From contig NZ_CP072827.1 in NCBI RefSeq assembly GCF_017916255.1, positions 6,969,501-7,033,500 of the forward strand: DNA of 64,000 nt, given 5' to 3'. Source of the DNA: Streptomyces mobaraensis NBRC 13819 = DSM 40847 (lineage in GTDB: Bacteria; Actinomycetota; Actinomycetes; Streptomycetales; Streptomycetaceae). The stretch's first letter is position 1. Every line of letters begins with the position of its first letter. Below, piece after piece: positions 1 through 64,000 of this stretch. The notes beneath the pieces are model-generated. The model saw only the letters and a program-made list of their open reading frames with translations, made no database searches and was not told the DNA's origin. A program made the translations under genes and the position numbers.

Positions 1-239
1 CTGAGGCGCGAATGCGTCCGCGTGCGGCGCTCCCGGCTCGAGTTCGGCGACTTGCTGGATGAGGAGGCATTCGTTCAAGGGGGGCTGTTCCGGCAGGCTC
101 GCGCTCACCGTGTCCCCGGTGCTGGTGCTCGTGTACTTGAAGTTGAGTCCGAGATTTTCCTGCGCGTGCGCGGACGTGGCGGACGAGAGGGTCAGGACGA
201 GGGCGCTCGCGAGGCGAACAGCGCAGGAGGGAGGCGCAT
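1..239 (-). pseudogene. 5' part of a secreted-protein gene with an apparent frameshift; cut by the window edge
   Basis: An ATG at 239 (reading leftwards) has a good ribosome site, AAGGGA, 7 bases upstream. Its own frame stops after 15 codons. From about base 225 down to base 1 a different frame stays open. It reads like the hydrophobic core of a signal peptide (ALVLTLSSA), then an Ala-His-Ala cleavage site, then a Ser/Thr-rich mature protein beginning QENLGLNF. Joining the ATG to that frame needs a single indel in the pyrimidine-rich stretch just after the start. So this is either a pseudogene, a sequencing error, or a gene with an unusual start that I cannot find. I do not recognise the mature protein. 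The rest lies outside the window. Confidence 0.45.
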
Positions 240-1027
240 GGCGGATTCCCTTCGATGGGTGCCGCGGGGCTGGTCGGCACCCATGATGCTCTGGTACCCG
301 GGACGGGAATACGCCGATAGTGCCGTTCGTGACCTCCATCCACCCGCTGGGGTGAACTCGCTTTTGTCCAGGGGAGTTTGGAAGGACGAAGCATTGGCCA
401 AGGTGTGTCAGTCTCCCCACGCGGACGGCAGGCAAGCCCCCGCTGCCCGCTACGAGTGCCGCCGGATGAACGGCGTCTCACCCGCCATCACATGCCGGAG
501 GGATATCCGCGAAGAGGGCACGTGGTGCCTGGACGAGCCTTGGGAGGCGGAGTGCGGGAGTACGCGCGTCCCCGAACACCGAAAGCCGGATGCGTACGCC
601 CGCGCCCCGCGCCCACGCCAGGAATTCCCGTCCGAATGGCCGTGGGGAGGGCGAATTCCGCCGCCCGGACGCCACTTCCCCCGATGCCGCGCCCTCGCCG
701 TCGCCCGGGCCGGGGACCGGCACCGACCGGCGCCCGGACTGCCGACCGGACCGTGTTTTCGCTCGTTCAAGGGGATGAAACGGTGAACGGCGGGATTCCG
801 TGCCACCGCGTTTCGCGGAGGGGCAGGCGCTCGGCGCCGGGCGGGCCACTCGTCCCCGTCGACGGCGGCCACCGAGCGGGCACCTTGGCGACACTCCGCG
901 CCTGTGTCGTCACGATCGCGGATCCGGCGGCGGTGTGCCGAAGGAGCAGGGGAATCGGCGGCAGAGGGCGTGATGCGCCGGGGATCGGGCGTTCTCTGGC
1001 GGGTGGAGCCCGCATAGATTTCCCCGC
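240..1027. other. intergenic stretch with no convincing gene
   Basis: About 790 bases. Several overlapping open frames exist on both strands, but their translations are arginine- and proline-rich with no domain-like pattern and no good ribosome site, as expected of random GC-rich frames. I see no RNA gene. Promoters for the broken gene on the left and the rhodanese on the right must lie here, but I cannot place them. Confidence 0.5.
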
Positions 1028-1477
1028 ATGACGATCACCGCCTTCTCCCCGCCCGCCGACTCCGCCGCCTACTTCGCCGCCCGCCTCGCCTTCCACACCG
1101 ACGTCGCCGACGTGCACGCCGCGCTCGCCGCCGGGGCCGCGGACTTCACCGTCGTCGACTCGCGCTCCACGGCGGCCTGGGACCAGGGGCACGTACCTGG
1201 AGCCGTCCACCTGCCGACGTCCCACATTCCCCGGCTGGCGGGCGAGTTCCTCGATCCGGCGCGGCCCGTCGTCGTGTACTGCTGGGGGCCCGGCTGCGAC
1301 GGGGCCGCCCGGGCGGCGCTGGCGCTCGCGACGCTCGGGTACCGGGTGAAGGAGATGCTCGGCGGGATCGAGTACTGGATCCGCGAGGGGTACGAGGTCG
1401 AGACGTGGGAAGGGAAGCGCCGGCTGCCGGCGGATCCGCTGACCGCGCCCGTGGACGGCGGGGACTGCGGCTGCTGA
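1028..1477 (+). CDS. rhodanese-like sulfurtransferase domain protein
   Basis: This 149-residue protein is a single rhodanese domain, a fold that carries sulfur as a persulfide on one cysteine. The N-terminal part has the usual 'VVDSR...W..GHVPGAVHLP' pattern (about residues 45-65). The active-site loop starts at the cysteine in 'VVYCWGPGCDGA' (about residues 86-95), followed by the usual 'AALALATLGYRVKEMLGGIEYW' end of the fold. Its tail carries a Cys-Gly-Cys ending, which is odd and could bind metal or form a disulfide. It ends 3 bases before the convergent ATP-grasp gene. The family is certain. The sulfur acceptor cannot be predicted from context. Confidence 0.85.
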   Translation: MTITAFSPPADSAAYFAARLAFHTDVADVHAALAAGAADFTVVDSRSTAAWDQGHVPGAVHLPTSHIPRLAGEFLDPARPVVVYCWGPGCDGAARAALALATLGYRVKEMLGGIEYWIREGYEVETWEGKRRLPADPLTAPVDGGDCGC

Positions 1478-1479
1478 GG

Positions 1480-2346
1480 TCAGCCCCGCGCGAGGGCCGC
1501 GAGCAGCGGCCCGGGGTCGACGTCCCGCGGCAGGCCGCTCACCTGGCCGTCGCCGACCTCCACCACGCGCCACACCCCGTCCTCGCGCAGCGCCAAGTCC
1601 GTGGTGACGAAACGGCAGTCCAAGTCGGCGACGCACGGCGCCACCGCGTCCAGCGCCGGGGCCGGGAGGCGGTCCGGGGTGTCCGGGTGGGCGGTCGTCA
1701 GGACCGGGCGGCCGTCCAGCCACCACACCCGGGCCTCGCCCGCCGCCGTGAAGCGCTCGAAGGAGCGGAGGACGACGCCGCCCGCCAGGAACTCCCCCTG
1801 GAGTTCGGCGAACCGGCCGACGACCGCCGCCAGCCGGTCCGTGTCGGCGCGGTCGGGCACGTAACACGCCTCGTCCCACTCGTGCTTGCGGGACTTCACA
1901 TAGTCCTTGACCACCACCGGACCACCGCCGCCCAGCAGGGCCGCCCCCGCCGCCAGCCGCTCCCGGTCCGGCGCCCGCCCGGCCTCCGCCGGGAACCACA
2001 CGCTGCGCGGTGTCACCGGAGCGAACGTCCCGTACCAGCCCGGCAGTTCGTGCGCCCGCCGGTAGGAGGCGGGCGGGGTCAGCAGCGTCACCCCGCGCCC
2101 GGCCAGGGCCTCCGCCAGCTCCGCGTACCGCCCCGCGGGGATCATCCAGCCCCGGTACCACGCCGCGCCCGCGTCCCGCGGCACCCCCGCGACCGCCCCC
2201 GCCGCGTCCCCGGCGAGCAGCGCGTCGTGGTCGATCCGCGCGACCCGCAGCCCCCGTTCGCCCGCCGCCCGCGCCTCGGCGGCGAAGTGCGGGTCCGTAC
2301 GGCGGGGGGAGAGCGGGTCGCGGCAGACGAGGAGCAGCGGGGTCAT
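1480..2346 (-). CDS. ATP-grasp domain-containing protein
   Basis: A 288-residue protein resembling small actinobacterial ATP-grasp proteins. The first 100 residues form a Rossmann-like pre-ATP-grasp region (LLLVCRDPL; WYRGWMIP). 'GPVVVKDYVKSRKHEWDEACYV' near residue 145 fits the nucleotide-binding lysine segment, and 'WRVVEVGDGQVSGLP' near the C terminus fits the metal-binding Glu/Asn-type strand. ATP-grasp enzymes join a carboxylate to an amine or thiol using ATP. The substrate is unknown. The gene is monocistronic-looking and convergent with the rhodanese gene 3 bases away. I am sure of the fold but not of the reaction. Confidence 0.75.
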   Translation of the reverse strand: MTPLLLVCRDPLSPRRTDPHFAAEARAAGERGLRVARIDHDALLAGDAAGAVAGVPRDAGAAWYRGWMIPAGRYAELAEALAGRGVTLLTPPASYRRAHELPGWYGTFAPVTPRSVWFPAEAGRAPDRERLAAGAALLGGGGPVVVKDYVKSRKHEWDEACYVPDRADTDRLAAVVGRFAELQGEFLAGGVVLRSFERFTAAGEARVWWLDGRPVLTTAHPDTPDRLPAPALDAVAPCVADLDCRFVTTDLALREDGVWRVVEVGDGQVSGLPRDVDPGPLLAALARG

Positions 2347-2388
2347 GCCCGGAACCCTACGCGAGGGCTCCGGGCCGCCCGTCCGCCG

Positions 2389-4077
2389 TCAGAGCGCCGA
2401 CAGCTCCGCCACCAGGTCGTCCAGGCCCAGCGAACCCTGCGACAGCGCCGCCATGTGCCACGCCTTCGCGTCGAACGCGGCGCCGTGCCGCTTCCGGGCC
2501 GCCTCGCGGCCCAGCAGCCAGGCGCGCTCGCCGAGCTTGTAGCCGATCGCCTGGCCAGGCATGCCCAGGTAGCGGACGAGTTCGCTCTCCACGAAGTCCG
2601 CCGGGCGGCTGCTGTGCAGCCCGAAGAACTCCTGGGCCAGCTCCGGCGTCCAGCGCTCGCCCGGGTGGTACGGGGAGTCGGCCGGGATCTCCAGCTCCAG
2701 GTGCATGCCGATGTCGACGATGACGCGGGCGGCGCGCATCATCTGGGCGTCGAGGTAGCCCAGCCGCCGCTCGGCGTCGGTGAGGAAGCCCAGTTCGTCC
2801 ATCAGCCGCTCCGCGTACAGCGCCCAGCCCTCGGCGTTGGCGCTGACCTGGCCGAGGGTGACCTGGTAGCGGGAGAGCCGGTCGGCCACGTGCGTCCACT
2901 GGGCGAGCTGGAGGTGGTGGCCCGGCACGCCCTCGTGGTACCAGGTGGACACCAGGTCGTACACCGGGAAGCGGGTCAGGCCCATGGTCGGCAGCCAGGT
3001 CCGGCCCGGGCGGGTGAAGTCCTCGGACGGCGCCGTGTAGTACGGGGCCGCCGCGCCGCCGGGCGGGGCGATCCGCGACTCGACGCGCTTGACCCGCTCG
3101 GCCAGGTCGAAGTGGGTGCCGTCCAGCGCCTCGATGGCCTCGTCCATCAGGCCCTGGAGCCACTCCCTGGTCTCCTCCACGCCCTCGATGTGGGTGCCGT
3201 GCTCGTCGAGGTGGGCCAGCGCCTCCCAGGGCGTCCGCGCGCCCGGCAGGATCTTCTCGGCCTCCGTCCGCATCTCCGCCAGCAGGCGGTGGAACTCGGA
3301 CCAGCCGTAGGCGTACGCCTCCTCCAGGTCCAGGTCGGTGCCGTTCCAGTAGCGGGCCCACCGGGCGTAGCGCTCGCGGCCCACGACCTCCGGGGCGCCC
3401 TCGACGGCGGGGGCGTAGACGTCCCGCAGCCAGTCGCGGATCCCGGCGAGGGCGCCCGTCGCGGCCTCCGCCGCGCCGTCCAGCTCCGCCCGCAGCTCCT
3501 CGGGGGCGGGGGCCGTGAAGTCGCCGAACCAGCCCTTCCCGTCCGTGCCGATCCACTCGGCGAGCTGCTCCAGCACCGTGGCCACCTGCCGCGGGCCGCC
3601 CGGCAGTCCGCGCTTCAACCCCTCGGCCAGCGACGCCCGGTAGCCCTCCAGCGAGGCCGGCACGGCCCGCAGCCGGGCCGCGACCGCCGACCAGTCCTCG
3701 GCACTGTCCACCGGCATCAGCGTGAAGACCTCGCGCACCGAGTGCAGCGGCGAGTGGATGTTGCTGACGGCGCGGAGCGGCTCGCCCGCGTCGTGCACCG
3801 CGAGTTCGGCCGTCAGCCGCTCGCGCAGCAGCCGGGCGCAGCGCCGCTCGGCGTCGTCCTCCGCGCCGGGCAGCCGCTCGGCCTCCGCCAGCCGGGCCAG
3901 TGTCTCCCGCGCCAGGCCGGCCACCGCCTCCTGCCCCTCGGGCGAGAAGTCGGGCAGCCGGCGGGCGCTGGACGCGACGCCGAGGTAGGTACCGGTGATC
4001 GGGTCGAGCTCGATGTACGCGTCGACGTAGGCGTCGGCGACCTGGCGGGGCAGCTGAGTGCTGGTGGTGTTCGGCAT
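2389..4077 (-). CDS. DUF885 family protein (putative zinc metallopeptidase-like)
   Basis: A 562-residue protein of the DUF885 family, which is related to zinc peptidases and common in actinobacteria. The key motif is 'WYHEGVPGHHLQLAQ' in the C-terminal half (about residue 375), an HExxxGHH arrangement expected to bind metal. The helix-rich N-terminal half begins 'ADAYVDAYIELDPITGTYLG', typical of the family. I chose the ATG at 4077 because it has a GAGGA ribosome site and starts at the family's usual N terminus; an upstream in-frame ATG at 4140 would add 21 low-complexity residues. No signal peptide is visible, so it is probably cytoplasmic. The substrate is unknown. Confidence 0.85.
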   Translation of the reverse strand: MPNTTSTQLPRQVADAYVDAYIELDPITGTYLGVASSARRLPDFSPEGQEAVAGLARETLARLAEAERLPGAEDDAERRCARLLRERLTAELAVHDAGEPLRAVSNIHSPLHSVREVFTLMPVDSAEDWSAVAARLRAVPASLEGYRASLAEGLKRGLPGGPRQVATVLEQLAEWIGTDGKGWFGDFTAPAPEELRAELDGAAEAATGALAGIRDWLRDVYAPAVEGAPEVVGRERYARWARYWNGTDLDLEEAYAYGWSEFHRLLAEMRTEAEKILPGARTPWEALAHLDEHGTHIEGVEETREWLQGLMDEAIEALDGTHFDLAERVKRVESRIAPPGGAAAPYYTAPSEDFTRPGRTWLPTMGLTRFPVYDLVSTWYHEGVPGHHLQLAQWTHVADRLSRYQVTLGQVSANAEGWALYAERLMDELGFLTDAERRLGYLDAQMMRAARVIVDIGMHLELEIPADSPYHPGERWTPELAQEFFGLHSSRPADFVESELVRYLGMPGQAIGYKLGERAWLLGREAARKRHGAAFDAKAWHMAALSQGSLGLDDLVAELSAL

Positions 4078-4347
4078 GCGCCCATCCTCGTACGGTGGAG
4101 GGCGCCGCGTCACGCGGGATTCGCCGTGACCGGGACGCACGGGCGGCGGCCCGGAGTCACGGCCGGCGGGCGGGGGCCGCGGCGGCCGGGTTTCGCGGTC
4201 GTCGGCCGGGGTTCGTGGGCCGCTTGCCCGGTTCCGCGGTGTCGGCCCGGGCCCGGGGCCGGCCGCCGGGGTGCGCGGCGGCCGGACTCATGGGCCGCGG
4301 ACCCGGATCCACGCCGTCGCCCGGGGCCCACGGCCGGCAGCCGGGTG
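4078..4347. other. GC-rich low-complexity spacer
   Basis: Roughly 270 bases made of degenerate repeats of a GGCCGGGTTCGCGG-like unit (for example around 4140-4370). All six frames translate to Gly/Arg/Pro-rich low-complexity sequence. I see no gene. Such tracts can form hairpins and may end transcription of the gene to the right. Confidence 0.4.
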
Positions 4348-5700
4348 TCACGGCCGGCCGGCCGCCAGGCGTGGGACGGCGGCCGGTGTGACGCGGGCGG
4401 TGATCACCAGCGTGCCCTCCTCGACCTGGTAGTCCAGCGGCAGGCCCAGCCCGCGCATCGCCGCCACCATGCCGGTGTTGGACGCCCGGGTGACCGCGTA
4501 GACGCTGTCGCAGCCCGCCTCGGCCGCCATCACCACCAGCCGGCGCAGCAGTTCGGCGCCGACGCCGCGCCGCTGCCACGCGTCCTCGACGAGCAGCGCC
4601 ACCTCCGTCTCCTCGCCGTCCCACAGCAGGTGGCCGAGGGCGACCAGCCGGCCGGACGGCGCGTACGCGGCGAGCGTCCGGCCGAACCGCGGGCCGAGCA
4701 GGTGGACGAGGTAGCGGTCGGCGGCGGTGACGTCCCGGACCGGACCGTGGTAGCGCAGGGCGAGCGTGGCGGGGGAGCAGCGCTCGTGCATCGCCTTGGC
4801 CGCCGCGAGGTCGCCGGTGTCCGCCCGACGGACCGTCACCTCGTCCCCGGCGGGCAGCGTCAGCACGTCGTCGCGGCGCGGGAACCGCGGGCCCAGCCGC
4901 GCGTCCAGCTCGACGAGCGCCCGGGCGCGGGCGAACTCCGCCGGCGTGAACGGTAGATGGGGCCGCTCGATGGTGATCGTGCCGCCGGACGGGTCGCGCA
5001 GCCGCAGGACGGTCTCCCGCCACTCGCCCTCGGCCGGGACCTCCGCCGTGCCCGCCGCGCCCGCCGGCGCCGAGCGGATCGCGCACCGGCCGAGCAGCCG
5101 GCGCAGGGCGAGCGGCAGTTCGGCGGAGTCCAGGGCGGTGCGGGTGGCGAGGTCCAGCACCCGGGTGGGGGCGTCCACCAGGTCGTGGGCGTCGGCCCGC
5201 TCCAGCCAGGTCTCCCGGCCCCCGCCCGCCTCGGCGGCCCGGGCCAGCGCGTCGGCCGTGAGCCCGTCCGGCGCCCGCAGCAACAGCTCGTCGACCGTCC
5301 CCTCGGCCAGCGGGTGCGTCTGGAGGGCGAGGATGTCGACGCCCCGGCCGGCCAGGGCCAGGCAGAGGGCCGCGAGGCTGCCCGGTTCGTCGCGGACGGT
5401 GGTGCGCATCCGCCACAGCGTGCTGCCGGTGGCCGCCCCCGGCGCCGCGGCCGTCGGCGCCGGGGCGGTGGACCGTGCCCGCCGCCGCCGGTGCCACCAG
5501 GTGTGGAACCCGGCCGTGGCCAGCAGCCCGGCGGCGGACCCGGCGAGCAGGACCGGCCCGTCGGGACCGTGCACCACGGTGTCGGCCACGCAGTCGGCGG
5601 CGGCCACGGCGGTGAACAGGGCGGCGAGTTCCGCCAGGTCACGCCGCCAGTGGTGCGCGCGGCCGGGGGCGCCCGCGGGGGTCGCGTCGGTGTCGGTCAT
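4348..5700 (-). CDS. ACT domain - GNAT acetyltransferase fusion protein
   Basis: A 450-residue two-domain protein. After a hydrophobic stretch (about residues 20-60) comes an ACT-like regulatory domain near residues 95-175 ('MRTTVRDEPGSLAALCLALAG'), the type that binds small ligands such as amino acids. The C-terminal third (about residues 300-435) is a GNAT N-acetyltransferase: 'VTVRRADTGDLAAAKAMHERC', then the acetyl-CoA loop 'VEDAWQRRGVGAELLRRL' with the Q-R-R-G-V-G pyrophosphate-binding signature. The pairing suggests an acetyltransferase gated by an amino acid or similar ligand. Start set at the ATG at 5700. Target unknown. Confidence 0.8.
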   Translation of the reverse strand: MTDTDATPAGAPGRAHHWRRDLAELAALFTAVAAADCVADTVVHGPDGPVLLAGSAAGLLATAGFHTWWHRRRRARSTAPAPTAAAPGAATGSTLWRMRTTVRDEPGSLAALCLALAGRGVDILALQTHPLAEGTVDELLLRAPDGLTADALARAAEAGGGRETWLERADAHDLVDAPTRVLDLATRTALDSAELPLALRRLLGRCAIRSAPAGAAGTAEVPAEGEWRETVLRLRDPSGGTITIERPHLPFTPAEFARARALVELDARLGPRFPRRDDVLTLPAGDEVTVRRADTGDLAAAKAMHERCSPATLALRYHGPVRDVTAADRYLVHLLGPRFGRTLAAYAPSGRLVALGHLLWDGEETEVALLVEDAWQRRGVGAELLRRLVVMAAEAGCDSVYAVTRASNTGMVAAMRGLGLPLDYQVEEGTLVITARVTPAAVPRLAAGRP

Positions 5701-5895
5701 GGTGTCCACCCTGACGAAGCGGTGTTGCCCGATCACGAACACCTCGTGTCCTCCGGGTAAAAGACACCTGCGGCACGTTACGGACGGCTTCGCTCGGTTG
5801 GTCCCCGGCGGCGGCTCCCACCTGCGGCGACGGCGGCCGCCCGACGGGCCGTCCCAGGTCGGCGGCCGGGCGCCGGGGCGTGGATACTGGCGGGC

Positions 5896-6516
5896 ATGCG
5901 CGTTGACATCGACATCGAATCCGCCGGCCGGGCCGCCGTCTACCGGCTCCTCACCTCCGTGGTCGTACCCCGGCCGATCGCCTGGGTGTCCACGGTCTCC
6001 GAGGACGGGACGACGGCCAACCTCGCCCCCCACTCGTTCTTCACCATCGCCTGCGTGGAGCCCCCGATCGTCCAGTTCACCTCGGTCGGGCGCAAGGACA
6101 CCCTGCGCAACGTCGAGGCGACCGGGGAGTTCGTCGTCAACCTGGCCCCCGAGGGGCTCGAACGGCAGATCAACGAGACCGGCGCCGACTTCCCGCCCGG
6201 CGTCGACGAGTTCGACGCCGTCGGCCTCGCCAAGGAGCCGTCGCTCCTGGTGAAGGCGCCCCGGGTCGCGGACTCGCCCGTCGCCCTCGAATGCCGGCTG
6301 CACGGCACGCTCCGTCTGGGCGACTCCACCGTCGTCCTCGGCCGGGTGGTGCACGCCGTGGTCGGCGAGTCCGTCCTGGACGGCGACCACCCGGACATCG
6401 CCCGCCTGCGCCCGCTCAGCCGGCTCGGGAGGGACGAGTGGGGAACGGTCGACGGCGTCCGGTCCATCCCGCGCGTCGCGTACGCGGACTGGCAGAAGAC
6501 CGCCGACGCGAACTGA
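5896..6516 (+). CDS. flavin reductase-like (DIM6/NTAB) domain protein
   Basis: A 206-residue protein of the FMN-binding split-barrel family. Diagnostic stretches are 'PRPIAWVSTVSEDGTTANLAPHSFF' (residues 26-50), 'PPIVQFTSVGRKDTLRN' and 'GEFVVNLA', which form the FMN pocket in DIM6/NTAB proteins. Members reduce flavin with NAD(P)H or act as FMN-binding oxidoreductases. It stands alone between genes on the opposite strand, so a partner oxygenase is not evident. The start is weakly supported (GGCGGG a few bases upstream), but the protein begins as relatives do. Confidence 0.85.
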   Translation: MRVDIDIESAGRAAVYRLLTSVVVPRPIAWVSTVSEDGTTANLAPHSFFTIACVEPPIVQFTSVGRKDTLRNVEATGEFVVNLAPEGLERQINETGADFPPGVDEFDAVGLAKEPSLLVKAPRVADSPVALECRLHGTLRLGDSTVVLGRVVHAVVGESVLDGDHPDIARLRPLSRLGRDEWGTVDGVRSIPRVAYADWQKTADAN

Positions 6517-6662
6517 CGCGCGGGGGCGCCCCGCGCGCGGCGGCCGAACCGGCCGCCCGGGCTTTCGCGCCCCGGCCGGGGACCCACCCGAGGCACCCGG
6601 CCGGCGCCTTCCGCCGGGCCCGTCGGCAGTCGCGGTTCGCGCGCTGCGCCCGCCCCCGCCCC

Positions 6663-8039
6663 CTACCCTCCCTTGACCAGATCCCGCAGCGCGTCCTCCA
6701 CCCCCCGGTGGAAGGTCGGGTACGCGTAGATCATGTGCCGCAGCGTCTCCACCGGCACCTCCGCCTGGACCGCCACCGCGAGGCCGTACAGCATCTCGCC
6801 GCCCGCGGGGCCGGCCGTCGTGGCTCCGACCAGGATGCCGCGGTCCACGTCCTCGACCAGCTTGATCACGCCCTGGTTGCCGGCCTTGTGGATCCAGCCG
6901 CGGGCCGAGGACGGCACCTTGGCCAGTCCGGTGCGCACCCGGAGGCCGCGGTCGCGGGCCTGGCCCTCCGTCAGGCCGACGGCGCCGATCTCCGGATCGG
7001 TGAAGGTGACGCGCGGCAGGGCCCGGTAGTCCGCCCCGGGCCCCGGTTCGCCCAGGATCTCGCGGGCGACGATCTCCGCCTCGTACATGGCCACGTGCGT
7101 GAACGCGCCGTGGCCCGTCACGTCCCCCGCCGCCCAGAGCCCGTCCGCGGCCCGCATCCGGCCGTCGGTGCGCACCCATCGGGCCGTCGGATCGAGGCCG
7201 ACCGTCTCCAGGCCGAGGTCGCGCAGGTCCGCCCGGCGGCCGGTCGCCACCAGCAGCCGGTCGGCGGTCAGTTCCTCGCCGCTCTCCAGGACGAGGACGA
7301 ACGCGTCGCCGTCGTGGCGGGCGGCGGCCGCCCGGGCGTCCGTGCGGATGGTGATCCCCTCCGCCGCCAGCACCTCGGTCAGCAGGGCGGCGGCCTCCGG
7401 CTCGTCCGCCGGGACGAGGCTGCCCATCGCCTCCACCACGGTGACGCGGGTCCCGAACCGGCCGTAGACCTGGGCGAGTTCGACGCCGATCGAGCCGCCG
7501 CCCAGCACCAGCAGCGAGCCCGGGGGCTCGGTCGCGGCGATGGCGTCCCGGTTCGTCCAGTACGGGACGGCGTCCAGTCCGGGCACCGGCGGGATCTGCG
7601 GCTTGGTCCCGGTGGCGAGGACCACGCCGCGCGCGGCCTCGAAGACGCCGCCCCCCGGACCGTCCACGGTCACCGTCCGGGGACCGGTGAGCCGGCCCCG
7701 GCCGCGGGCCAGCCGGCCGCCCTTGTCGCGGAACCGGTCGGCGGCCACCTGGTCGTTCCAGTCGTCGGTGGCCTCGTCGCGGATCCGCGACGCGACCGGC
7801 GACCAGTCCGGCTCCACCCGCGCCGCGCCGGCCATCCCGGGGATCCGGCGGGCCTCGGCCAGCAGACCGCCGGCCCGGATCATCATCTTGCTGGGCACAC
7901 AGCCCCAGTACGGGCACTCGCCGCCGACGAGCTCCACCTCCACCCCCACCACCCGCAGCCCGGCCTCCGCCAGCCGCCCCGCGACGTGCTCGCCGCCCGG
8001 GCCCATTCCGATGACGACGACGTCCACTTCTTCGGCCAT
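6663..8039 (-). CDS. pyridine nucleotide-disulfide oxidoreductase (dihydrolipoamide dehydrogenase/mercuric reductase type)
   Basis: A 458-residue FAD flavoprotein. The N terminus has the FAD dinucleotide fold ('VVVIGMGPGGEHVAGRLAEAG'). The redox-active disulfide is present near residue 40 (ECPYWGCVPSK, the CxxxxC motif). A second Rossmann motif ('LVLGGGSIGVELAQVYGRFG') binds NAD(P)H, and the C-terminal dimerisation domain ends with 'YAYPTFHRGVEDAL'. The last region has His in 'HMIYAYPTFHRG', the expected base. It lacks the N-terminal HMA domain of many MerA proteins and no 2-oxo acid dehydrogenase genes are adjacent, so the disulfide substrate is open. The ATG at 8039 is preferred over an upstream ATG at 8135, which adds residues lacking family similarity. 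Confidence 0.88.
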   Translation of the reverse strand: MAEEVDVVVIGMGPGGEHVAGRLAEAGLRVVGVEVELVGGECPYWGCVPSKMMIRAGGLLAEARRIPGMAGAARVEPDWSPVASRIRDEATDDWNDQVAADRFRDKGGRLARGRGRLTGPRTVTVDGPGGGVFEAARGVVLATGTKPQIPPVPGLDAVPYWTNRDAIAATEPPGSLLVLGGGSIGVELAQVYGRFGTRVTVVEAMGSLVPADEPEAAALLTEVLAAEGITIRTDARAAAARHDGDAFVLVLESGEELTADRLLVATGRRADLRDLGLETVGLDPTARWVRTDGRMRAADGLWAAGDVTGHGAFTHVAMYEAEIVAREILGEPGPGADYRALPRVTFTDPEIGAVGLTEGQARDRGLRVRTGLAKVPSSARGWIHKAGNQGVIKLVEDVDRGILVGATTAGPAGGEMLYGLAVAVQAEVPVETLRHMIYAYPTFHRGVEDALRDLVKGG

Positions 8040-8197
8040 GCCACCGCACTCCGCTTCCTTGTGGGATTCCGACGCGGGATCCGACGGGATTCCGACGCGT
8101 CCGCCCACCCTGCCAGTGCCGGGGGCGCCCGTCACGGGTGACGCGCGCCGGGCGTACGGTCGGGTGGCGGACGCCTGGGCGAAGGAGGTAAAGGCAC

Positions 8198-8302
8198 GTG
8201 GGACAGGACCGTTTCATCGTGGTGGAACCGCCCCGGGCGTCCGTGGGGGAGCGGGTCCGGTTCGTCACCGGGCGGGTCCGGGAGGGGGCCGGGAACGTGT
8301 GA
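8198..8302 (+). CDS. small hypothetical protein (34 residues)
   Basis: A GTG start has a perfect GGAGGT ribosome site (8184-8189) eight bases upstream, stronger than that of most genes here. The 34 codons encode a short, Val- and Arg-rich peptide beginning MGQDRFIVVEPP, with alternating hydrophobic residues suggesting a beta-hairpin rather than a membrane helix. It lies about 100 bases upstream of the secreted protein at 8403. I do not recognise it. It may be a small protein or a leader peptide. Confidence 0.4.
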   Translation: MGQDRFIVVEPPRASVGERVRFVTGRVREGAGNV

Positions 8303-8402
8303 CCGGTTCTGCCCTTGGGGGTTTTGTGAAGGACGTGCAGAATTCCCCACCGTACCGCCATGCGTCTCGCGTCACGTCGGTTCACACCTGTGAGGAGAAG
8401 TC

Positions 8403-8939
8403 ATGCGCTCGGTGAAAACGGTGCTCGCCCTCGGCGCCGCGGCCCTCGCCGCGGCCGGTGCGCTCACGACCCCCGCGGCGGCGGCCCCGCCCGCCCCCGA
8501 CGCCAACGGCAAGGCCATGACCTGGACCCTGCTCGCCGACGGGCCCAGCGGCACGGTCCAGGTCGGCGGCGGCCCCCTGAGCAACCCCTACCAGGGCGAC
8601 ACCGCCACGACCACCGCGCTGCCGCTGCTCTGCCTCAAGGTCGACGGCCGTCCCGTCCCCGCGGGCATCACCCCCGGCTTCTACGCCGGCTGGGCGCGCG
8701 GCACGGTCGCGGCCACCGCCCCGATCCGCGGCAACCGCCTGACCGGCCGGGCCGTCGCCGACGGCGTCTGCGCCAACAACTTCGGCGCCGGCTGGCGCAT
8801 GGCCGAGTTCCACGACGGCAGATACGGCACCAACCTGGAGAGTTCCGGCGGCTGGAGCTTCTGGGCCGACGGCGACGTACCCGCCGGCACCCGCTTCTGG
8901 ACGGCGATCAACGACCAGCCGGCCAACCCCTGGAACTGA
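8403..8939 (+). CDS. secreted protein of unknown function, possibly lectin-like
   Basis: A 178-residue protein with a clear Sec signal peptide: basic start (MRSVK), hydrophobic core (VLALGAAALAAAGAL) and an Ala-x-Ala cut site near residue 29. The mature domain has two cysteines, in 'LLCLKVDG' and 'GVCANNFGAGW', which probably pair. It ends 'GGWSFWA...TRFWTAINDQPANPW'. This pattern of Trp/Asn-rich turns (GxGWRMAEFHDG...FW..INDQP) reminds me of small C-type-lectin or fibrinogen-like secreted bacterial domains, but that is an impression. The ribosome site GAGGAG precedes the ATG. It ends 21 bases before the convergent response regulator gene. Confidence 0.8.
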   Translation: MRSVKTVLALGAAALAAAGALTTPAAAAPPAPDANGKAMTWTLLADGPSGTVQVGGGPLSNPYQGDTATTTALPLLCLKVDGRPVPAGITPGFYAGWARGTVAATAPIRGNRLTGRAVADGVCANNFGAGWRMAEFHDGRYGTNLESSGGWSFWADGDVPAGTRFWTAINDQPANPWN

Positions 8940-8960
8940 TCCGCTCCAGGACGGCCGCGG

Positions 8961-9611
8961 TCACCCCGGGGTGACGAACCCCGACTCGTACGCCGCGATC
9001 ACGGCCTGGGTGCGGTCCCGCGCCCCCAACTTGGCGAGCACCGCGCTGACATGGGTCTTCACCGTCTCCGTGCCCAGCACCAGGTGCTCGGCTATCTCGG
9101 AGTTCGACAGCCCGCGGGCCATCAGCCGCAGCACGTCCGTCTCCCGGCCGGTCAGCGCGGCCCGCTCCAGGGCCGCGCGGGCGCCGGGGTTGCCGTGCTC
9201 GGCGGCCAGCCGCCGCAGGGCGGCGGGGAACAGGAGGGAGGAACCCGAGGCGACCAGCCGTACCGCGTGCACGATCTCGGCCGGGTGCGCCCGCTTGAGC
9301 AGGAACCCGTCGGCGCCCGCGCGCAGCGCCTCGTACACGTACTCGTCGTTCTCGAACGTCGTGACCACCAGGATCTTCGGCGGCTCGGGGAACGCGGCCA
9401 GCACCGCGCGGGTGGCCTCGATGCCGTCCATCAGCGGCATCCGGACGTCCATCGCCACCACGTCCGGGCGGAGTTGCCGCACCAGCGGCAGGACGGCGGC
9501 GCCGTCGGCGGCCTCGCCGGTCACCTCGATGTCGGGCTGCGCGTCGAGGATGGCGCGCAACCCGGCGCGGACCAGGGGTTCGTCGTCGACCAGGAGGACG
9601 GAGAGCGGCAT
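8961..9611 (-). CDS. NarL/FixJ-family response regulator
   Basis: A 216-residue response regulator. The receiver domain starts 'MPLSVLLVDDEPLVRAGLR' with the acidic pair at residues 9-10 and the phospho-accepting Asp in 'DVVAMDVRMPLMDG' (about residue 54). The C-terminal LuxR-type helix-turn-helix has 'LTGRETDVLRLMARGLSNSEIAEHL'. It lies 9 bases downstream of the histidine kinase gene on the same strand, forming a two-component pair. The pair is divergent from an ABC exporter, which is its likely target. This is the usual layout of DesRK/LiaRS-like exporter control in Streptomyces. Confidence 0.9.
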   Translation of the reverse strand: MPLSVLLVDDEPLVRAGLRAILDAQPDIEVTGEAADGAAVLPLVRQLRPDVVAMDVRMPLMDGIEATRAVLAAFPEPPKILVVTTFENDEYVYEALRAGADGFLLKRAHPAEIVHAVRLVASGSSLLFPAALRRLAAEHGNPGARAALERAALTGRETDVLRLMARGLSNSEIAEHLVLGTETVKTHVSAVLAKLGARDRTQAVIAAYESGFVTPG

Positions 9612-9620
9612 GGCGGCAGC

Positions 9621-10796
9621 CTAAGCCGTCGGCAGCCGGGCGCTGACCCGCCAGCCGCCCTCGTACGGTCCGGTCTCCGCCCGGCCGCCGAGCAGGGCGG
9701 CGCGCTCGCGGATGCCGCGCAGCCCGCTGCCCCGGCGCGGGGCGGCGGCCGGCCGCGGGCCGGGCAGCGGATTGCGGACGTCCAGTTCGACGGCGTCCCC
9801 GGTGACGGCGATCCGGACGGCGACGGGCACCGGCCCGGCGTGCCGCAGCACGTTGGTGAGCGCTTCCTGCACGATGCGGTAGCCCTCCCGGGAGACCGGC
9901 CCCGGCACGGCCTCCAGCGGGCCGGTCAGCTCGGCGGTGACCTCGGCGCCGGAGCCGTCGGCCGCGTCCAGCAGCCGCCGCGCGTCGGCCAGGGTGGGGC
10001 GGCCCGCCGGGTCCTGGGCGCCCTCGCGCAGCACCTTCAGGACCCGTTCCAGATCCTCCAGGGCGTGCCGTCCCGTCTCCTCGATCGCGCCCAGCGCGCG
10101 TTCGGTGAACTCCGGTGACCCCGCCGCCCGGGCCGCGCCCGCCTGCACCACCGCCGTGGTGAGCGCGTGGCCGATCGAGTCGTGCAGTTCGCGGGCCAGC
10201 CGGTTGTGCTCCAACAGCCGTTCCGTGCGCTCCTCCAGGGCCGCGATCCGCTCGGCGGCCGACGGTGCGAGCAGCCACCGGGCCGCCGCGGCGGTCAGCT
10301 CGCCAGCCCCCACGACCAGGGCCGCGAGGGCGGCCAGCGGCAGCGGCGCCAGCAGGGCGTACGCCCACTGCCGGTGGACGGCCAGGTCCACCGCCGCCGT
10401 CGGCAGCCACACCGAGGCGGCCAGCGTCACGGTCCCCAACTGCACCCGCAGCACCAGCCAGCCGACGGTCCGCCACCGGTCCGCCCATGACGCGGCGGGA
10501 GCGGTGGCGATGGCCGCGGCCTCCGACCGGTCCGGCCCGCGCGACCGCAGGCCGGGGACGAGCATCAGCCGCGCCTGCACGCCCTCGGCCACCCGCACCG
10601 CCGGCACCAGCCCGAGCACGACGAGCGGCGGGACGGTCGCGAGGGACCCCAGCAGCAGCGCGGACCGCCCGCCGCCCTCCCCGGGGTAGACGAACATGCA
10701 CACCATCGCGAACAGACCGCCCACCACGAGGTGCAGCCAGCGGGTACAGGTGACGGTGCGGGTCAGAGGGCGGAACAGCCGGTGAAGCGGGTGCAT
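9621..10796 (-). CDS. sensor histidine kinase (HisKA_3 type)
   Basis: A 391-residue membrane sensor kinase. The N-terminal half has about four membrane segments (for example 'LHLVVGGLFAMVCMFVY' and 'LLAPLPLAALAALVVGA') and no large extracellular sensor, as in intramembrane-sensing kinases. The dimerisation helix carries the phospho-histidine in 'LARELHDSIGHALTTAVVQAGAA' (about residue 205), followed by a HATPase domain ending with the G box 'RRGSGLRGIRERAALLGG'. It is partner to the downstream response regulator. Of two ATGs nine bases apart, 10796 has the better ribosome-site spacing. Confidence 0.88.
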   Translation of the reverse strand: MHPLHRLFRPLTRTVTCTRWLHLVVGGLFAMVCMFVYPGEGGGRSALLLGSLATVPPLVVLGLVPAVRVAEGVQARLMLVPGLRSRGPDRSEAAAIATAPAASWADRWRTVGWLVLRVQLGTVTLAASVWLPTAAVDLAVHRQWAYALLAPLPLAALAALVVGAGELTAAAARWLLAPSAAERIAALEERTERLLEHNRLARELHDSIGHALTTAVVQAGAARAAGSPEFTERALGAIEETGRHALEDLERVLKVLREGAQDPAGRPTLADARRLLDAADGSGAEVTAELTGPLEAVPGPVSREGYRIVQEALTNVLRHAGPVPVAVRIAVTGDAVELDVRNPLPGPRPAAAPRRGSGLRGIRERAALLGGRAETGPYEGGWRVSARLPTA

Positions 10797-10830
10797 GGGG
10801 AGCATCCTGGCAGCGGACCGGAGGGGCGGC

Positions 10831-10870
10831 CTCCCCCGGGCGGGGGAGATCGTTTCCCCTGGCGGGGGAA
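10831..10870. promoter_or_regulatory. two inverted repeats between the two-component genes and the ABC exporter
   Basis: Two perfect inverted repeats sit back to back in the 108-base divergent promoter region. One is CTCCCCC-GGGC-GGGGGAG (10831-10848); the other is TTCCCC-TGGCG-GGGGAA (10854-10870). They resemble operators for the adjacent response regulator, which would control both itself and the exporter. They could also act as hairpins in the exporter leader. Confidence 0.45.
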
Positions 10871-10904
10871 GCGCCGCCCCCGGCCCGTCGGCGAGCGTGG
10901 AGCC

Positions 10905-11858
10905 ATGACCTCGATCGACATCAGGGACCTCGTCAAGGAGTACGGCACCACCCGGGCCCTCGCCGGGCTCACCATGACCGTCCGGCCCGGCCGCGTCACC
11001 GGCTTCCTCGGCCCCAACGGCGCGGGCAAGTCCACCACCCTGCGCATCCTCCTCGGCCTCGACCGGGCGACGTCCGGCACGGCGACCGTCGGCGGTCGGC
11101 CGTACGCCCTGTGGGACCGTCCGCTGCGGCACGTCGGCGCCCTGCTGGACGCGGCCGCCGCCCACCCCGCCCGCACCGCGCGCGGCCACCTGCTGGCCCT
11201 CGCCCACAGCAACCGCATCCCCCGCGGGCGCGTCACCGCCGTCCTGGAGGAGACCGGCCTCGCGGCGGTGGCGCGGCGGCGCGTCCGCACCTTCTCGCTC
11301 GGCATGCGGCAGCGGCTCGGGATCGCCGCCGCACTGCTCGGCGACCCGCCGGTGCTGATCCTGGACGAGCCCACCAACGGCCTCGACCCGGAGGGCATCG
11401 TCTGGCTGCGCGACCTGGCCCGCCGACTGGCCGGCGAGGGCCGGACCGTCCTGATCTCCAGCCATCTGATGGGCGAGGTCGCCGCCACCGCCGACCAGGT
11501 GGTCGTGCTCGGCCGGGGCCGGCTGCTCGCCGACAGCCCGATGGACGCCTTCCTCGCCGAACACACCCCGGCCCGGGTACGGGTCCGCACCACCGAGGGC
11601 GAACGGCTGCGCGCGGCGCTCGCGGACGGCGGGCTGCTCGCGGTGCCGGACGGCGACGGCCGGTGGACGGTCGAGGGTACGGAGGCCGCCCACGTGGGCG
11701 CCCTCGCCGCCCGGTCCGGCGTGCCGATCCTCGAACTCGCCGACGAACGCGCCTCCCTGGAGGACGCCTACCTCCGACTCACCGCCGGAGACGCCGAGTT
11801 CGCCGCCACGGCGACCCCCACGACGACCCTCACGACGACCCGAGGAGCCCGGGCATGA
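10905..11858 (+). CDS. ABC transporter ATP-binding protein
   Basis: A 317-residue ABC ATPase of the drug-export/CcmA type. The Walker A is 'GFLGPNGAGKSTTLR' (about residues 39-52), the signature is 'FSLGMRQRLGIAAALLG' and the Walker B is 'PVLILDEPTNGLDPEG', followed by the H loop 'SSHLMGEV'. The C-terminal 90 residues are a typical extension ending in a Thr-rich tail. Its stop overlaps the permease start by 4 bp, so the two are translated together. By context it energises a small exporter controlled by the divergent two-component system. The cargo is unknown, perhaps an antibiotic or a membrane-active compound. Confidence 0.9.
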   Translation: MTSIDIRDLVKEYGTTRALAGLTMTVRPGRVTGFLGPNGAGKSTTLRILLGLDRATSGTATVGGRPYALWDRPLRHVGALLDAAAAHPARTARGHLLALAHSNRIPRGRVTAVLEETGLAAVARRRVRTFSLGMRQRLGIAAALLGDPPVLILDEPTNGLDPEGIVWLRDLARRLAGEGRTVLISSHLMGEVAATADQVVVLGRGRLLADSPMDAFLAEHTPARVRVRTTEGERLRAALADGGLLAVPDGDGRWTVEGTEAAHVGALAARSGVPILELADERASLEDAYLRLTAGDAEFAATATPTTTLTTTRGARA

Positions 11859-12616
11859 ACGCCTCTCCTTCCGTGCGGTCCGCCCTCACCGCCGCCGCCC
11901 GAGCCGAGTGGGCCAAGACCGCCTCCGTCCGGGGCCTGGTCGCCGCGCTCGCCGCCACCGTCGTCACCACGATCGCCTTCGGCGCGGTGGCCTGCGCGGT
12001 CGCCGGGGACGCCACCGGCGAGAGCGACTTCGACCCGATCCGCTTCTCGTTCTTCGGCGTCGGCTTCGGGCAGATCACCGCGATCTGCTTCGGCGCCCTG
12101 GCGATGGCGGGGGAGTACACCCACGGCTCCATCCGCGTCTCGCTCGCCGCGGTGCCGCGCTGCGGCGTCTTCTACACCGCCAAGCTCGGCGTCGTCACCG
12201 GTCTGACGCTGGCGGCGGGGCTCGTCGCCGGGTTCGGCGCGCTCGTCGTCGGACAGCCGCTGCTCGGGGACGCCGGGGTGGGCGCCGGGGCGCCGGGCGC
12301 CCTGCGGGCGGCCGTCGGCTGCGGCCTCCACCTCGCCCTGCTCGCCCTGCTGGCCGCGGGCACGGCGGCCGTCCTGCGCAGCCCGGTGGGGACGCTGGGG
12401 CTGCTGGTTCCGCTGGTCTGCCTGCTCTCCCCGGTCCTGGGCCCCGACGCGCTGGGCGGCGCGGGGCAGTTCCTGCCCGACCGGGCGGGGCAGCAGATGA
12501 TGGCCACCGATCCGGAGGGTGCGCTCGGTCCGTGGAGCGGGCTCGGCGTCGCGGCGCTGTGGGCCGTCGCCGCCGCGGCGACGGGCTGGTGGGCGCTGCG
12601 GCGCCGGGACGCGTGA
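11855..12616 (+). CDS. ABC transporter permease
   Basis: A 253-residue integral membrane protein with about six predicted helices, including 'GLVAALAATVVTTIAFGAVAC', 'LTLAAGLVAGFGALVVG' and 'GVAALWAVAAAATGWWAL'. 'MAGEYTHGSIRVSLAAVPRC' (about residue 85) is the conserved cytoplasmic loop of ABC-2 type permeases that touches the ATPase. It starts within the stop of the ATPase gene (ATGA) and ends before a strong hairpin. With its partner it forms a heteromeric exporter in the cytoplasmic membrane. Confidence 0.88.
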   Translation: MNASPSVRSALTAAARAEWAKTASVRGLVAALAATVVTTIAFGAVACAVAGDATGESDFDPIRFSFFGVGFGQITAICFGALAMAGEYTHGSIRVSLAAVPRCGVFYTAKLGVVTGLTLAAGLVAGFGALVVGQPLLGDAGVGAGAPGALRAAVGCGLHLALLALLAAGTAAVLRSPVGTLGLLVPLVCLLSPVLGPDALGGAGQFLPDRAGQQMMATDPEGALGPWSGLGVAALWAVAAAATGWWALRRRDA

Positions 12617-12661
12617 GCGGGAGATGTGTGACCGGAGGCGTGTGAGCAGAGGGGGCGCACG

Positions 12662-12691
12662 GGGGGCGCGGGTCAACGGACCCGCGCCCCC
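12662..12691. terminator. perfect hairpin between convergent genes
   Basis: A 13-bp perfect inverted repeat (GGGGGCGCGGGTC, 4-base loop, GACCCGCGCCCCC) lies just after the ABC permease and before the convergent lipoprotein gene. There is no T-run, as is usual for Streptomyces terminators. It can serve both directions. Confidence 0.7.
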
Positions 12692-12753
12692 GGCGCGTTC
12701 GGGCAGCCGACACGTTCGGCGAGCCGGTGCGGTCAGGCGGCGAGCCGGTGCGG

Positions 12754-14166
12754 TCAGGCCGCCGGGAAGACGAAGACGCCCTGGTCCACGGAGACCGCGC
12801 CGTGCCCGTCGGCGCTGAAGGCCGGCACCCGGTCGTTGTCGAGCTTCTTCGCCAGCACCTTCTTCGTCTTCACGTCGACGGCGATCGGGTCCCAGTACCC
12901 CTGCGTCCCGCGGTTGGTGTAGCCGTAGACCACACCGTTGCCGGCGGTCAGCGGCGAGAAGTCGTTCTCGTCCGGTCCCTGTGCCCAGAGCCGCTTGCCG
13001 CTCTTGAGGTCCCACGCGGTGGCCAGCCAGGGCTTGCCCATGCCGGGCTGCCCCGAGGTGACGACGGCGCCGGCCGCCGCGTCGTACGCGACCTCGAAGG
13101 TGGGGTCGGTGAGCGGGTTCCCGAAGTCGGTCCGGGAGCCGGGCGCCTCCGCCTCGACGACCGGGCCGGTGGCCAGCAGCCGGCCGGACTTGACGTCGTT
13201 CACGGACATCACCCAGGGCTCGGTCCCGGTGTGCTCGTCCCCCTTGGTCTGCCAGGCCAGGACGATCCGGTCGCCGACCACCGTCACCGGCACGACGTTC
13301 ACGGCGTGGGACTTGTCCTCCGGAAGGGCCTGCGACGGCCGGCCGGCCTCGCTGGTCGTCCACGCCTTCCTGCCGGTCGCCAGGTCGGTGACCACGAGGT
13401 GCTTGGGGTGGTTGAACATGCCGCGCTCCACCTCCTCGTACGAGAAGGCGTGGTCCCCCGCGAACGTCCGCTGCTCCGGCGCGTACCGGTACAGGTCCTG
13501 GGAGCGGACGGGGCCGTGGATCCCCTGGAGGTCGCCGGACTTCTCCAGCTTGTTCGCCGTTCCGCCCTCGCCCCGCGCGACGGTCCCGTCCTTGGCGAGC
13601 CAGCCGTCCGAGAAGGAGGCCCCGTCCGCCTGCGGGGCGCTGCCGAGCTTGCCGCCGCGGCCGTCGTAGACCTCTTCGACGGTGGTGCTCTTGTCGGAGG
13701 TCATGCCGTCGGACGGGGTCTTGCTCGTCACGCGCACCCGCAGCGCCGGGGCGCCGTGCCAGGTGTCGGCCGTCACCCTGGCGTCGCCGAACCTCAGCGT
13801 CCTGCGGACGGCGCCGTCGCGCGCGTCCCGGAACTCGACGGTCTTGGGGCCCTCGCGCAGCGCGGGCCCCTTGTCGTTCGACAGTTTCTCCGCGCCGGGC
13901 GCGGAGACCAGGGCGAAGGCGTCACCGACCGCGAACACCGCCGTGCCGCCGGGCGCCGCCGGCGCGGTCCAGGCCGGCTTCGCCGCCAGCCCCGGAAGCG
14001 CGGCGTCCCGCCAGGCGAGACGGGCCGTCTTCTTCGCCGGGCCGTCGTCCTTCCCCGAACCCGAGCCGGAGCCCGAACCGGAGTCCGAGCCGCAGGCGGT
14101 GAGCCCGGCGAGGAGCGCCACGGCCACGGCGGCCGGGACGAGGACGGTGCGCGCGGTGGAAGCCAC
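12754..14166 (-). CDS. PQQ-binding-like beta-propeller lipoprotein
   Basis: A 470-residue predicted lipoprotein. The signal peptide ends in the lipobox 'LLAGLTAC' (Cys near residue 26), followed by a flexible Ser-Gly linker ((SG)n then KDDGP). The rest is made of repeating blades with 'W..SG.RLW' and 'VV..D..TGR..W' patterns (for example 'DLKSGKRLWAQG' and 'DLATGRKAWTTSE'), as in PQQ-like/outer membrane assembly-type propellers. It would sit on the outer face of the membrane. No partner gene is adjacent. A 20-base sequence is duplicated in tandem around its stop codon (about 12719-12756). Confidence 0.8.
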   Translation of the reverse strand: MASTARTVLVPAAVAVALLAGLTACGSDSGSGSGSGSGKDDGPAKKTARLAWRDAALPGLAAKPAWTAPAAPGGTAVFAVGDAFALVSAPGAEKLSNDKGPALREGPKTVEFRDARDGAVRRTLRFGDARVTADTWHGAPALRVRVTSKTPSDGMTSDKSTTVEEVYDGRGGKLGSAPQADGASFSDGWLAKDGTVARGEGGTANKLEKSGDLQGIHGPVRSQDLYRYAPEQRTFAGDHAFSYEEVERGMFNHPKHLVVTDLATGRKAWTTSEAGRPSQALPEDKSHAVNVVPVTVVGDRIVLAWQTKGDEHTGTEPWVMSVNDVKSGRLLATGPVVEAEAPGSRTDFGNPLTDPTFEVAYDAAAGAVVTSGQPGMGKPWLATAWDLKSGKRLWAQGPDENDFSPLTAGNGVVYGYTNRGTQGYWDPIAVDVKTKKVLAKKLDNDRVPAFSADGHGAVSVDQGVFVFPAA

Positions 14167-14265
14167 TGCGAATCCCCCAAGATCGTGCTGTCTGATCGGG
14201 AGATCCTATGACGGATGGATCACGCGCCTCTTCCGTCACACCGGTAACTCCTGTCTCGCTTCGGC

Positions 14266-15105
14266 TCAGCGCGCGGTGTCCAGTACCACCCGGGCGACGA
14301 GGGCCGGATCGTCGTTCATCGGAACGTGCCCGCAGCCCGGCAGCCGGACCAGCCGCGCGCCGGGGATCACCTGCGCGGCGCGGACCCCCTGCCGGCGCAC
14401 CAGCACCCGGTCGCGGGTGCCCCAGGCGATGGTGACCGGCAGGTCCGGGAGTTCGTGCGCGAACAGCACCGAGCGCCCGGCGGCGAGGGTGGCCTCGAAG
14501 CCCACGGCGTCCCGCAGCGCGATCGCCTCCGCGACCACCGCGTCGACCGGGCGCCGGCCGGGACGGGCGTAGACGAGGCTGACCAGCGCGGCCCGGCCGG
14601 CGGACGTGGCGGCCAGCCGGGCCAGCCGCTCGGGCGGCAGCCGGCGGGCGCCGTTGCGCAGCCCGCGGAGGACGGTGAAGGCGTAGCGGCGCTCGGACTC
14701 CGTCCAGAACCCGGCGGGGGAGAGGGCGGTGACCGTCCGTACGAGCTTCTCGTGGCCCAGTTGCAGGGCGATCAGACCGCCCAGCGAGTTGCCGGCCACG
14801 TGCGGCCGGTCCAGGCCGAGCGCCTCGAAGAAGGCGCGGAGGACGGCGGCCGTGCTCGGCAGGTCGTACGGCACCGCGTCGGGCAGGGCGGGGGAGCGGC
14901 CGAAGCCGGGCAGGTCCACGGCGACGACGTCGTGTTCCGCGGCGAGTATGTCGAACACCGGGTCCCACGCCTGGAGATGGTGGCCGATGCCGTGCAGCAG
15001 GACGAGCGGGTCGCCTTCGCCGGCCCGCCGGTAGACCACCTCGGCCGGGTGCGGCCCGGAAGGGGTGTCGAGGGAGAACGTCGCGGTCTGCAAGGTGTCA
15101 CCCAT
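14266..15105 (-). CDS. alpha/beta hydrolase
   Basis: A 279-residue alpha/beta-hydrolase. The oxyanion segment is 'LVLLHGIGHHLQAWDPV' (about residues 35-50), the nucleophile is Ser in 'VAGNSLGGLIAL' (about residue 107), the acid is Asp in 'IAWGTRDRVLVRRQ', and the catalytic His is in 'LPGCGHVPMNDDP'. All three triad members are present. The ATG at 15105 has an AGGAG ribosome site, while an upstream in-frame ATG at 15156 has none. The substrate could be an ester, epoxide or C-C bond; nothing nearby narrows it. Confidence 0.85.
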   Translation of the reverse strand: MGDTLQTATFSLDTPSGPHPAEVVYRRAGEGDPLVLLHGIGHHLQAWDPVFDILAAEHDVVAVDLPGFGRSPALPDAVPYDLPSTAAVLRAFFEALGLDRPHVAGNSLGGLIALQLGHEKLVRTVTALSPAGFWTESERRYAFTVLRGLRNGARRLPPERLARLAATSAGRAALVSLVYARPGRRPVDAVVAEAIALRDAVGFEATLAAGRSVLFAHELPDLPVTIAWGTRDRVLVRRQGVRAAQVIPGARLVRLPGCGHVPMNDDPALVARVVLDTAR

Positions 15106-15396
15106 GAGTCGGCTCCTGCTGGTCCTCGGGGGGTCTTGTAGACAGGATGTCAGCAACGGTTACCGCCGGGTAGACCTGTGACGTGACCCTTTGCGCGGCG
15201 ATTTCCCTGTCTCCCCCCACGGCGGGCTGCCCGGCGCTCGGGCGTCCCGGTGCGCGCCTCCGTGCGCCGCTCACCCCGCTTCTCCGGGGGCGCCGGCGAC
15301 GGTTGGTGACGATGCTCCACGCGCAACGAGGGAGGAGGTTCGTCGGCGGTCACCGAGGGTGCCGGAAGGTCCGTACCACCTCGACGGATGCCGCGC

Positions 15397-15432
15397 ATTG
15401 GTCTTGACCAAGTGCGCACACCGTCCTATGGT
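15397..15432 (+). promoter_or_regulatory. sigma-70-like promoter with an overlapping dre-like operator
   Basis: ATTGGTCTTGACCAAGT (15397-15413) is a near-perfect palindrome similar to the DasR-responsive element (consensus about A-C/G-TGGTCTAGACCA-G/C-T, from memory). It overlaps the -35 hexamer TTGACC (15404-15409). A -10 TATGGT (15427-15432) follows at exactly 17 bases. The promoter points at the GntR gene at 15496. A GntR/DasR-type protein bound here would block RNA polymerase, so autoregulation or DasR control is likely. The rest of the 390-base gap (15106-15495) shows no gene; it turns AT-richer around 15450-15470. Confidence 0.6.
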
Positions 15433-15495
15433 CACAGGCATACTGCAACAACCTTTAATAAAGAAGCGCGCGAAAAGCCTTTGCGGAGGATGAGG

Positions 15496-16239
15496 GTGGG
15501 GACGACGCAGCTGGAGACGGCGCCCGAGCCGAAGTACTGGCACCTGAAAACGGTGTTGAGCGATGCGCTCGACTCGGAGTTCGCGGTGGGGGAGATCCTG
15601 CCCAACGAGCGTGAACTCGCCGCCCGTTTCGGGGTAGCGCGCGCCACGCTCCGCCAGGCACTCGAACAACTGGAGCTGGAGGGCCGCCTCCAGCGCCGCC
15701 GCGGCGTCGGCACCACGGTCGCCCCGCCGCGCGTGGGCGTCGCCGTCGCCGACGCCGAACACGCCTGGCCCGGCACCACCGAGGACGACTGGCAGCCGGT
15801 CGACAGCGCCGAGGCCGCCCCGCCCGCCGCCGTCGCGCTGCTCCTGGGCACCGGACGCGACGAGACCACCCACACCGTCCGCCGCACCCGCAGCAGCCAC
15901 GGCCGGCCCGTCGCCACCGAACTCCTCTACGTGCCGGCGTCCGCCCTCGCCGGCCTCGACATTCCCGAGACCGCCCCCGGGCCGGCCCGCGCCCGCGCCG
16001 TCCTCCGCGCCCTCCACCGGCTCCCGCTGGAAGGCCAGGACCGTGCCGTGGAGCTCGGCTCCGCCCGCGCTGACGACGCCAAACAGCTCGACCGACTGCC
16101 CGGCGCGCCCGTCCTCCTGGTCACCACCCGCTACTTCGCGGAGGGCCGCACGGCGGCCGTGGCCGTCGCCACGTACCGGGCCGACACCTGCCGCCTCACG
16201 TTCGGGGACGGGGATCCGGTAGGACTGCTCGCGAGTTGA
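15496..16239 (+). CDS. GntR family (HutC/DasR-like) transcriptional regulator
   Basis: A 247-residue regulator. The N-terminal winged helix reads 'PKYWHLKTVLSDALDSEF', then 'NERELAARFGVARATLRQALEQLELEGRL' (recognition helix) and 'RRRGVGTTVAPP' (wing). The C-terminal 150 residues match the UTRA ligand-binding domain ('ETTHTVRRTRSSHGRPVATELLYVP'; 'VLLVTTRYFAEGR'). The GTG at 15496 has GGAGG six bases upstream; the ATG at 15490 directly abuts that site and is less likely. Family members sense phosphosugars or amino-acid derivatives. The dre-like palindrome in its promoter suggests autoregulation or entry into the DasR amino-sugar network. Confidence 0.88.
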   Translation: MGTTQLETAPEPKYWHLKTVLSDALDSEFAVGEILPNERELAARFGVARATLRQALEQLELEGRLQRRRGVGTTVAPPRVGVAVADAEHAWPGTTEDDWQPVDSAEAAPPAAVALLLGTGRDETTHTVRRTRSSHGRPVATELLYVPASALAGLDIPETAPGPARARAVLRALHRLPLEGQDRAVELGSARADDAKQLDRLPGAPVLLVTTRYFAEGRTAAVAVATYRADTCRLTFGDGDPVGLLAS

Positions 16240-16249
16240 GCGCTTTTGG

Positions 16250-16323
16250 GGTGCCCCGGCCCCTCCCCCGAGGGGGCACCCCCATGTCACCGTTTCTCGC
16301 GGGAGTGAGCCCCCGCACCCCCG
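16250..16323. repeat. inverted, shortened copy of the Streptomyces intergenic repeat, with a terminator-like hairpin
   Basis: GGGGTGCCCC and GGGGCACCCC (about 16250-16286) form a long stem directly after the GntR gene and probably end its transcript. The following bases, through 16323, are the reverse complement of the end of the repeat found at 26810-26967 and 61648-61868 (the stretch with CCGTTTCTTGCGGGGGC and GCACCCCCG), slightly degenerate. The remaining 235 bases to the ROK gene show nothing recognisable. Confidence 0.6.
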
Positions 16324-16558
16324 GACGGGCCGGTCAGCGCAAGCGAGAGCCCCGCCCGGCCGTCTCGGGGAGACGATCGGACGGGGGCCGTCTGACCAGG
16401 GCGCCTGTGTCCTCGGCGGGCCCTCGTCGCTGCGCCTCGTGACTCCGGGCGTGCTCCGCCCGCGTCCCGGTGTACCGCTCCCGCTCCACTCGAGCGCTGC
16501 GGCGCGTCCATGGGTCCGGAGCTGCGGCGCCCCGCTCCGTGGGCCGGACCGGGGCGCC

Positions 16559-17722
16559 TCACCGCGCGGTAACCGGCCGCTCCACCGCGAACAGCTCGCC
16601 CTCCACATGATCCAGCGCCAAGCGCAACGCACCCGTCGCCACCGCCGAGTCCCCCAGGAGCGAGAGGGCGACGCGGGGCGGTCGGAGGCAGTAGCGGGCC
16701 AGTTCGGTACGGAGGGGGTCCAGGACGCCGCCGATGCCGGCGGCCCAGCCGCCTACCACGACCAGTTCCGGGTCGAGAGCCAGGACGAGCGCGGCCACGT
16801 CGTGGACCAGGCGGCGCAGATAGCGGTCGACGGCGGCCCGTGCGCGTTCGTCGCCCTCTCTGGCCAGGGCGAACACCCGCACCACCTGGGCCTCGTCCAG
16901 CGGGTGGAGCGGCTCGTCCGTCGGGGACAGGACCTCTTCCGGGGTCGCCTCGCGGCCGAGCAGGTGCAGTGCGCCGATCTCACCGGCCGCGCCGCCGAAG
17001 CCGCGGTGCAGCCGGCCGCCGATCAGTGAGCCGGCGCCGGGACTCAGGCCCGCCAGGACGAAGACGACGTCGTCGACGCCGCGTGCCGCGCCCTTCCAGT
17101 GCTCGGCGACCGCCGCGGCGTTGGCGTCGTTCTCGACGAGCACCGGGCAGCGGAACGACCGGCGCAGCCGCTCCCCCAGGGGCAGGCCCGTCCATTCCGG
17201 CAGTGCCGTGCCCAGCCGGACCGTTCCGTCGGCCTCCACGATGCCCGGGCTGGCCACGCCCACCGCCCGGAGCGCGCCGCGCGGTACGTCCGCGCGGCGC
17301 AGCAGGTCGGCGACGGTCGCCCGGAGCCGTTCCAGCCGTTCGTCCGCCGACGCGGTCTCGGTCACCTCGGCCGCCGCCGAGCCGGTCACCCGGCCGCTCA
17401 GGTCGGACAGCAGGGCCGCCACCCGGTGCGGCCCGATCTCGACGCCGAGCAGGTGCCCGGCCTCCGCCCGGAAGCGGAACCTCCGCGCGGGCCGCCCCTG
17501 GCGGCGCGCCACGCCCTCCTCGGCGGACGCCTCCGCGACGAGGCCGGTGTCGATCAGCCCCTCGACCACGCCCTCCACGGTCGGCCTGGAGAGGCCGGTG
17601 GCCTTGACCAGGTCGGTGAGGGTGGGGGGCGAGGACGGCGCGGCGGCCCGGAGCGCGTGCAGGACCACGGCCGAATTGATCCGCCGCAGCAGGGACGGGT
17701 CCCCACCGGTGAGCCGCCCCAA
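16559..17722 (-). CDS. ROK family transcriptional regulator
   Basis: A 387-residue ROK-type protein. An N-terminal winged helix ('LTDLVKATGLSRPTVEGVVEGLIDTGLV', about residues 35-62) precedes the ROK sugar-kinase-like fold: 'GHLLGVEIGPHRVAALLSDL', 'VGVASPGIVEADG', then the ExGH-like region 'FGGAAGEIGALHL'. The usual zinc-binding cysteine cluster is not evident, so it may sense a ligand rather than act as a kinase. I set the start at a TTG at 17722 because it has GGGAGG seven bases upstream and gives the family's usual opening 'GRLTGGDPSLLRRINSAVVLHALR'. A longer in-frame ATG at 17953 would add 77 non-homologous residues. Likely a repressor of sugar use. Confidence 0.82.
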   Translation of the reverse strand: MGRLTGGDPSLLRRINSAVVLHALRAAAPSSPPTLTDLVKATGLSRPTVEGVVEGLIDTGLVAEASAEEGVARRQGRPARRFRFRAEAGHLLGVEIGPHRVAALLSDLSGRVTGSAAAEVTETASADERLERLRATVADLLRRADVPRGALRAVGVASPGIVEADGTVRLGTALPEWTGLPLGERLRRSFRCPVLVENDANAAAVAEHWKGAARGVDDVVFVLAGLSPGAGSLIGGRLHRGFGGAAGEIGALHLLGREATPEEVLSPTDEPLHPLDEAQVVRVFALAREGDERARAAVDRYLRRLVHDVAALVLALDPELVVVGGWAAGIGGVLDPLRTELARYCLRPPRVALSLLGDSAVATGALRLALDHVEGELFAVERPVTAR

Positions 17723-18008
17723 CGTCGCCGCCTCCCTGCCCTCGAACTCTTCCGCGTCCGCGCCGATCGCGTCCGCGTCTTTTGCGTCCCCTTTGCCGCC
17801 ACCGGATCGTAGCCGGTGCGCCCGGGGGCGGCGAGGGCCGGTGCGCCCGGCCGTGCTCCACCCGGGCAGCTTTGACGGCGGTTCACGGGTGCGTGCGCCC
17901 GGCGGCCCCGGACCGCGCCCGCACAGTGGAGGCACCTTCGGGACCTTCGGCACCTCAAGGACCCTCGGGACCCCCAGGACCAGCGACCCGGCACAGGAGG
18001 ACGAGCGC

Positions 18009-18548
18009 GTGAGCGATGTGCTGCGAGAGAAGTACGAACACCGGTTCCGCCAGCTCGACGTGGACGGCGACGGTTTCGTCAGCCAGGACGACGTCCGGGG
18101 CCGGGCCCGGCAGCTGGCCGACGCGCTCGGCGTCCCGCCGCACGATCCGCTGACCAGGGCCGCCGAGGACGCGGCCGACGTCTACTGGAAGGGCGTCGTC
18201 TCGCACACCCCCGACGGCGGCGCCCGCCGGGTGGACCTCCCGGCGTTCGTCGCCGCCCTGGAGGCCGCGCGGGAGGACGGGACGCTGCGCTCGATGGTGA
18301 AGCCGACGGTCCGCGCCCACCTGGCCGTCGCCGACCAGGACGGCGACGGCGTCGTCGACGCCGGCGAGTTCGCCGCCGCCCAGCAGGCGCTGGGCATCCC
18401 CGAGGACCGGGCGCGGGACGCGTTCACCGCGCTGGACGTGGACGGCGACGGCCGGCTGACCCTGGCCGAGTGGGAGAACGCCGTCTGGGACTTCTACACG
18501 GGGACCGACCCGGACGGCCCCGGCGGGCGGGTCCTCGGGCACCCCTGA
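18009..18548 (+). CDS. EF-hand calcium-binding protein (calerythrin/sarcoplasmic type)
   Basis: A 179-residue acidic cytoplasmic protein with three canonical EF-hand loops: DVDGDGFVSQDD (about residues 17-28), DQDGDGVVDAGE (about 116-127) and DVDGDGRLTLAE (about 150-161). A degenerate second hand lies between. This spacing matches calerythrin and sarcoplasmic calcium-binding proteins, known in Streptomyces and Saccharopolyspora as calcium buffers. The GTG start has AGGAGG eight bases upstream. The gene is divergent from the ROK regulator and ends eight bases before the convergent mug gene. Confidence 0.9.
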   Translation: MSDVLREKYEHRFRQLDVDGDGFVSQDDVRGRARQLADALGVPPHDPLTRAAEDAADVYWKGVVSHTPDGGARRVDLPAFVAALEAAREDGTLRSMVKPTVRAHLAVADQDGDGVVDAGEFAAAQQALGIPEDRARDAFTALDVDGDGRLTLAEWENAVWDFYTGTDPDGPGGRVLGHP

Positions 18549-18556
18549 GAGCCCGG

Positions 18557-19111
18557 TCAGCGGCTCCCGTCGGAGGCCGCCTCCCGCAGCCGTCCGAACT
18601 CCTCCGCCATCGTCGCGAGCGACCAGTGGGCGTTGAGGCCGCTGGGGTTCGGCAGCGCCCAGATACGGGTGGTGCCTATGGTGCGCTCCTGCGGGCCTAT
18701 CCGGGCCTTCTTGTCGCCGAACGCCGTCCGGTAGGCCGTCACTCCGGCGACCGCCAGCCAGCGCGGCCGCAGCCGCTCGACCTTCTCGACGAGCAGCCGG
18801 CCGCCCTCGCGGAACTCCTCGTCGGTGAGCTCGTCCGCCCGGGCCGTGGCCCGCGCCACCACGTTGGTGATGCCCAGCCCGTACTGCGGCAGCAGGTGCT
18901 GCTCGGACGGGTGGAGGCGGCGCGGGGTGAAGCCGGAGGCGTACAGCACCGGCCAGAACCGGTTGCCGGGGCGGGCGAAGTGGTGGCCGGTGGCGGCGGA
19001 CATCAGCCCGGGGTTGATGCCGCAGAACAGCACGTCGAGGCCGTCCGCGAGCACGTCGGGGACGAGCAGGTCGCGGGCGGCTTCGAGTTCCTCAGGAGTC
19101 GGTCGGGCCAT
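18557..19111 (-). CDS. mug: mismatch-specific uracil-DNA glycosylase
   Basis: A 184-residue member of the MUG/TDG branch of uracil-DNA glycosylases, which removes uracil or other damaged bases from G:U and G:T mismatches. Family motifs are 'VLFCGINPGLMSAATGHHFARPGNRFWP' (GINPG catalytic loop with the Asn, about residues 30-34) and 'WALPNPSGLNAH' (the intercalating loop, about residues 150-160). Length matches the family. It is 3 bases downstream of purB on the same strand and probably shares its transcript. Confidence 0.9.
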   Translation of the reverse strand: MARPTPEELEAARDLLVPDVLADGLDVLFCGINPGLMSAATGHHFARPGNRFWPVLYASGFTPRRLHPSEQHLLPQYGLGITNVVARATARADELTDEEFREGGRLLVEKVERLRPRWLAVAGVTAYRTAFGDKKARIGPQERTIGTTRIWALPNPSGLNAHWSLATMAEEFGRLREAASDGSR

Positions 19112-19114
19112 GCG

Positions 19115-20569
19115 TCACAGGATGGCACCCGGCGCGTACGCCGCGGCCTCCGGGCGGGCCTTGACGATCTCCTCGACGCGGGCGGCCACGGAGGCGACCT
19201 GGTCGGCGGCGGCGCCGGAGAAGGACAGCTTGTCCGCCATCAGCGCGTCCAGCGCGGCCCGGTCCAGCGGGATCCGCTCGTCGGCCGCCAGCTTGTCCAG
19301 CAACTCGTTGCGCTCGGCGCCCTGCTCGCGCATGGCCAGGGCGGAGGCGACGGCGTGCTCCTTGATGGCCTCGTGCGCGACCTCGCGCCCGACGCCGGCC
19401 CGGACCGCGCCCATCAGCACCTTGGTGGTGGCCAGGAACGGCAGGTAGCGGTCGAGTTCGCGGGCGACGACGGCCGGGAACGCGCCGAACTCGTCGAGGA
19501 CGGTGAGGAAGGTCTCCAGCAGGCCGTCGAGCGCGAAGAACGCGTCCGGCAGCGCGACGCGGCGCACGACCGAGCAGGAGACGTCGCCCTCGTTCCACTG
19601 GTCGCCCGCCAGCTCGCCGGTCATCGAGGCGTAGCCGCGCAGGATGACCATCAGGCCGTTGACGCGCTCGCAGGAGCGGGTGTTCATCTTGTGCGGCATG
19701 GCGGACGAGCCGACCTGGCCGGGCTTGAAGCCCTCGGTGACCAGCTCGTGCCCGGCCATCAGCCGGATGGTCTTGGCGAGCGAGGACGGCGCGGCGGCGA
19801 GCTGCACCAGCGCGGTGACCACGTCGTAGTCCAGCGACCGCGGGTAGACCTGGCCGACGGAGGTGAAGGCGGTGCCGAAGCCGAGGTGCGCGGCGATCCG
19901 GCGCTCCAGCTCGGCGAGCTTGCCGGCGTCGCCGCCGAGCAGGTCCAGCATGTCCTGGGCGGTGCCGACCGGGCCCTTGATCCCGCGCAGCGGGTAGCGG
20001 GCCAGCAGGTCCTCGACCCGGCCGTACGCGACGAGCAGCTCGTCGGCCGCGGTCGCGAAGCGCTTGCCGAGGGTGGTGGCCTGGGCGGCGACGTTGTGCG
20101 AGCGGCCGGCCATGACCAGCTCGGCGTGGTCGGCGGCCAGCTTGGCCAGCCGGGCCAGGACGGCGACCGTGCGGTCGCGGACCAGCTCCAGCGAGAGCCG
20201 GATCTGCAGCTGCTCGACGTTCTCGGTGAGGTCGCGCGAGGTCATGCCCTTGTGGACGTGCTCGTGGCCGGCGAGGGCGTTGAACTCCTCGATGCGGGCC
20301 TTGACGTCGTGCCGGGTGACTTTCTCGCGCTCGGCGATCGACGCGAGGTCGACCTGCTCCAGCACCCGCTCGTAGTCGGCGAGCGCGGCGTCGGGCACCT
20401 CGATCCCCAGGTCCTTCTGGGCGCGGAGCACGGCGAGCCACAGCCGGCGCTCCAGGGTCACCTTGTACTCGGGGGACCACAGGACGGCGAGCTCGGCGGA
20501 GGCGTAGCGGCCGGCCAGCACGTTGGGGATGCGGGGCTTGGAGGATGCGGAAGATGCGGGAGCAGTCAC
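19115..20569 (-). CDS. purB: adenylosuccinate lyase
   Basis: A 484-residue enzyme of purine synthesis that splits SAICAR to AICAR and adenylosuccinate to AMP, releasing fumarate. The fumarase/aspartase superfamily signature 'GSSAMPHKMNTRSCERV' (about residues 276-292) contains the mobile catalytic Ser. 'GMTSRDLTENVEQLQIR' and the general base region 'AGRSHNVAAQATTLGKRF' are also present. The start is a GTG at 20569, giving a short Ala/Ser-rich leader before 'IPNVLAGRYASAEL'. Mug follows immediately. Housekeeping gene. Confidence 0.95.
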   Translation of the reverse strand: MTAPASSASSKPRIPNVLAGRYASAELAVLWSPEYKVTLERRLWLAVLRAQKDLGIEVPDAALADYERVLEQVDLASIAEREKVTRHDVKARIEEFNALAGHEHVHKGMTSRDLTENVEQLQIRLSLELVRDRTVAVLARLAKLAADHAELVMAGRSHNVAAQATTLGKRFATAADELLVAYGRVEDLLARYPLRGIKGPVGTAQDMLDLLGGDAGKLAELERRIAAHLGFGTAFTSVGQVYPRSLDYDVVTALVQLAAAPSSLAKTIRLMAGHELVTEGFKPGQVGSSAMPHKMNTRSCERVNGLMVILRGYASMTGELAGDQWNEGDVSCSVVRRVALPDAFFALDGLLETFLTVLDEFGAFPAVVARELDRYLPFLATTKVLMGAVRAGVGREVAHEAIKEHAVASALAMREQGAERNELLDKLAADERIPLDRAALDALMADKLSFSGAAADQVASVAARVEEIVKARPEAAAYAPGAIL

Positions 20570-20628
20570 GTGACGTAAGTCTACTGGCGGAACGCGCAGA
20601 CCCGTGCGGCGGCCCGGATGGTGCGTTC

Positions 20629-21558
20629 CTACGAGGAGCGGCCGGAATCGGAGGTTCCGTCCGCCGCCGGGGCCGCCGCCCAGCGCTGCCAGCCGGTGAC
20701 GCAGCCCGGCGGGTCGGCCGCCGGCGTCACGAAGTACGCCTCCCCGAGCGCGGTGCTGAAGTGCGCGCCCGCCCGGCCGTCGCCCGAGGACCGCCCGGTG
20801 AGCCGGCGGCCTATCCATGGGCCGAGGTGCTCACGGGCGAAGCGGAGGTCGGAACTCCGCCGGGTGGCCCAGCCCGGGCGGACGGCGGGCGGCAGCGGGC
20901 GCCGCCAGTCGGACTCCGCGGGCAGGCCGAGCGCCTGCCAGACCGCCTCGGCGACCCGCCGGTGCCCCTCGGCGTTCAGGTGCAGCCGGTCCTCGGCCCA
21001 CAGCCGGGAGTCGCCCAGCACCTCGGCGCCGAACAGGTCGACGACCAGGGCGCCGTGCCGCTCGGCGAGCTCGTCGACGAAGCCGAACAGCCGCTCCATC
21101 CGGGGGCGGAAGCGCTCCAGGACCGGGCCGCGCCGGCCCGGGCTGCGCATCAGCACCAGCTGCCGGCAGCTCGGCGCCAGCCGCTCCGCGGTCTCGGCCA
21201 GCCGGTCGCAGACCAGGCCGACGTCGCACTTGGGCCGCAGCACGTCGTTGAGCCCGCCGACCAGCGTCACCAGGTCGGCGCCCAGCGCGGCGGCGGGCGC
21301 CGCCTGCTCGTCGGCGATCTGCCCGATGAGCTTGCCGCGCACCGCCAGGTTGGCGTACCGGAAGCCGGGGGTCCGGGCGGCGAGGCGGGCGGCGAGCAGA
21401 TCGGCCCAGCCGCGGTAGGAGCCGTCCGGCAGCAGGTCGGACATGCCTTCCGTGAAGGAGTCGCCGACCGCGACGAAGCTGGTGAACACGGGCGCTTCGG
21501 CGGGCCGGTCCGGCGCGGTGTGCTCGGGGTTCTCGGGGTGCGTGGCGTTCATCGGCAT
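20629..21558 (-). CDS. SGNH/GDSL-family hydrolase
   Basis: A 309-residue SGNH hydrolase. Block I is 'FVAVGDSFTEGM' (Ser near residue 36), block II contains 'ANLAVRGKLIGQI' (Gly), block III is 'VTLVGGLNDVLRP' (Asn), and block V is 'AEDRLHLNAEGHRRVAEAV' with the Asp-x-x-His catalytic pair. No signal peptide is visible, so it is probably an intracellular esterase or lipase-like enzyme. The C-terminal 90 residues (from 'GLPAESDWRRPLP') extend past the catalytic domain and are typical of the streptomycete version. Confidence 0.88.
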   Translation of the reverse strand: MPMNATHPENPEHTAPDRPAEAPVFTSFVAVGDSFTEGMSDLLPDGSYRGWADLLAARLAARTPGFRYANLAVRGKLIGQIADEQAAPAAALGADLVTLVGGLNDVLRPKCDVGLVCDRLAETAERLAPSCRQLVLMRSPGRRGPVLERFRPRMERLFGFVDELAERHGALVVDLFGAEVLGDSRLWAEDRLHLNAEGHRRVAEAVWQALGLPAESDWRRPLPPAVRPGWATRRSSDLRFAREHLGPWIGRRLTGRSSGDGRAGAHFSTALGEAYFVTPAADPPGCVTGWQRWAAAPAADGTSDSGRSS

Positions 21559-21636
21559 GGCGCGGCGATCCTACTCCCGTCGCTCGCCGCGCCCCTGCGG
21601 TCCCTCCCGTCCCGCGCCTGGCTCACCCCCGGCCGC

Positions 21637-22650
21637 TCACACCTTCCGTCCCACCAGCTGCCGGAGTACGTCCTCCAGCGTGACCATCCCGGCCAGCCGG
21701 TCGTCGGTGCCGAGCACCGCCGCGAGGTGGGCGCCGGTGCCGCTCATCGCGGTGATGACGTCGTCCAGCGGGGTGTCGGCCCGTACCTGCGCGATGGTGC
21801 GTATCCGGCGCAGCGGGAACGGGACGTCGCGCGGCGTCGCGTCCAGGGCGTCCTTGACGTGCAGGTAGCCCAGGATCCGGCCCTGGTCGTCGATCACCGG
21901 GAAGCGGGAGTAGCCGGACCGGGCGGACAGCGCCTCCAACTGCTCGGGGGTGACCCCGAAGCGGGCCGCGACCACCCGCTCGACCGGCAGCACGACATCG
22001 GCCACCGGGCGTTTGCCCAGCTCCAGGGCGTCCCGCAGCCGTGCCGTCGACCGCTCGTCCAGCAGCCCCGCGGCGCGGGCGTCCGCCACCATGCGGGCCA
22101 GCTGGTCGTCCGAGAAGACCGCCGCCACCTCGTCCTTGGGCTCCACCCGCAGCAGCTTCAGGGCACCGTTGGCGAGCTGGTTGATGGCGAACACCACCGG
22201 GCGCAGCGTGCGCGACAGGGCCACCAGGGGCGGGCCGAGGAACAGGGCGGTGCGCACCGGCTCGGCGAGCGCGATGTTCTTGGGCACCATCTCGCCGAAG
22301 AGCATGTGGAGGTAGGTCGAGACGGCCAGGGCGATGGCGAACGACACCGCGTGGATGCCGCCGGGCGACAGCCCCGCCGCGTGCAGCACCGGCTCCAGCA
22401 GGGTGGCGATGGCCGGTTCGGCGACCACGCCGAGCACCAGGGTGCAGAGCGTGATGCCGAGCTGCGCCGCCGCCATCAGGGCCGAGATGTGCTCCAGGCC
22501 CCACAGCACCCGGCGCGCCCGCCGGTCGCCCTGGTCGGCGTACGGTTCGACCTGGCTGCGGCGCACGGAGATCAGGGCGAACTCGGCGCCGACGAAGAAG
22601 GCGTTGGCGACCAGCGTCGCCAGTCCGATCAGCAGTTGCACGGCGGTCAT
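21637..22650 (-). CDS. CNNM/CBS-domain membrane protein
   Basis: A 337-residue membrane protein. The N-terminal CNNM (DUF21) domain has three to four helices ('LLIGLATLVANAFFVGAEFALIS', 'LGITLCTLVLGVVAEP', 'FGEMVPKNIALAEP'). It is followed by two CBS motifs ('SGYSRFPVIDDQGRILGYLHVKDAL' and 'HLAAVLGTDDRLAGMVTLEDVLRQLVG'), which bind adenosine nucleotides. CNNM/CorC proteins are tied to magnesium or cobalt transport. It lacks the C-terminal CorC_HlyC domain that its neighbour has. Its start overlaps that neighbour's stop by 4 bp, so the two probably work together. Confidence 0.88.
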   Translation of the reverse strand: MTAVQLLIGLATLVANAFFVGAEFALISVRRSQVEPYADQGDRRARRVLWGLEHISALMAAAQLGITLCTLVLGVVAEPAIATLLEPVLHAAGLSPGGIHAVSFAIALAVSTYLHMLFGEMVPKNIALAEPVRTALFLGPPLVALSRTLRPVVFAINQLANGALKLLRVEPKDEVAAVFSDDQLARMVADARAAGLLDERSTARLRDALELGKRPVADVVLPVERVVAARFGVTPEQLEALSARSGYSRFPVIDDQGRILGYLHVKDALDATPRDVPFPLRRIRTIAQVRADTPLDDVITAMSGTGAHLAAVLGTDDRLAGMVTLEDVLRQLVGRKV

Positions 22651-24011
22651 CGGCCGGCCTCCCCGAGGCCGTCCGCCGCGTCCCCGTCGCCGTCACCGTC
22701 GGGGCCGCGGTCCGGGGCCGTGAGGCGTACGCGGGCGGCGCGCCGCCCCGAGGCGTCCGTCACCTCGATCCGCCAGCCGGCCACCTCCAGGGTGTCCCCG
22801 GCGGCCGGGATCCGGCCGAGGTCGGTGGCGATCAGGCCGGCCAGCGTCTCGTACGGGCCCTCGGGCACCCGCAGGCCGATGGCGTCGAGCTGGTCGGTGC
22901 GGGTGGCGCCGTCGGCGTCGTAGCGCTGCCGGCCCTCGGGGCCGGTGCCGGCCGGTGCCAGGTCGGGGCGTTCGACGGGGTCGTGCTCGTCGCGGACCTC
23001 GCCCACGACCTCCTCGACGATGTCCTCCAGCGTCGCGACGCCGGCCGTGCCGCCGTACTCGTCGATGACGACGGCCATGCTGCGCTTGGCGGAGAGCCGG
23101 TCGAGCAGCCGGTCGACGGTGAGGGACGCGGGGACGAGCAGCGGCTCGCGGAGCAGCGTGGTCACCGGGCGCTGGGGGCGCTGGTCGGCGGGGACGGCGA
23201 GGACGTCCTTGATGTGGGCGATGCCGACGACGGAGTCGAGGCTGCCCCGGTAGACGGGGAAGCGGGACAGGCCGGTCGCGCGGGTGGCGTTGGCCACGTC
23301 CTCGACGGTGGCCCGCTCGTCCAGCGCGGTGACCTGCACCCGGGGTGTCATCACGTTCTCCGCCGTCAGGTCGGCGAGGTTGAGGGTGCGGACGAACAGC
23401 TCGGCGGTGTCCGGCTCCAGCGCGCCCTCGCGGGCCGAGTGCCGGGCGAGGGCGGCCAGTTCGCGGGGGCCGCGGGCGGTGGCCAGTTCCTCGGCGGGCT
23501 CCACGCCCATCCGGTGCAGGACGCGGTTGGCGGAGTTGTTGAGGTGCCGGATCAGCGGCCGGAAGAGGGCGGAGAAGGCACGCTGCGGGCCGGCCACGGT
23601 CCTGGCCACCGGCAGCGGGCGGGAGATCGCCCAGTTCTTGGGGATCAGCTCGCCGACGACCATCAGCACCACGGTCGACAGCACGGTCCCCAGCGCCAGC
23701 GCCACCGACGACGCCACCGACCGGGACAGCCCGAGTGCCTGCACCGGGCCGGTCAGCAGGGTGGCCAGGGACGGCTTGGAGAGCATGCCGATGACCAGGC
23801 CGGTGACGGTGATGCCGAGCTGCGCGCCGGAGAGCTGGAAGGTGAGGCCGCGGACGGCCCGCAGCGCGCCCTGCGCCCGGCGGTCGCCGGACTCGGCGGC
23901 CCGCTCCAGTTCGCCGCGCTCCACCGTGGTGAGCGAGAACTCGGCGGCGACGAAGAGGGCGCACGCGAGCGTCAGCACCAGGGTGAGCACCAGCAGGAGC
24001 ACTTCGGTCAT
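22647..24011 (-). CDS. CNNM/CBS/CorC-domain membrane protein
   Basis: A 454-residue relative of the next gene. It has an N-terminal CNNM domain ('LALVLTLACALFVAAEFSLTTVERGEL'-like opening, 'QLGITVTGLVIGMLSKP', 'VGELIPKNWAIS'). Two CBS motifs follow ('GLSRFPVYRGSLDSVVGIAHIKDVL'; 'SMAVVIDEYGGTAGVATLEDIVEEVVG'). A C-terminal CorC_HlyC domain follows from about residue 345. It is the upstream gene of a two-gene unit with 4-bp overlap. Role: probable divalent cation efflux or regulation, by family. Confidence 0.88.
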   Translation of the reverse strand: MTEVLLLVLTLVLTLACALFVAAEFSLTTVERGELERAAESGDRRAQGALRAVRGLTFQLSGAQLGITVTGLVIGMLSKPSLATLLTGPVQALGLSRSVASSVALALGTVLSTVVLMVVGELIPKNWAISRPLPVARTVAGPQRAFSALFRPLIRHLNNSANRVLHRMGVEPAEELATARGPRELAALARHSAREGALEPDTAELFVRTLNLADLTAENVMTPRVQVTALDERATVEDVANATRATGLSRFPVYRGSLDSVVGIAHIKDVLAVPADQRPQRPVTTLLREPLLVPASLTVDRLLDRLSAKRSMAVVIDEYGGTAGVATLEDIVEEVVGEVRDEHDPVERPDLAPAGTGPEGRQRYDADGATRTDQLDAIGLRVPEGPYETLAGLIATDLGRIPAAGDTLEVAGWRIEVTDASGRRAARVRLTAPDRGPDGDGDGDAADGLGEAGR

Positions 24012-24214
24012 CGGGTCACCTCCGTCCCATGATCGGGCACGGGCCGGAGGGGCGCGCGATGTCGGACGCCGGTACTGCCGGGAGGTTCGCCCATGGGGGG
24101 ACGCTCACACCTTTCGTTCGCACGGAGGACGGTTCGCGGGGACTCACAAGGAGACGGATGCCCCGGGAACCGTGACCACCCATGGTAAAGGAAAGGCAAA
24201 GCGAGCGTTCCGGC

Positions 24215-25381
24215 TCACTTCAGGCGGGGCGGCGTCCACGTGGCGTGCCGCAGGACCGCGCGGACCGCGGTGCCGGACGGGGCCAGCCGGAACGCCGTGT
24301 TCCGGAGGGCGATGGCGAGCGGCCGGTCCAGCTGCGGGCCCATGCGCCCGGCCTGCCGGGCGGCGCGGGCGACGGCCTGGCTCCTGGGTCGACGCTCGGC
24401 GTCGTAGCGGGCCAGCCCGGACGCGACCGACGGCTCGGCGGCCAGGGCGGCGGCCAGGGTGACCGCGTCCTCCAGCGCCTGGCAGGCGCCCTGGCCCAGG
24501 AACGGGGTCATCGCGTGGGCCGCGTCGCCGAGGACGGCCACCCGGCCGGCGACGAAGGAGGGCAGCGGAGTCGCCAGCTCGTGGATGTCGTGGTGCAGGA
24601 CGTCCTCCGGGCGGGTGGCGGCCAGCAGCTCCGGGATCGGGGCATGCCAGTCGCCGAAGCGGCGGCGGAGCGCGGCCAACGGGTCGGCGGGGCGGAGTCC
24701 GAGCGGCGCGTTGAGGACCGCGTGCCACTCGGCCCGGCCGTCGGCGAACGCGATGTGCCCGAACTCCGCGCCCCGTCCCCAGGTCAGTTCGAAGTCGGTC
24801 CGGAGGTCCACCGGGCGCTCGGTGACGGCCCGCAGCACCGTCGAGCCGCTGTACGCGGGGCCGGGATGCGTGGGGAACAGCGCGCGGCGCAGCCGGCTGC
24901 CGACGCCGTCGGCGGCCACGACCACGTCCGCCGTCCGCACCTCGTCGCCCCAGCGGACCCGGGCGCCGGACGGGTCCGTGTGGTCGATGCGGTCCACCTC
25001 CGTCACCTCCGCCCCGGTCACCAGCGCCCCCGGCGGGAGCGCGGCGCGCAGGATGCCGTGCAGCGTGGACCGGGGGATGCCGACGATCGGCGTGCCCAGC
25101 TTCCGCTCCAGGGCCGCGCCGTCCATCCGGGCCAGCCAGCGGCCGTCGGGGGTGCGCGTCCCGCCCGTGTACTGGAAGCGGGAGGCGGCGCGGAGCGCCT
25201 CGCCGACGCCGAGTTCGTCGAGGGCGCGGACGCCGTTGGCCCCCAGGGAGATGCCCGCGCCCGCGTCGCCCAGGACGGGGGCGCGTTCGACGACCGTCAC
25301 CTCCCAGCCGATCCGGCGCAGCCCCAGGGCGGCCGCCAGCCCCCCGATGCCACCGCCGACGATCACCGCGCTGCTGCCCAT
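24215..25381 (-). CDS. FAD-dependent monooxygenase (PHBH fold)
   Basis: A 388-residue class A flavin monooxygenase. The FAD fold is 'AVIVGGGIGGLAAALGLRRIGWEVTVVERA' at the N terminus, 'VVVAADGVGSRLRRAL' (DG motif) is central, and 'RVAVLGDAAHAMTPFLGQGACQALEDAVTLA' (GD motif) is at about residue 280. Enzymes of this type hydroxylate aromatic or related substrates using NAD(P)H and oxygen. The gene is divergent from a TetR regulator, with a palindromic operator between them, so its expression is probably induced by its substrate or by a toxic compound. The substrate is not deducible. Confidence 0.88.
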   Translation of the reverse strand: MGSSAVIVGGGIGGLAAALGLRRIGWEVTVVERAPVLGDAGAGISLGANGVRALDELGVGEALRAASRFQYTGGTRTPDGRWLARMDGAALERKLGTPIVGIPRSTLHGILRAALPPGALVTGAEVTEVDRIDHTDPSGARVRWGDEVRTADVVVAADGVGSRLRRALFPTHPGPAYSGSTVLRAVTERPVDLRTDFELTWGRGAEFGHIAFADGRAEWHAVLNAPLGLRPADPLAALRRRFGDWHAPIPELLAATRPEDVLHHDIHELATPLPSFVAGRVAVLGDAAHAMTPFLGQGACQALEDAVTLAAALAAEPSVASGLARYDAERRPRSQAVARAARQAGRMGPQLDRPLAIALRNTAFRLAPSGTAVRAVLRHATWTPPRLK

Positions 25382-25417
25382 GCCAGGCCCCTTCCCACGT
25401 CGCGCTCACACCGGACC

Positions 25418-25433
25418 TTCTACACCTGTAGAA
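25418..25433. promoter_or_regulatory. TetR-type operator palindrome
   Basis: TTCTACACCTGTAGAA is a perfect 16-base palindrome (7-base arms, CC centre) in the 106-base space between the monooxygenase and the divergent TetR gene. Its size and place are what a TetR dimer that represses both genes would need. Confidence 0.7.
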
Positions 25434-25487
25434 GAACCTTGTGCCGGGATCATAGGCCAGAGGATCACCTGCGATAGAAAGGGGGGT

Positions 25488-26060
25488 GTGGCCACCGAAC
25501 GACGCACCCTCATCGCCGACGCCGCCCTCGACGTCCTGGCCGACGAGGGCATGCGCGGGCTCACCCACCGCGCCGTCGACCGGGCGGCGGACCTGCCGCC
25601 CGGCACCACCTCCGCGTACTTCCGCACCCGCCGGTCCCTGCTCGACGCCCTGGTCCGGCGGCTGGTCGAGATCGACCAGACCGAGCTGCGGACGCTCGGC
25701 GCGGCCTTCCCGGTACCCCGGGACGCCGACGAACTGACCTCCGGCCTGGCCGCGTTCACCGAACTCCGCCTCACCGGCCCCGGCCGCCGGCGCACCCTGG
25801 CCCGCTACGCCTGCGCCGTCGAGAGCGTGCGCGACCCCGCGCTGCGGGAAGTCCTCGCGCCACGGGAGAACCCGGCCCGGACCGCCGTCCGGGACTTCCT
25901 CGCGGCCCGCGGCGTCCCGGACCCCGAGGAACGCACCGTCACCCTGCTCGCCTGCGTCGACGGCCTGGTCTTCGACCGCCTGGTGGCGGGCGGCGCGGTG
26001 CCGCGCGAGCACGTCAGGGGCCTGGTGGAGGCCGCGCTGCGCGGGCCCGACGGAGGCTGA
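25488..26060 (+). CDS. TetR family transcriptional regulator
   Basis: A 190-residue regulator. The N-terminal helix-turn-helix reads 'IADAALDVLADEGMRGLTHRAVDRAADLPPGTTSAYFRTRRSLLDALV' (about residues 9-56), the normal TetR pattern. The C-terminal ligand domain belongs to the group with a TetR_C-like helical bundle ('RRRTLARYACAVESVRDPALREVL'). The start is a GTG closely preceded by a G-rich ribosome site. It most likely represses the divergent FAD monooxygenase and itself through the 16-base palindrome upstream. Confidence 0.88.
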   Translation: MATERRTLIADAALDVLADEGMRGLTHRAVDRAADLPPGTTSAYFRTRRSLLDALVRRLVEIDQTELRTLGAAFPVPRDADELTSGLAAFTELRLTGPGRRRTLARYACAVESVRDPALREVLAPRENPARTAVRDFLAARGVPDPEERTVTLLACVDGLVFDRLVAGGAVPREHVRGLVEAALRGPDGG

Positions 26061-26068
26061 CGGCCGGC

Positions 26069-26746
26069 TCAGCCCGAACGGACCGCCACCCCGAGGACGC
26101 ACGGGGACGACGGCAGTCGCAGGCCCGTCGCGGGCACCCGCACCCGGCGGACGGTACGGACGGTGAACCCGGCCGCGGCGAGGGCCCGCAGCGGATCCCG
26201 GCTCGTCCGGCAGCCGCCGAACAGCCGCGGCCAGAGGGTGCGGTCGGCCACGCGCTGGACTGCGGCGAACGTCCGCTCCTCGGCGCGGCCGTGCTCGAGG
26301 AAGCGGACCTCGGCGCCCGGGCGCAGCACCCGCCGCAGCTCACCGAGTGCCCTCGGCACGTCCCGCACCGAGCACAGCACCAGGCAGACCACGGCCGCGT
26401 CGAACGCCTCGCTCTTCACCGGCAGCGCCTCCGCCGCCGCCGGGACGACGTCCACCGGCACCCCGGCCCGTACCGCCGCTTCCACCGCCGCCCGCCGCAA
26501 CCGCTGCTCCGGCTCGACCGCCACCACCTCCGACACGGCGTCCGGGTAGTAAGGGAAGTTCAGCCCCGGCCCGGCCCCGATCTCGATCACCCGCCCGGCC
26601 AGCCCGGCCGCCAACTCCCGCCGGTGCGCGGCCAGTCCACTCCGCGCGTCCAGGGCGGGGGCCGTGCGCGCGTAGAAGCGGGCGAAGAGGGGGTGGTGGA
26701 CGGGGCCGGGGTCACGTGGTGGCCTGGAACGGTGAAGCGGCGGCAT
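26069..26746 (-). CDS. class I SAM-dependent methyltransferase
   Basis: A 225-residue methyltransferase with the UbiE/Methyltransf_11 fold. Motif I is 'GRVIEIGAGPGLNFPYYPDAV' (about residues 52-72), an acidic residue ending the next strand is in 'VVAVEPEQ', and motif IV is 'AFDAAVVCLVLCSVRDVPRALGELRRVLRPGAEVRFLEHG'. The pattern resembles small phosphatidylethanolamine or thiol methyltransferase relatives. It converges on the TetR gene. The substrate is unknown; it lacks features that would make it BioC, despite the biotin genes nearby. Confidence 0.82.
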   Translation of the reverse strand: MPPLHRSRPPRDPGPVHHPLFARFYARTAPALDARSGLAAHRRELAAGLAGRVIEIGAGPGLNFPYYPDAVSEVVAVEPEQRLRRAAVEAAVRAGVPVDVVPAAAEALPVKSEAFDAAVVCLVLCSVRDVPRALGELRRVLRPGAEVRFLEHGRAEERTFAAVQRVADRTLWPRLFGGCRTSRDPLRALAAAGFTVRTVRRVRVPATGLRLPSSPCVLGVAVRSG

Positions 26747-26809
26747 GGCACACCCCTTTCCGGGGACACGTCGGCTACCGCGATTGTTCCCCGTGCGGGG
26801 GGAGGTGAG

Positions 26810-26967
26810 CCCCGGTCCCTCCCCCGGAGGGGCACCCCCAACGGGCTGAAATCAGCCCGTCCGGCGCTTGAGGACTGGGGGCACCCCGTCTGGGGAAGCC
26901 CGAAGGGTGCTTCGGGGGTGCGGGGGCGGAGCCCCCGCAAGAAACGGTGAAAGGGAGGGACCGGGGC
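26810..26967. repeat. Streptomyces GC-rich intergenic repeat, copy 1
   Basis: About 158 bases shared with 61648-61868. Common blocks are GGGGCACCCCCAACGGGCTG, CGGCGCTTGAGGAC, and a terminal palindrome CGGGGGTGCGGGGGCGG-AGCCCCCGC followed by AAGAAACGGTGAAAGGG. Internal inverted repeats allow long hairpins (for example GGGGGCGGAGCCCCC). It lies just after bioD and may end its transcript. An inverted, shortened copy lies at 16250-16323. Confidence 0.75.
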
Positions 26968-26970
26968 CTC

Positions 26971-27672
26971 TCAAACCAGATCAGCCGGCGACCACGTCCC
27001 GGAAAACTCCGGCCCCAGCCAACCCCCCGCACGGGCGCGGAAAACGCCCGGCGCCAAAGCACCCGCCCCAGCGGGCAGTGCGCCGACCAGCGGAACCCCC
27101 GCCGACTCCGGAAAGTCGGACACATTGCACCGCGCCGCCAGATCCGGCTCGGCAGGCCAACTGCCGACAACCACCCCCGCACAGACCAGCCCGCGCGAGC
27201 GCAACGCCTCCGCCGTGAGCGCGGTCACGTTCAGCGTGCCGAGCCCGGCCGCCGCCACCACCAGCACGGGAGCCCCGAGCAGCCGTGCCGCGTCCGCGAG
27301 CGTGCCCCCCTCGTCGTCCAGGCGGACAAGCAACCCGCCCGCCCCCTCGACAAGCACCAGATCATGCGAGGCGGCCAGCCGTTCCGCCGCCGCGGCGACG
27401 TCCGCCGGGCGGACGGGAGGCAGGCCGGAGCGCCGGGCCGCCGTCGCGGGGGCCAACGGCTCGGGGTAGCGGGCCAGTTCGAGGCCGGTGACCGGGCCGG
27501 CGAGGCGCCGGACCTCGGCCACGTCCCCCGGCTCGTCCGCCGCGACGCCCGTCTGGGCCGGCTTGAGGACGGCCACCGAGCGGCCCTCCGCCAGCGCGAC
27601 CGCGGCGATCGCCGCCGTCGTCATCGTCTTGCCGAGCTCGGTGCCCGTGCCCGAGACGATCAGTACCGTCAT
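26971..27672 (-). CDS. bioD: ATP-dependent dethiobiotin synthetase
   Basis: A 233-residue enzyme that closes the ureido ring of dethiobiotin from 7,8-diaminopelargonate, CO2 and ATP. The P-loop is '[18 protein letters not shown]' (residues 6-23), '[10 protein letters not shown]' carries the catalytic Lys, and '[13 protein letters not shown]' is the magnesium-binding segment. Its ATG overlaps the stop of bioA by 4 bp, and it is the last gene of bioB-bioA-bioD. Confidence 0.95.
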
Positions 27673-29021
27673 GCCCGCTTCCCTCCCGCCGCCTCCGCGG
27701 CCGCGCGTACCGCCCGGCAGATCAGCGCCAGATCCTCGTCGTCGGTGACGAACGGCGGCATCGTGTAGACGAGGTCGCCGAACGGCCGCAGCCAGACGCC
27801 CTCGCGCACCGCCGCCTCCGTCGCCGCCGCCATCCCCGCCGCGTCGAGCGGCGCGTCCAGCTGGACGACGCCGATGGCGCCCAGGACGCGGACGTCCCGT
27901 ACCCCCGGCACCCCGGCCGCCTCGGCCAGACCGTTCCGCAGGCCGGTCTCGATCCGTTTGACCTCCGCCTGCCAGTCCTGGCCCAGCAGCAGGTCCACCG
28001 ACGCGCAGGCGACGGCCGCCGCCAGCGGGTTGCCCATGAACGTGGGGCCGTGCGCGAGCACCGGCACCTCGCCCCGCGAGATCCCGTCGGCCACCCGCGG
28101 GGTGCACAGCGCCGCCGCCATCGTCAGATAGCCGCCCGTCAGGGCCTTGCCCAGGCAGAGCACGTCGGGGGTGACGTCCGCGTGGTCCGCCGCGAACAGC
28201 GCGCCCGTGCGGCCGAAACCGGTGGCGATCTCGTCGAAGACCAGCAGCACGTCGTGCTCGTCGCAGAGCCGGCGCAGCAGCCGCAGGTAGCCGGGGGAGT
28301 GGAAGCGCATCCCGCCCGCGTTCTGCACCACCGGCTCGACGATCACCGCGGCCACCTCGTGCGCGTGCCGCTCCACCAGCTCCCGCAGGTGCGCCTCGTA
28401 CGCCGGGTCGGGCTCGGCGTCGAAGCCGGGCGGCGGCGCGTCCGCGAACACCTGCTCCGGCAGCACGCCCGACCAGAGGCTGTGCATCCCGCCGTCCGGG
28501 TCGCAGACGGACATCGGCGTCCAGGTGTCGCCGTGGTAGCCGCCGCGCCAGGTGAGCAGCCGCCGCTTCTCCGGCCGGCCGGACGAACGCCAGTACTGGA
28601 GGCACATCTTGACGGCCACCTCGACCGAGACCGAACCGGAGTCGGCGAGGAACACGTGCTCCAGGCCCTCCGGCGTGATCTCCACCAGCCGGGCGGCCAG
28701 CCGGACGGCCGGCTCGTGGGTGAGCCCGCCGAACATCACGTGGCTCATCCGGTCCAGCTGGGCCCGCGCGGCCTCGTTGAGCACCGGGTGGTTGTAGCCG
28801 TGCAGCGCCGCCCACCAGGACGACATGCCGTCCACCAGCTCGGACGTGCCGTGCGCCGGCTCCGCCAGCCGCAGCCGGACGCCCGACGCCGACGCGACGA
28901 CCAGCGGGTCGCGGCGGCCGGGCATCGGGGCGTACGGGTGCCAGACGTGCTGCCGGTCCAGTTCCAGGAGGCGGCGGGGGGTGAGGGGTTCCGCCCCTGG
29001 GCGGAGGAGAGGTTCAGGCAT
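27669..29021 (-). CDS. bioA: adenosylmethionine-8-amino-7-oxononanoate aminotransferase
   Basis: A 450-residue class III PLP aminotransferase making 7,8-diaminopelargonate with SAM as amino donor. Typical BioA features are '[14 protein letters not shown]' near the start, '[32 protein letters not shown]', '[19 protein letters not shown]', '[13 protein letters not shown]' and the PLP lysine in '[16 protein letters not shown]'. The start is the ATG at 29021; upstream in-frame sequence is Arg/Pro low complexity. It overlaps bioB by 8 bp and bioD by 4 bp, showing translational coupling. Confidence 0.95.
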
Positions 29022-30252
29022 TGGGCGGCAGGTCCGTTCCCGCGCCCCGGCGGCGTACCGCGACCAGGTCCGTACGGGCCGCGCCCGGCTCGTCGGCTGC
29101 GGCCCCGGCCGGCTCGGCGGCGGCCTTCGCGGATCCGGCGATCTCCGCGGATCCGGCGATCTCCGCGGATCCGGCGGCCTCCGTCGGCCCGGCGGCGTCC
29201 GCGTCCCCACAGGGCCCGCAACTCCCGCCGCCGCACGCCTCCTTCCGCGCCCGGTGCGCGGGCAGCGTCGTCGTGCCCATGCCCTCCACCTCGAAGCCCG
29301 CGTCCGCGATCATGTCGAGGTCGGCCTTGCCCTCCTGGCCCTCACTCGTCAGGTAGTCGCCCAGGAAGATGGAGTTGACCAGGTGCAGGGCCAGCGGCTG
29401 GAGGCTGCGCAGGTGGATCTCGCGGCCGCCGGCCAGCCGTACCTCCGCGTCCGGGTGGACGAAGCGCACCATCGCCAGGATGCGCAGCGCCCGCTGCGGC
29501 GTGAGGTTCCACTCCTCGGCCAGCGGGGTGCCCTCGAACGGGATGAGGAAGTTGACCGGCACCGAGTCCACGTCCATCGCGCGCAGCGCGAACACGACGT
29601 CCACCAGGTCCGCGTCGCTCTCGCCCATACCCGCGATCAGCCCCGAGCAGGCCGACAGGCCGGCGCCCTGCGCCAGCCGCACGGTCTCCTCGCGGTCCGC
29701 GTAGGTGTGGGTGGTGGTGATGTCGCCGTAGGTGGCCTCGGAGGTGTTGAGGTTGTGGTTGTAGGCGTTGACGCCCGCCGCGCGGAGCCGCTCCGCCTGG
29801 CCCTCGGAGAGCAGCCCGAGGCAGGCGCACACCTCGACCTGCTCGTTCTCCTCCTTGATCGCCTCGATGGTCCGCGAGACCCGGTCGATGTCCCGGTCCG
29901 TCGGACCGCGCCCGCTGGCCACCAGGCAGACGCGCTTGGCGCCGCCCGCCACGCCCGCCGACGCCGCCTTCGACGCCTCCTCGGGCTTCAGCCAGGTGTA
30001 CTTGAGGATCCCGGCCTCCGAGCCCAGCCGCTGGGAGCAGTACGAGCAGTCCTCGGGGCACAGGCCGGACTTCAGGTTGACGAGGTAGTTGAGCTTCACC
30101 CGCCGCCCGAACCACTTCCGGCGCACCCGGCCCGCCCCGGCCACCACGTCCAGCAACTCGTCGTCGGAGGTCGCCAGTACGGCCAGCGCCTCGTCGCGGG
30201 TCGGCGACTCGCGCCGCAGCCCCTTCTCCACCAAGGTGTCGATCAGGTCCAT
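29014..30252 (-). CDS. bioB: biotin synthase
   Basis: A 412-residue radical SAM enzyme that inserts sulfur into dethiobiotin. The 4Fe-4S motif is in '[19 protein letters not shown]' (CxxxCxxC, about residues 64-71), and '[28 protein letters not shown]' is the conserved SAM/substrate region. The catalytic core ends near residue 330. A streptomycete tail follows with extra cysteines ([14 protein letters not shown]) and then a run of imperfect six-residue repeats (AEIAGS), coded by an 18-base tandem repeat around 29129-29185. First gene of the bioBAD operon, divergent from bioF. Confidence 0.95.
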
Positions 30253-30515
30253 GGCCAGAGATCCTGTCCCACCGGAGCGCTCCGGGCCAAGGTAGGGATC
30301 TCACAACACCGCGTGTCCAAGCTGGGTGGATCACGACATGCTGATCATGCGCGGGAAAGGCTAGTTTGAGGGTCGGCCGTACTCGGCCCGGTGAAACGAC
30401 CTCGCGGCGATTTATGTGAATCCCACAGATGAGCCCGGGGACGCACCCGGACCGGCACGGTACGCACACCCGAAGCACGTACCCCACAGGGACCGCACAG
30501 GAGCCGGGACGGCCG

Positions 30516-31739
30516 ATGCCCCACGACAGCGCCCACAGTCTCGACAGCGTCTTCGACTGGATCGACGCGCAGCACCGGGCGCGCCGCGACGCCGGCCTCG
30601 CCCGCACCCTGCGCCCCCGCCCCGCCCGCCCCTCGGGCGACACCTCCACCACCGACCTCGCCGGCAACGACTACCTGGGCCTGTGCCGCCACCCGCGCGT
30701 CACCCGGGCCGCCGCCGCGGCGGCCCACCGCTGGGGCGCCGGCGCCACGGGCTCCCGCCTGGTCAGCGGCAGCACCGAGCTGCACGCCGAACTCGAACGG
30801 AGCCTCGCCGAGTTCTGCGGCTTCGAGGCCGCCCTCGTCCTCTCCTCCGGCTACGCCGCCAACCTGGCCGCAGTCACCGCGCTCGCCGCGCCCCCGGACC
30901 CGGCGGGCACCCCGTCGCTGCTGGTCTCCGACGAGGGCAACCACGCCTCGCTGATCGACGGCTGCCGGCTCGCCCGCGCCCGGAAGGCCGTCGTCCCGCA
31001 CGCCGACCCGGCCGCCGTCCGCAAGGCCCTGACCGCCCACCCGGGCCGGGCCCTGGTCGTCACCGACTCGGTGTTCTCCGTGGACGGCGACGCCGCGCCG
31101 CTCGCCGACCTGGCACGGGTGTGCCGGGAGCGCGGCGCGGGACTGCTGGTGGACGACGCGCACGGGCTCGGCGTCCTGGGGGAGGGGGGCCGCGGCGCGC
31201 CGCACGCCGCCGGGCTGGCCGGGGCCGCGGACGTGGTGGCCACCGTCACCCTCTCCAAGTCGCTGGGTTCCCAGGGCGGCGCGGTGCTCGGCCCCGCGCG
31301 CGTCATCACCCACCTCGTCAACACCGCCCGCACCTTCGTCTTCGACACCGGCCTCGCGCCCGCCGCCGCCGGGGCGGCCCTGGCGGCCCTGGACGTCCTG
31401 CGCCGGGAGCCGGACCGGGTCACCCGCGTCCGCGCGGTGGCCGGCGGGCTGCACCGGCGGCTGACGGCCGCCGGGTTCACCGCCGTACGCCCCGACGCGG
31501 CCGTCGTCTCCGTCCGCGCCCCCACGCCGGAGGCGGCCGTACGCTGGCAGGCCGCCTGCCGGGCGGAGGGCCTCGCGGTGGGCTGCTTCCGCCCGCCGTC
31601 CGTGCCGGACGGCGTCTCCCGGCTGCGCCTGACCGCCCGCGCCGACCTCTCGGACCGCGAGGTCGAACAGGCGGTCGCGACGATCGTCCGGACTGCCCCG
31701 GCGGGCGCCCGGGGGCTCCGGCCGGAGCGGCGTCTCTAA
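30516..31739 (+). CDS. bioF: 8-amino-7-oxononanoate synthase
   Basis: A 407-residue alpha-oxoamine synthase that condenses pimeloyl thioester with L-alanine. Diagnostic stretches are 'DLAGNDYLGLCRHPRV' (about residues 44-59), 'GAGATGSRLVSGSTELHAELE', 'VVTDSVFSVDGDAAPL', 'LLVDDAHGLGVLGEGG' and the PLP lysine in 'TVTLSKSLGSQGG'. I chose the ATG at 30516; an in-frame ATG at 30429 would add 29 unconserved residues. The 263-base gap to divergent bioB must carry both promoters. I did not find a recognisable BirA or BioQ operator there. Confidence 0.93.
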   Translation: MPHDSAHSLDSVFDWIDAQHRARRDAGLARTLRPRPARPSGDTSTTDLAGNDYLGLCRHPRVTRAAAAAAHRWGAGATGSRLVSGSTELHAELERSLAEFCGFEAALVLSSGYAANLAAVTALAAPPDPAGTPSLLVSDEGNHASLIDGCRLARARKAVVPHADPAAVRKALTAHPGRALVVTDSVFSVDGDAAPLADLARVCRERGAGLLVDDAHGLGVLGEGGRGAPHAAGLAGAADVVATVTLSKSLGSQGGAVLGPARVITHLVNTARTFVFDTGLAPAAAGAALAALDVLRREPDRVTRVRAVAGGLHRRLTAAGFTAVRPDAAVVSVRAPTPEAAVRWQAACRAEGLAVGCFRPPSVPDGVSRLRLTARADLSDREVEQAVATIVRTAPAGARGLRPERRL

Positions 31740-31999
31740 CGGGAGGGGCACCGGAGGGACGGGGCGTACCGCACGTCACCCGCCGCCGACCGGAGCAGGC
31801 TGACGAACGGCTTCCAGGCGGCGGATCCCACCACCACCCACGGGCCCGCCGGCCGCTTGGAGTCGCGCACGGCGAGGCCGCCGCCGGCCAGGGGAGCGGC
31901 CTCGACGCAGTTGTTCATGCCGGTGCTGTGGCTGCTGCGCCGCCACTCGGCCGCGCGCAGAACCGAACGAGAAGGTACGTACCGCGGTGGTGCGGACAT
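31736..31999 (-). CDS. DUF397 domain-containing protein
   Basis: An 87-residue DUF397 protein, a family of small regulators found in multiple copies in Streptomyces beside XRE/DUF5753 regulators. The family pattern is clear: 'WRRSSHSTGMNNCVEAAPL', 'GLAVRDSKRPAGPWVVVGSAAWKPFVSLLR'. It lies 55 bases downstream of the XRE gene and probably acts with it. Its last four bases overlap the end of convergent bioF. Confidence 0.9.
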   Translation of the reverse strand: MSAPPRYVPSRSVLRAAEWRRSSHSTGMNNCVEAAPLAGGGLAVRDSKRPAGPWVVVGSAAWKPFVSLLRSAAGDVRYAPSLRCPSR

Positions 32000-32054
32000 G
32001 GCGCCTCCCTGCGCGTCCTCGTGTGGTCGGGCATCCCCGCGGGTCCGGGGCGGA

Positions 32055-32975
32055 TCACCGGGTGCGGTCGCGGTCCGCCGCGACCTCGGCGATGTACTCC
32101 AGGGACTCTTCGTGCGAGAGGGCGTGCGCCCGGAGCGTGGTGAACGCGGCGCCGTACGCCCTGAGGTCTTCTTTCCGCTCCAGATAGAGGCTACTCGTCA
32201 AATGGTCGAGAACCACCACGTCCAGATCGGCGATGCGCGGAAAGGAGAAGATGACGAAAGGGCCGGTGATACCGATGTGGTTGCCCCGGGTGAACGGGAG
32301 GACGTGCAGCCGCACATGAGGCAGGCGTCCTGTGTCCAACAGGTGCCCCAACTGCCCCGCCATCACCTCGGGTCCGCCCACCTCGTGCCGCAGCACCGCC
32401 TCGTCCAGGATCGCGCACAGCTCCAGCGGCCGGGGCCGGCGCAGCACCGACTGCCGTGCCATGCGCACCCGGACGAGCTCCTCGACCTGCCGCTCCGGCG
32501 GGTCGCCCAGCGCGGCCCGGGTCACCGCCCGGGCGTACGCCGGGGTCTGCAGCAGGCCGGGCACCACCGTGGTCTCCAGCGTGCGCGAGCGCGACGCCTC
32601 CGACTCCAGGCTGATGAAGTCCAGGTAGGCGGAGGGCAGCAGGTCGCGGTACGCGTACCACCAGCCGCGCCGCGAGCCGGACCGGCCGTCGCCCGGACCC
32701 GTGGAGTCCGCGCCGCACAAGGCCCCGAGCAGGGCCCGGAGTTCGGGGTCGGAGACCCGGTAGGCGTCCAGCAGCCGGGTGACGTCGGCGGGCTTGGCGC
32801 CGCTGCTGCCGGTCTCGATGCGGCTCACCTTCGACTGGTGCCAGCCGACCGCATCCGCGGCCTGCCGGCTGGTCATCCCGGTCAGTTCGCGCTGGCGGCG
32901 CAGTTCGGCACCGAGTTTGCGACGGCGTACCGCCGGTCCGTACCGCAACGGCGGTCCCTCCCTCGTGCGTTGCAC
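32055..32975 (-). CDS. XRE family regulator with DUF5753 domain
   Basis: About 306 residues. The N-terminal helix-turn-helix is 'LGAELRRQRELTGMTSRQAADAVGWHQSKVSRIETGSSGAKPADVTRLL'. The remainder is the DUF5753 effector domain ('LETTVVPGLLQTPAYARAV', 'VMAGQLGHLLDTGRLPHVRLHVLPF', 'VVVLDHLTSSLYLERKEDL'). This WhiJ-like type works with DUF397 proteins in Streptomyces development and antibiotic control. I set the start at the GTG at 32975 (GGGAGGG upstream); a TTG at 32948 with GGGAGG is an equal candidate, and the longest form starts at 33062. Confidence 0.87.
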   Translation of the reverse strand: MQRTREGPPLRYGPAVRRRKLGAELRRQRELTGMTSRQAADAVGWHQSKVSRIETGSSGAKPADVTRLLDAYRVSDPELRALLGALCGADSTGPGDGRSGSRRGWWYAYRDLLPSAYLDFISLESEASRSRTLETTVVPGLLQTPAYARAVTRAALGDPPERQVEELVRVRMARQSVLRRPRPLELCAILDEAVLRHEVGGPEVMAGQLGHLLDTGRLPHVRLHVLPFTRGNHIGITGPFVIFSFPRIADLDVVVLDHLTSSLYLERKEDLRAYGAAFTTLRAHALSHEESLEYIAEVAADRDRTR

Positions 32976-33310
32976 GTCCCGCCGCCCTCCCGAGGGCCGG
33001 CCGGGCGGGCGTGCGTACGTCCTCACACGCGTCTCCTGAGTCGATGCGTACCCCTGAGTCAATAGACCATCGATCCGCTCACATACGGTCTGCCGTCGCA
33101 GAGTTCACCGCTTCGAGCGACAGATATATGCACATCTCGGTGGATCGCACCCATCACGGGCGTTATCAGTGGCACTCTGACGTGAAGAGCCGCCCGTGGG
33201 CCTCTCCCGACCGGTCCTGTCACCCCGCGTGCCCGCACGCACCGCTCAGGGAGCCCGCCCTGGTGGGATCTGGTGGAACCGGATGGAACCCGGCGGAAAG
33301 GGTCAGTGAC
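32976..33310. other. divergent promoter region between the XRE regulator and the ATPase
   Basis: About 335 bases with no gene. It contains a spaced direct repeat CTGAGTC(G/A)AT (near 33037 and 33053) and an AT-richer patch around 33120-33135 (GACAGATATATGCAC). Both genes probably start here, and the XRE protein may bind here. No single operator stands out. Confidence 0.4.
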
Positions 33311-33739
33311 ATGGCAGATCTCCAGGAAGCGTCCGTCACTCTGCCGAGCGCCCCCGCCTCGGTGTCCACGGCCCGCCGCTATGTCGCGTCCGTGCTGGCG
33401 GGGTGGGGTCTGCCGGACGGCACGGAGATCGCCGAGGCGGTGCGGCTGATCGTCTCCGAACTGGCCACCAACGCCGTGCAGCACACCCGCGGCCAGTCCC
33501 CCACCTTCACCGTGGATGTGCTGCTCGAACGGGACGAGGAGCTGCGTATCGGGGTCACCGACAGCCATCCCCGCCACCCCCGCCGGCTGCCCGCCGCGGT
33601 CCAGCAGGACAACGGGCGGGGGTTGGTGATCGTTCGCTGGCTCGCCGCCGAGCGCGGCGGCCGGTTCTGTGTCACACCGACCGCCGAGGGCGGCAAGACG
33701 GTGTGGATCCGCCTGCCGTGGACCGTGCCGGTGCGGTGA
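33311..33739 (+). CDS. ATP-binding protein, serine-kinase/anti-sigma (HATPase) type
   Basis: A 142-residue single HATPase domain of the RsbW/SpoIIAB class. The N box is 'LIVSELATNAVQHTRG' (about residues 52-67) and the G-type region is 'QQDNGRGLVIVRWLAAERG' (about residues 98-116). Such proteins, abundant in Streptomyces, bind or phosphorylate anti-sigma antagonists, or act with XRE/DUF397 partners as in the whiJ-type clusters. Divergence from an XRE-DUF397 pair fits that arrangement. Confidence 0.88.
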   Translation: MADLQEASVTLPSAPASVSTARRYVASVLAGWGLPDGTEIAEAVRLIVSELATNAVQHTRGQSPTFTVDVLLERDEELRIGVTDSHPRHPRRLPAAVQQDNGRGLVIVRWLAAERGGRFCVTPTAEGGKTVWIRLPWTVPVR

Positions 33740-33806
33740 CGGCGGGGGTCCCCCGCCCGACCGGCGGCCTCGGGTCGCTCGGCTCGGACCGTCCGGGTGG
33801 GACCGC

Positions 33807-33862
33807 CCGGCTGAGGTCATCCGGCTGAGGTCATCCGGCTCAGGTCACCCGGCTCAGGTCAC
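33807..33862. repeat. four tandem copies of a 14-bp unit
   Basis: Two copies of CCGGCTGAGGTCAT are followed by two of CCGGCTCAGGTCAC. The array fills the gap between the ATPase and the convergent NlpC/P60 gene and runs into that gene's last codons and stop. It looks like recent slippage; a terminator or binding role is possible but unsupported. Confidence 0.8.
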
Positions 33863-34324
33863 CCGGCCGTACCAGACGCTGGTCGTCCAGATCCGCTCCA
33901 GGCGGACGACGGAACCGGTCTTGGGGGCGTGCCACATCTTGTCGCCCCCTGCGTATATCCCGACGTGGTAGACGCCCCGCCCGGAGTGGAAGAAGACCAG
34001 GTCGCCCTCTTCACGGGCGGACCGAGGGATGTGGCGGGTGCGGTTGTACTGGGCCGCGGCGGTGCGGGGCAGCTGCTTGCCGGCCCGCTTGAAGGAGTAG
34101 AGAGTCAGCCCCGAGCAGTCGAAGCGGTACGGGCCCGTGGCGCCCCACTGGTAGGGCGAGCCCTGCTTGGATGCGGCGATCTGCAGTGCCCTGACCGAGA
34201 CGGATGCCGCCTCCGCCTTGGTGGTGCCGCCCGGCGTCAGCACCGTGACGCCGACGGCGGCGAGGGTCAGGGCCGATGCGGCCTTGGCTTTGGACAGCCT
34301 TGCGGGACGTTTGTGCGCGCCCAT
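33854..34324 (-). CDS. NlpC/P60 family cell-wall hydrolase, secreted
   Basis: A 156-residue secreted peptidase. A signal peptide ('ALTLAAVGVTVLTPGG') is followed by an NlpC/P60 domain: catalytic Cys in 'GPYRFDCSGLTLYSFKRAG' (about residue 70), His in 'GVYHVGIYAGGDKMWHAP' (about residue 120) and the third polar residue in 'MWHAPKTG'. Such enzymes cut peptidoglycan stem peptides between D-Glu and the diamino acid. The ATG at 34324 has GAAGGG seven bases upstream. Its long leader carries a c-di-AMP-type riboswitch, the usual control of cell-wall hydrolases in actinobacteria. Confidence 0.9.
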   Translation of the reverse strand: MGAHKRPARLSKAKAASALTLAAVGVTVLTPGGTTKAEAASVSVRALQIAASKQGSPYQWGATGPYRFDCSGLTLYSFKRAGKQLPRTAAAQYNRTRHIPRSAREEGDLVFFHSGRGVYHVGIYAGGDKMWHAPKTGSVVRLERIWTTSVWYGRVT

Positions 34325-34339
34325 GCGCATACCCTTCGT

Positions 34340-34515
34340 CAGCCGCCTGTGAAGGATTGCCTGTCGGGTTCGGGCAGGCGAAGAATGCCCGGCCGCCTGG
34401 GCGGCTTCACCCCAAGGGGCGGCTCCGTGGGGCCGCCCCGCCGTGCTCGGGTCCTCCATCCCTGCCGATGCACTCCTCGTCGACCCGCCCCGGCGGCGGC
34501 AGGGTTCGGCGTCCG
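34340..34515 (-). promoter_or_regulatory. ydaO/yuaA-type (c-di-AMP) riboswitch
   Basis: The leader of the NlpC/P60 gene, read leftwards, carries the conserved blocks of this class in order: CGCCGAACCCTGCCG (near 34511), GGCAGGGATGGAGGACCC (near 34465), CCTTGGGGTGAAGCCG (near 34420) and GCCTGCCCGAACCCGACAGG (near 34370). A hairpin and the ribosome site follow. Members switch off expression when c-di-AMP is high and typically precede wall-hydrolase genes in Streptomyces. Boundaries are approximate. Confidence 0.85.
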
Positions 34516-34805
34516 CCGGGACCGCCCCGCCGTGTGGCGGGGGCTTGTCGTCCCGAGGATCTTGACGCAGTCGCGGCCGGCTTTCCGAGCGGAACCCCGG
34601 TTATGTGAGCCTCGTCACCTGTGGGCAATTCAGGTGGACGCAGGGCGGTTTGACCCTCATGGGAAGGCCGTGCTGAGGCCGTCACCTGCGCCGGTTACGG
34701 ATCACTCAAGCGCGGAGTGCGCGCGCCGCTGAGAGTGATCACCGCAGCGCGTCTACGATCGCGTCCGCTGTCTGGAGGAATCCTGTTGAAAAGCGTTTCC
34801 GCTTC

Positions 34806-35168
34806 TCAACTCGCGGATGGCGGCGGCAACATCACCCGGCGCGCACGGCGCTCTCCGCCGAGGGCGCGCAACGCGCGTGCCATTGTCCCCGTGTACACCT
34901 CCCGTTCACCCCGTTCGAACATGACCGTCAGGGCGTCCCGCAGTCCCGTGCTCGCGACCACCAGGGCCTGCGCGGCTCGTAGCCCTCCGTACGTGCCCTG
35001 TATCCGGGCGGGATTGATCCTGCCGAGAAGATCCAGTACTTCGAGGTACCGGTCCACCAGCTCGCCCTCGGCGCGGGTCAGGGCGGGCAGCGGGGGCGGG
35101 TCGGGGAAGAGGCCGCGCGCCCCGTTCGTCCCGCCTGTTCCGTCCGACACTCCTGACACCCCCGTCAC
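34806..35168 (-). CDS. hypothetical protein coupled to the ClpP-like gene
   Basis: A 120-residue protein starting at a GTG that overlaps the ClpP-like gene's stop (GTGA), so it is translationally coupled. After a flexible Gly/Ser/Pro start, residues 30-110 look helical and amphipathic ('[44 protein letters not shown]'). I do not recognise a family. Its fixed pairing with the degenerate ClpP suggests an accessory or partner role. Confidence 0.7.
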
Positions 35169-35818
35169 CGCCCGGCCGTCGGCGCCGGCCAGGCGGCGCG
35201 GTTCTCGACGACCCGGTCGGCCAGGCCGTAGGCCACCGCCGCCGGGGCGTCGAAGACCGTGTCCCGGTCGGTGTCGGCCAGGATCCGCTCGACGTCCCGC
35301 CCGGTGTACCGGGCCAGCAGCTCCGCCTGCGCCAACCGCCGGCGCAGCAGTTCCTCGGCGTGGATCACCAGGTCGGAGGGGGTGCCGCGGACCGGCTCCG
35401 GCAGGGCCGGCGGTCCGATGAGCACCCGGGCGTGCGGCAGCACCGCCCGTTTGCCGGGGGTGCCGGCGGCGAGCAGCAGGGCGGCGGCCGGCCCGGCCTG
35501 GCCCAGGCAGACGGTCTCGATGTCGCACGCGATGTAGCGCAGGGTGTCGTGCACGGCGCACAGGGCGGCGAAGGAGCCGCCGGGGGAGTTGATGTAGAGC
35601 GAGACGTCCCGGTCGGGCGCCGCGTGCTCCAGGTGCATCAACTGGGCGATCACATCCGTGGCGGCGGTGTCGTCGACCTCCGTCCCCAGCATGACGATCC
35701 GCTCCGACAGGAGCTTGGAGTAGGGGTCGAGCGTGCGGCGGCCGTCGGCGGTGCGCTCGGTGAACTCCGGCAGGACGTGGCGGGACGTGTGCGGGGTCGC
35801 GGACGCGTACGGGATCAC
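35165..35818 (-). CDS. ClpP-like protein lacking the catalytic Ser and His
   Basis: A 217-residue protein with the ClpP fold: '[34 protein letters not shown]', then '[26 protein letters not shown]' and '[35 protein letters not shown]'. In active ClpP the segment reads GQAxSxxA with the catalytic Ser; here it is GQAGPAAA, with Pro in its place. The catalytic His of 'IHQP' is replaced by Gly ('LIGPP'). The Asp region (DTDRD) is kept. It is therefore probably a non-proteolytic subunit, like ClpR in cyanobacteria and plastids. Streptomyces carries several clpP genes; this one is coupled to a small hypothetical gene rather than to a second clpP. Confidence 0.85.
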
Positions 35819-35933
35819 GGCTGGCCTCCAGGTGCGACGGGTGCGGGCGTACTGCGGTGGACGGCCCGCCGGTCATGATCGCGGAGCCGTCTGTAAAAAA
35901 TGTACAGGATGTACGTACCGATAGAATGGGGTC

Positions 35934-36242
35934 ATGGCCTACGAGATCCCTGTGACGCAAGCCCGAGCCGAGCTGGCGGAGCTGATCAACCGCGTCGTCT
36001 ACGGCGGCGAGCGGGTCGTCGTGACGCGCCACGGGAAGCCCCTGGTCGCCCTGGTCTCCGCGGCCGACCTGGAACGACTCGAACAGCGCGCGGCGGAGGC
36101 GGAGGCGGGGGAGCGGCCCGCGGGCGAGCCGGTGATCAGCACCGTCTCGACGGTGCGGCACCTCCCGTCCGCTCCCGGCGAACCCGGCCGCTTCGGCATC
36201 GCCGCCGAGTACCGCGACCCGGGGAGCGAACCCCGACGCTGA
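35934..36242 (+). CDS. Phd/YefM-type antitoxin, orphan
   Basis: A 102-residue protein. Its first 50 residues are the Phd/YefM fold ('YEIPVTQARAELAELINRVVYGGERVVVTRHGKPLVALVSAADLERLEQ'), which binds DNA as a dimer, and its tail would wrap a toxin. No toxin gene follows within 440 bases. A -10-like TAGAAT ends only seven bases before the ATG, so the mRNA may be leaderless. ATGTAC is directly repeated in the promoter (35900-35915) and could be the operator. Confidence 0.85.
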   Translation: MAYEIPVTQARAELAELINRVVYGGERVVVTRHGKPLVALVSAADLERLEQRAAEAEAGERPAGEPVISTVSTVRHLPSAPGEPGRFGIAAEYRDPGSEPRR

Positions 36243-36682
36243 CGGGGGCGCGCGGAACGAGGGCGCGTGACAGGGTGGACCGCGCGCCCGTGCCCGAAAG
36301 AGGTTCCTCCGAAACGTCTTCCGGCACATGTGACGGGCATACTCATGCCCTCGAACTCGTGCTTGACGCCCGATCATCCACACTGCGAGACTGGTTGGGT
36401 CACTCACGCTCCACTGCAAGCTCCAGCATCAGAAGTGCACAACATGCACAGGGCGCATCGTGCGGAGAGAGACGAACCAGGCCCTCGCCACGGCCGGTTG
36501 GTCGACGGAAGACCGCACCGCAGCCCCGGCCGCCGCCGCCTTTCCGATGCTGTGACGGACTGCCGTGACCGTGACAATCGCTCACATGGTCACGCACGTT
36601 CCGCCAGTTCCGCGTAGTTCCGTGTACGGGTAATCCCAGGGTCGAGTTGGTCGGCAACAACTGACTGAGGCAGGGGTGCTGC
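36243..36682. other. non-coding region upstream of the biosynthetic operon
   Basis: About 440 bases, less GC-rich than the flanks, with no gene I can support. It must hold the promoter of the 20-kb operon. A weak TTGACG (36362-36367) with a degenerate downstream hexamer is the only -35-like element I noticed. A short repeat TGCACAACATGCACA (about 36436-36450) could be a regulator site. No regulatory gene lies in the operon itself. Confidence 0.4.
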
Positions 36683-39600
36683 TTGTTACGCTCCACGGAA
36701 AGGCCGGGTCCGGCGCCCGCCGTCGAACCCTTCGTCCTCGCCCGGCGTGAGGACGTCGCCTTGCGCCTGTTCGTCTTCCCGCACGCGGGCGGTGGCCCGC
36801 AGACCTTCCGCACTTGGCCGGCCGGGTTGCCGGACGACGTCGAGACGGTCTCCTACACCCTTCCAGGGCGTGGCAGGCGCCAGGACGAACCGCCCTACCA
36901 GGACTGGCCGTCGCTCGTCGCCGACCTCGTGCGCTGGGTCGAACTGCACGACGACGGCGCCCCGTTCGCCTTGTTCGGCCACAGCTTCGGGGCCCTCCTC
37001 GCCTTCGACGTCTGCCGGGAGCTGATCCGGGCGGACGGACGCCGGCCGAGCGCCCTCCTCCTCTCGGCCCACCGCGCCCCGCACCTCCCACCGGACACGG
37101 TCAAGCACTCCCTCCCCGAGGACGTCTTCACCGGCCACGTCCGCGACTGGGGCCTCGTCCCCGAGGACCTGCTCGCCGACGAGGAGGTGCTCCGGCTGCT
37201 GCTGCCCCCGCTCCGGGCGGACCTGCGGCTCGACGAGACATACCCCTGCCGCACCGGCGACGGGACCGGCGTCCGGCTCGATGTCCCCTGCGCGGTCTAT
37301 GGCGGCACCGCCGACCCCACCGTCGACGCCGCGGAACTCCACGCCTGGCGCGCGCACTTCACCGACGACACGCCCTTCGACGTGGAACTCCTGCCCGGCG
37401 GCCACTTCTACCTCCGCGACTCCGAGGCCGCCCTGCTTGCCGGCGTCACCCGTCGCCTCGACCGGGTACGGGCCGCCGCCGGCCCCTCCGTCGCCCTCAC
37501 CCCCCGCGCGTACCCCGCACCGGACCGCTCCCTGTGGGCCCGCTTCCGCGACCGGGCCGCCGAGCACCCGGACGCCCCGGCGCTGATCGACGGCGACCGG
37601 CGGTGGACGTACGGCCGACTCGCCGACGACACGGCCGCGTTCGCCGCCGACCTGACCGCCCTCGGGGTCGCCAAGGGCGACGTCGTCGGCCTGTTCCTCC
37701 CGCACTCCGCCGAGTACTGCCTCGCCCTGCTCGGCTGCTTCGGTCTCGGCGCCCCCGCCTGTCTGCTGGAGAAGAACTGGCCGGCCTCGCTGCTCGCCCG
37801 GTTCCTCGACAGCGCGCGCGTCCGCACCGTCGTCACCACCCCCGAACTCGCCGGCCTCCTGCCGCCCGCGTACCGCGCACCGGAGCGCCTCCTCGTGCTC
37901 GACGGGGAGCGGCGCCCCGGCGGACGATGTCCGGACGACCGATGTCCGGACGACCGATGTCCGGACGGCCGATGTCCCGGCGGACGATGTCCGGACGACC
38001 GATGTCCGGACGACCGATGTCCGGACGGCCGATGTCCCGGCGGACGATGTCCGGACGCCGTCGCACCTCCCGCCCTCCCGGACGTCGCCCCCTCCGACAC
38101 CGCCCTGATCTCGATGACGAGCGGCACCTCCGGCACCCCCAAAGCCGTGCTCAACTCGCATCTCGGCTGCCTCTACTGCTTCGACGCCCGCCAGGAGCTC
38201 TACCCCTACGAGGAGACCTCCCGCGACGGCCTGAACGTCTTCTTCGCCTGGGAGTGCCTGCGCCCGCTCCTCCACGGCCGGCCGGCGGTGATCGTCCCCG
38301 ACGACCACATCGTCGACCCCGTCCGGCTGGTCGACACCCTGCGGCGGCAGCGGATCACCCGGATCGTGGTCCCGCCCTCCCTCTTCGAGAGCGTCCTCGA
38401 CCACCCCACCACCGGCCCCCGGCTGGCCGCCGAACTCGCCCATATGGAGATCGTCTTCCTGATGGGCGAGGTCGTGCCGGCCCGCGTCGTCGAGAAGGCG
38501 GTGGCCCTCCTCCCGCCGCACGTCCGGCTCGTCAACGCCTACAGCACCTGGGAGAGCCTGGACGTCTCCTACGCCGACCTCCTGCCCCGCCCGCCCGCCG
38601 CAGGTACCGCGCGCACACCCGCCTTCGCGCCGGTCGGCCGGCTCCTCGACGGCACCGCCGCCGTCCTCCTCGACGACCGGGGCGAGCCCGTCCCGCGCGG
38701 CGGTGTCGGCGAACTGCTCGTCGCCGGGCCCGGAGTCGCCGACGGCTACCTGGACGACCCCGCCAAGACCGCCGAACGCTTCGTCCCCTGCCCGCCCGCC
38801 CTCGCCGGTACCTCCTTCACCGAAGCGACGTTCTACCGCACCGGCGACCGCGCCCGGTTCCTGCCCGACGGCGGCCTGGAGGTCCTCGGCCGCGCCGGTG
38901 ACGTCGTCAAACTCCGCGGCTTCAAGGTGTCGCTGCGCGCGGTCGAGAGCGTCCTGGAGGATCAGCCGGACGTCTCCCGGGTGATCGTCCGGCCCGTCCC
39001 GGACGAGCGCACCGGGCAGCCCGCCGCCCTCGTCGCGTACGTCCTGGGGGAGCGGGGCCGGCCCTCGGACACCGTCCTCGCCCGCACCCGCCGCAAGGCC
39101 GCGCGCGACCTCCCCGAGTACGCCCGCCCCCGGCACGTCCTCGCCCTCGACGCCCTGCCCCTCAGCGGCGGCGGCTCCCGCAAGCTCGACCTCGCGGCCC
39201 TCCCCGCGCCCCCCGGGGAACCGGGGTCCGCCACGGCCGGCGAGGCGCTCACGACGACGGAACAGCGCGTTGCCCGCGCCTGGTCGGAGGTGCTCGGCGT
39301 CCGTTCCGCCGGCCCCGACGACGACTTCTTCGCCCTCGGCGGCGACTCGCTCGCCGCCGCCCGCCTCTCCGGCCTGCTCGCCGAGCGGTACGGGGTCTCC
39401 CTCCCCGTCGTCGACGTCTTCCAGTACCCCGTGCTCCGGGACCTCGCCGCCCACTGCGCGGGCGGCCGGCGGGAGCGCGAACCCGCCCCGGAGCCCCGGC
39501 GCCGGACACCCCGGCCGCCGACCACCCGGCTCGCGATCGTCGGCATGGCCGGCCGCTTCCCCGGGGCACCCGACCTGGACGCCTTCTGGGACAACCTGCG

Positions 39601-42600
39601 CCACGGCACCGACTCCCTCACCACCTTCACACCGGAGTACCTACGGCGGAAAGGCGTCCCGGAGGACGTTGTGACCCACCCGCGGTGGGTCCCCGCCGCC
39701 CAACTCGTCGACGATGCGGACAAGTTCGACGCGGAGTTCTGGGGGATCGGTCGGCGCGAGGCCGTCACCATGGACCCCCAGCACCGCGTCTTCGTGGAAA
39801 CCGCCTGGCACGCCCTCGAACAGGCCGGCTACGCCCGGCGGAACAACCCCTACCGCCGGCGCACCGGCGTCTTCGCGGCCTGTGGCATCGACGGCTACCT
39901 GGTCCACCACCTCAAGGGCGGCGGACTGACTCAACCCCTGGATCCGGCAGGGCTGTTCCTCACCGAGATCGGCAACGAGAAGGACTACATCGCCACCCGC
40001 GTCGCCTACCTGCTGGACCTCGGCGGCCCCGCCGTCACCGTCACCTCCGCGTGCAGCAGCGCCCTCGTCGCCGTCGCCCAGGCCGCCCAGTCCATCGTCT
40101 CCGGCCAGTGCGACATGGCCGTCGCCGGCGCCTCCGCCCTCACTTTCCCCAACTTCGGCTACCGCTACGAGGAGGGGCTGGTGGGCAGCGCGGACGGCCG
40201 CGTCCGCCCGTTCGACGCCGACGCGAGCGGCACCCTCTTCGGCGACGCCGTCGGAGCCGTCGTCCTCAAGCGCCTCGACGACGCCCTCGCCGACGGGGAC
40301 CACGTCTGGGCCGTCCTGACCGGCTTCGGCGTCTCCAACGACGGCCGGATGAAGGCCGGTTACACCGCGCCCAGCGCACGGGCGCAGACCCAGTGCGTCT
40401 CCGACGCCCTCACCATGGCCGGGATCGACTCCGGACGCCTCTCCTACGTCGAATGTCACGCCACCGCCACCCACGTGGGCGACGCCATCGAACTCAAGGG
40501 CCTCCACGACGCGTTCGAACGCCACCGGGACGACGAGCGGCCGCCGCGCACCGGCGGCTGCGCCCTCGGCAGTGTCAAGGGCAACATCGGGCACGCCAAC
40601 TGCGCCGCCGGCATCACCGGCCTCATCAAGACCGTGCTCTGCCTGCACCACCGGGAACTCGTGCCCACCGTCCACCACGACACGCTCAACCCCAAACTGG
40701 TCGACTTGGTGGACTGCGACGGCTCGCCGTTCACCGTCCGGCGCACCCACGGGCCGTGGACCGTCGCCGACCCGGACACCCAGCTCCCGCGCCGCGCCGG
40801 GGTGTCCAGCTTCGGCATCGGCGGCACCAACGCCCACGTCATCCTGGAGGAGGCGCCGCGGCCCGCGCCGGACGAGGAGCCGGAGCCCGCCGCGCCCGGC
40901 ACCCCGCACCTGCTGACGGTCTCGGCCCGGAGCGCGTCCGCCCTCCGGCGCAACGCGGACGCCCTGGCCCGGCACGTCGAGGGGCTGCCCGACGGGGAAC
41001 TCGCCCCCGCCGTCCGCGCCCTGCACCTGACCCGGGAGTCCCACCCGCTCCGCGCGACCGCCGTGATCACCGAGGGCGCTGCCGACGGGCTCCGCCGGCT
41101 GTCCGCCGAACCGCCCGCCACCGCCCGCCGGGGCCGCGCCGCCACCGTGGCGTTCTGCTTCTCCGGACAGGGCTCGCAGACCGCCGGCATGGCCCGCGGC
41201 CTGTACCGGGGGCACGCGGACGGCGGCCGGTTCCGCCGCCACTTCGACGCGGCCTGCGCGAGCCTGGCCCGGCACCTGCCCGAGGACCCGGCCGCCCTCG
41301 TCCTCGGCGCCGACGACACCTCCGTGACCCGGCCGGTCACCACCCAGTGCGGGCTGTTCGCCGTGGAGTACGCCCTCGCCACCACGCTGACGGAACTCGG
41401 CGTCCGGCCCGTGGCCGTCGCCGGCCACAGCATCGGCGAGTACGCGGCGGCGGCGCTGACCGGGCTCCTCACACTGGACGAGGCGGCGGAACTCGTGGCC
41501 GTCCGCGCCAGGGCGACCGAGGAACTGCTGCCCGGCGAACCCGGCGGCATGCTCGGCGTCGTCGGCGACGAGGAACGGCTCGCCCGCTGGCTGGAGGGCC
41601 GCACCGGCCTCTGGCCGGCCGCCGAGAACGCGCCCGGCCGCGTGGTGCTGTCCGGCACGCCGGACGCCCTGCGCCAAGCGCGTGAGGAACTGCCCGCCCT
41701 CGGCCTCACCTGCCGCCCGCTCCCCGTCTCCCACCCCTTCCACAGCCCGCTCATGGCCCCGGTCGCCGCCCGGCTCGACGCCGCCGCGGCCGGCCTCCCG
41801 GCCCGGGTCCCGGCCGTGCCGACGGCGAGCAACCTCACCGGCACCTGGCTCGACGCGGGCCACCGGCCCGACACCTACTGGGGCGCCCACCTCACCTCCA
41901 CGGTCCGGTGGCGGGACGCCGTCGGCACGCTGCTCCGCTGGGAGCCGGACCTCGTCCTGGAGATCGGCCCGGGCCGCGTCCTGACCACCCTCACCCACAA
42001 GTGCCTGGACGCCCGTGCCGAGCCGGGCCCGGTGCCGCTCGCCACCATGCCGTACGCCGCCGACCCCGGCCGGGACGACGGCACGGCCTTCCTCGAGGCG
42101 CTCGGCGACCTCTGGCGGCACGGCGCCGACGTCGACCTCGCCGCCCTCCACGAGGGCGAACGCCCCCGGCACCGCGTCCTGCCCGCCTACGGCTTCGACC
42201 GCGTCAGCCACTGGACGGACCCCGACGCCTCGCCGTACGTCGACGGCACCCCCGAGCCGGAGCCCGCCCAGGACGGCCCGCTGGTGCGCTTCGCCGCCAA
42301 GCCGGACGCGCGGCTGCGGCTGTACTGCCTGCCGTACGCGGGCGGCGGCGCCGACGCGTTCCGCTCCTGGGCGTGTACCGCGCCCCCGTGGCTGGACGTC
42401 GTCGCCGTCGAACTCCCGGGCCGCGCGGGCGACACGGCACAGCCGCTGCCGGACGACGCCTTCCTGGCCCGGCTCGCCGACGCCGTCCGCGCGGACGCCG
42501 GCCCGGCCCCGGTCGCCTTCTGCGGCCTGAGCCTCGGCGCGTCGCTCGTCGTCGACCTGCTCGGCGGCCCGCTCGCCGACTGGGCCCGCGACGGCCGCGT

Positions 42601-44845
42601 CACCGCCGTCTCCGTGGTCGGCCGCGCCCCGCTCGCGCCGGACGCCCCGGCGGACGCCGCACCGCCGGAGAGCTACCTGATGGCCCCCGACGAACTGCGG
42701 GACGACCCCCGGTGGCGCCGTGAGGTGCTGCCGCTCCTCCAGGCGGACCTCGCCCTCGACGCCCGCGCCGAACGCCGCGCCGCCGGGCGGCGGGAGACCG
42801 GGGGAGCGCCGCTCGACTGCCCGCTCCAGGTACAGGCCGGCACCGACGACCCGTCCTTCCCCGCCGCGGCGGCGGTCGGCTGGGCCGCGTACACCACCAG
42901 TCCGATCGTCGAGACGCAACTCCACGAGGGCGCCCACGACTTCATGCTCCGGCACCGAGCGGACGTCCTCACCCGACTCACCGCCTTCCTCGACCGCCTC
43001 CTCCCCCACGACACCCCGGGCACGAGCCGGCTGCACGAGGTCCGCTGGGTGCCGCTCCCACGGCCGGCGCCCACCGGGGCGGCCCTCGCCGCCCCCGGGC
43101 CGGCGCCCGAGGCCGCCGTCGGCGGCATGGCTCCGGCCGTGCCGTCCGCTCGCTCGGCGCGGGACGGACAGTCCCCGCGCACCGGCCTCGCCGAGGGCGG
43201 GTCCGCCGAAGGCGGCCCGGCCGGGCTCCCGGTGGACGCCGTCGGGGCCGCGCGCACCGAACTCGACGCGGGCTGGGCCGCCGAAGCGGTGCGGCCAGGG
43301 GGCTCCTCCCCGGCGGGAGTGGCGGCCCAGACCGCCGCAGACCGTCCGGCCGGGCCGCCCCGGCCGCCCCGGCCCCCCGTGGAGCCCGGCGCGATCCCGT
43401 GGACCGTGCTCGACGCCGACGGGCCCGCCGCCGCGGCGCGGTTCCTGCGGGCCGCGCTCGTCGGGGCGGAGGCCGAGGCCGCCCTCGTCTGCCGGGCCGG
43501 GGAAGAGGACGACGCCGCCCGGCACTGCGCCGAGCTCCGGGACGTGCTCCTCTCCCTCGCGGACGCCGGGGCGCGCGGGCGGCTGACGGTCGTCCTGCCC
43601 GCGCGGGCCGCCTCCGGCCTGGCGGCGGGGATGACCCGGGCGTTCGCCCTGGAGGAGCCCGGGCTCGCGGTGCGCCGGATCCACGTCCACGCGTGGCCCG
43701 ACGACACGTCGTCGTGGCCGGACGGGCTGCTCCGGCGGGCGCGGGCGCACCTCGAGGAGACCGACCTGCTCCACCGGCGCGGCCATCTGCTCGGCCGGCG
43801 GCTCGTCCCCCTCGACCTGCCGGAGCTGCCTCCCGGCACCCTGGGCGCCGCCGACGGGAGCTACCTCCTCACCGGCGGCACCGGCGGCCTCGGGAGGGCC
43901 GTCGCCGACTGGCTGATCCACCACCAGCGGGTCGCCCCGGAGCGGGTGGTCGTCACCGGGCGGACGGACCCCGGCGACCTCCGTCCGGGTGTCCGGTTCC
44001 TGGCGGCGGACCTCGCCCGGCCGTTCGACGCGGCGGCGCTCGCCGCCCGTACCGGGCCGCTCGCGGGCGTCCTGCACCTCGCCGGCGCCCTCGACGACGG
44101 GATCCTGCGCAACCTGGACCCCTCCCGCTTCCCGGCCGTGCTCGCGCCCAAGCTCGCCCTGGCCCCGCTGACCGAACTCGCCCGGCACGCCGGCGCGCCC
44201 TGGATCGTCGCCTTCTCCTCCACCAGCGGCCTGCTGGGCGCCCCCGGCCAGGCCAACTACGCCGCCGCCAACGCCTGGATGGACGCCCACGCCACCTGGC
44301 GGACGCCCGGCGGCGGGCCGGCGGTCGTCTCCGTCGGCTGGGGTACCTGGGGCGACACGGGCATGGCGGCGCGCGACGCGAAGGCGCTGGAAGGGGCGCG
44401 GGCGGCCGCGGAGACGCCGCTGTCCACCGGGACCGGGCTCGCCCTGCTCGGGAAGGCCGTCGCCGCCCTGCTCTCCGGGGACACCGGGCCGCGCCACCTC
44501 GCGGCCTGCGAGGTGGACTGGGCACGGTCCCCGTGGGCCGGGACCCCGCTCGTCCGGGGGCTCCTGCCAACCGAACCACCAGAGCCCGCCGCTCCGGATC
44601 CGGCGAGGCCGTCGGACACCGGCCCGCGACCGGAGGACGAGGACGGCGTCCGCGCCTTCCTCAGCGGCTACGTCCACCGCTGGGACGCCTCCGAGCGCCT
44701 CGCGGACCTCGGCCTGGACTCCCTCGACTTCGCCCGTATGCGCGGCGACTTCGCACGCCGGTTCGGCAAGGACGTGCCGCTGGCCGACATCGCCCGGCCC
44801 GACCAGCGCCTCGGCGAGCTCCACGCGTACCTGTCGCAGCGCTGA
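36683..44845 (+). CDS. hybrid thiotemplate megasynthase TE-A-T-KS-AT-TE-KR-ACP (proposed gonyol synthase)
   Basis: A 2720-residue assembly line. Approximate domains: type II-like thioesterase 10-265 (GHSFG, Ser101); adenylation 280-835 ('SMTSGTSGTPK', 'YRTGDRAR', A10-type Lys); carrier 865-935 (GGDSL, Ser889); ketosynthase 945-1390 (Cys1124 in TSACSSA, plus HATAT and KGNIGHA histidines); acyltransferase 1485-1790 (GHSIG Ser1583, HPFH, malonyl-like); second thioesterase 1865-2105 (GLSLG Ser1950); ketoreductase 2390-2600 ('LLTGGTGGLGR', Tyr2526); acyl carrier at the C terminus (LGLDSLDF, Ser2680). The chemistry expected is one acyl starter, one malonyl extension and one ketoreduction. With the sulfonium-forming genes downstream, this fits DMSP to gonyol. 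The A domain lacks the Asp that normally holds an alpha-amine ('FFAWE' where FDxS is usual). The start is a TTG with GAGGCAGGGG upstream. Domain calls are firm; the substrate is inferred. Confidence 0.9.
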   Translation: MLRSTERPGPAPAVEPFVLARREDVALRLFVFPHAGGGPQTFRTWPAGLPDDVETVSYTLPGRGRRQDEPPYQDWPSLVADLVRWVELHDDGAPFALFGHSFGALLAFDVCRELIRADGRRPSALLLSAHRAPHLPPDTVKHSLPEDVFTGHVRDWGLVPEDLLADEEVLRLLLPPLRADLRLDETYPCRTGDGTGVRLDVPCAVYGGTADPTVDAAELHAWRAHFTDDTPFDVELLPGGHFYLRDSEAALLAGVTRRLDRVRAAAGPSVALTPRAYPAPDRSLWARFRDRAAEHPDAPALIDGDRRWTYGRLADDTAAFAADLTALGVAKGDVVGLFLPHSAEYCLALLGCFGLGAPACLLEKNWPASLLARFLDSARVRTVVTTPELAGLLPPAYRAPERLLVLDGERRPGGRCPDDRCPDDRCPDGRCPGGRCPDDRCPDDRCPDGRCPGGRCPDAVAPPALPDVAPSDTALISMTSGTSGTPKAVLNSHLGCLYCFDARQELYPYEETSRDGLNVFFAWECLRPLLHGRPAVIVPDDHIVDPVRLVDTLRRQRITRIVVPPSLFESVLDHPTTGPRLAAELAHMEIVFLMGEVVPARVVEKAVALLPPHVRLVNAYSTWESLDVSYADLLPRPPAAGTARTPAFAPVGRLLDGTAAVLLDDRGEPVPRGGVGELLVAGPGVADGYLDDPAKTAERFVPCPPALAGTSFTEATFYRTGDRARFLPDGGLEVLGRAGDVVKLRGFKVSLRAVESVLEDQPDVSRVIVRPVPDERTGQPAALVAYVLGERGRPSDTVLARTRRKAARDLPEYARPRHVLALDALPLSGGGSRKLDLAALPAPPGEPGSATAGEALTTTEQRVARAWSEVLGVRSAGPDDDFFALGGDSLAAARLSGLLAERYGVSLPVVDVFQYPVLRDLAAHCAGGRREREPAPEPRRRTPRPPTTRLAIVGMAGRFPGAPDLDAFWDNLRHGTDSLTTFTPEYLRRKGVPEDVVTHPRWVPAAQLVDDADKFDAEFWGIGRREAVTMDPQHRVFVETAWHALEQAGYARRNNPYRRRTGVFAACGIDGYLVHHLKGGGLTQPLDPAGLFLTEIGNEKDYIATRVAYLLDLGGPAVTVTSACSSALVAVAQAAQSIVSGQCDMAVAGASALTFPNFGYRYEEGLVGSADGRVRPFDADASGTLFGDAVGAVVLKRLDDALADGDHVWAVLTGFGVSNDGRMKAGYTAPSARAQTQCVSDALTMAGIDSGRLSYVECHATATHVGDAIELKGLHDAFERHRDDERPPRTGGCALGSVKGNIGHANCAAGITGLIKTVLCLHHRELVPTVHHDTLNPKLVDLVDCDGSPFTVRRTHGPWTVADPDTQLPRRAGVSSFGIGGTNAHVILEEAPRPAPDEEPEPAAPGTPHLLTVSARSASALRRNADALARHVEGLPDGELAPAVRALHLTRESHPLRATAVITEGAADGLRRLSAEPPATARRGRAATVAFCFSGQGSQTAGMARGLYRGHADGGRFRRHFDAACASLARHLPEDPAALVLGADDTSVTRPVTTQCGLFAVEYALATTLTELGVRPVAVAGHSIGEYAAAALTGLLTLDEAAELVAVRARATEELLPGEPGGMLGVVGDEERLARWLEGRTGLWPAAENAPGRVVLSGTPDALRQAREELPALGLTCRPLPVSHPFHSPLMAPVAARLDAAAAGLPARVPAVPTASNLTGTWLDAGHRPDTYWGAHLTSTVRWRDAVGTLLRWEPDLVLEIGPGRVLTTLTHKCLDARAEPGPVPLATMPYAADPGRDDGTAFLEALGDLWRHGADVDLAALHEGERPRHRVLPAYGFDRVSHWTDPDASPYVDGTPEPEPAQDGPLVRFAAKPDARLRLYCLPYAGGGADAFRSWACTAPPWLDVVAVELPGRAGDTAQPLPDDAFLARLADAVRADAGPAPVAFCGLSLGASLVVDLLGGPLADWARDGRVTAVSVVGRAPLAPDAPADAAPPESYLMAPDELRDDPRWRREVLPLLQADLALDARAERRAAGRRETGGAPLDCPLQVQAGTDDPSFPAAAAVGWAAYTTSPIVETQLHEGAHDFMLRHRADVLTRLTAFLDRLLPHDTPGTSRLHEVRWVPLPRPAPTGAALAAPGPAPEAAVGGMAPAVPSARSARDGQSPRTGLAEGGSAEGGPAGLPVDAVGAARTELDAGWAAEAVRPGGSSPAGVAAQTAADRPAGPPRPPRPPVEPGAIPWTVLDADGPAAAARFLRAALVGAEAEAALVCRAGEEDDAARHCAELRDVLLSLADAGARGRLTVVLPARAASGLAAGMTRAFALEEPGLAVRRIHVHAWPDDTSSWPDGLLRRARAHLEETDLLHRRGHLLGRRLVPLDLPELPPGTLGAADGSYLLTGGTGGLGRAVADWLIHHQRVAPERVVVTGRTDPGDLRPGVRFLAADLARPFDAAALAARTGPLAGVLHLAGALDDGILRNLDPSRFPAVLAPKLALAPLTELARHAGAPWIVAFSSTSGLLGAPGQANYAAANAWMDAHATWRTPGGGPAVVSVGWGTWGDTGMAARDAKALEGARAAAETPLSTGTGLALLGKAVAALLSGDTGPRHLAACEVDWARSPWAGTPLVRGLLPTEPPEPAAPDPARPSDTGPRPEDEDGVRAFLSGYVHRWDASERLADLGLDSLDFARMRGDFARRFGKDVPLADIARPDQRLGELHAYLSQR
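37922..38057 (+). repeat. in-frame tandem repeat inside the adenylation domain
   Basis: A 60-base unit is perfectly duplicated (37921-37980 and 37981-38040) and starts a third time for 17 bases. Each unit is itself four 15-base subunits (GATGTCCGGACGACC and variants), encoding RCPDD, RCPDD, RCPDG and RCPGG. The protein gains nine Arg-Cys-Pro-x-x blocks near residues 415-460, in a surface loop before the ATP-binding 'SMTSGTSGTPK' motif. Confidence 0.9.
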
Positions 44846-44891
44846 CCGAGCCGAGCCCACACCGTACACACGCACAGGGGGACACGAGCAC

Positions 44892-46163
44892 GTGACGCCG
44901 ACCGCCGCCCGGACCCACGACGACGTCGTACAGGAGATCCGCGACTGGAGCACCCGCCCGCCCGGGGCCGGCATCGGGGCCGCCCTCGCCTTCCTCCTCT
45001 CCGACCGAGCGCAGACCGCCCTGCACGCCCTCCGCACGCTGGGCGACGAGCGGTTCGACGCGGTCGCGGCCCACCACCGGGAGGCCGTCGACGCGCACCT
45101 CGGACCGGTCCTGCTGCGGATCGCCGAAGGCCGGCCCGTGGGGGAGGAGGCGTTCCGCGCGCTCGCCGCCGCGACCCGCGACGACCCCCTCCAGGCGGTG
45201 TTCGCACCGGCCCGGAACCCGGTCCCGCCGGAGGCCGTCGCCCTGGAGCGGATCCGCCTGCTGCGCCGTGTCTGGGAACCGTTCGCCGCTTGGTGGAACG
45301 GCTACTTCACCGACGCCGAGCCGCCGGTCGCCGACCTGTGGCGGCTGTACCTCCCGTTCGCCCGGTGGATCGTCCGCGAGAAGCGGATCCGCCGGTCCGG
45401 CGAGCTGTTCGTCGTCGGTTTCAACGGCAGCCCCGGCGCCGGCAAGACGGTCCTGACCAACGCCCTCGCCGTCGTCCTCGACCACCTGCTCGACCGGGGG
45501 TCCGAGGGCCGGGCCGTCGCCCGCAGCGGCGACGACTGGTACCTCGGCCGGGCGGCCCGCGAACCCCTCCGCCGGCTCGGCTACGACCCCGGCGTGCCCG
45601 GCGTCCCCAACCGGTCGCTGCCCGGCACCCACGACCTCGGCCGGCTGCTGGCCGACCTGCGCGCCATGGAGCGGAGCACCGAGCACGGCACCCTCCGGCT
45701 CCGCGGCTTCGACAAGCGGAACGACGACCGGTCCACGGACCCGGACCGCTGCCTCGAAGTCCGCGGGCGGGTCGGGGTGTTCCTGTTCGACCTGTGGTTC
45801 GCAGGCGCCGAGACCGACGTGGACCCGGCCGCCCTCCCCGACGGCCTGCCCCGCCGCGTCGCCGAGCACTTGCGCGGCTGGCGGCCGGTGTTCGACCGCA
45901 TGGACGCCCTCTGGGCCTTCGAATGGCCGTCCTTCGAGCAGATGGTGCGGGAGCGCGAGGCCCAGGAGCGGCTGGCCGAACGGCGGGACGGCGGACGCGG
46001 CATGGACGGCGAGCAGATCAGGGCGTTCATGCGCTACATGACCGAGCGGAGCTGGGACCGGCGGACCACCTCGCCGGTGCCACCGGACGCGGCGATCACC
46101 TTCCGCGCCTGGCGCGATACGCGCCACCGGGTGATCGCCGTGCGAAGAGGAGGACGAGCATGA
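44892..46163 (+). CDS. P-loop kinase, D-glycerate 3-kinase-like
   Basis: A 423-residue protein. After a 170-residue helical region comes the P-loop 'FVVGFNGSPGAGKTVLTNALA' (about residues 176-194), then 'ARSGDDWYLGRA', 'LPGTHDLGRLLADLRAM', 'GFDKRNDDRS' and 'GVFLFDLWFAGAETDV'. That order matches plant and fungal glycerate kinase (GLYK/Tda10-type): the 'DDFYL', 'AGSHDL', 'YNKS' and 'ILFEGW' blocks. The known reaction is ATP-dependent phosphorylation of the C3 hydroxyl of D-glycerate. I infer that here it phosphorylates a glycerate analogue carrying a cyclopropanol at C3. GTG start; the gene begins 46 bases after the megasynthase and overlaps the next gene by 4 bp. Confidence 0.75.
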   Translation: MTPTAARTHDDVVQEIRDWSTRPPGAGIGAALAFLLSDRAQTALHALRTLGDERFDAVAAHHREAVDAHLGPVLLRIAEGRPVGEEAFRALAAATRDDPLQAVFAPARNPVPPEAVALERIRLLRRVWEPFAAWWNGYFTDAEPPVADLWRLYLPFARWIVREKRIRRSGELFVVGFNGSPGAGKTVLTNALAVVLDHLLDRGSEGRAVARSGDDWYLGRAAREPLRRLGYDPGVPGVPNRSLPGTHDLGRLLADLRAMERSTEHGTLRLRGFDKRNDDRSTDPDRCLEVRGRVGVFLFDLWFAGAETDVDPAALPDGLPRRVAEHLRGWRPVFDRMDALWAFEWPSFEQMVREREAQERLAERRDGGRGMDGEQIRAFMRYMTERSWDRRTTSPVPPDAAITFRAWRDTRHRVIAVRRGGRA

Positions 46164-48076
46164 GGCGGACACCGTGGCGGCGGGCCCGGAGGACGGCACC
46201 CCCCGGCCCCCCGGTCGCGCGGACCTTCGCGATGACGGACGTCGTCCGCTGGTTCCGGGAGCTGGCAGCCGAGCAGGACGAGGACCCCGGCCTCGTCCAC
46301 GACACCCTGATCATCGGCGGTGGCGCGGCCGGTGCCGGCGTCCTCCGGGACCTGGCCTCCCGCGGCGACGCGAGCGCCCTGCTGGTCGACCGCGGCCCCT
46401 TCGGCGGCGAGACGTCCAGCAAGACCGGCAAGGCCGTCCACCCCGGCATCCGCTACCTGAGGATGGCCTTCCACCGCGGCCTGCTCGCCTTCCGGCTGCG
46501 CGAGGACCCCAAGATCCGGCAGACGTTCGCCCAGAACCTGCGCGGGGCCTGGCTCGACCTCCAACTGGTCTGGTACGGCACCCGGGAGCGCAAGCTGCTG
46601 ATCGAGACGGGCGGCGGCACGGTCGAGGAGATCCCCAACATCGTCTTCGTCCTGCCCGACAGCCCCGAGAAGAAGTGGGCCGTCTTCTTCGGCATCTCGC
46701 TCTACGACCTGTTCACCACCCTGTGGGCCTGGTGCGGCCTGTCCCCCCGCTTCAGCCGCGTCCGGCTGTTCCGCGACCGCGAGGCGCTCCGCCGCGAACT
46801 GCCCCACCTGGACTCCGACGACGTCCTCGGCGGCATCCTCTACTGGGACGGACGCGCCAACAACGACAAGATCCTGGTCCTGAAGGCGATCCGCGACGCC
46901 TGCCTCCGCGGCTCCGAGACCTTTCCCGTCCGCGCCCTGAGCCACGTCGAGGCCGTGCGCTACGAGTGGGTGGAGGACGGCGGCGGGCACTTCCTGGTGA
47001 CCCTGGCCCGCCGCTTCGAGGCCGACGACCTCCCGGAGACGGTCACCGTCAAGGCCCACACGCTCACCAACGCGGCCGGCCCCTGGATCGACGAGGCGCG
47101 CAACCGCACCCCGCGCCCCGACGGACGCACGTCCGTGGTCTACAGCCGGGGCTCCCATCTGGAGGCGACCAACGAGCGCATCCACCGGCGGCTCTCCGCG
47201 GACCCCCGGCTCCAGGTCGGCCTGGTCCCGCTGAACGCCGAACGCCAGCACTACCTGCGCCCCTTCCACCAGCACGGCCTGTGGTACATCCAGTGCACCA
47301 CCACCGACCGCGCCCACACCGACCCCGACCTCGTCGTCCCGGAGGAGGACGAGATCGAGGAGCTGCTGCACTCCTACAACGCGCTCGTCGGCGAGGAGTG
47401 GCGGATCGGGCGCGAGGACGTCTTCAACGTCTTCTGCGGCATCCGGCCGCTCGCCGCCGACGACGGCGGGAGGATCGCCGTCCAGGACATCTCCCGGATG
47501 TTCCGCGTCAACGAGCGCCCCTGCGGCGGCGGAACCGTCTACGACATGGTCAACGTCAAGCTCACCGAGTTCCGCTGGGCCGGGCGGGAGGTGGCCGGGC
47601 GGATCGCCCGGGAGGTCCGCCGGAAGACGGGCCGCCGGCTCGGCCCGTCCACCACCCGCAGGCTGCCGTTCCTGCCCGTCCGCGACGAGGAGCTGTTCGC
47701 GGTCCACCGGGCCGACGCGCCGCGCCGGGACCCGGAGTTCCTCCGCGAGAAGGTCCGGCACCACGTCCGCCACCAGATGGCGAGCGCCTACGCCGACTAC
47801 CTCCTCAACACCGGCGGCATCAGGGACGCCGTCGTCTTCGACGCCACCGGCCGCTGCGACGTCGACACGGACGTCCTCGACCTCGTCCTGGACGAGATGG
47901 CGGCCCTGCTCGGCTGGGACGACTCCCGGCGCCGCGCCGAGTGGGACGCCTTCGCCGAGGTCTACTGCCGGAACATGACCTTCACCGAACTCGGCGACCG
48001 GGTGCGCAAACACGCCCCGGCGCCGGTTCCGCCCCCTGCCCGGAGCACACCGCACGTCCGACCGCATTCCGCCTGA
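46160..48076 (+). CDS. FAD-dependent dehydrogenase, glycerol-3-phosphate dehydrogenase (GlpD) family
   Basis: A 638-residue flavoprotein. The dinucleotide fold 'LIIGGGAAGAGVLRDLASRGDASALLVDR' sits near residues 48-76, then GlpD-type 'GETSSKTGKAVHPGIRYL', 'LTNAAGPWIDEARNRTP', 'SRGSHLEATNERI' and 'FCGIRPLAADDGG'. A C-terminal helical domain continues past residue 500, as in GlpD. GlpD oxidises C2 of sn-glycerol-3-phosphate to a ketone and passes electrons to quinone. In this operon I infer oxidation of C2 of a phosphoglycerate analogue, supplying the 2-oxo acid for the SerC-like enzyme. The ATG overlaps the kinase stop (ATGA). 'WAVFFGISLYDLFTTLWAW' (about residues 173-192) could be a membrane-touching segment. 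Confidence 0.8.
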   Translation: MRRTPWRRARRTAPPGPPVARTFAMTDVVRWFRELAAEQDEDPGLVHDTLIIGGGAAGAGVLRDLASRGDASALLVDRGPFGGETSSKTGKAVHPGIRYLRMAFHRGLLAFRLREDPKIRQTFAQNLRGAWLDLQLVWYGTRERKLLIETGGGTVEEIPNIVFVLPDSPEKKWAVFFGISLYDLFTTLWAWCGLSPRFSRVRLFRDREALRRELPHLDSDDVLGGILYWDGRANNDKILVLKAIRDACLRGSETFPVRALSHVEAVRYEWVEDGGGHFLVTLARRFEADDLPETVTVKAHTLTNAAGPWIDEARNRTPRPDGRTSVVYSRGSHLEATNERIHRRLSADPRLQVGLVPLNAERQHYLRPFHQHGLWYIQCTTTDRAHTDPDLVVPEEDEIEELLHSYNALVGEEWRIGREDVFNVFCGIRPLAADDGGRIAVQDISRMFRVNERPCGGGTVYDMVNVKLTEFRWAGREVAGRIAREVRRKTGRRLGPSTTRRLPFLPVRDEELFAVHRADAPRRDPEFLREKVRHHVRHQMASAYADYLLNTGGIRDAVVFDATGRCDVDTDVLDLVLDEMAALLGWDDSRRRAEWDAFAEVYCRNMTFTELGDRVRKHAPAPVPPPARSTPHVRPHSA

Positions 48077-48089
48077 GAGGGGCCGCCGC

Positions 48090-49070
48090 GTGTACTTCGA
48101 CAAGGACGCCAGTCCGGACGACATCGAGGGCGAGACCGTCGCCGTCGTCGGCTACGGGATCCAGGGCAAGGCGTTCGCCGCCAACCTCCGCGACAGCGGC
48201 GTCCGCGTCGTCGTGGGCAATCGCGACGACGCCTACCGGGACGCCGCCGTCGCCGACGGCTTCGACACCCGGCCGATCGCCGACGCGGTCGCCGAGGCGT
48301 CGATCGTCCTGCTCCTCATCCCCGACGAGGCCCACCAGGAGGTCTACACCGCGCACATCGCCCCGCACCTGGCCGACGGCGACCTGTTCGTGCTGGCCCA
48401 CGGCTTCTCCGTCCGCTACGGACGGATCGACCTCCCGCCGGGCGCGGACGTGGCCCTCCTGGCCCCCAAGATGTTCGGCAAACCGATCCGGCAGCGGTAC
48501 CTGGACGGATCCGGGGTGCTCGCCTTCGTCGACGTCGTCCAGGACGCCACCGGGCGGACGCTGCGCCGCATCCTCGCCGTCGCCCGCGCCGTCGGTTTCA
48601 CCCGGTACGGCGTGCTGCCCGTGCCGCACGCCACCGAGACGGAACTCGACCTGTTCCAGGAGCAGTTCCTCACCCCGCTGCTGCTCGACGCGTTCCGGAC
48701 GGCGTTCGAGGTGCTGGTCGAGGGCGGCTACGACCCGGTGCCCGCGCTGCTCGACATGCACGCCTCCGGGGAGATGGCGGAGATGCTCGTCGAGGCGGCC
48801 GACACCGGACTGTACGAGGTGGTCGAGCAACAGGGCTCGCCCACCTGCCGGTTCGGAGTCCAGCGCTACCTGGGGAAGCTCCTCGGCGACGAGGTCCGGG
48901 ACAAGGGCCGGGCGATCCTGGACGACATCAGGAACGGCGGCTTCGTCGAGGCGCTGTCCAAGGAGGCCGAGGCCGACTACCCGAGCCTCGCCGACTACAC
49001 GGCCGCCTACCGCGCGGGCGCCCTCACCCGCGCCCACGACCGCTACCGGGCCGTCCTCGAAGGCCGCTGA
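48090..49070 (+). CDS. ketol-acid reductoisomerase-like enzyme with altered metal site (BurG-like)
   Basis: A 326-residue class I KARI homologue. The NADPH fold is 'VAVVGYGIQGKAFAANLRDSGVRVVVG' (GYGIQG, residues 21-26), and 'LAHGFSVRYGRIDLPPGADVALLAPK' matches the KARI 'AHGF...PP.DV...APK' stretch. In the metal-binding helices Asp187 and Glu191 (ELDLFQEQ) are kept, but the second acidic pair (Glu226/Glu230 in classical KARI) aligns with Asp222 and Ser226. 'QQGSPTCRFG' replaces 'SISNTAEYG'. No acetolactate synthase or dihydroxyacid dehydratase is nearby, so it is not for branched-chain amino acids. BurG of the Burkholderia malleicyprol pathway is a KARI homologue that makes a cyclopropanol from a sulfonium diol; I infer the same step here. 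GTG start with GAGAGGGG. Confidence 0.82.
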   Translation: MYFDKDASPDDIEGETVAVVGYGIQGKAFAANLRDSGVRVVVGNRDDAYRDAAVADGFDTRPIADAVAEASIVLLLIPDEAHQEVYTAHIAPHLADGDLFVLAHGFSVRYGRIDLPPGADVALLAPKMFGKPIRQRYLDGSGVLAFVDVVQDATGRTLRRILAVARAVGFTRYGVLPVPHATETELDLFQEQFLTPLLLDAFRTAFEVLVEGGYDPVPALLDMHASGEMAEMLVEAADTGLYEVVEQQGSPTCRFGVQRYLGKLLGDEVRDKGRAILDDIRNGGFVEALSKEAEADYPSLADYTAAYRAGALTRAHDRYRAVLEGR

Positions 49071-49112
49071 GCCGGGCCGCCGGAAAACGAACCGAACGGA
49101 AGGAGCGGACCA

Positions 49113-50510
49113 GTGCAGCACGAGATCAGGCAGGACGACGGCGAGGCGCTCGTCGCCAAGGACGCGCGGCACGTCCTGCACCCCTGGGCGGACCTCTCCG
49201 CCCTCGGCACGGGCACGTCCCTCGTCGTCACCGAGGCGAGCGGCGTCGAGGTCGTGGACGCCGCGGGCCGCAAGTACCTGGACGCCATCGGCGGCATGTG
49301 GTGCGTGACCGTCGGCTACGGGCGGCAGGAGCTCGTCGACGCGATGAGCGCCCAGGCGTCGCGCATGCCGTACTTCACCCCGTTCGCCGACGTCTCCAAC
49401 GAGCCGGCCGCCGAACTGGCCGCCACGCTGGCCGAGCTGTCGCCGGGCGACCTGAACCGCGTCCACTTCACCACCTGCGGCTCCACCGCCGTGGACTCCG
49501 CCGTCCGGATCGCCCACCTTTACTTCGCCGCCCAGGGCCGCCCCGAGAAGCGCCACGTCCTCTCCCGGACCGACGCCTACCACGGCAGCACCTACCTGGG
49601 CGCCTCGCTGTCCGGCAAGGAGGCGGACCGGACGCGCTTCCACTACGAGAACGAGTGGGTGCACCACCTCGAGAGCCCGGGGTACGACCCAGACACCTCG
49701 CCGGTCACCGCGGCCGAGCGGCTGGCCGGGCTGCTCGAGGGAATGGAGGCGGCCATCGCCGCCCTCGGGGCCGACACCATCGCCTGCTTCGTCGCGGAAC
49801 CGGTCCTGGCCTCCGGCGGCGTCCTCGTCCCGCCGCCCGGCTATCACGAGGCCACCCGGGAGCTCTGCCGGCGCCACGACATCCTCTACATCTCGGACGA
49901 GGTCGTCACCGGCTTCGGCCGGCTCGGCCACTTCTTCGCCTCCGAGGCCCGCTTCGGGATCGTCCCCGACCTGCTGGTCACCGCGAAGGGGCTGACCTCC
50001 GGCTACCAGCCGCTGGGCGCCGTCCTGATCTCCGACCGGATCGCCGACGCCCTCGCCCGCACCGCCGACCCGGCCAAACCGGTCTTTTCCAACGGCTTCA
50101 CCTACTCCGGCCACCCGGTCGCCTGCGCCACCGCCCTCGCCAACATCGAGGTGATGCGGCGCGAGGACGTCTGCGGCCACGTCCGGGACGTCGGCCCGTA
50201 CTTCGTCGGCCGGCTCCGCGAACTGCGTGCGTCGCCGATCGTCGCCGCCGTGCGCGGCGACCACCTGATGGCCTGCGTCGAGTGCCACGTGCCCGGCGAG
50301 TCCGGGCCCACCCTGCGCAACCAGGCCCTCGCCGCCCGCGTCGACCGGCACTGCGAGACCTCCGGGCTCCTCGTCCGGCCCTTCGAGAACCTCTGCATCA
50401 TGTCGCCGCCCCTCGTCGTCACCAAGGGCGAGATCGACCGGATCGTCGACATCATGGCCGACGCGCTCGCCCGCGCGGAGCGCGACCTGCGGGACGAGGG
50501 GATCGGCTAG
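49113..50510 (+). CDS. class III PLP aminotransferase (proposed DMSP-amine aminotransferase)
   Basis: A 465-residue omega-amine type aminotransferase. Family marks: 'YLDAIGGMWCVTVGYGRQELVDAM' (about residues 50-73), 'FTTCGSTAVDSAVRIA', 'DAYHGSTYLGASLSGKE', 'ISDEVVTGFGRLGHFF' and the PLP lysine in 'VTAKGLTSGYQPLGAV' (about residue 292). It resembles omega-amino acid:pyruvate and taurine:pyruvate transaminases, which act on terminal amines. In context it should convert 3-dimethylsulfoniopropylamine to the aldehyde, a known step of bacterial DMSP synthesis via S-methylmethionine. GTG start with GAAGGAG seven bases upstream. Confidence 0.82.
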   Translation: MQHEIRQDDGEALVAKDARHVLHPWADLSALGTGTSLVVTEASGVEVVDAAGRKYLDAIGGMWCVTVGYGRQELVDAMSAQASRMPYFTPFADVSNEPAAELAATLAELSPGDLNRVHFTTCGSTAVDSAVRIAHLYFAAQGRPEKRHVLSRTDAYHGSTYLGASLSGKEADRTRFHYENEWVHHLESPGYDPDTSPVTAAERLAGLLEGMEAAIAALGADTIACFVAEPVLASGGVLVPPPGYHEATRELCRRHDILYISDEVVTGFGRLGHFFASEARFGIVPDLLVTAKGLTSGYQPLGAVLISDRIADALARTADPAKPVFSNGFTYSGHPVACATALANIEVMRREDVCGHVRDVGPYFVGRLRELRASPIVAAVRGDHLMACVECHVPGESGPTLRNQALAARVDRHCETSGLLVRPFENLCIMSPPLVVTKGEIDRIVDIMADALARAERDLRDEGIG

Positions 50511-50582
50511 CGGCGGAGGCGACGGCGACCACGTGCCACGACCCCCGCCCGGCACCGAAAGGTGACAGCGAAAGTGACAGCA

Positions 50583-52022
50583 ATGGAAGCACCCCCCGTC
50601 GTCCTGGACTGCCGCGGCCTGCCGCCCGCGCTCACCGTCCTCCGCGTCAAACAGGCCGTCTGCGCCGGACCGGCCCCCGACGCCCCGCTCGGCGTCGTCC
50701 TCGACCCGGAGTGCGGCCGGGACCGCCTGGCCGACGCCCTCGGCGCGGCGGCCGCGCGACGGCTGCGTTACCTGCCGCCGAGCGCCGTCGACGGACCGGA
50801 CCCGGCCGCCGCCCCACCGCCGGCCGCCTGGTGGCAGCGGCCCGACCTCCGGCACACCGACGGCCGGCTGCACCTAGGCCGTACCGACCTGGAGGCGCTG
50901 GCCGCCCGCACCGGCACCCCGGTCCACGTCCTCAGCGCCGACCGGGTACGGGAGAACGTCCGCCGGCTGGCCGCCGCGCTGGACGCGGCCGGCGTCGACC
51001 ACCGCATCCACTACGCGATCAAGGCGAACCGGTCCACCGCCCTCCTGACGTACCTGCGGACCCTCGGCCTCTGCGGCGTCGACGTCTGCTCGGCGGGGGA
51101 GTTGCGGCACGCCGCGGCCTGCGGGTTCCCGGCCGACGCGATCTCCTTCACCGGCACCTCGCTCTCCGCCCAGGACATCGACGTCCTCGCCCGCTTCGAC
51201 GGCCTGCGGATCAACCTCGACTCGCGCTCCTCCCTGGACGCCCTGGGCCGCGCCCGCCCCGGCCGCGAGGTGGGCCTGCGCGTCAACCCGGCCGCCGGCG
51301 CGGGCTACCAGGGCGATCCCCGGCTGAGCTACAGCGGCGCCCCCACCACCAAGTTCGGCGTCTACCGCGAGCACCTGGACGACGCCAGGGCCATCGCCGC
51401 ACGCCACGGCCTGAAGATCGTCCGGCTCCACTTCCACGTGGGCTGCGGCTGGCTCGACCCCCAGCTCGGCGAGCTGGAGGACGCCCTCGACGCCGCCGAC
51501 GCGTTCACCGCGCACTTCCCCGACCTGCGCGAGGTCAACATCGGCGGCGGGCTGGGCGTCCCCCACACCCCGGCCGACGCGCCCCTCGACCTGGACCGCT
51601 GGGCCGCCGCCGTCGCCCGGCGGTTCGCCGGCCGCGGCCTGACCGTCGCCGTCGAACCGGGCGACTACCTCGTCAAGGACGCCGGGCTGCTCCTCACCAC
51701 CGTCACGTACGTGGAGCGGCGCCGGGACGTGCTGTTCGCCGGGCTCGACGCCGGCTTCAACCTGGCCATGGAGCCCGTCTTCTACGGCCTGCCCTGCGAA
51801 CCCGTCGCGGTCACGCCCCGATGGGACGAGGGCACCGAGACGTACACCGTCGTCGGCAACATCAACGAGGCCCTCGACCAGTGGGCCGTCGACCACCCCA
51901 TGCCCCGGCTGCGCGAGGGCGACCGGGTGGCGCTGATCAACGCCGGCGGCTACGCCGCGTCCATGCGCTCCGACCACTGCCTCCGGGAAGCGGCCGGGGA
52001 CGTCCTGCTGATCGACCAGTAA
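50583..52022 (+). CDS. fold-III PLP decarboxylase (proposed S-methylmethionine decarboxylase)
   Basis: About 479 residues; residues 95-470 are the ornithine/diaminopimelate decarboxylase fold. The PLP lysine is in 'IHYAIKANRSTALL' (about residue 147), 'LHFHVGCGW' and 'VNIGGGLGVPH' bind the phosphate, 'AVEPGDYLVKDAG' follows, and 'INAGGYAASM' is the C-terminal strand. The usual 'CESxD' active-site motif reads 'GNINEALDQW', hinting at an unusual substrate. The first 90 residues are an extra domain I do not recognise. The expected reaction is removal of CO2 from S-methylmethionine, as in Streptomyces DMSP synthesis. The ATG at 50583 has GAAAG at good distance; an in-frame GTG at 50562 is possible. 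Confidence 0.8.
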   Translation: MEAPPVVLDCRGLPPALTVLRVKQAVCAGPAPDAPLGVVLDPECGRDRLADALGAAAARRLRYLPPSAVDGPDPAAAPPPAAWWQRPDLRHTDGRLHLGRTDLEALAARTGTPVHVLSADRVRENVRRLAAALDAAGVDHRIHYAIKANRSTALLTYLRTLGLCGVDVCSAGELRHAAACGFPADAISFTGTSLSAQDIDVLARFDGLRINLDSRSSLDALGRARPGREVGLRVNPAAGAGYQGDPRLSYSGAPTTKFGVYREHLDDARAIAARHGLKIVRLHFHVGCGWLDPQLGELEDALDAADAFTAHFPDLREVNIGGGLGVPHTPADAPLDLDRWAAAVARRFAGRGLTVAVEPGDYLVKDAGLLLTTVTYVERRRDVLFAGLDAGFNLAMEPVFYGLPCEPVAVTPRWDEGTETYTVVGNINEALDQWAVDHPMPRLREGDRVALINAGGYAASMRSDHCLREAAGDVLLIDQ

Positions 52023-52068
52023 CCGGGCGGGCGGCGCCCCGCCCGCCATCACCGGGAGGTTTGATGAC

Positions 52069-53034
52069 ATGCCGTCCGAGCACACGATGTTAGCCCCGGC
52101 GCCCGCCCCGGCCTCGGTACCGGACCCGGCCCCGGCCTCCGTGCCGAGCTTCACCTTCGACCCGTCCGACCCCTGGACGGTCACCTTCCAGGCCGGTCTG
52201 GAACGCGCCGGACTGCGCGGCCGGCGCGTCTACGAGGTCGGCGTCGGCAGCGGCGCCAACGTCCTGCACCTGCTGCGGCGGTGCGGCGCCGCGCACGTCA
52301 CCGCCAGCGACCTGGATCCCCGACTGCCGCCCCTCGCCCGGCGGTTCGTCATGGACGCCGCCCCCGGCCTCGCCGGCCGCTGCCGGTTCATCGAGGGATC
52401 CGTCAGCCTCGTCGACGGGCCCGCGGCCACGGAGGCGGTCGTCGCCGCGGACACCGTCGTGGCCTGCCTGCCGCAGGTGCCGGACCCCGGGGACGCGATG
52501 TACACCCGGTTCCGCGCCGCCCATCTGCGGACCGGCCCCGAGACCGGCGGCCCGCTCCGGATCACGGACCACGCGGCCCACTACTACCCGTGGTCCGCCT
52601 TCGACGACCACCCGTTCAACGCCGTGGGCCTCGGCCTGATCGAGGCGCTGCTCCGCCGCGTCCGCGCCCGCGCGCCCCGGGCCGAGGTGGTGCTCAACCT
52701 CGGCTGCCGGATCGGCAAGGACGTCCTGACGCGGCTGTTCCGCGCGCACGGCTACCGCCCCGAGGAGCTGGCCTCCCGCGTCGTCCCGCAGGACGGCCGC
52801 ACCGACATCACCTTCTTCGCCGCCCTGGAGGCGGCGCTGCGCGGCACCGGCCACGAGAAGGACTTCACCTGCTCCTTCTCCGCCGACCCCGAGGGCCGCC
52901 GGCCGCTCTCGGCCACCGAGGCCGCCGACCGGCTCGCCGCCGACCCCGGGACCCCGGTCTTCCACGAGATCTGCGTGCTGCGCGGCCGGCCCACCGCTTT
53001 TGACGACGTCCCCGACGAGGAGGACCGGCGATGA
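52069..53034 (+). CDS. SAM-dependent methyltransferase, methionine S-methyltransferase-like
   Basis: A 321-residue methyltransferase. After a Pro/Ala-rich 35-residue start come 'WTVTFQAGLERAGLRGRRVYEVGVGSGANVLHLL' (SAM motif I near residues 57-63), 'TASDLDPRLPPLARRFV' and 'VVACLPQVPDPGDAM' (about residues 129-143). Then 'NAVGLGLIEALLRRVRARAPRAEVVLNLGCRIGKDVLTRLFRAHGY' follows. These blocks match, in order, the N-terminal domain of plant methionine S-methyltransferase (IVGCIPQILNPNPEAM; GLGLI; FNMGGRPG). Plant enzymes carry a large C-terminal aminotransferase-like domain; this one does not, as in bacterial MmtN. It should make S-methylmethionine from methionine, the entry to the pathway. Its stop overlaps the dioxygenase start by 4 bp. 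Confidence 0.8.
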   Translation: MPSEHTMLAPAPAPASVPDPAPASVPSFTFDPSDPWTVTFQAGLERAGLRGRRVYEVGVGSGANVLHLLRRCGAAHVTASDLDPRLPPLARRFVMDAAPGLAGRCRFIEGSVSLVDGPAATEAVVAADTVVACLPQVPDPGDAMYTRFRAAHLRTGPETGGPLRITDHAAHYYPWSAFDDHPFNAVGLGLIEALLRRVRARAPRAEVVLNLGCRIGKDVLTRLFRAHGYRPEELASRVVPQDGRTDITFFAALEAALRGTGHEKDFTCSFSADPEGRRPLSATEAADRLAADPGTPVFHEICVLRGRPTAFDDVPDEEDRR

Positions 53035-54074
53035 CGACCGAGGCGACCGCTCCCGCCTTCCAGCGCGTCGGACTCGGCGCGTCCTTCCGGCTGCCGGTCC
53101 GCGGGCGGAGGTTCCTCGCCGGGTCCGCCCACGAGAGCTTCCCGGACAGCGTGCCCGACGCCAACGGGATGATCCCGGCCTTCGCCGTCGCCGACCCGGC
53201 GTCCTCCGGGCTCACGGCGGCGGTCCGGGAGCTGATCGACGCGACGCTGCCCGCGTCCGGCGGCCTCCTGCTGCGCGGCCTGCCGCTGACCGGCAAGCCC
53301 GGCTTCGAGCGGCTGGTCGCGGATCTGGGATACCCGCCCATGGGCTACCGCGGCGGCATCGCCGTCCGCCGCAACGACACCGGGGCCGCGCTCGCCACCA
53401 GCGACGAGGACCCCCGCATCACCCTCTCGCCGCACAACGAGATGGCCTACCTGTCCGACCATCCGCGCAAGGTCTTCTTCTACTGCGAGACCGCGGCGGG
53501 CGAGGGCGGCGAGGTCCCCGTCAACGACATCCGCGAGACCGGCCGGATCCTCCCCGAGGGCCTCCGCGCGGAGTTCGCCGAGCGGGGCGTGCGCTACCAC
53601 CGGAGACTGGCACGCACGGCGACCGCGGGCGCCATGGGCTGGACCGAGACCTTCGGCACCGAGAACAAGGACGACGTCGCGGAGCACCTGGCCGCGTCCG
53701 GCCACGTCTTCCGGTGGGGCCCCGGCGACGAACTGCACTACCACTACCGCCGCGACGCCTTCACCACCCACCCCGAGACCGGCGAACGGCTCTGGTTCAA
53801 CCAGATCACCGAACTCCACAGCTCCTACTGGCGCGCACACCCCGACTTCCCCACCGACCTCCCTGACCACGCCTACCCCGCGACCACCAGCTACGGCGAC
53901 GGCGAGCCCATCGACGAGGACACCATCGCGTTCCTCCGCGGCCTCCTCTGGCGCACCACACACGCCGTACGAATGCGGCCGGGGGACGTCCTGGTCCTCG
54001 ACAACCAGGTGCTCCAGCACGGGCGGTTCGCCTTCACCGGGCCGCGCCGCCACTTCGTCAGCCTCACCCGCTGA
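53031..54074 (+). CDS. TauD/TfdA-family Fe(II)/2-oxoglutarate dioxygenase (SyrP-like)
   Basis: A 347-residue dioxygenase. The iron triad is His135 and Glu137 in 'LSPHNEMAYLSDHPRKVFFYCE' (an HxE rather than HxD form, as in SyrP-type hydroxylases) plus His330 in 'LVLDNQVLQHGRFAF'. An Arg for 2-oxoglutarate lies just after (GPRRHF). 'GGEVPVNDIRETGRIL' is also typical of this branch. SyrP relatives hydroxylate beta or alpha carbons of carrier-bound or free acids. I infer hydroxylation of gonyol to gonydiol. The ATG overlaps the upstream stop (ATGA), so expression is coupled to the methyltransferase. Confidence 0.82.
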   Translation: MTTEATAPAFQRVGLGASFRLPVRGRRFLAGSAHESFPDSVPDANGMIPAFAVADPASSGLTAAVRELIDATLPASGGLLLRGLPLTGKPGFERLVADLGYPPMGYRGGIAVRRNDTGAALATSDEDPRITLSPHNEMAYLSDHPRKVFFYCETAAGEGGEVPVNDIRETGRILPEGLRAEFAERGVRYHRRLARTATAGAMGWTETFGTENKDDVAEHLAASGHVFRWGPGDELHYHYRRDAFTTHPETGERLWFNQITELHSSYWRAHPDFPTDLPDHAYPATTSYGDGEPIDEDTIAFLRGLLWRTTHAVRMRPGDVLVLDNQVLQHGRFAFTGPRRHFVSLTR

Positions 54075-54151
54075 CCCCGCCCCTCGTGCCGCCGTCCGTC
54101 GGGCCCCGCGCCCGGCGGACCCGCCCTCGTGTACCGGAAGGACGAACGCCC

Positions 54152-55330
54152 GTGCGGGTGTCGAACCCCCTGTCCAAACCCGCCCTCAAGCCCGAACGGC
54201 CGTGGTTCTCCTCCGGCCCCTGCGCCAAGCCGCCCGGCTGGGACCCCGGCGATCTCAAGGGCGCCTTCGTCGGCAGGTCCCACCGCCACCCCGAGGGTCG
54301 CGCGCGGCTCCGCGAGGTCATCGAGACCTCCCGCCGGCTGCTCGGCCTGCCGCCCGACCACCGGCTCGCCATCATCCCCGGCTCCGACACCGGCGCCGTC
54401 GAGACCGCCCTCTGGAACCTTCTCGGGCACACCGGCGTCGAGGTGTGCGCCTGGGAGAACTTCGGCCTCACCTGGCTCCACGACATCGTCGAGCAGCTGC
54501 GCGTGCCCGACGTCACCGTCCACTGCGCCGCCTCCTACGGCGGCCTGCCGGACCTGAGCGCCGTCGACTTCTCCCGCGATGTCGTCTTCACCTGGAACGG
54601 GACGACGTCCGGCGTCCGCGTCCCCGACGCCGACTGGATCCCCGCCGACCGCGACGGACTCACCATCTGCGACGCCACCTCCGCCGTCTTCGGCATGGAC
54701 GTCGACTTCGCCAAGCTCGACGTCGTCACCTGGTCGTGGCAGAAGGCGCTGGGCGGCGAGGGCGCGCACGGCATGCTCGCCCTGTCCCCGGCCGCCGTCG
54801 AGCGGCTGGCGGTCTTCCGGCCGGACCGGCCGATTCCCAAGGTGTTCCGGATCGCCCGCGACGGCGCGCTCCTCGACGAGGTGTTCGACGGCTTCTTCGT
54901 CAACTCGCCGTCCATGCTGGCCGTCGAGGACGTCCTCACCGCCCTCGACTGGGTGGAGCGGATCGGCGGGACGCCCGCCACCGTCGCCCGGTCGCGCGCC
55001 AACCTGGACGCCGTCGCCCGCTGGGTGCGCGCCACCCCCTACGTGGAGTTCCTGGCCGAGGACCCGAGGACCGTCTCGCCCACCAGCATCTGCCTCCGCT
55101 TCACCCACCCCCGCTTCACCGCCCTCCCGGCCCCGGAACAGGCCGCGTTCGCCCGCCGGGTGTGCGCCCGGATCGAGGAGAACGGCGCCGGGTACGACAT
55201 CGGCGCCCATCGCGAGGCGCCCCCCGGCCTGCGGATCTGGGGCGGGCCCACCGTCGACACCGCCGACGTCGAGGCCCTGCTGCCGTGGATCGACTGGGCG
55301 TTCGCCCAGACCCTGGGGGAGTACGCGTGA
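54152..55330 (+). CDS. SerC-like phosphoserine aminotransferase (alpha-proteobacterial type)
   Basis: A 392-residue class V aminotransferase. 'KPERPWFSSGPCAKPPGW' at the start, 'GRSHRHPEGRARLREVIE', 'IIPGSDTGAVETALWNLLG', 'VFTWNGTTSGVRVPDADWIP' and the PLP lysine in 'VTWSWQKALGGEGAHGML' (about residue 198) are the signature of the alternative SerC group. The known reaction is glutamate-dependent transamination of 3-phosphohydroxypyruvate to phosphoserine. A second SerC inside a biosynthetic operon, next to a glycerate-type kinase and a phosphatase, suggests it acts on a phosphohydroxypyruvate analogue. The GTG at 54152 gives the family N terminus and has AAGGA upstream. It overlaps the next gene by 4 bp. 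Confidence 0.85.
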   Translation: MRVSNPLSKPALKPERPWFSSGPCAKPPGWDPGDLKGAFVGRSHRHPEGRARLREVIETSRRLLGLPPDHRLAIIPGSDTGAVETALWNLLGHTGVEVCAWENFGLTWLHDIVEQLRVPDVTVHCAASYGGLPDLSAVDFSRDVVFTWNGTTSGVRVPDADWIPADRDGLTICDATSAVFGMDVDFAKLDVVTWSWQKALGGEGAHGMLALSPAAVERLAVFRPDRPIPKVFRIARDGALLDEVFDGFFVNSPSMLAVEDVLTALDWVERIGGTPATVARSRANLDAVARWVRATPYVEFLAEDPRTVSPTSICLRFTHPRFTALPAPEQAAFARRVCARIEENGAGYDIGAHREAPPGLRIWGGPTVDTADVEALLPWIDWAFAQTLGEYA

Positions 55331-56205
55331 ACCCGGCACCCGACGCTCACGCGGCCGAACTCCTCCGCTTCGCCGAACGCCTCGCCGACGAGAGCCGCGC
55401 CGTCCTCGCCGCGGCGGCGGCCGAGGTGACGCGGGTCGACGTCAAGGCGGACAACAGCTTCGTCACCGCCACCGACCGCGCCATCGAGGCCCGGCTGCGT
55501 GCCCGCATCGCCGACGCCTACCCCCACCACGGCGTCCTGGGCGAGGAGTTCGGGTCGCACGGCCTCGACGCGGACGTGGTCTGGGTCCTGGACCCGGTCG
55601 ACGGCACCGCGCCGTTCATCGCCGGGATCCCGGTGTACGGCACGCTCATCGGGGTGGCCCGGGGCGGCCGGCCCTGGCTGGGCGTCCTCGACTACCCCGC
55701 GACCGGGGACCGCTGGGTGGGCGTGGACGGCGTCCTCGCCGAACGCAACCGGGTCCCCGTCCGCACCCGCCCCTGCCCCCAACCCGCCGCCGCGCTCGCC
55801 ACCTGCTCCAACCCCGACTTCTTCGGCCCGGACGAGCGGCCGGCGCTGGCCCGGGTCCGGGACCAGGTGCGGTACACGCTGTACGGCGCCAGCTCGTTCG
55901 CGTACGGGCTGCTCGCCGCGGGCCGGACGGACCTGGCCGTCGACAGCGGCCTGAAGCCCTACGACGTCTTCGCGCCCGCCGCCGTCGTCGGGGGCGCGGG
56001 CGGGGTGCTGACGGAGTGGTCGGGCGCCCCGCTCGGCCTGGACACCCACGGCCGGGTCGTCGCGGCGGGCGACCCGGAACTGCACCAGGCGGCCCTGGGC
56101 CTGCTGGGCGGGGAGGGCCCCGGGGTCTGGCATGATGCCCCCGCCGGACTGCCGACGGGAGAGACAGGCGATCGATGGCCTCCGAGGACATGTACCGCAA
56201 GTTGA
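55327..56205 (+). CDS. inositol-monophosphatase/HisN-family phosphatase
   Basis: A 292-residue magnesium-dependent phosphatase. Metal sites are visible: 'GVLGEEFG' (Glu, about residue 75), 'WVLDPVDGTAPFIAGIPVYGT' (DPxDGT, residues 89-94) and 'SGLKPYDVFAPAAVVGGAGG' (the WDxxA-type Asp). 'DNSFVTATDRAIEARL' is the N-terminal part. HisN and related enzymes remove phosphate from small amino-alcohol or sugar phosphates. After the SerC-like enzyme it would release the free amino acid, mirroring SerB in serine synthesis. The GTG overlaps the SerC-like stop (GTGA). Its last 31 bases overlap the YbaK-like gene. Confidence 0.83.
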   Translation: MNPAPDAHAAELLRFAERLADESRAVLAAAAAEVTRVDVKADNSFVTATDRAIEARLRARIADAYPHHGVLGEEFGSHGLDADVVWVLDPVDGTAPFIAGIPVYGTLIGVARGGRPWLGVLDYPATGDRWVGVDGVLAERNRVPVRTRPCPQPAAALATCSNPDFFGPDERPALARVRDQVRYTLYGASSFAYGLLAAGRTDLAVDSGLKPYDVFAPAAVVGGAGGVLTEWSGAPLGLDTHGRVVAAGDPELHQAALGLLGGEGPGVWHDAPAGLPTGETGDRWPPRTCTAS

Positions 56206-56663
56206 TCGCCCTGCTGGACGAGCGGGGCGCCACCTACCGGGTGATCGAACACGAGCCGGAGGGGGTGACCGAGGCGGTCAGCCGGCTGCGCGGCCACGAC
56301 CCCGGGCAGGCCGCCAAGTGCATGGTCGTGATGGTCAAGGTGGGCAAGAAGGTGACCCGTTACGCGGCGGCCGTCATCCCGGGCGACAAGCGCGTCGACT
56401 TCGCCAGGATGAAGGCCCTGTACGGCGGGACCTACGCCGGGTTCGCGCCCAAGGAGGTGGCCGAGGAACTGGCCGGGACGCCGGTGGGGACCATCCCGCC
56501 GTTCTCCTTCGACGAGCGGCTGCCCCTCTTCGTCGACCCCGAACTCTTCCGGCACGACGAGCTGTTCTTCAACGCGGCCCGCTTCGACCGGACCATCGCG
56601 CTGGCGACCGAGGACTACCGGTCCATCGCCCGGCCCCGTGCCGAGCGGATCGCCCAGCCCTGA
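56175..56663 (+). CDS. YbaK/ProX-type aminoacyl-tRNA deacylase
   Basis: A 162-residue single domain of the bacterial prolyl-tRNA-synthetase editing (INS) superfamily. The conserved lysine is in 'AAKCMVVMVKVG' (Lys48), and 'AAAVIPGDKRVDFARMKAL' and 'VGTIPPFSFDERLPLFVDPEL' are family blocks. Members clear mischarged tRNAs: YbaK Cys-tRNA(Pro), ProXp-ST Ser- or Thr-tRNAs. It overlaps the phosphatase gene by 31 bases and is the last gene before the operon's hairpin, so it belongs to the pathway. I infer self-protection against a serine/threonine-like product amino acid. It could instead be a housekeeping editor caught at the operon end. Confidence 0.83.
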   Translation: MASEDMYRKLIALLDERGATYRVIEHEPEGVTEAVSRLRGHDPGQAAKCMVVMVKVGKKVTRYAAAVIPGDKRVDFARMKALYGGTYAGFAPKEVAEELAGTPVGTIPPFSFDERLPLFVDPELFRHDELFFNAARFDRTIALATEDYRSIARPRAERIAQP

Positions 56664-56669
56664 GGACGG

Positions 56670-56704
56670 GACGGGCCCGCCGTCCGCGTGACGGCGGGCC
56701 CGTC
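56670..56704. terminator. perfect hairpin ending the biosynthetic operon
   Basis: GACGGGCCCGCCGTC, a 5-base loop and GACGGCGGGCCCGTC form a perfect 15-bp stem six bases after the YbaK-like stop, between it and the convergent azlD. It should stop transcription from both sides and marks the right end of the operon. Confidence 0.85.
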
Positions 56705-56736
56705 CGGGTCCCGGAACCGGCCGCCGTGGGATGGGA

Positions 56737-57066
56737 TCAGCCGAAGACCGCGCTGGCGAGCAGCACGTGGACGACGGTGCCGGCGAGGACGGACAGCAGG
56801 AGGTTGCGCCGCCACAGGTGCAGCGCCACGGTGAAGGCCAGCGCGATGACGGTCGGCCAGGCGCGGTCGGGGACGTGCGGATCGAAGTCGCGCAGGGTGT
56901 AGACGGCGAGGACGACCATCACCCCGACCGGCATCGCCTTCCTGAGGTAGACGACCAGCGGGCTCGACCGCAGGGGGGCCAGGGCCGCGAAGGGGAGGGC
57001 GCGCAGCGCCCAGGTGACGGCGACGGCGGTGGCGACCGCCGCGATCAGGTATCCGGTGTCAGGCAC
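56737..57066 (-). CDS. azlD: AzlD family branched-chain amino acid exporter subunit
   Basis: A 109-residue membrane protein with about four helices ('GYLIAAVATAVAVTWALRALPFAAL', 'KAMPVGVMVVLAVYTL', 'VLAGTVVHVLLASAVF'). The 'TWALRALPF' start is typical of AzlD, the small partner of the AzlC permease. AzlCD exports branched-chain amino acids and gives resistance to 4-azaleucine in Bacillus. It overlaps azlC by 8 bp. Being next to a cluster proposed to make an amino acid, it is a candidate exporter, though AzlCD is widespread. Confidence 0.88.
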   Translation of the reverse strand: MPDTGYLIAAVATAVAVTWALRALPFAALAPLRSSPLVVYLRKAMPVGVMVVLAVYTLRDFDPHVPDRAWPTVIALAFTVALHLWRRNLLLSVLAGTVVHVLLASAVFG

Positions 57067-57856
57067 GGGCCCGCTCCTTCCGGTCCTGCGGATTCTGCCG
57101 GTCTTTCCGGTCCCGCCGCTCCTTCTTCGAACAGGCGTAGCGGGCCAGCAGCCCCGTGGTGAACAGCGCGAACCCGACGAGCAGCATCTGCCCGGGGAAC
57201 AGGAACCGGGCCACGAGCGCGCAGGCCAGGGCCAGCAGCGGGGTGGGGATGTCGCGGCGGGCGCGGAAGGCGTCGATGGCCAGCACGGTGAACAGGGCGG
57301 TCACCGCGAAGTCCAGCCCCTTGACCCCCTCGGGTATCACCGAACCCAGCAGGGCACCGGTCGTCGCCCCGCCGGCCCAGTAGCAGTGGATGAACACCTG
57401 GAGCCAGAGGATCCGCCGGCTGGGGTAGTGCTGGGCGGCCTCGCCGGCGGTGACCGCGTACGCCTCGTCGGACAGCGCGAAGGTGCTGTACACCTTCCCG
57501 AGCCGCCCCCGGACCCGGTGCAGCGGGAAGGACAGGGCGTAGAAGACGTGCCGGAAGTTGACCAGGAACGCCGTCACCGCGATCGACGCGAGCGGCGCGG
57601 TCGACAGCACCAGGCCGAGGAAGAGGAACTCCAGGGAACCGGCGTAGATGAAGCCGGAGAAGACGCTCGCCCACCACCACTGGAGCCCGGAGTGGGCGAC
57701 CAGGACGCCGAAGGCCACGCCCATCGGATAGGCGCCCAGGCCCACCGAACCGGAGTCCTTGAGCGCGCGTCGCAGGTCCGTCCGCAGCCCTTCGCGGGGG
57801 GCCGGAGGGGAGGGGGCAGTGCCGGTGCCGACGTGTTCGGCCGGGAGGGTCGCCAT
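57059..57856 (-). CDS. azlC: AzlC family branched-chain amino acid permease
   Basis: A 265-residue permease with several membrane helices. AzlC marks are 'PMGVAFGVLVAHSGLQWWWASVFSGFIYAGSLEFLFLGL' and 'FLVNFRHVFYALSF' (about residues 110-123), followed by 'FALSDEAYAVT'. With AzlD it forms an exporter of branched-chain and related amino acids. It is divergent from an Lrp/AsnC regulator across 62 bases, the usual arrangement for amino-acid-induced export. Confidence 0.9.
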   Translation of the reverse strand: MATLPAEHVGTGTAPSPPAPREGLRTDLRRALKDSGSVGLGAYPMGVAFGVLVAHSGLQWWWASVFSGFIYAGSLEFLFLGLVLSTAPLASIAVTAFLVNFRHVFYALSFPLHRVRGRLGKVYSTFALSDEAYAVTAGEAAQHYPSRRILWLQVFIHCYWAGGATTGALLGSVIPEGVKGLDFAVTALFTVLAIDAFRARRDIPTPLLALACALVARFLFPGQMLLVGFALFTTGLLARYACSKKERRDRKDRQNPQDRKERARA

Positions 57857-57884
57857 ACGGCAATCCTAGGATGTATGCCGACTT

Positions 57885-57901
57885 ATATGGTTTCGAAATA
57901 T
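57885..57901. promoter_or_regulatory. candidate Lrp operator between azlC and lrp
   Basis: ATATGGTTTCGAAATAT contains the palindrome TTTCGAAA flanked by ATAT on both sides, in the AT-rich centre of the 62-base divergent promoter. Size and composition suit an Lrp/AsnC dimer. Not proven. Confidence 0.45.
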
Positions 57902-57918
57902 GACCGTAGGGTGGGCGT

Positions 57919-58377
57919 ATGAGTAACAAAAGTAAAGTCGACCAGGTTGATCGTGACATCTTGTATCACCTGCAGCAAGACGGGCGGCTGACCAACGTCG
58001 AACTGGCCCGGCGGGTCGGCCTGACGCCCCCGCCCTGCTTGCGCCGGGTGAAGCGGCTGGAGGAGGCCGGGATCATCACCGGCTACCGGGCCAGGGTCAA
58101 CCACGAGGCGGCCGGGCGGGGGCTGGAGGTGCTGGTCTCCATCGAGGTCTCGGTCAGCGACCTGAAGACACTGGAGGGGCTGGAGTCGACCATCGCGGCG
58201 TACGAGGAGGTCGTCGAGTTCCGGCGCGCGTTCGGTACGCCCGACTACCACCTGCGGGTGCTGGTCGCCGACTACGCCGCCTACGAGGCGTTCCAGACCA
58301 ACAAGATCATCGGTATCCCCGGCGTCGCCCGGGTCATCTCGCAGCCGACCATGAAGAAGATCAAAGTGATCGACTGA
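57919..58377 (+). CDS. Lrp/AsnC family transcriptional regulator
   Basis: A 152-residue feast/famine regulator. The helix-turn-helix is 'LDRDIL'-type opening 'VDQVDRDILYHLQQDGRLTNVELARRVGLTPPPCLRRVKRLEEAGII' (about residues 7-53). The RAM effector domain follows ('VSIEVSVSDLKTLEGLESTIAAYEEVVEFRRAFGTPDYHLRVLVAD'). Such proteins sense amino acids. Its place opposite azlCD indicates that it controls that exporter. Confidence 0.92.
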   Translation: MSNKSKVDQVDRDILYHLQQDGRLTNVELARRVGLTPPPCLRRVKRLEEAGIITGYRARVNHEAAGRGLEVLVSIEVSVSDLKTLEGLESTIAAYEEVVEFRRAFGTPDYHLRVLVADYAAYEAFQTNKIIGIPGVARVISQPTMKKIKVID

Positions 58378-58548
58378 CCGTTCCCGGCACGTCCGTTCGC
58401 CATGGTGACGCAAAGCGGCGGTTAACACGGTGGAAAAGGTTGCGCAGTAACTTGCAATCACCGGCCCCCGGGCGGGTCCGAGCCCGTCGGCACCGTGCTG
58501 AACTGGGGTAACGTCCCGCTGCGTTCGGACGACAGTGAGGTGGGACCT

Positions 58549-58851
58549 GTGCGACTGACCCCGCACGAGCAGGAGCGGCTGCTGATCCATGTGGCCGCCG
58601 ACGTCGCCGAGAAGCGCCGGGCCCGCGGGCTGCTCCTCAACCACCCCGAGGCCGTGGCCCTGATCACCGCGCATGTCCTGGAGGGCGCCCGCGACGGACG
58701 GACGGTGGCCGAACTCATGGCGTCCGGACGGAAGGTGCTCACCCGCGACGAGGTCATGCCCGGCATCCCCGAGATGATCCCCGACGTCCAGGTCGAGGCC
58801 ACCTTCCCGGACGGGACCAAGCTCGTCACCGTCCACGAGCCCATAGCCTGA
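58549..58851 (+). CDS. ureA: urease subunit gamma
   Basis: A 100-residue urease gamma subunit, the usual length. '[27 protein letters not shown]' and '[21 protein letters not shown]' are invariant family stretches. The GTG at 58549, with GAGGTGG upstream, gives the canonical start; a longer in-frame ATG at 58495 is not conserved. First gene of the urease operon; the hydrolase splits urea to ammonia and CO2 in the cytoplasm. Confidence 0.95.
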
Positions 58852-58864
58852 CGAGGGGGAACCC

Positions 58865-59191
58865 ATGACCGTCGACGCCCTGATCCCGGGTCAGGTCTTC
58901 CACGCGGACGAGCCCGTCCGCCTCAACGAGAACCTGCACCGCACCCGGGTCACCGTGCTCAACGCCGCCGACCGGCCCGTCCAGGTGGGCTCGCACTACC
59001 ACTTCGCCGAGGCCAACCCGGGGCTGGACTTCGACCGGGCCGCCGCCCACGGCAAGCGGCTCGACATCCCGGCCGGCACCGCCGTCCGCTTCGAACCGGG
59101 TATCCCGGTAGAGGTGGACCTCGTCCCACTGGCCGGCAAGCGGATCGTTCCGGGGCTGCGGGGAGCCTGCGGGGGCCAGCTCGATGGCTGA
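58865..59191 (+). CDS. ureB: urease subunit beta
   Basis: A 108-residue beta subunit: '[47 protein letters not shown]'-like core, with the conserved 'VGSHYHF.E.N' and 'IPAGT.VRFEPG' blocks visible. It lies 13 bases after ureA and overlaps ureC by 8 bases. Structural subunit of the UreABC trimer. Confidence 0.95.
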
Positions 59192-60941
59192 CTCCCCGGC
59201 CGGCGGGCCGCTCCCCGGGCCGCCCCGGCTCGACCGGGCCGCGTACGCCGCCCTCTACGGCCCCACCACCGGCGACCGCATCCGCCTCGCCGACACCAGC
59301 CTGCTGATCGAGGTGGAGGAGGACCGCTGCGGCGGGCCCGGACGCGCGGGCGACGAAGCGGTGTTCGGCGGCGGCAAGGTCATCCGCGAGTCCATGGGCC
59401 AGTCCCGGGCCACCCGGGCCGAGGGTGCCCCCGACACCGTCATCACGGGTGCGGTGGTCCTCGACCACTGGGGCGTCGTCAAGGCCGACGTGGGGATCCG
59501 CGACGGCCGGATCACCGGCGTCGGCAAGGCCGGCAACCCCGACACCATGGACGGCGTCCACCCCGACCTGGTGATCGGGCCCGAGACCGAGATCATCTCC
59601 GGCAACGGGCGCATCCTCACCGCCGGAGCCGTCGACGCCCACGTCCACTTCATCTGCCCGCAGGCCGCCGAGACCGCCCTCGCCACCGGGATCACCACCC
59701 TCGTCGGCGGCGGCACCGGCCCCGCGGAGGGCAGCAAGGCCACCACCGTCACCCCCGGCGCCTGGCACCTCGCCCGGATGTTCGAGGCAATGGAGGCGTA
59801 CCCCGTCAACATCGGGCTGCTCGGCAAGGGCAACACCGTCTCGTACGACGCGATGCGCGCCCAACTGCGCGCCGGCGCCGTCGGATTCAAGATCCACGAG
59901 GACTGGGGGGCGACCCCCGCCGTCATCGACGCCTGCCTCTCCGTCTGCGAGGAGAGCGGCGCCCAGCTCGCCATCCACACCGACACCCTCAACGAGGCCG
60001 GGTTCGTCGGCGACACCCTCGCCGCCATCGCCGGGCGCTCCATCCACGCGTACCACACCGAGGGCGCGGGCGGCGGGCACGCACCGGACATCATCACCGT
60101 CGTCTCCGAACCCAACGTCCTCCCCAGCTCCACCAACCCCACCCGGCCGCACACCGTCAACACCGTCGAGGAACACCTCGACATGCTGATGGTCTGCCAC
60201 CACCTCAACCCCGCCGTCCCCGAGGACCTGGCCTTCGCCGAGTCCCGCATCCGCCCCGGCACCATCGCCGCCGAGGACGTCCTCCACGACCTCGGCGCCA
60301 TCTCCATCGTCTCCTCCGACTCCCAGGCCATGGGCCGCATCGGGGAGACCGTGCTGCGCACCTGGCAGACCGCGCACGTGATGAAGGCCCGGCGCGGCCC
60401 GCTGCCCGGCGACGGCCCGGCCGACAACCGGCGGGCCCGCCGCTACGTCGCCAAGTACACGATCAACCCGGCCGTGGCCCAGGGGCTCGACCACGAGATC
60501 GGCTCGGTCGAGGAGGGCAAACTCGCCGATCTGGTGCTGTGGGAACCGGCGTTCTTCGGCGTCCGGCCGCTGCTCGTGCTCAAGGGCGGGCAGATCGCCT
60601 GGGCGCAGATGGGCGACGCCAACGCCTCCATCCCCACCCCGCAACCGGTGCTGCCCCGGCCGATGTTCGGCGCGGTGGGCCGCGCCCCCGCCGCCACCTC
60701 CCTCAACTTCGTCACCCAGTGGGCCCTCGACGACGGCCTCCCCGAACGCCTCGGCCTCGGCAAGCGCTTCCTCCCCATCCGCGACACCCGGGGCGTCACC
60801 AAGGCCGACATGCGCGAGAACGACGCCCGGCCGCGCGTCGAGGTCGACCCGGACACCTTCACGGTCACCGTCGACGGCGATCCGGTGGAACCGAGCCCGG
60901 TGGCGGAACTCCCGATGGCCCAGCGCTACTTCCTCTTCTGA
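59184..60941 (+). CDS. ureC: urease subunit alpha
   Basis: A 585-residue catalytic subunit. Nickel ligands and catalytic residues are in place: '[10 protein letters not shown]' (HxH), the carbamylated Lys in '[15 protein letters not shown]', '[12 protein letters not shown]', '[17 protein letters not shown]', and the flap with the catalytic His in 'MVCHHLNP'. '[12 protein letters not shown]' holds the final Asp ligand. It is translationally coupled to ureB, and its stop shares a base with the ureF start. Confidence 0.96.
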
Positions 60942-61645
60942 TGGCTCCTCCGATGACGGCCGTCGACACCACTGCCCTCGGGGCCCTGCTCGTCCTCGCC
61001 GACGGCCGGTTCCCCGCCGGCGGCCACGCGCACTCCGGCGGCGCGGAGGCGGCCGTCGCGGCGGGCCGTATCCGGGACGCCGCCGACCTGGAGGAGTTCT
61101 GCCGCGGCCGGCTGCACACCGCCGGGCTGACCGCCGCCGCGCTCGCCGCGGCCGCCGCCGCCGGCGCGGACCCGCTCCTCCTCGACGAGGCCGCCGACGC
61201 GCGGACGCCGTCCCAGGCCCTGCGCGCCACCGCCCGCCGCCTCGGCCGGCAACTGACGCGCGCCGCGCGGGCGGCCTGGCCCTCACCCGCCCTCGACGCC
61301 CTCGCCGCGGCCCGCCCGCGCGGCGCCCACCAGCCCGTCGTCCTCGGCCTCACCGCCCGCGCGGCGGGCCTCGGACCGGCCGCCGCCGCGTACGCCGCCT
61401 GTTACGAGACGGTCGGCGGGCCCGCCACGGCCGTCGTCCGGCTCCTCGGCCTGGACCCGTTCGACGCGACGGCCGTCCTGGCGCGGCTCGCCCCGGAGCT
61501 CGACGCGGTCGCGGCGGCGGCCGCGGCGGTGGGGGCGCGGGTCCTGGACGAGGGGACGGAGGTGTTGCCGGCCGCTTCGGCGCCGCTGCTGGATGTGATG
61601 GCGGAGGTGCATGCGGGGTGGCCGGTGCGGCTGTTCGCTTCGTAG
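60941..61645 (+). CDS. ureF: urease accessory protein UreF
   Basis: A 234-residue accessory protein that, with UreG and UreD, loads nickel into urease. 'LLVLADGRFPAGGHAHSGGAEAAVAAGRI' matches the conserved 'D..FP.G...HS.G.E' start of UreF. It overlaps the ureC stop (TGATG), with a second ATG twelve bases later. The sequence is alanine-rich, as in other Streptomyces UreF. Confidence 0.9.
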   Translation: MAPPMTAVDTTALGALLVLADGRFPAGGHAHSGGAEAAVAAGRIRDAADLEEFCRGRLHTAGLTAAALAAAAAAGADPLLLDEAADARTPSQALRATARRLGRQLTRAARAAWPSPALDALAAARPRGAHQPVVLGLTARAAGLGPAAAAYAACYETVGGPATAVVRLLGLDPFDATAVLARLAPELDAVAAAAAAVGARVLDEGTEVLPAASAPLLDVMAEVHAGWPVRLFAS

Positions 61646-61647
61646 AG

Positions 61648-61868
61648 GGTGCCCCGGTCCCGCCCCTTCGCCGTTTCCTGGGGCTGCCGCCCCAGACCCC
61701 GCTTGTCGCGGCTTCGCCGCTCGTCCTCAAGCTCCCCCAGAGGGGGCACCCCCAACGGGCTGATTCCAGCCCGTTCGGCGCTTGAGGACAGCGCGCGCAG
61801 CGCGCTTCGGGGGTGCGGGGGCGGAGCCCCCGCAAGAAACGGTGAAAGGGCGGGGCCGGGGCACCCCA
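61648..61868. repeat. Streptomyces GC-rich intergenic repeat, copy 2, inside the urease operon
   Basis: This fills almost the whole 259-base gap between ureF and ureG. It shares with 26810-26967 the blocks GGGGCACCCCCAACGGGCTG, CGGCGCTTGAGGAC and CGGGGGTGCGGGGGCGG followed by AAGAAACGGTGAAAGGG, and has an extra 70-base 5' part. Its strong hairpins could reduce read-through from ureABCF into ureGD. Confidence 0.75.
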
Positions 61869-61904
61869 AAAGACCGCAACCACCCACCCAAGGGAGACCC
61901 GACC

Positions 61905-62593
<689 letters not shown>

Positions 62594-62597
<4 letters not shown>

Positions 62598-63421
62598 CCG
62601 TCGGCGTCGCCGCGCGCACGGAGACGGCCGCCGTCCGGGCCGCCGCCCGCCTCGTCGCGGCCCCGGACGGCCGCGGCGGCACGGCGCTCCCCGTCCTGGC
62701 CGGCGAGGCGCCGTTCGCGCTCCGCAGGACCGGCCCCCGCGGCGCGGTGGCGCACGTCGCGCTGGTCGGCGCGATGAGCGCGCCGCTCGGCGGCGACCGG
62801 CTGACGCTGGCCGCGACCGTCGAACCCGGCGCCGCGCTCCGCTTCACCACCACGGCCGCCACCCTCGCCCTGCCCGGCCGGACGGGCGCCCCGGCCGCGT
62901 ACGACATCCGGATCACCGTCGGGGACGGCGCGACGCTCCACTGGCTCCCCGAACCGCTGATCTCCGCCGCGGGCAGCGACCTGCGCACCACCACCCGCGT
63001 CGAACTCGCCCCCACGGCCCGGCTGCTGTTCCGCGAGGAGCAGGTGCTCGGCCGCGCGGGCGAGCCGCCCGGGCGGCTGACCGCCCGGCTGACCGTCCAC
63101 CGCGCCGGCCGCCCGCTCTACGACCAGGAGCTGGCCTACGGGCCGGGGGCGCCCGGCTGGGACGGCGGCGCGGTCCTCGGCGGCCACCGGGCCGTGGGGC
63201 AGCTCCTCGCCGTCGATCCGGACTTCGGCGACGCGCCGCCGGTGCCGCCGCCGCACACGGCCGAGGGGGCGGTGGCCGCCGCCATGCCGCTCACCGGCCC
63301 CGCCGTCGCCGTGAGCGCCGTGGCCTCCGACGCGCTCCGGCTGCGCGCGCTCCTGCGCACGGCGGAAAGGGCGCTGACGCACGGGAGTGATGAAGGACGC
63401 CTCAGGAGGCATCCGGCATGA
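62594..63421 (+). CDS. ureD: urease accessory protein UreD
   Basis: A 275-residue UreD/UreH scaffold protein that binds apo-urease during nickel loading. Family blocks: '[39 protein letters not shown]' and '[24 protein letters not shown]'. The GTG overlaps the ureG stop (GTGA). Last gene of the operon. No ureE or nickel permease is adjacent. Confidence 0.9.
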
Positions 63422-63560
63422 CGTCATCCTTACGGATTAGTAAAGATTCACCCGAACAACCTGTCCATCTTGGTACGGGAGACGGAATCATCCCTGGTGC
63501 AGCTCTGTGATCATCGCCGTCCCGATCCGAGGACGGCGTTCCCAGCAGGGGGATTCCCAC

Positions 63561-64000
63561 GTGAGACCTAAAGCGATACTCGGCGCGGCCACCGGCACCG
63601 TGATGACCGGCGCCCTCGTCGCGGGCTTCCTGGCCGCTCCGTCGGCCGGCGCCACCGAGCGCGTGCCCGGCGGCGCCGCCGAGGCCAAGGGCGTGCAGGC
63701 CGCTGCCGCGAAGGCGGCCAAGACGGGCATCAAGTGGCAGGACTGCCCCGCCACCTGGGGCCTGGAGAAGCCCATCCAGTGCGGTTGGGTGACCGTCCCG
63801 GTCGACTACGCCAAGCCGAACGGCCCGACGATCAAGATCGCCGTGGACCGTGTCCGCTCCACCGGCACCGCCAAGGAGCGCCAGGGCTCGCTGGTCTACA
63901 ACCCGGGCGGCCCGGGCGGCTCCGGCCTGAAGTTCCCGCGCAAGGTCACGACGAAGAACCCCATCTACACCAAGGTCGCCAAGGCCTACGACTTCGTCGG
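63561..64000 (+). CDS. secreted alpha/beta hydrolase (tripeptidyl aminopeptidase-like), truncated by the window end
   Basis: The first 146 codons of a secreted enzyme. The signal peptide is 'KAILGAATGTVMTGALVAGFLAAPSAGA', cut near residue 31. The mature part has 'IKWQDCPATWGLEKPIQCGWVTVPVDYAKP' and 'GSLVYNPGGPGGSGLKFP', the oxyanion-loop pattern (NPGGPGGSG) of Streptomyces tripeptidyl/prolyl aminopeptidases of the alpha/beta-hydrolase fold. The GTG start has AGGGGG upstream. The catalytic Ser lies beyond the window. The 139 bases before it (63422-63560) hold its promoter; nothing else is seen. Confidence 0.88.
   Translation, partial: MRPKAILGAATGTVMTGALVAGFLAAPSAGATERVPGGAAEAKGVQAAAAKAAKTGIKWQDCPATWGLEKPIQCGWVTVPVDYAKPNGPTIKIAVDRVRSTGTAKERQGSLVYNPGGPGGSGLKFPRKVTTKNPIYTKVAKAYDFV

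Follow-up and report, generated by a model that had tools for sequence, protein, structure and literature searches.

What does the eleven-gene operon of Streptomyces mobaraensis NBRC 13819 = DSM 40847 make, and why is a tRNA-editing protein encoded among its biosynthetic enzymes? The window, i.e. the whole stretch of DNA that was analyzed (64,000 nucleotides of contig NZ_CP072827.1), contains an operon which very probably converts methionine into cleonine, a product that we infer from the sequence comparisons described below. Its 11 genes reside on the plus strand between 36683 and 56663, as confirmed by reading frame and GC3, and are given here together with the adjoining features:

36683..44845, plus strand: megasynthase TE-A-T-KS-AT-TE-KR-T, 2720 aa (Pfam), predicted to convert DMSP into (S)-gonyol
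44892..46163, plus strand: P-loop kinase, D-glycerate 3-kinase/Tda10-like (profile against PDB), predicted substrate the cyclopropanol oxygen of trigonic acid
46160..48076, plus strand: GlpD-like FAD oxidoreductase, 638 aa (Pfam DAO), predicted to oxidize the 2-hydroxyl of the phosphate ester
48090..49070, plus strand: KARI-like putative cyclopropanol synthase, BurG type (PDB matches and tree)
49113..50510, plus strand: class III aminotransferase, predicted DMSP-amine step (PF00202; NF005447)
50562..52022, plus strand: fold III PLP decarboxylase, predicted S-methylmethionine step (PF02784/PF00278; lysA model)
52069..53034, plus strand: MmtN-type putative methionine S-methyltransferase (7vvv match)
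53031..54074, plus strand: TauD-type dioxygenase (PF02668), predicted gonyol hydroxylase with BurC-like role
54086..55330, plus strand: SerC-type aminotransferase (TIGR01365), predicted to act on the phosphorylated keto acid
55327..56205, plus strand: IMPase-fold, HisN-like phosphatase (PF00459; TIGR02067), predicted last dephosphorylation
56175..56663, plus strand: YbaK/ProX-type aminoacyl-tRNA editing domain (PF04073), predicted self-protection
56669..56705, plus strand: closing hairpin
56737..57066, minus strand: AzlD exporter subunit (PF05437), possible cleonine export (weak link)
57059..57856, minus strand: AzlC exporter subunit (PF03591), possible cleonine export (weak link)
57919..58377, plus strand: AsnC/Lrp regulator adjoining AzlCD (PF13404/PF01037)

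Adjacent genes overlap in four places, by ATGA at kinase/DAO and methyltransferase/TauD, by GTGA at SerC/IMPase and by 31 nt at IMPase/YbaK. The operon is closed by a hairpin with a 16-bp stem, and the fold of 56660-56720 (-49 kcal/mol, z -5.6) was equalled by 0 of 200 shuffles. Reading frames, GC3 and fold agree with the layout of the original prediction (11 genes on one strand, four start/stop overlaps, one closing hairpin), and every family named there was recovered by Pfam, NCBIfam and PDB profiles. Only the megasynthase required refinement: the two thioesterases claimed are present, but the order is TE-A-T-KS-AT-TE-KR-T and not A-T-KS-AT-KR-ACP plus two thioesterases. Among other genomes with long-enough loci (n=6), all 11 functions are found in S. 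yanglingensis, A. bryophytorum, A. cocklensis, N. chromatogenes and A. vitis, and 10 of the 11 in N. iridis. Since 10-11 functions recur together in six other genomes, the grouping goes beyond chance. The housekeeping ilvC and serC genes of S. mobaraensis are located at other sites in the genome, which identifies the KARI and SerC of the operon as dedicated copies.

The novelty initially ascribed to the operon was overrated, because it has already been described as bur-like (PMC7496086, PMC9135737), in 2022 with an unknown product (PMC9135737). The DMSP synthesis machinery of S. mobaraensis is likewise in print, and its genes were aligned with the bur cluster in 2020 (PMC7496086). The ring-forming half is known chemistry; added here are the reading of the tail as a copy of the serine pathway, the link to an editing gene and the bleomycin-like cluster.

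In the proposed route, methionine would be S-methylated by an enzyme that yields 330 bits with PDB entry 7vvv and only 20 bits with the second-best PDB match. We take 7vvv, whose entry name is SAM-dependent methyltransferase, to be MmtN, and the initial assignment as a methionine S-methyltransferase fits an MmtN-type enzyme with methionine as the predicted substrate. S-methylmethionine would be decarboxylated (PF02784/PF00278; lysA model 228 bits, under the cut-off of 298) and then transaminated to DMSP aldehyde by the class III enzyme (PF00202; NF005447 672 bits, cut-off 618). Pfam revealed no aldehyde dehydrogenase for DMSP aldehyde among the 11 operon genes, and an enzyme encoded elsewhere would oxidize the aldehyde to DMSP. 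The notion of a single hypothesis with a job for each gene holds insofar as every gene receives one, but not every step has a gene.

The A domain of the megasynthase would load DMSP, and the PKS module would add a malonyl unit and reduce it to gonyol. The stronger of two thioesterase stretches found by Pfam is N-terminal (residues 28-248), and the second was assigned by sequence inspection to the region separating AT from KR, at about residues 1870-2110. All seven homologues (7/7) share an A4 loop LN[VA]FFAWE without Asp235, Asp627, the LDD motif of the KR and the GHSFG motif of TE1. In a multiple alignment with four ordinary A domains from S. mobaraensis the loop reads F--FAWE versus their FDxSxWE type and is two residues shorter, while Asp627 stands ungapped at the GrsA-330-like place, BurA itself being absent from this alignment. 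An acidic residue for the sulfonium, Asp606 in BurA, served as the mark of a BurA-type domain. The multiple alignment agrees with this reading of the motifs, unlike a pairwise alignment with gramicidin synthase LgrA, in which the Glu of FFAWE and not a gap lies opposite the Asp235 place, likewise without Asp, and Asp627 falls within a two-residue insertion. The lack of Asp235 and the shorter hydrophobic loop fit a DMSP-activating A domain of the BurA type, in which Asp627 would be a candidate for the sulfonium-binding residue. Gonyol would be hydroxylated to gonydiol by the TauD enzyme (PF02668), whose HNE and HGR motifs are present in 7/7 sequences.

For the KARI-like enzyme the kinship to the bur cluster that had been suggested is borne out, as its closest PDB match is BurG (7pcc/7pce, 326 bits), ahead of the next KARI (5e4r, 209 bits). 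In a tree in which BurG was replaced by the stand-ins P0077 and P0078 from B. ubonensis, it clusters with Burkholderia BurG-type enzymes (support 0.995; clade MF+MY, 78 members). The position of BurG Tyr133 is occupied by the likewise aromatic Phe129, and by Pro in the genome's own ilvC product. The catalytic Glu is retained as Glu228, corresponding to BurG Glu232, and is non-diagnostic, as Glu is present in 121/121 KARIs. The protein fits a predicted BurG-type cyclopropanol synthase, which would expel dimethyl sulfide from gonydiol and yield trigonic acid.

One may regard trigonic acid as a glycerate whose 3-carbon belongs to a cyclopropane, and cleonine as a serine bearing a cyclopropane. 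The last four enzymes would handle trigonic acid like glycerate: the kinase would form the analogue of 3-phosphoglycerate, the GlpD-like oxidase that of phosphohydroxypyruvate, SerC that of phosphoserine, and the HisN-like phosphatase would release cleonine (1-hydroxycyclopropylglycine). From chemical reasoning, phosphorylation ahead of oxidation would prevent opening or expansion of the acylcyclopropanol ring. The kinase profile retrieves two D-glycerate 3-kinases from the PDB (6ckg, 2e-13; 7xpc, 1e-10), and 61 of 8000 candidates scored are homologues at E 1e-5. All four PDB profile matches of the GlpD-like protein are glycerol-3-phosphate dehydrogenases or oxidases, and R54, H233, R317, R332 and K354 of GlpD (2QCU), presumably ligands of the substrate phosphate, correspond to R98, H333, R429, R446 and K467 (8/8). 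With 96 bits against an NCBIfam cut-off of 360 it is a remote relative and not a GlpD; its predicted structure (pLDDT 56, pTM 0.41) was too poor for use. SerC reaches 514 bits with TIGR01365 (cut-off 448). Of the residues that we assume to bind phosphate, R67 and R376 are constant in 6/6 sequences and His66 is replaced by Phe in 2/6. The phosphatase scores 152 bits with PF00459 and 236 bits with TIGR02067 (HisN), under the cut-off of 275. As both the GlpD-like protein and the phosphatase lie below NCBIfam cut-offs, their substrate assignments are tentative. Taken together, these four enzymes parallel the phosphorylated serine pathway, and the literature searched revealed no treatment of such a route by title or abstract. 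The sequence tests agree with the series methionine, DMSP, gonyol, gonydiol, cyclopropanol acid, cleonine as originally predicted, and we consider it probable that the complete route leads from methionine, malonyl-CoA and one transamination to cleonine via a tail of the phosphorylated serine type.

The editing protein (PF04073, 76 bits, cut-off 25.5) retains K48, presumably the catalytic lysine, and the motif G..GxxPPF in 7/7 sequences and would hydrolyze tRNA mischarged with cleonine. Its gene accompanies the operon in five of the six other genomes; in A. vitis (L009) and Rhizobium lusitanum (P0115), editing domain and KARI are fused in a single polypeptide. YbaK was not found in N. iridis, where an unrelated AlaX-like protein is encoded among the operon genes instead. 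This linkage, fusion and exchange suggest self-protection against cleonyl-tRNA. In the literature searched, editing proteins in clusters were not treated by title or abstract; a review on aminoacyl-tRNA-dependent enzymes (PMC12945691) was among the matches. AzlCD as a constant component of the operon was not supported: tblastn detected neither AzlC nor AzlD in L004-L010 and the flanks L054-L059 and L061-L063, which is weak evidence because an AzlC piece in L055, shown by Pfam, was also missed. The AzlD-AzlC-regulator block lies apart from urease genes in 2/20 relatives. An AzlC piece occurs among the N. iridis genes.

Several other readings deserve consideration. The operon shares BurA-, BurC- and BurG-type steps with the malleicyprol cluster, but a cluster of that kind is highly improbable and was set aside, because Pfam detected no SET-domain BurB and no BurF, BurJ or BurH, and hence neither that methyltransferase nor the chain-fusion enzyme, among the 11 genes. 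Quite unlikely is a course in which trigonic acid is oxidized and aminated directly to cleonine, with kinase and phosphatase acting on another substrate or making a phosphorylated, inactive storage form. The remoteness of the kinase from D-glycerate 3-kinase and the sub-threshold scores of oxidase and phosphatase would suit such a course, but both SerC and the GlpD-like oxidase retain the presumed phosphate-binding residues, and all six long-enough loci include genes for the kinase and the phosphatase. That YbaK performs ordinary tRNA quality control and lies at the operon by chance is unlikely: relatives at 62-73% exist in many Streptomyces among the matches listed (120 of 1004) and the genome holds three other tRNA_edit matches, but operon linkage, KARI fusion and the AlaX-like substitute speak against it.

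Somewhat less unlikely is that cleonine is only an intermediate for an NRPS, e.g. of a bleomycin-like cluster leading to cleomycin, or that another trigonic acid derivative is the product. A bleomycin-like NRPS cluster is indeed present in the genome, S. mobaraensis US-43 produces bleomycin analogues (PMC6794829), and in N. iridis a distance of about 5 kb separates the end of NRPS-PKS genes from the first gene of the cleonine type. In the other five genomes, however, the contig with the operon has no C domain at a distance of up to 130 kb, although two of these contigs measure only 40 and 99 kb and a third carries the operon near its end; the editing protein also argues for a pool of the free amino acid. 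A neighbouring NRPS, seen only in N. iridis, was dismissed as a general rule. A protein of 126 aa next to the NRPS cluster proved PhnA-like and was rejected as a bleomycin-binding protein, and blm proteins were not treated by title or abstract in the literature searched. Tentatively, we put forward that the operon works on its own to produce free cleonine, which would act as an antimetabolite of serine/threonine-type tRNA charging. Its chemistry would end in a phosphorylated serine tail rebuilt on a cyclopropanol, and it would bring its own immunity by a trans-editing enzyme, with possible help from AzlCD-type export. The operon would have spread between Actinobacteria and Alphaproteobacteria, the immunity gene being fused to that of the ring-forming enzyme in rhizobia or exchanged for an unrelated, AlaX-like one in Nitrospirillum.

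If the cleonine route is correct, individual genes could be assigned to the closing steps in the synthesis of a cyclopropanol amino acid, the logic of serine synthesis would prove transferable to a reactive ring, and tRNA proofreading would deserve testing as a means of self-resistance. The kinase and the MF-type KARI appear well suited as markers in the search for further cleonine producers, and cooperation of the operon with the bleomycin-like cluster of the same genome would account for cleomycin-type products.

Among known systems, the bur cluster shares the DMSP starter, an NRPS-PKS gonyol synthase, a dioxygenase and a BurG-type KARI (PMC7496086, PMC9359912), and the BurA, BurC and BurG steps were demonstrated for the Burkholderia homologues (PMC7496086, PMC9359912). 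It differs by its SET-domain BurB, where the operon has a class I MmtN-type methyltransferase, and by a BurF-type line in place of kinase, GlpD-like oxidase, SerC, phosphatase and editing gene. YbaK/ProXp and AlaX trans-editing proteins have family and conserved residues in common with the operon protein, which is cluster-borne and in rhizobia fused to a KARI of the cyclopropanol synthase type. Work by Liao and Seebeck of 2019 (ref. 14b in PMC7496086) reportedly covers the same organism, methyltransferase, decarboxylase and aminotransferase and ends at DMSP. Valgamicin is said to contain cleonine (Little et al., 2024, ACS Chem Biol 19:660), and the origin of its cyclopropanol from DMSP, reported for valgamicin/cleomycin biosynthesis, is shared with the route proposed here. 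With the phosphorylated serine pathway the operon has the order of the chemistry in common, i.e. phosphoglycerate, oxidation, SerC and phosphatase, but its kinase starts from the free acid, a FAD-dependent GlpD-like oxidase replaces NAD-dependent SerA, and a HisN-like phosphatase takes the place of SerB.

The window lies at C1:6969501-7033500 of a genome assembled as a single contig of 7,574,085 bases. The transglutaminase of this genome matches PDB 3IU0, the S. mobaraensis enzyme, without a difference over 376 residues, and the organism is on this ground taken to be S. mobaraensis or a very near relative. Reading frames and folding of the sequence bore out the layout that had been proposed for eleven genes of the window: a one-strand operon (+ strand, window positions 36683-56663) with four overlaps between neighboring genes and a closing hairpin. 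The original prediction that this operon turns methionine into a cyclopropanol amino acid is well supported by sequence tests of both halves of the route, that is from methionine via DMSP, gonyol and gonydiol to trigonic acid and from there to cleonine (1-hydroxycyclopropylglycine).

When compared with PDB chains, the methyltransferase matched 7vvv (MmtN) with 330 bits while the next match reached 20 bits. The aminotransferase and the decarboxylase of the operon fit the DMSP route. The domain order of the megasynthase is TE-A-T-KS-AT-TE-KR-T, with the second TE placed by reading the sequence. Its KR domain carries, as in all seven homologues, an LDD motif, which is the mark of B-type ketoreductases, and the product is therefore expected to be (S)-gonyol. 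According to PMC9359912, this is the isomer accepted by the dioxygenase BurC of malleicyprol biosynthesis in Burkholderia. In the TauD-type enzyme of the operon, HNE and HGR motifs are kept in 7/7 homologues. The A domain of the megasynthase is characterized by the loop LN[VA]FFAWE and one aspartate (Asp627 here), both present in seven of seven homologues. Upon alignment with four ordinary A domains encoded in this genome, the loop proves shorter by two residues, Asp235 is missing and Asp627 falls at the position read as GrsA 330. Asp235 is also missing in a pairwise alignment to LgrA, in which the glutamate of FFAWE lies opposite its place and Asp627 resides inside a two-residue insertion. 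For BurA, PMC7496086 describes the lack of Asp235, a hydrophobic loop of reduced length and one acidic residue.

The proposed kinship of the KARI with BurG, the homologue forming the cyclopropanol from gonydiol, was substantiated by a match of 326 bits, compared with 209 bits for the next KARI. A database search, in which 8000 candidates were scored, provided the best 120 of 247 matches, and a tree of 121 sequences was built from 114 of 119 KARI matches, the window protein, the ilvC of this genome and proteins from five further loci; five matches were left out because of length or fusion, and the BurG chain itself is also outside the tree. In this tree a clade of 65 (support 0.965) unites the proteins that have Met-Phe at positions 128-129, and a clade of 13 (support 0.84) those that have Met-Tyr, including Burkholderia ubonensis homologues. 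The two combine into a clade of 78 (support 0.995), and proline occupies the second position in 42 of the 43 remaining sequences. Tyr133 of BurG is reported in PMC9359912 to be a cation-pi partner of the sulfonium. The clade of the window KARI has Met-Phe at this site, so that BurG Tyr133 is replaced by phenylalanine there. The catalytic glutamate is present in 121/121 sequences and is therefore not diagnostic. A housekeeping ilvC is encoded elsewhere in the genome (218 versus 69 bits in the C-terminal domain). The 42 matches outside the two clades (for example the database proteins P0070, P0101 and P0104), 41 of them with proline at the Tyr133 position, are KARI-like proteins at about 37-50% identity and are distinct from this ilvC.

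When 392 genomes sampled from the genus were searched with the kinase profile, the operon was found in one, that of S. mobaraensis, and a contig scan with the kinase alignment yielded seven loci. All eleven genes are present in S. yanglingensis, Actinacidiphila bryophytorum, A. cocklensis and Nocardiopsis chromatogenes, where the block from megasynthase to SerC has the same order. Agrobacterium vitis has the eleven functions in ten genes, Nitrospirillum iridis has ten of eleven, and a 7.7-kb contig of a Melainabacteria MAG carries five operon genes before it ends. Co-location with KARI genes was judged by a proxy, equal size of the longest contig, for Met-Phe-type clusters on contigs of at least 12 kb, using 60 of 61 kinase matches and 55 of the 120 YbaK matches listed. 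By this proxy the contig is shared with a kinase match in 26, with a top YbaK match in 17 and with either in 30 of 36 Met-Phe-type clusters, and with a kinase or YbaK match in none of seven Met-Tyr-type KARIs.

In the YbaK-type protein Lys48 and the G..GxxPPF stretch are kept in 7/7. KARI and YbaK editing domain constitute one protein in A. vitis (L009:489-2030), and a KARI fused to the editing domain also occurs in Rhizobium lusitanum (P0115), the record of which is devoid of the KARI N-terminal part. In N. iridis, tblastn over the first 50.8 kb of the contig with the operon detected no YbaK; in its stead an AlaXM-like protein with HxxxH and CxxxH stretches is encoded among the cleonine-type genes, between phosphatase and KARI (L055:3985-4638; 67 bits against a cut-off of 300; 22 of 24 bits for PF07973). 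Two editing families without relation to each other thus accompany this pathway, which suggests as its product an amino acid that becomes attached to tRNA. It speaks against this reading that, among the matches listed, many Streptomyces have YbaK relatives at 62-73%, that the S. mobaraensis genome contains three further tRNA_edit matches, and that the AlaX substitution is found in a single genome with a score below cut-off.

As to the use of cleonine, the S. mobaraensis genome gave 37 C-domain matches, eleven of which fall into one NRPS cluster at C1:85-130 kb (G000:C1:85765-129314) with proteins of about 2632, 2681, 1066, 2162 and 688 amino acids. These sizes and the domains resemble those of the bleomycin synthetases. 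Cleomycins are bleomycins that contain cleonine. Bleomycin analogues are made by S. mobaraensis US-43, as stated in PMC6794829. Taken together, these points indicate that the strain may provide a second, bleomycin-like cluster with cleonine. That cluster is located near one chromosome end, while some 0.55 Mb separate the operon from the opposite end. In N. iridis, NRPS-PKS genes (L054:14-16179) for C, A, KS, AT, methyltransferase and thioesterase domains end about 5 kb before the first cleonine-type gene on the same contig and are a possible cleonine-using assembly line. In the other five genomes no C domain lies closer than 130 kb to the operon on the same contig, with three of these contigs giving only a short view.

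Directly after the operon's hairpin, AzlD-AzlC genes and a divergent AsnC/Lrp regulator are found (window 56737-58377), a block that stands apart from urease genes in two of 20 relatives; in N. iridis, an AzlC gene fragment and a regulator of the AsnC/Lrp type are neighbors of the AlaXM-like gene. At window 27669-31739, a radical SAM/BATS protein and a class III aminotransferase are encoded next to an opposite-strand gene for a fold I aminotransferase-family protein, which looks like a biotin-type group.

The cleonine of valgamicin C is reportedly derived from DMSP, as Little et al. are said to have found in 2024. Its occurrence in valgamicin C is stated in PMC13194151. Most of the surprise originally attached to the operon is taken away by what is already in print: PMC7496086 aligns the DMSP genes of S. 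mobaraensis with those of bur, PMC9135737 describes a bur-like operon in this species, and PMC9359912 lists burG orthologues and gonydiol genes in nine other organisms. We found no description of the phosphoserine-like last steps, nor of a tRNA-editing gene that is linked to such an operon, fused to the KARI or exchanged for another; among the papers listed in a literature search, judged by title or abstract and with subscription papers mostly outside its coverage, there was neither a treatment of the tail route nor one of editing genes in such clusters.

For the tail half, the kinase had no Pfam match at E 0.001, and its profile matched two D-glycerate 3-kinases in the PDB (6ckg, 2e-13; 7xpc, 1e-10), together with 1odf (yeast Tda10) and, at E 0.087, a fusion protein. 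The four PDB matches to the GlpD-like profile are all glycerol-3-phosphate dehydrogenases or oxidases; to GlpD itself the protein is only distantly related (96 bits, below the cut-off of 360). Counted along the 2QCU alignment, GlpD residues R54, H233, R317, R332 and K354, which we take to hold the substrate phosphate, correspond to R98, H333, R429, R446 and K467, invariant in 8/8 homologues. The operon SerC exceeds the TIGR01365 cut-off (514 versus 448 bits). A second, housekeeping SerC of the genome is of the TIGR01366 type (706 bits versus 63 for the operon copy). Arg67 and Arg376, taken for the two phosphate-binding arginines of SerC, are invariant in six of six sequences, the histidine preceding Arg67 being phenylalanine in two. 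The phosphatase matches PF00459, the family of inositol monophosphatases, with 152 bits and is nearest to HisN (236 bits, below the cut-off of 275). Acting in this order, kinase, GlpD-like protein, SerC and phosphatase would catalyze reactions of the type glycerate to phosphoglycerate, phosphohydroxypyruvate, phosphoserine and serine. Cleonine corresponds to a serine that bears a cyclopropane at its beta carbon. While the common serine pathway employs SerA, the operon has an FAD enzyme of the GlpD type in its place.
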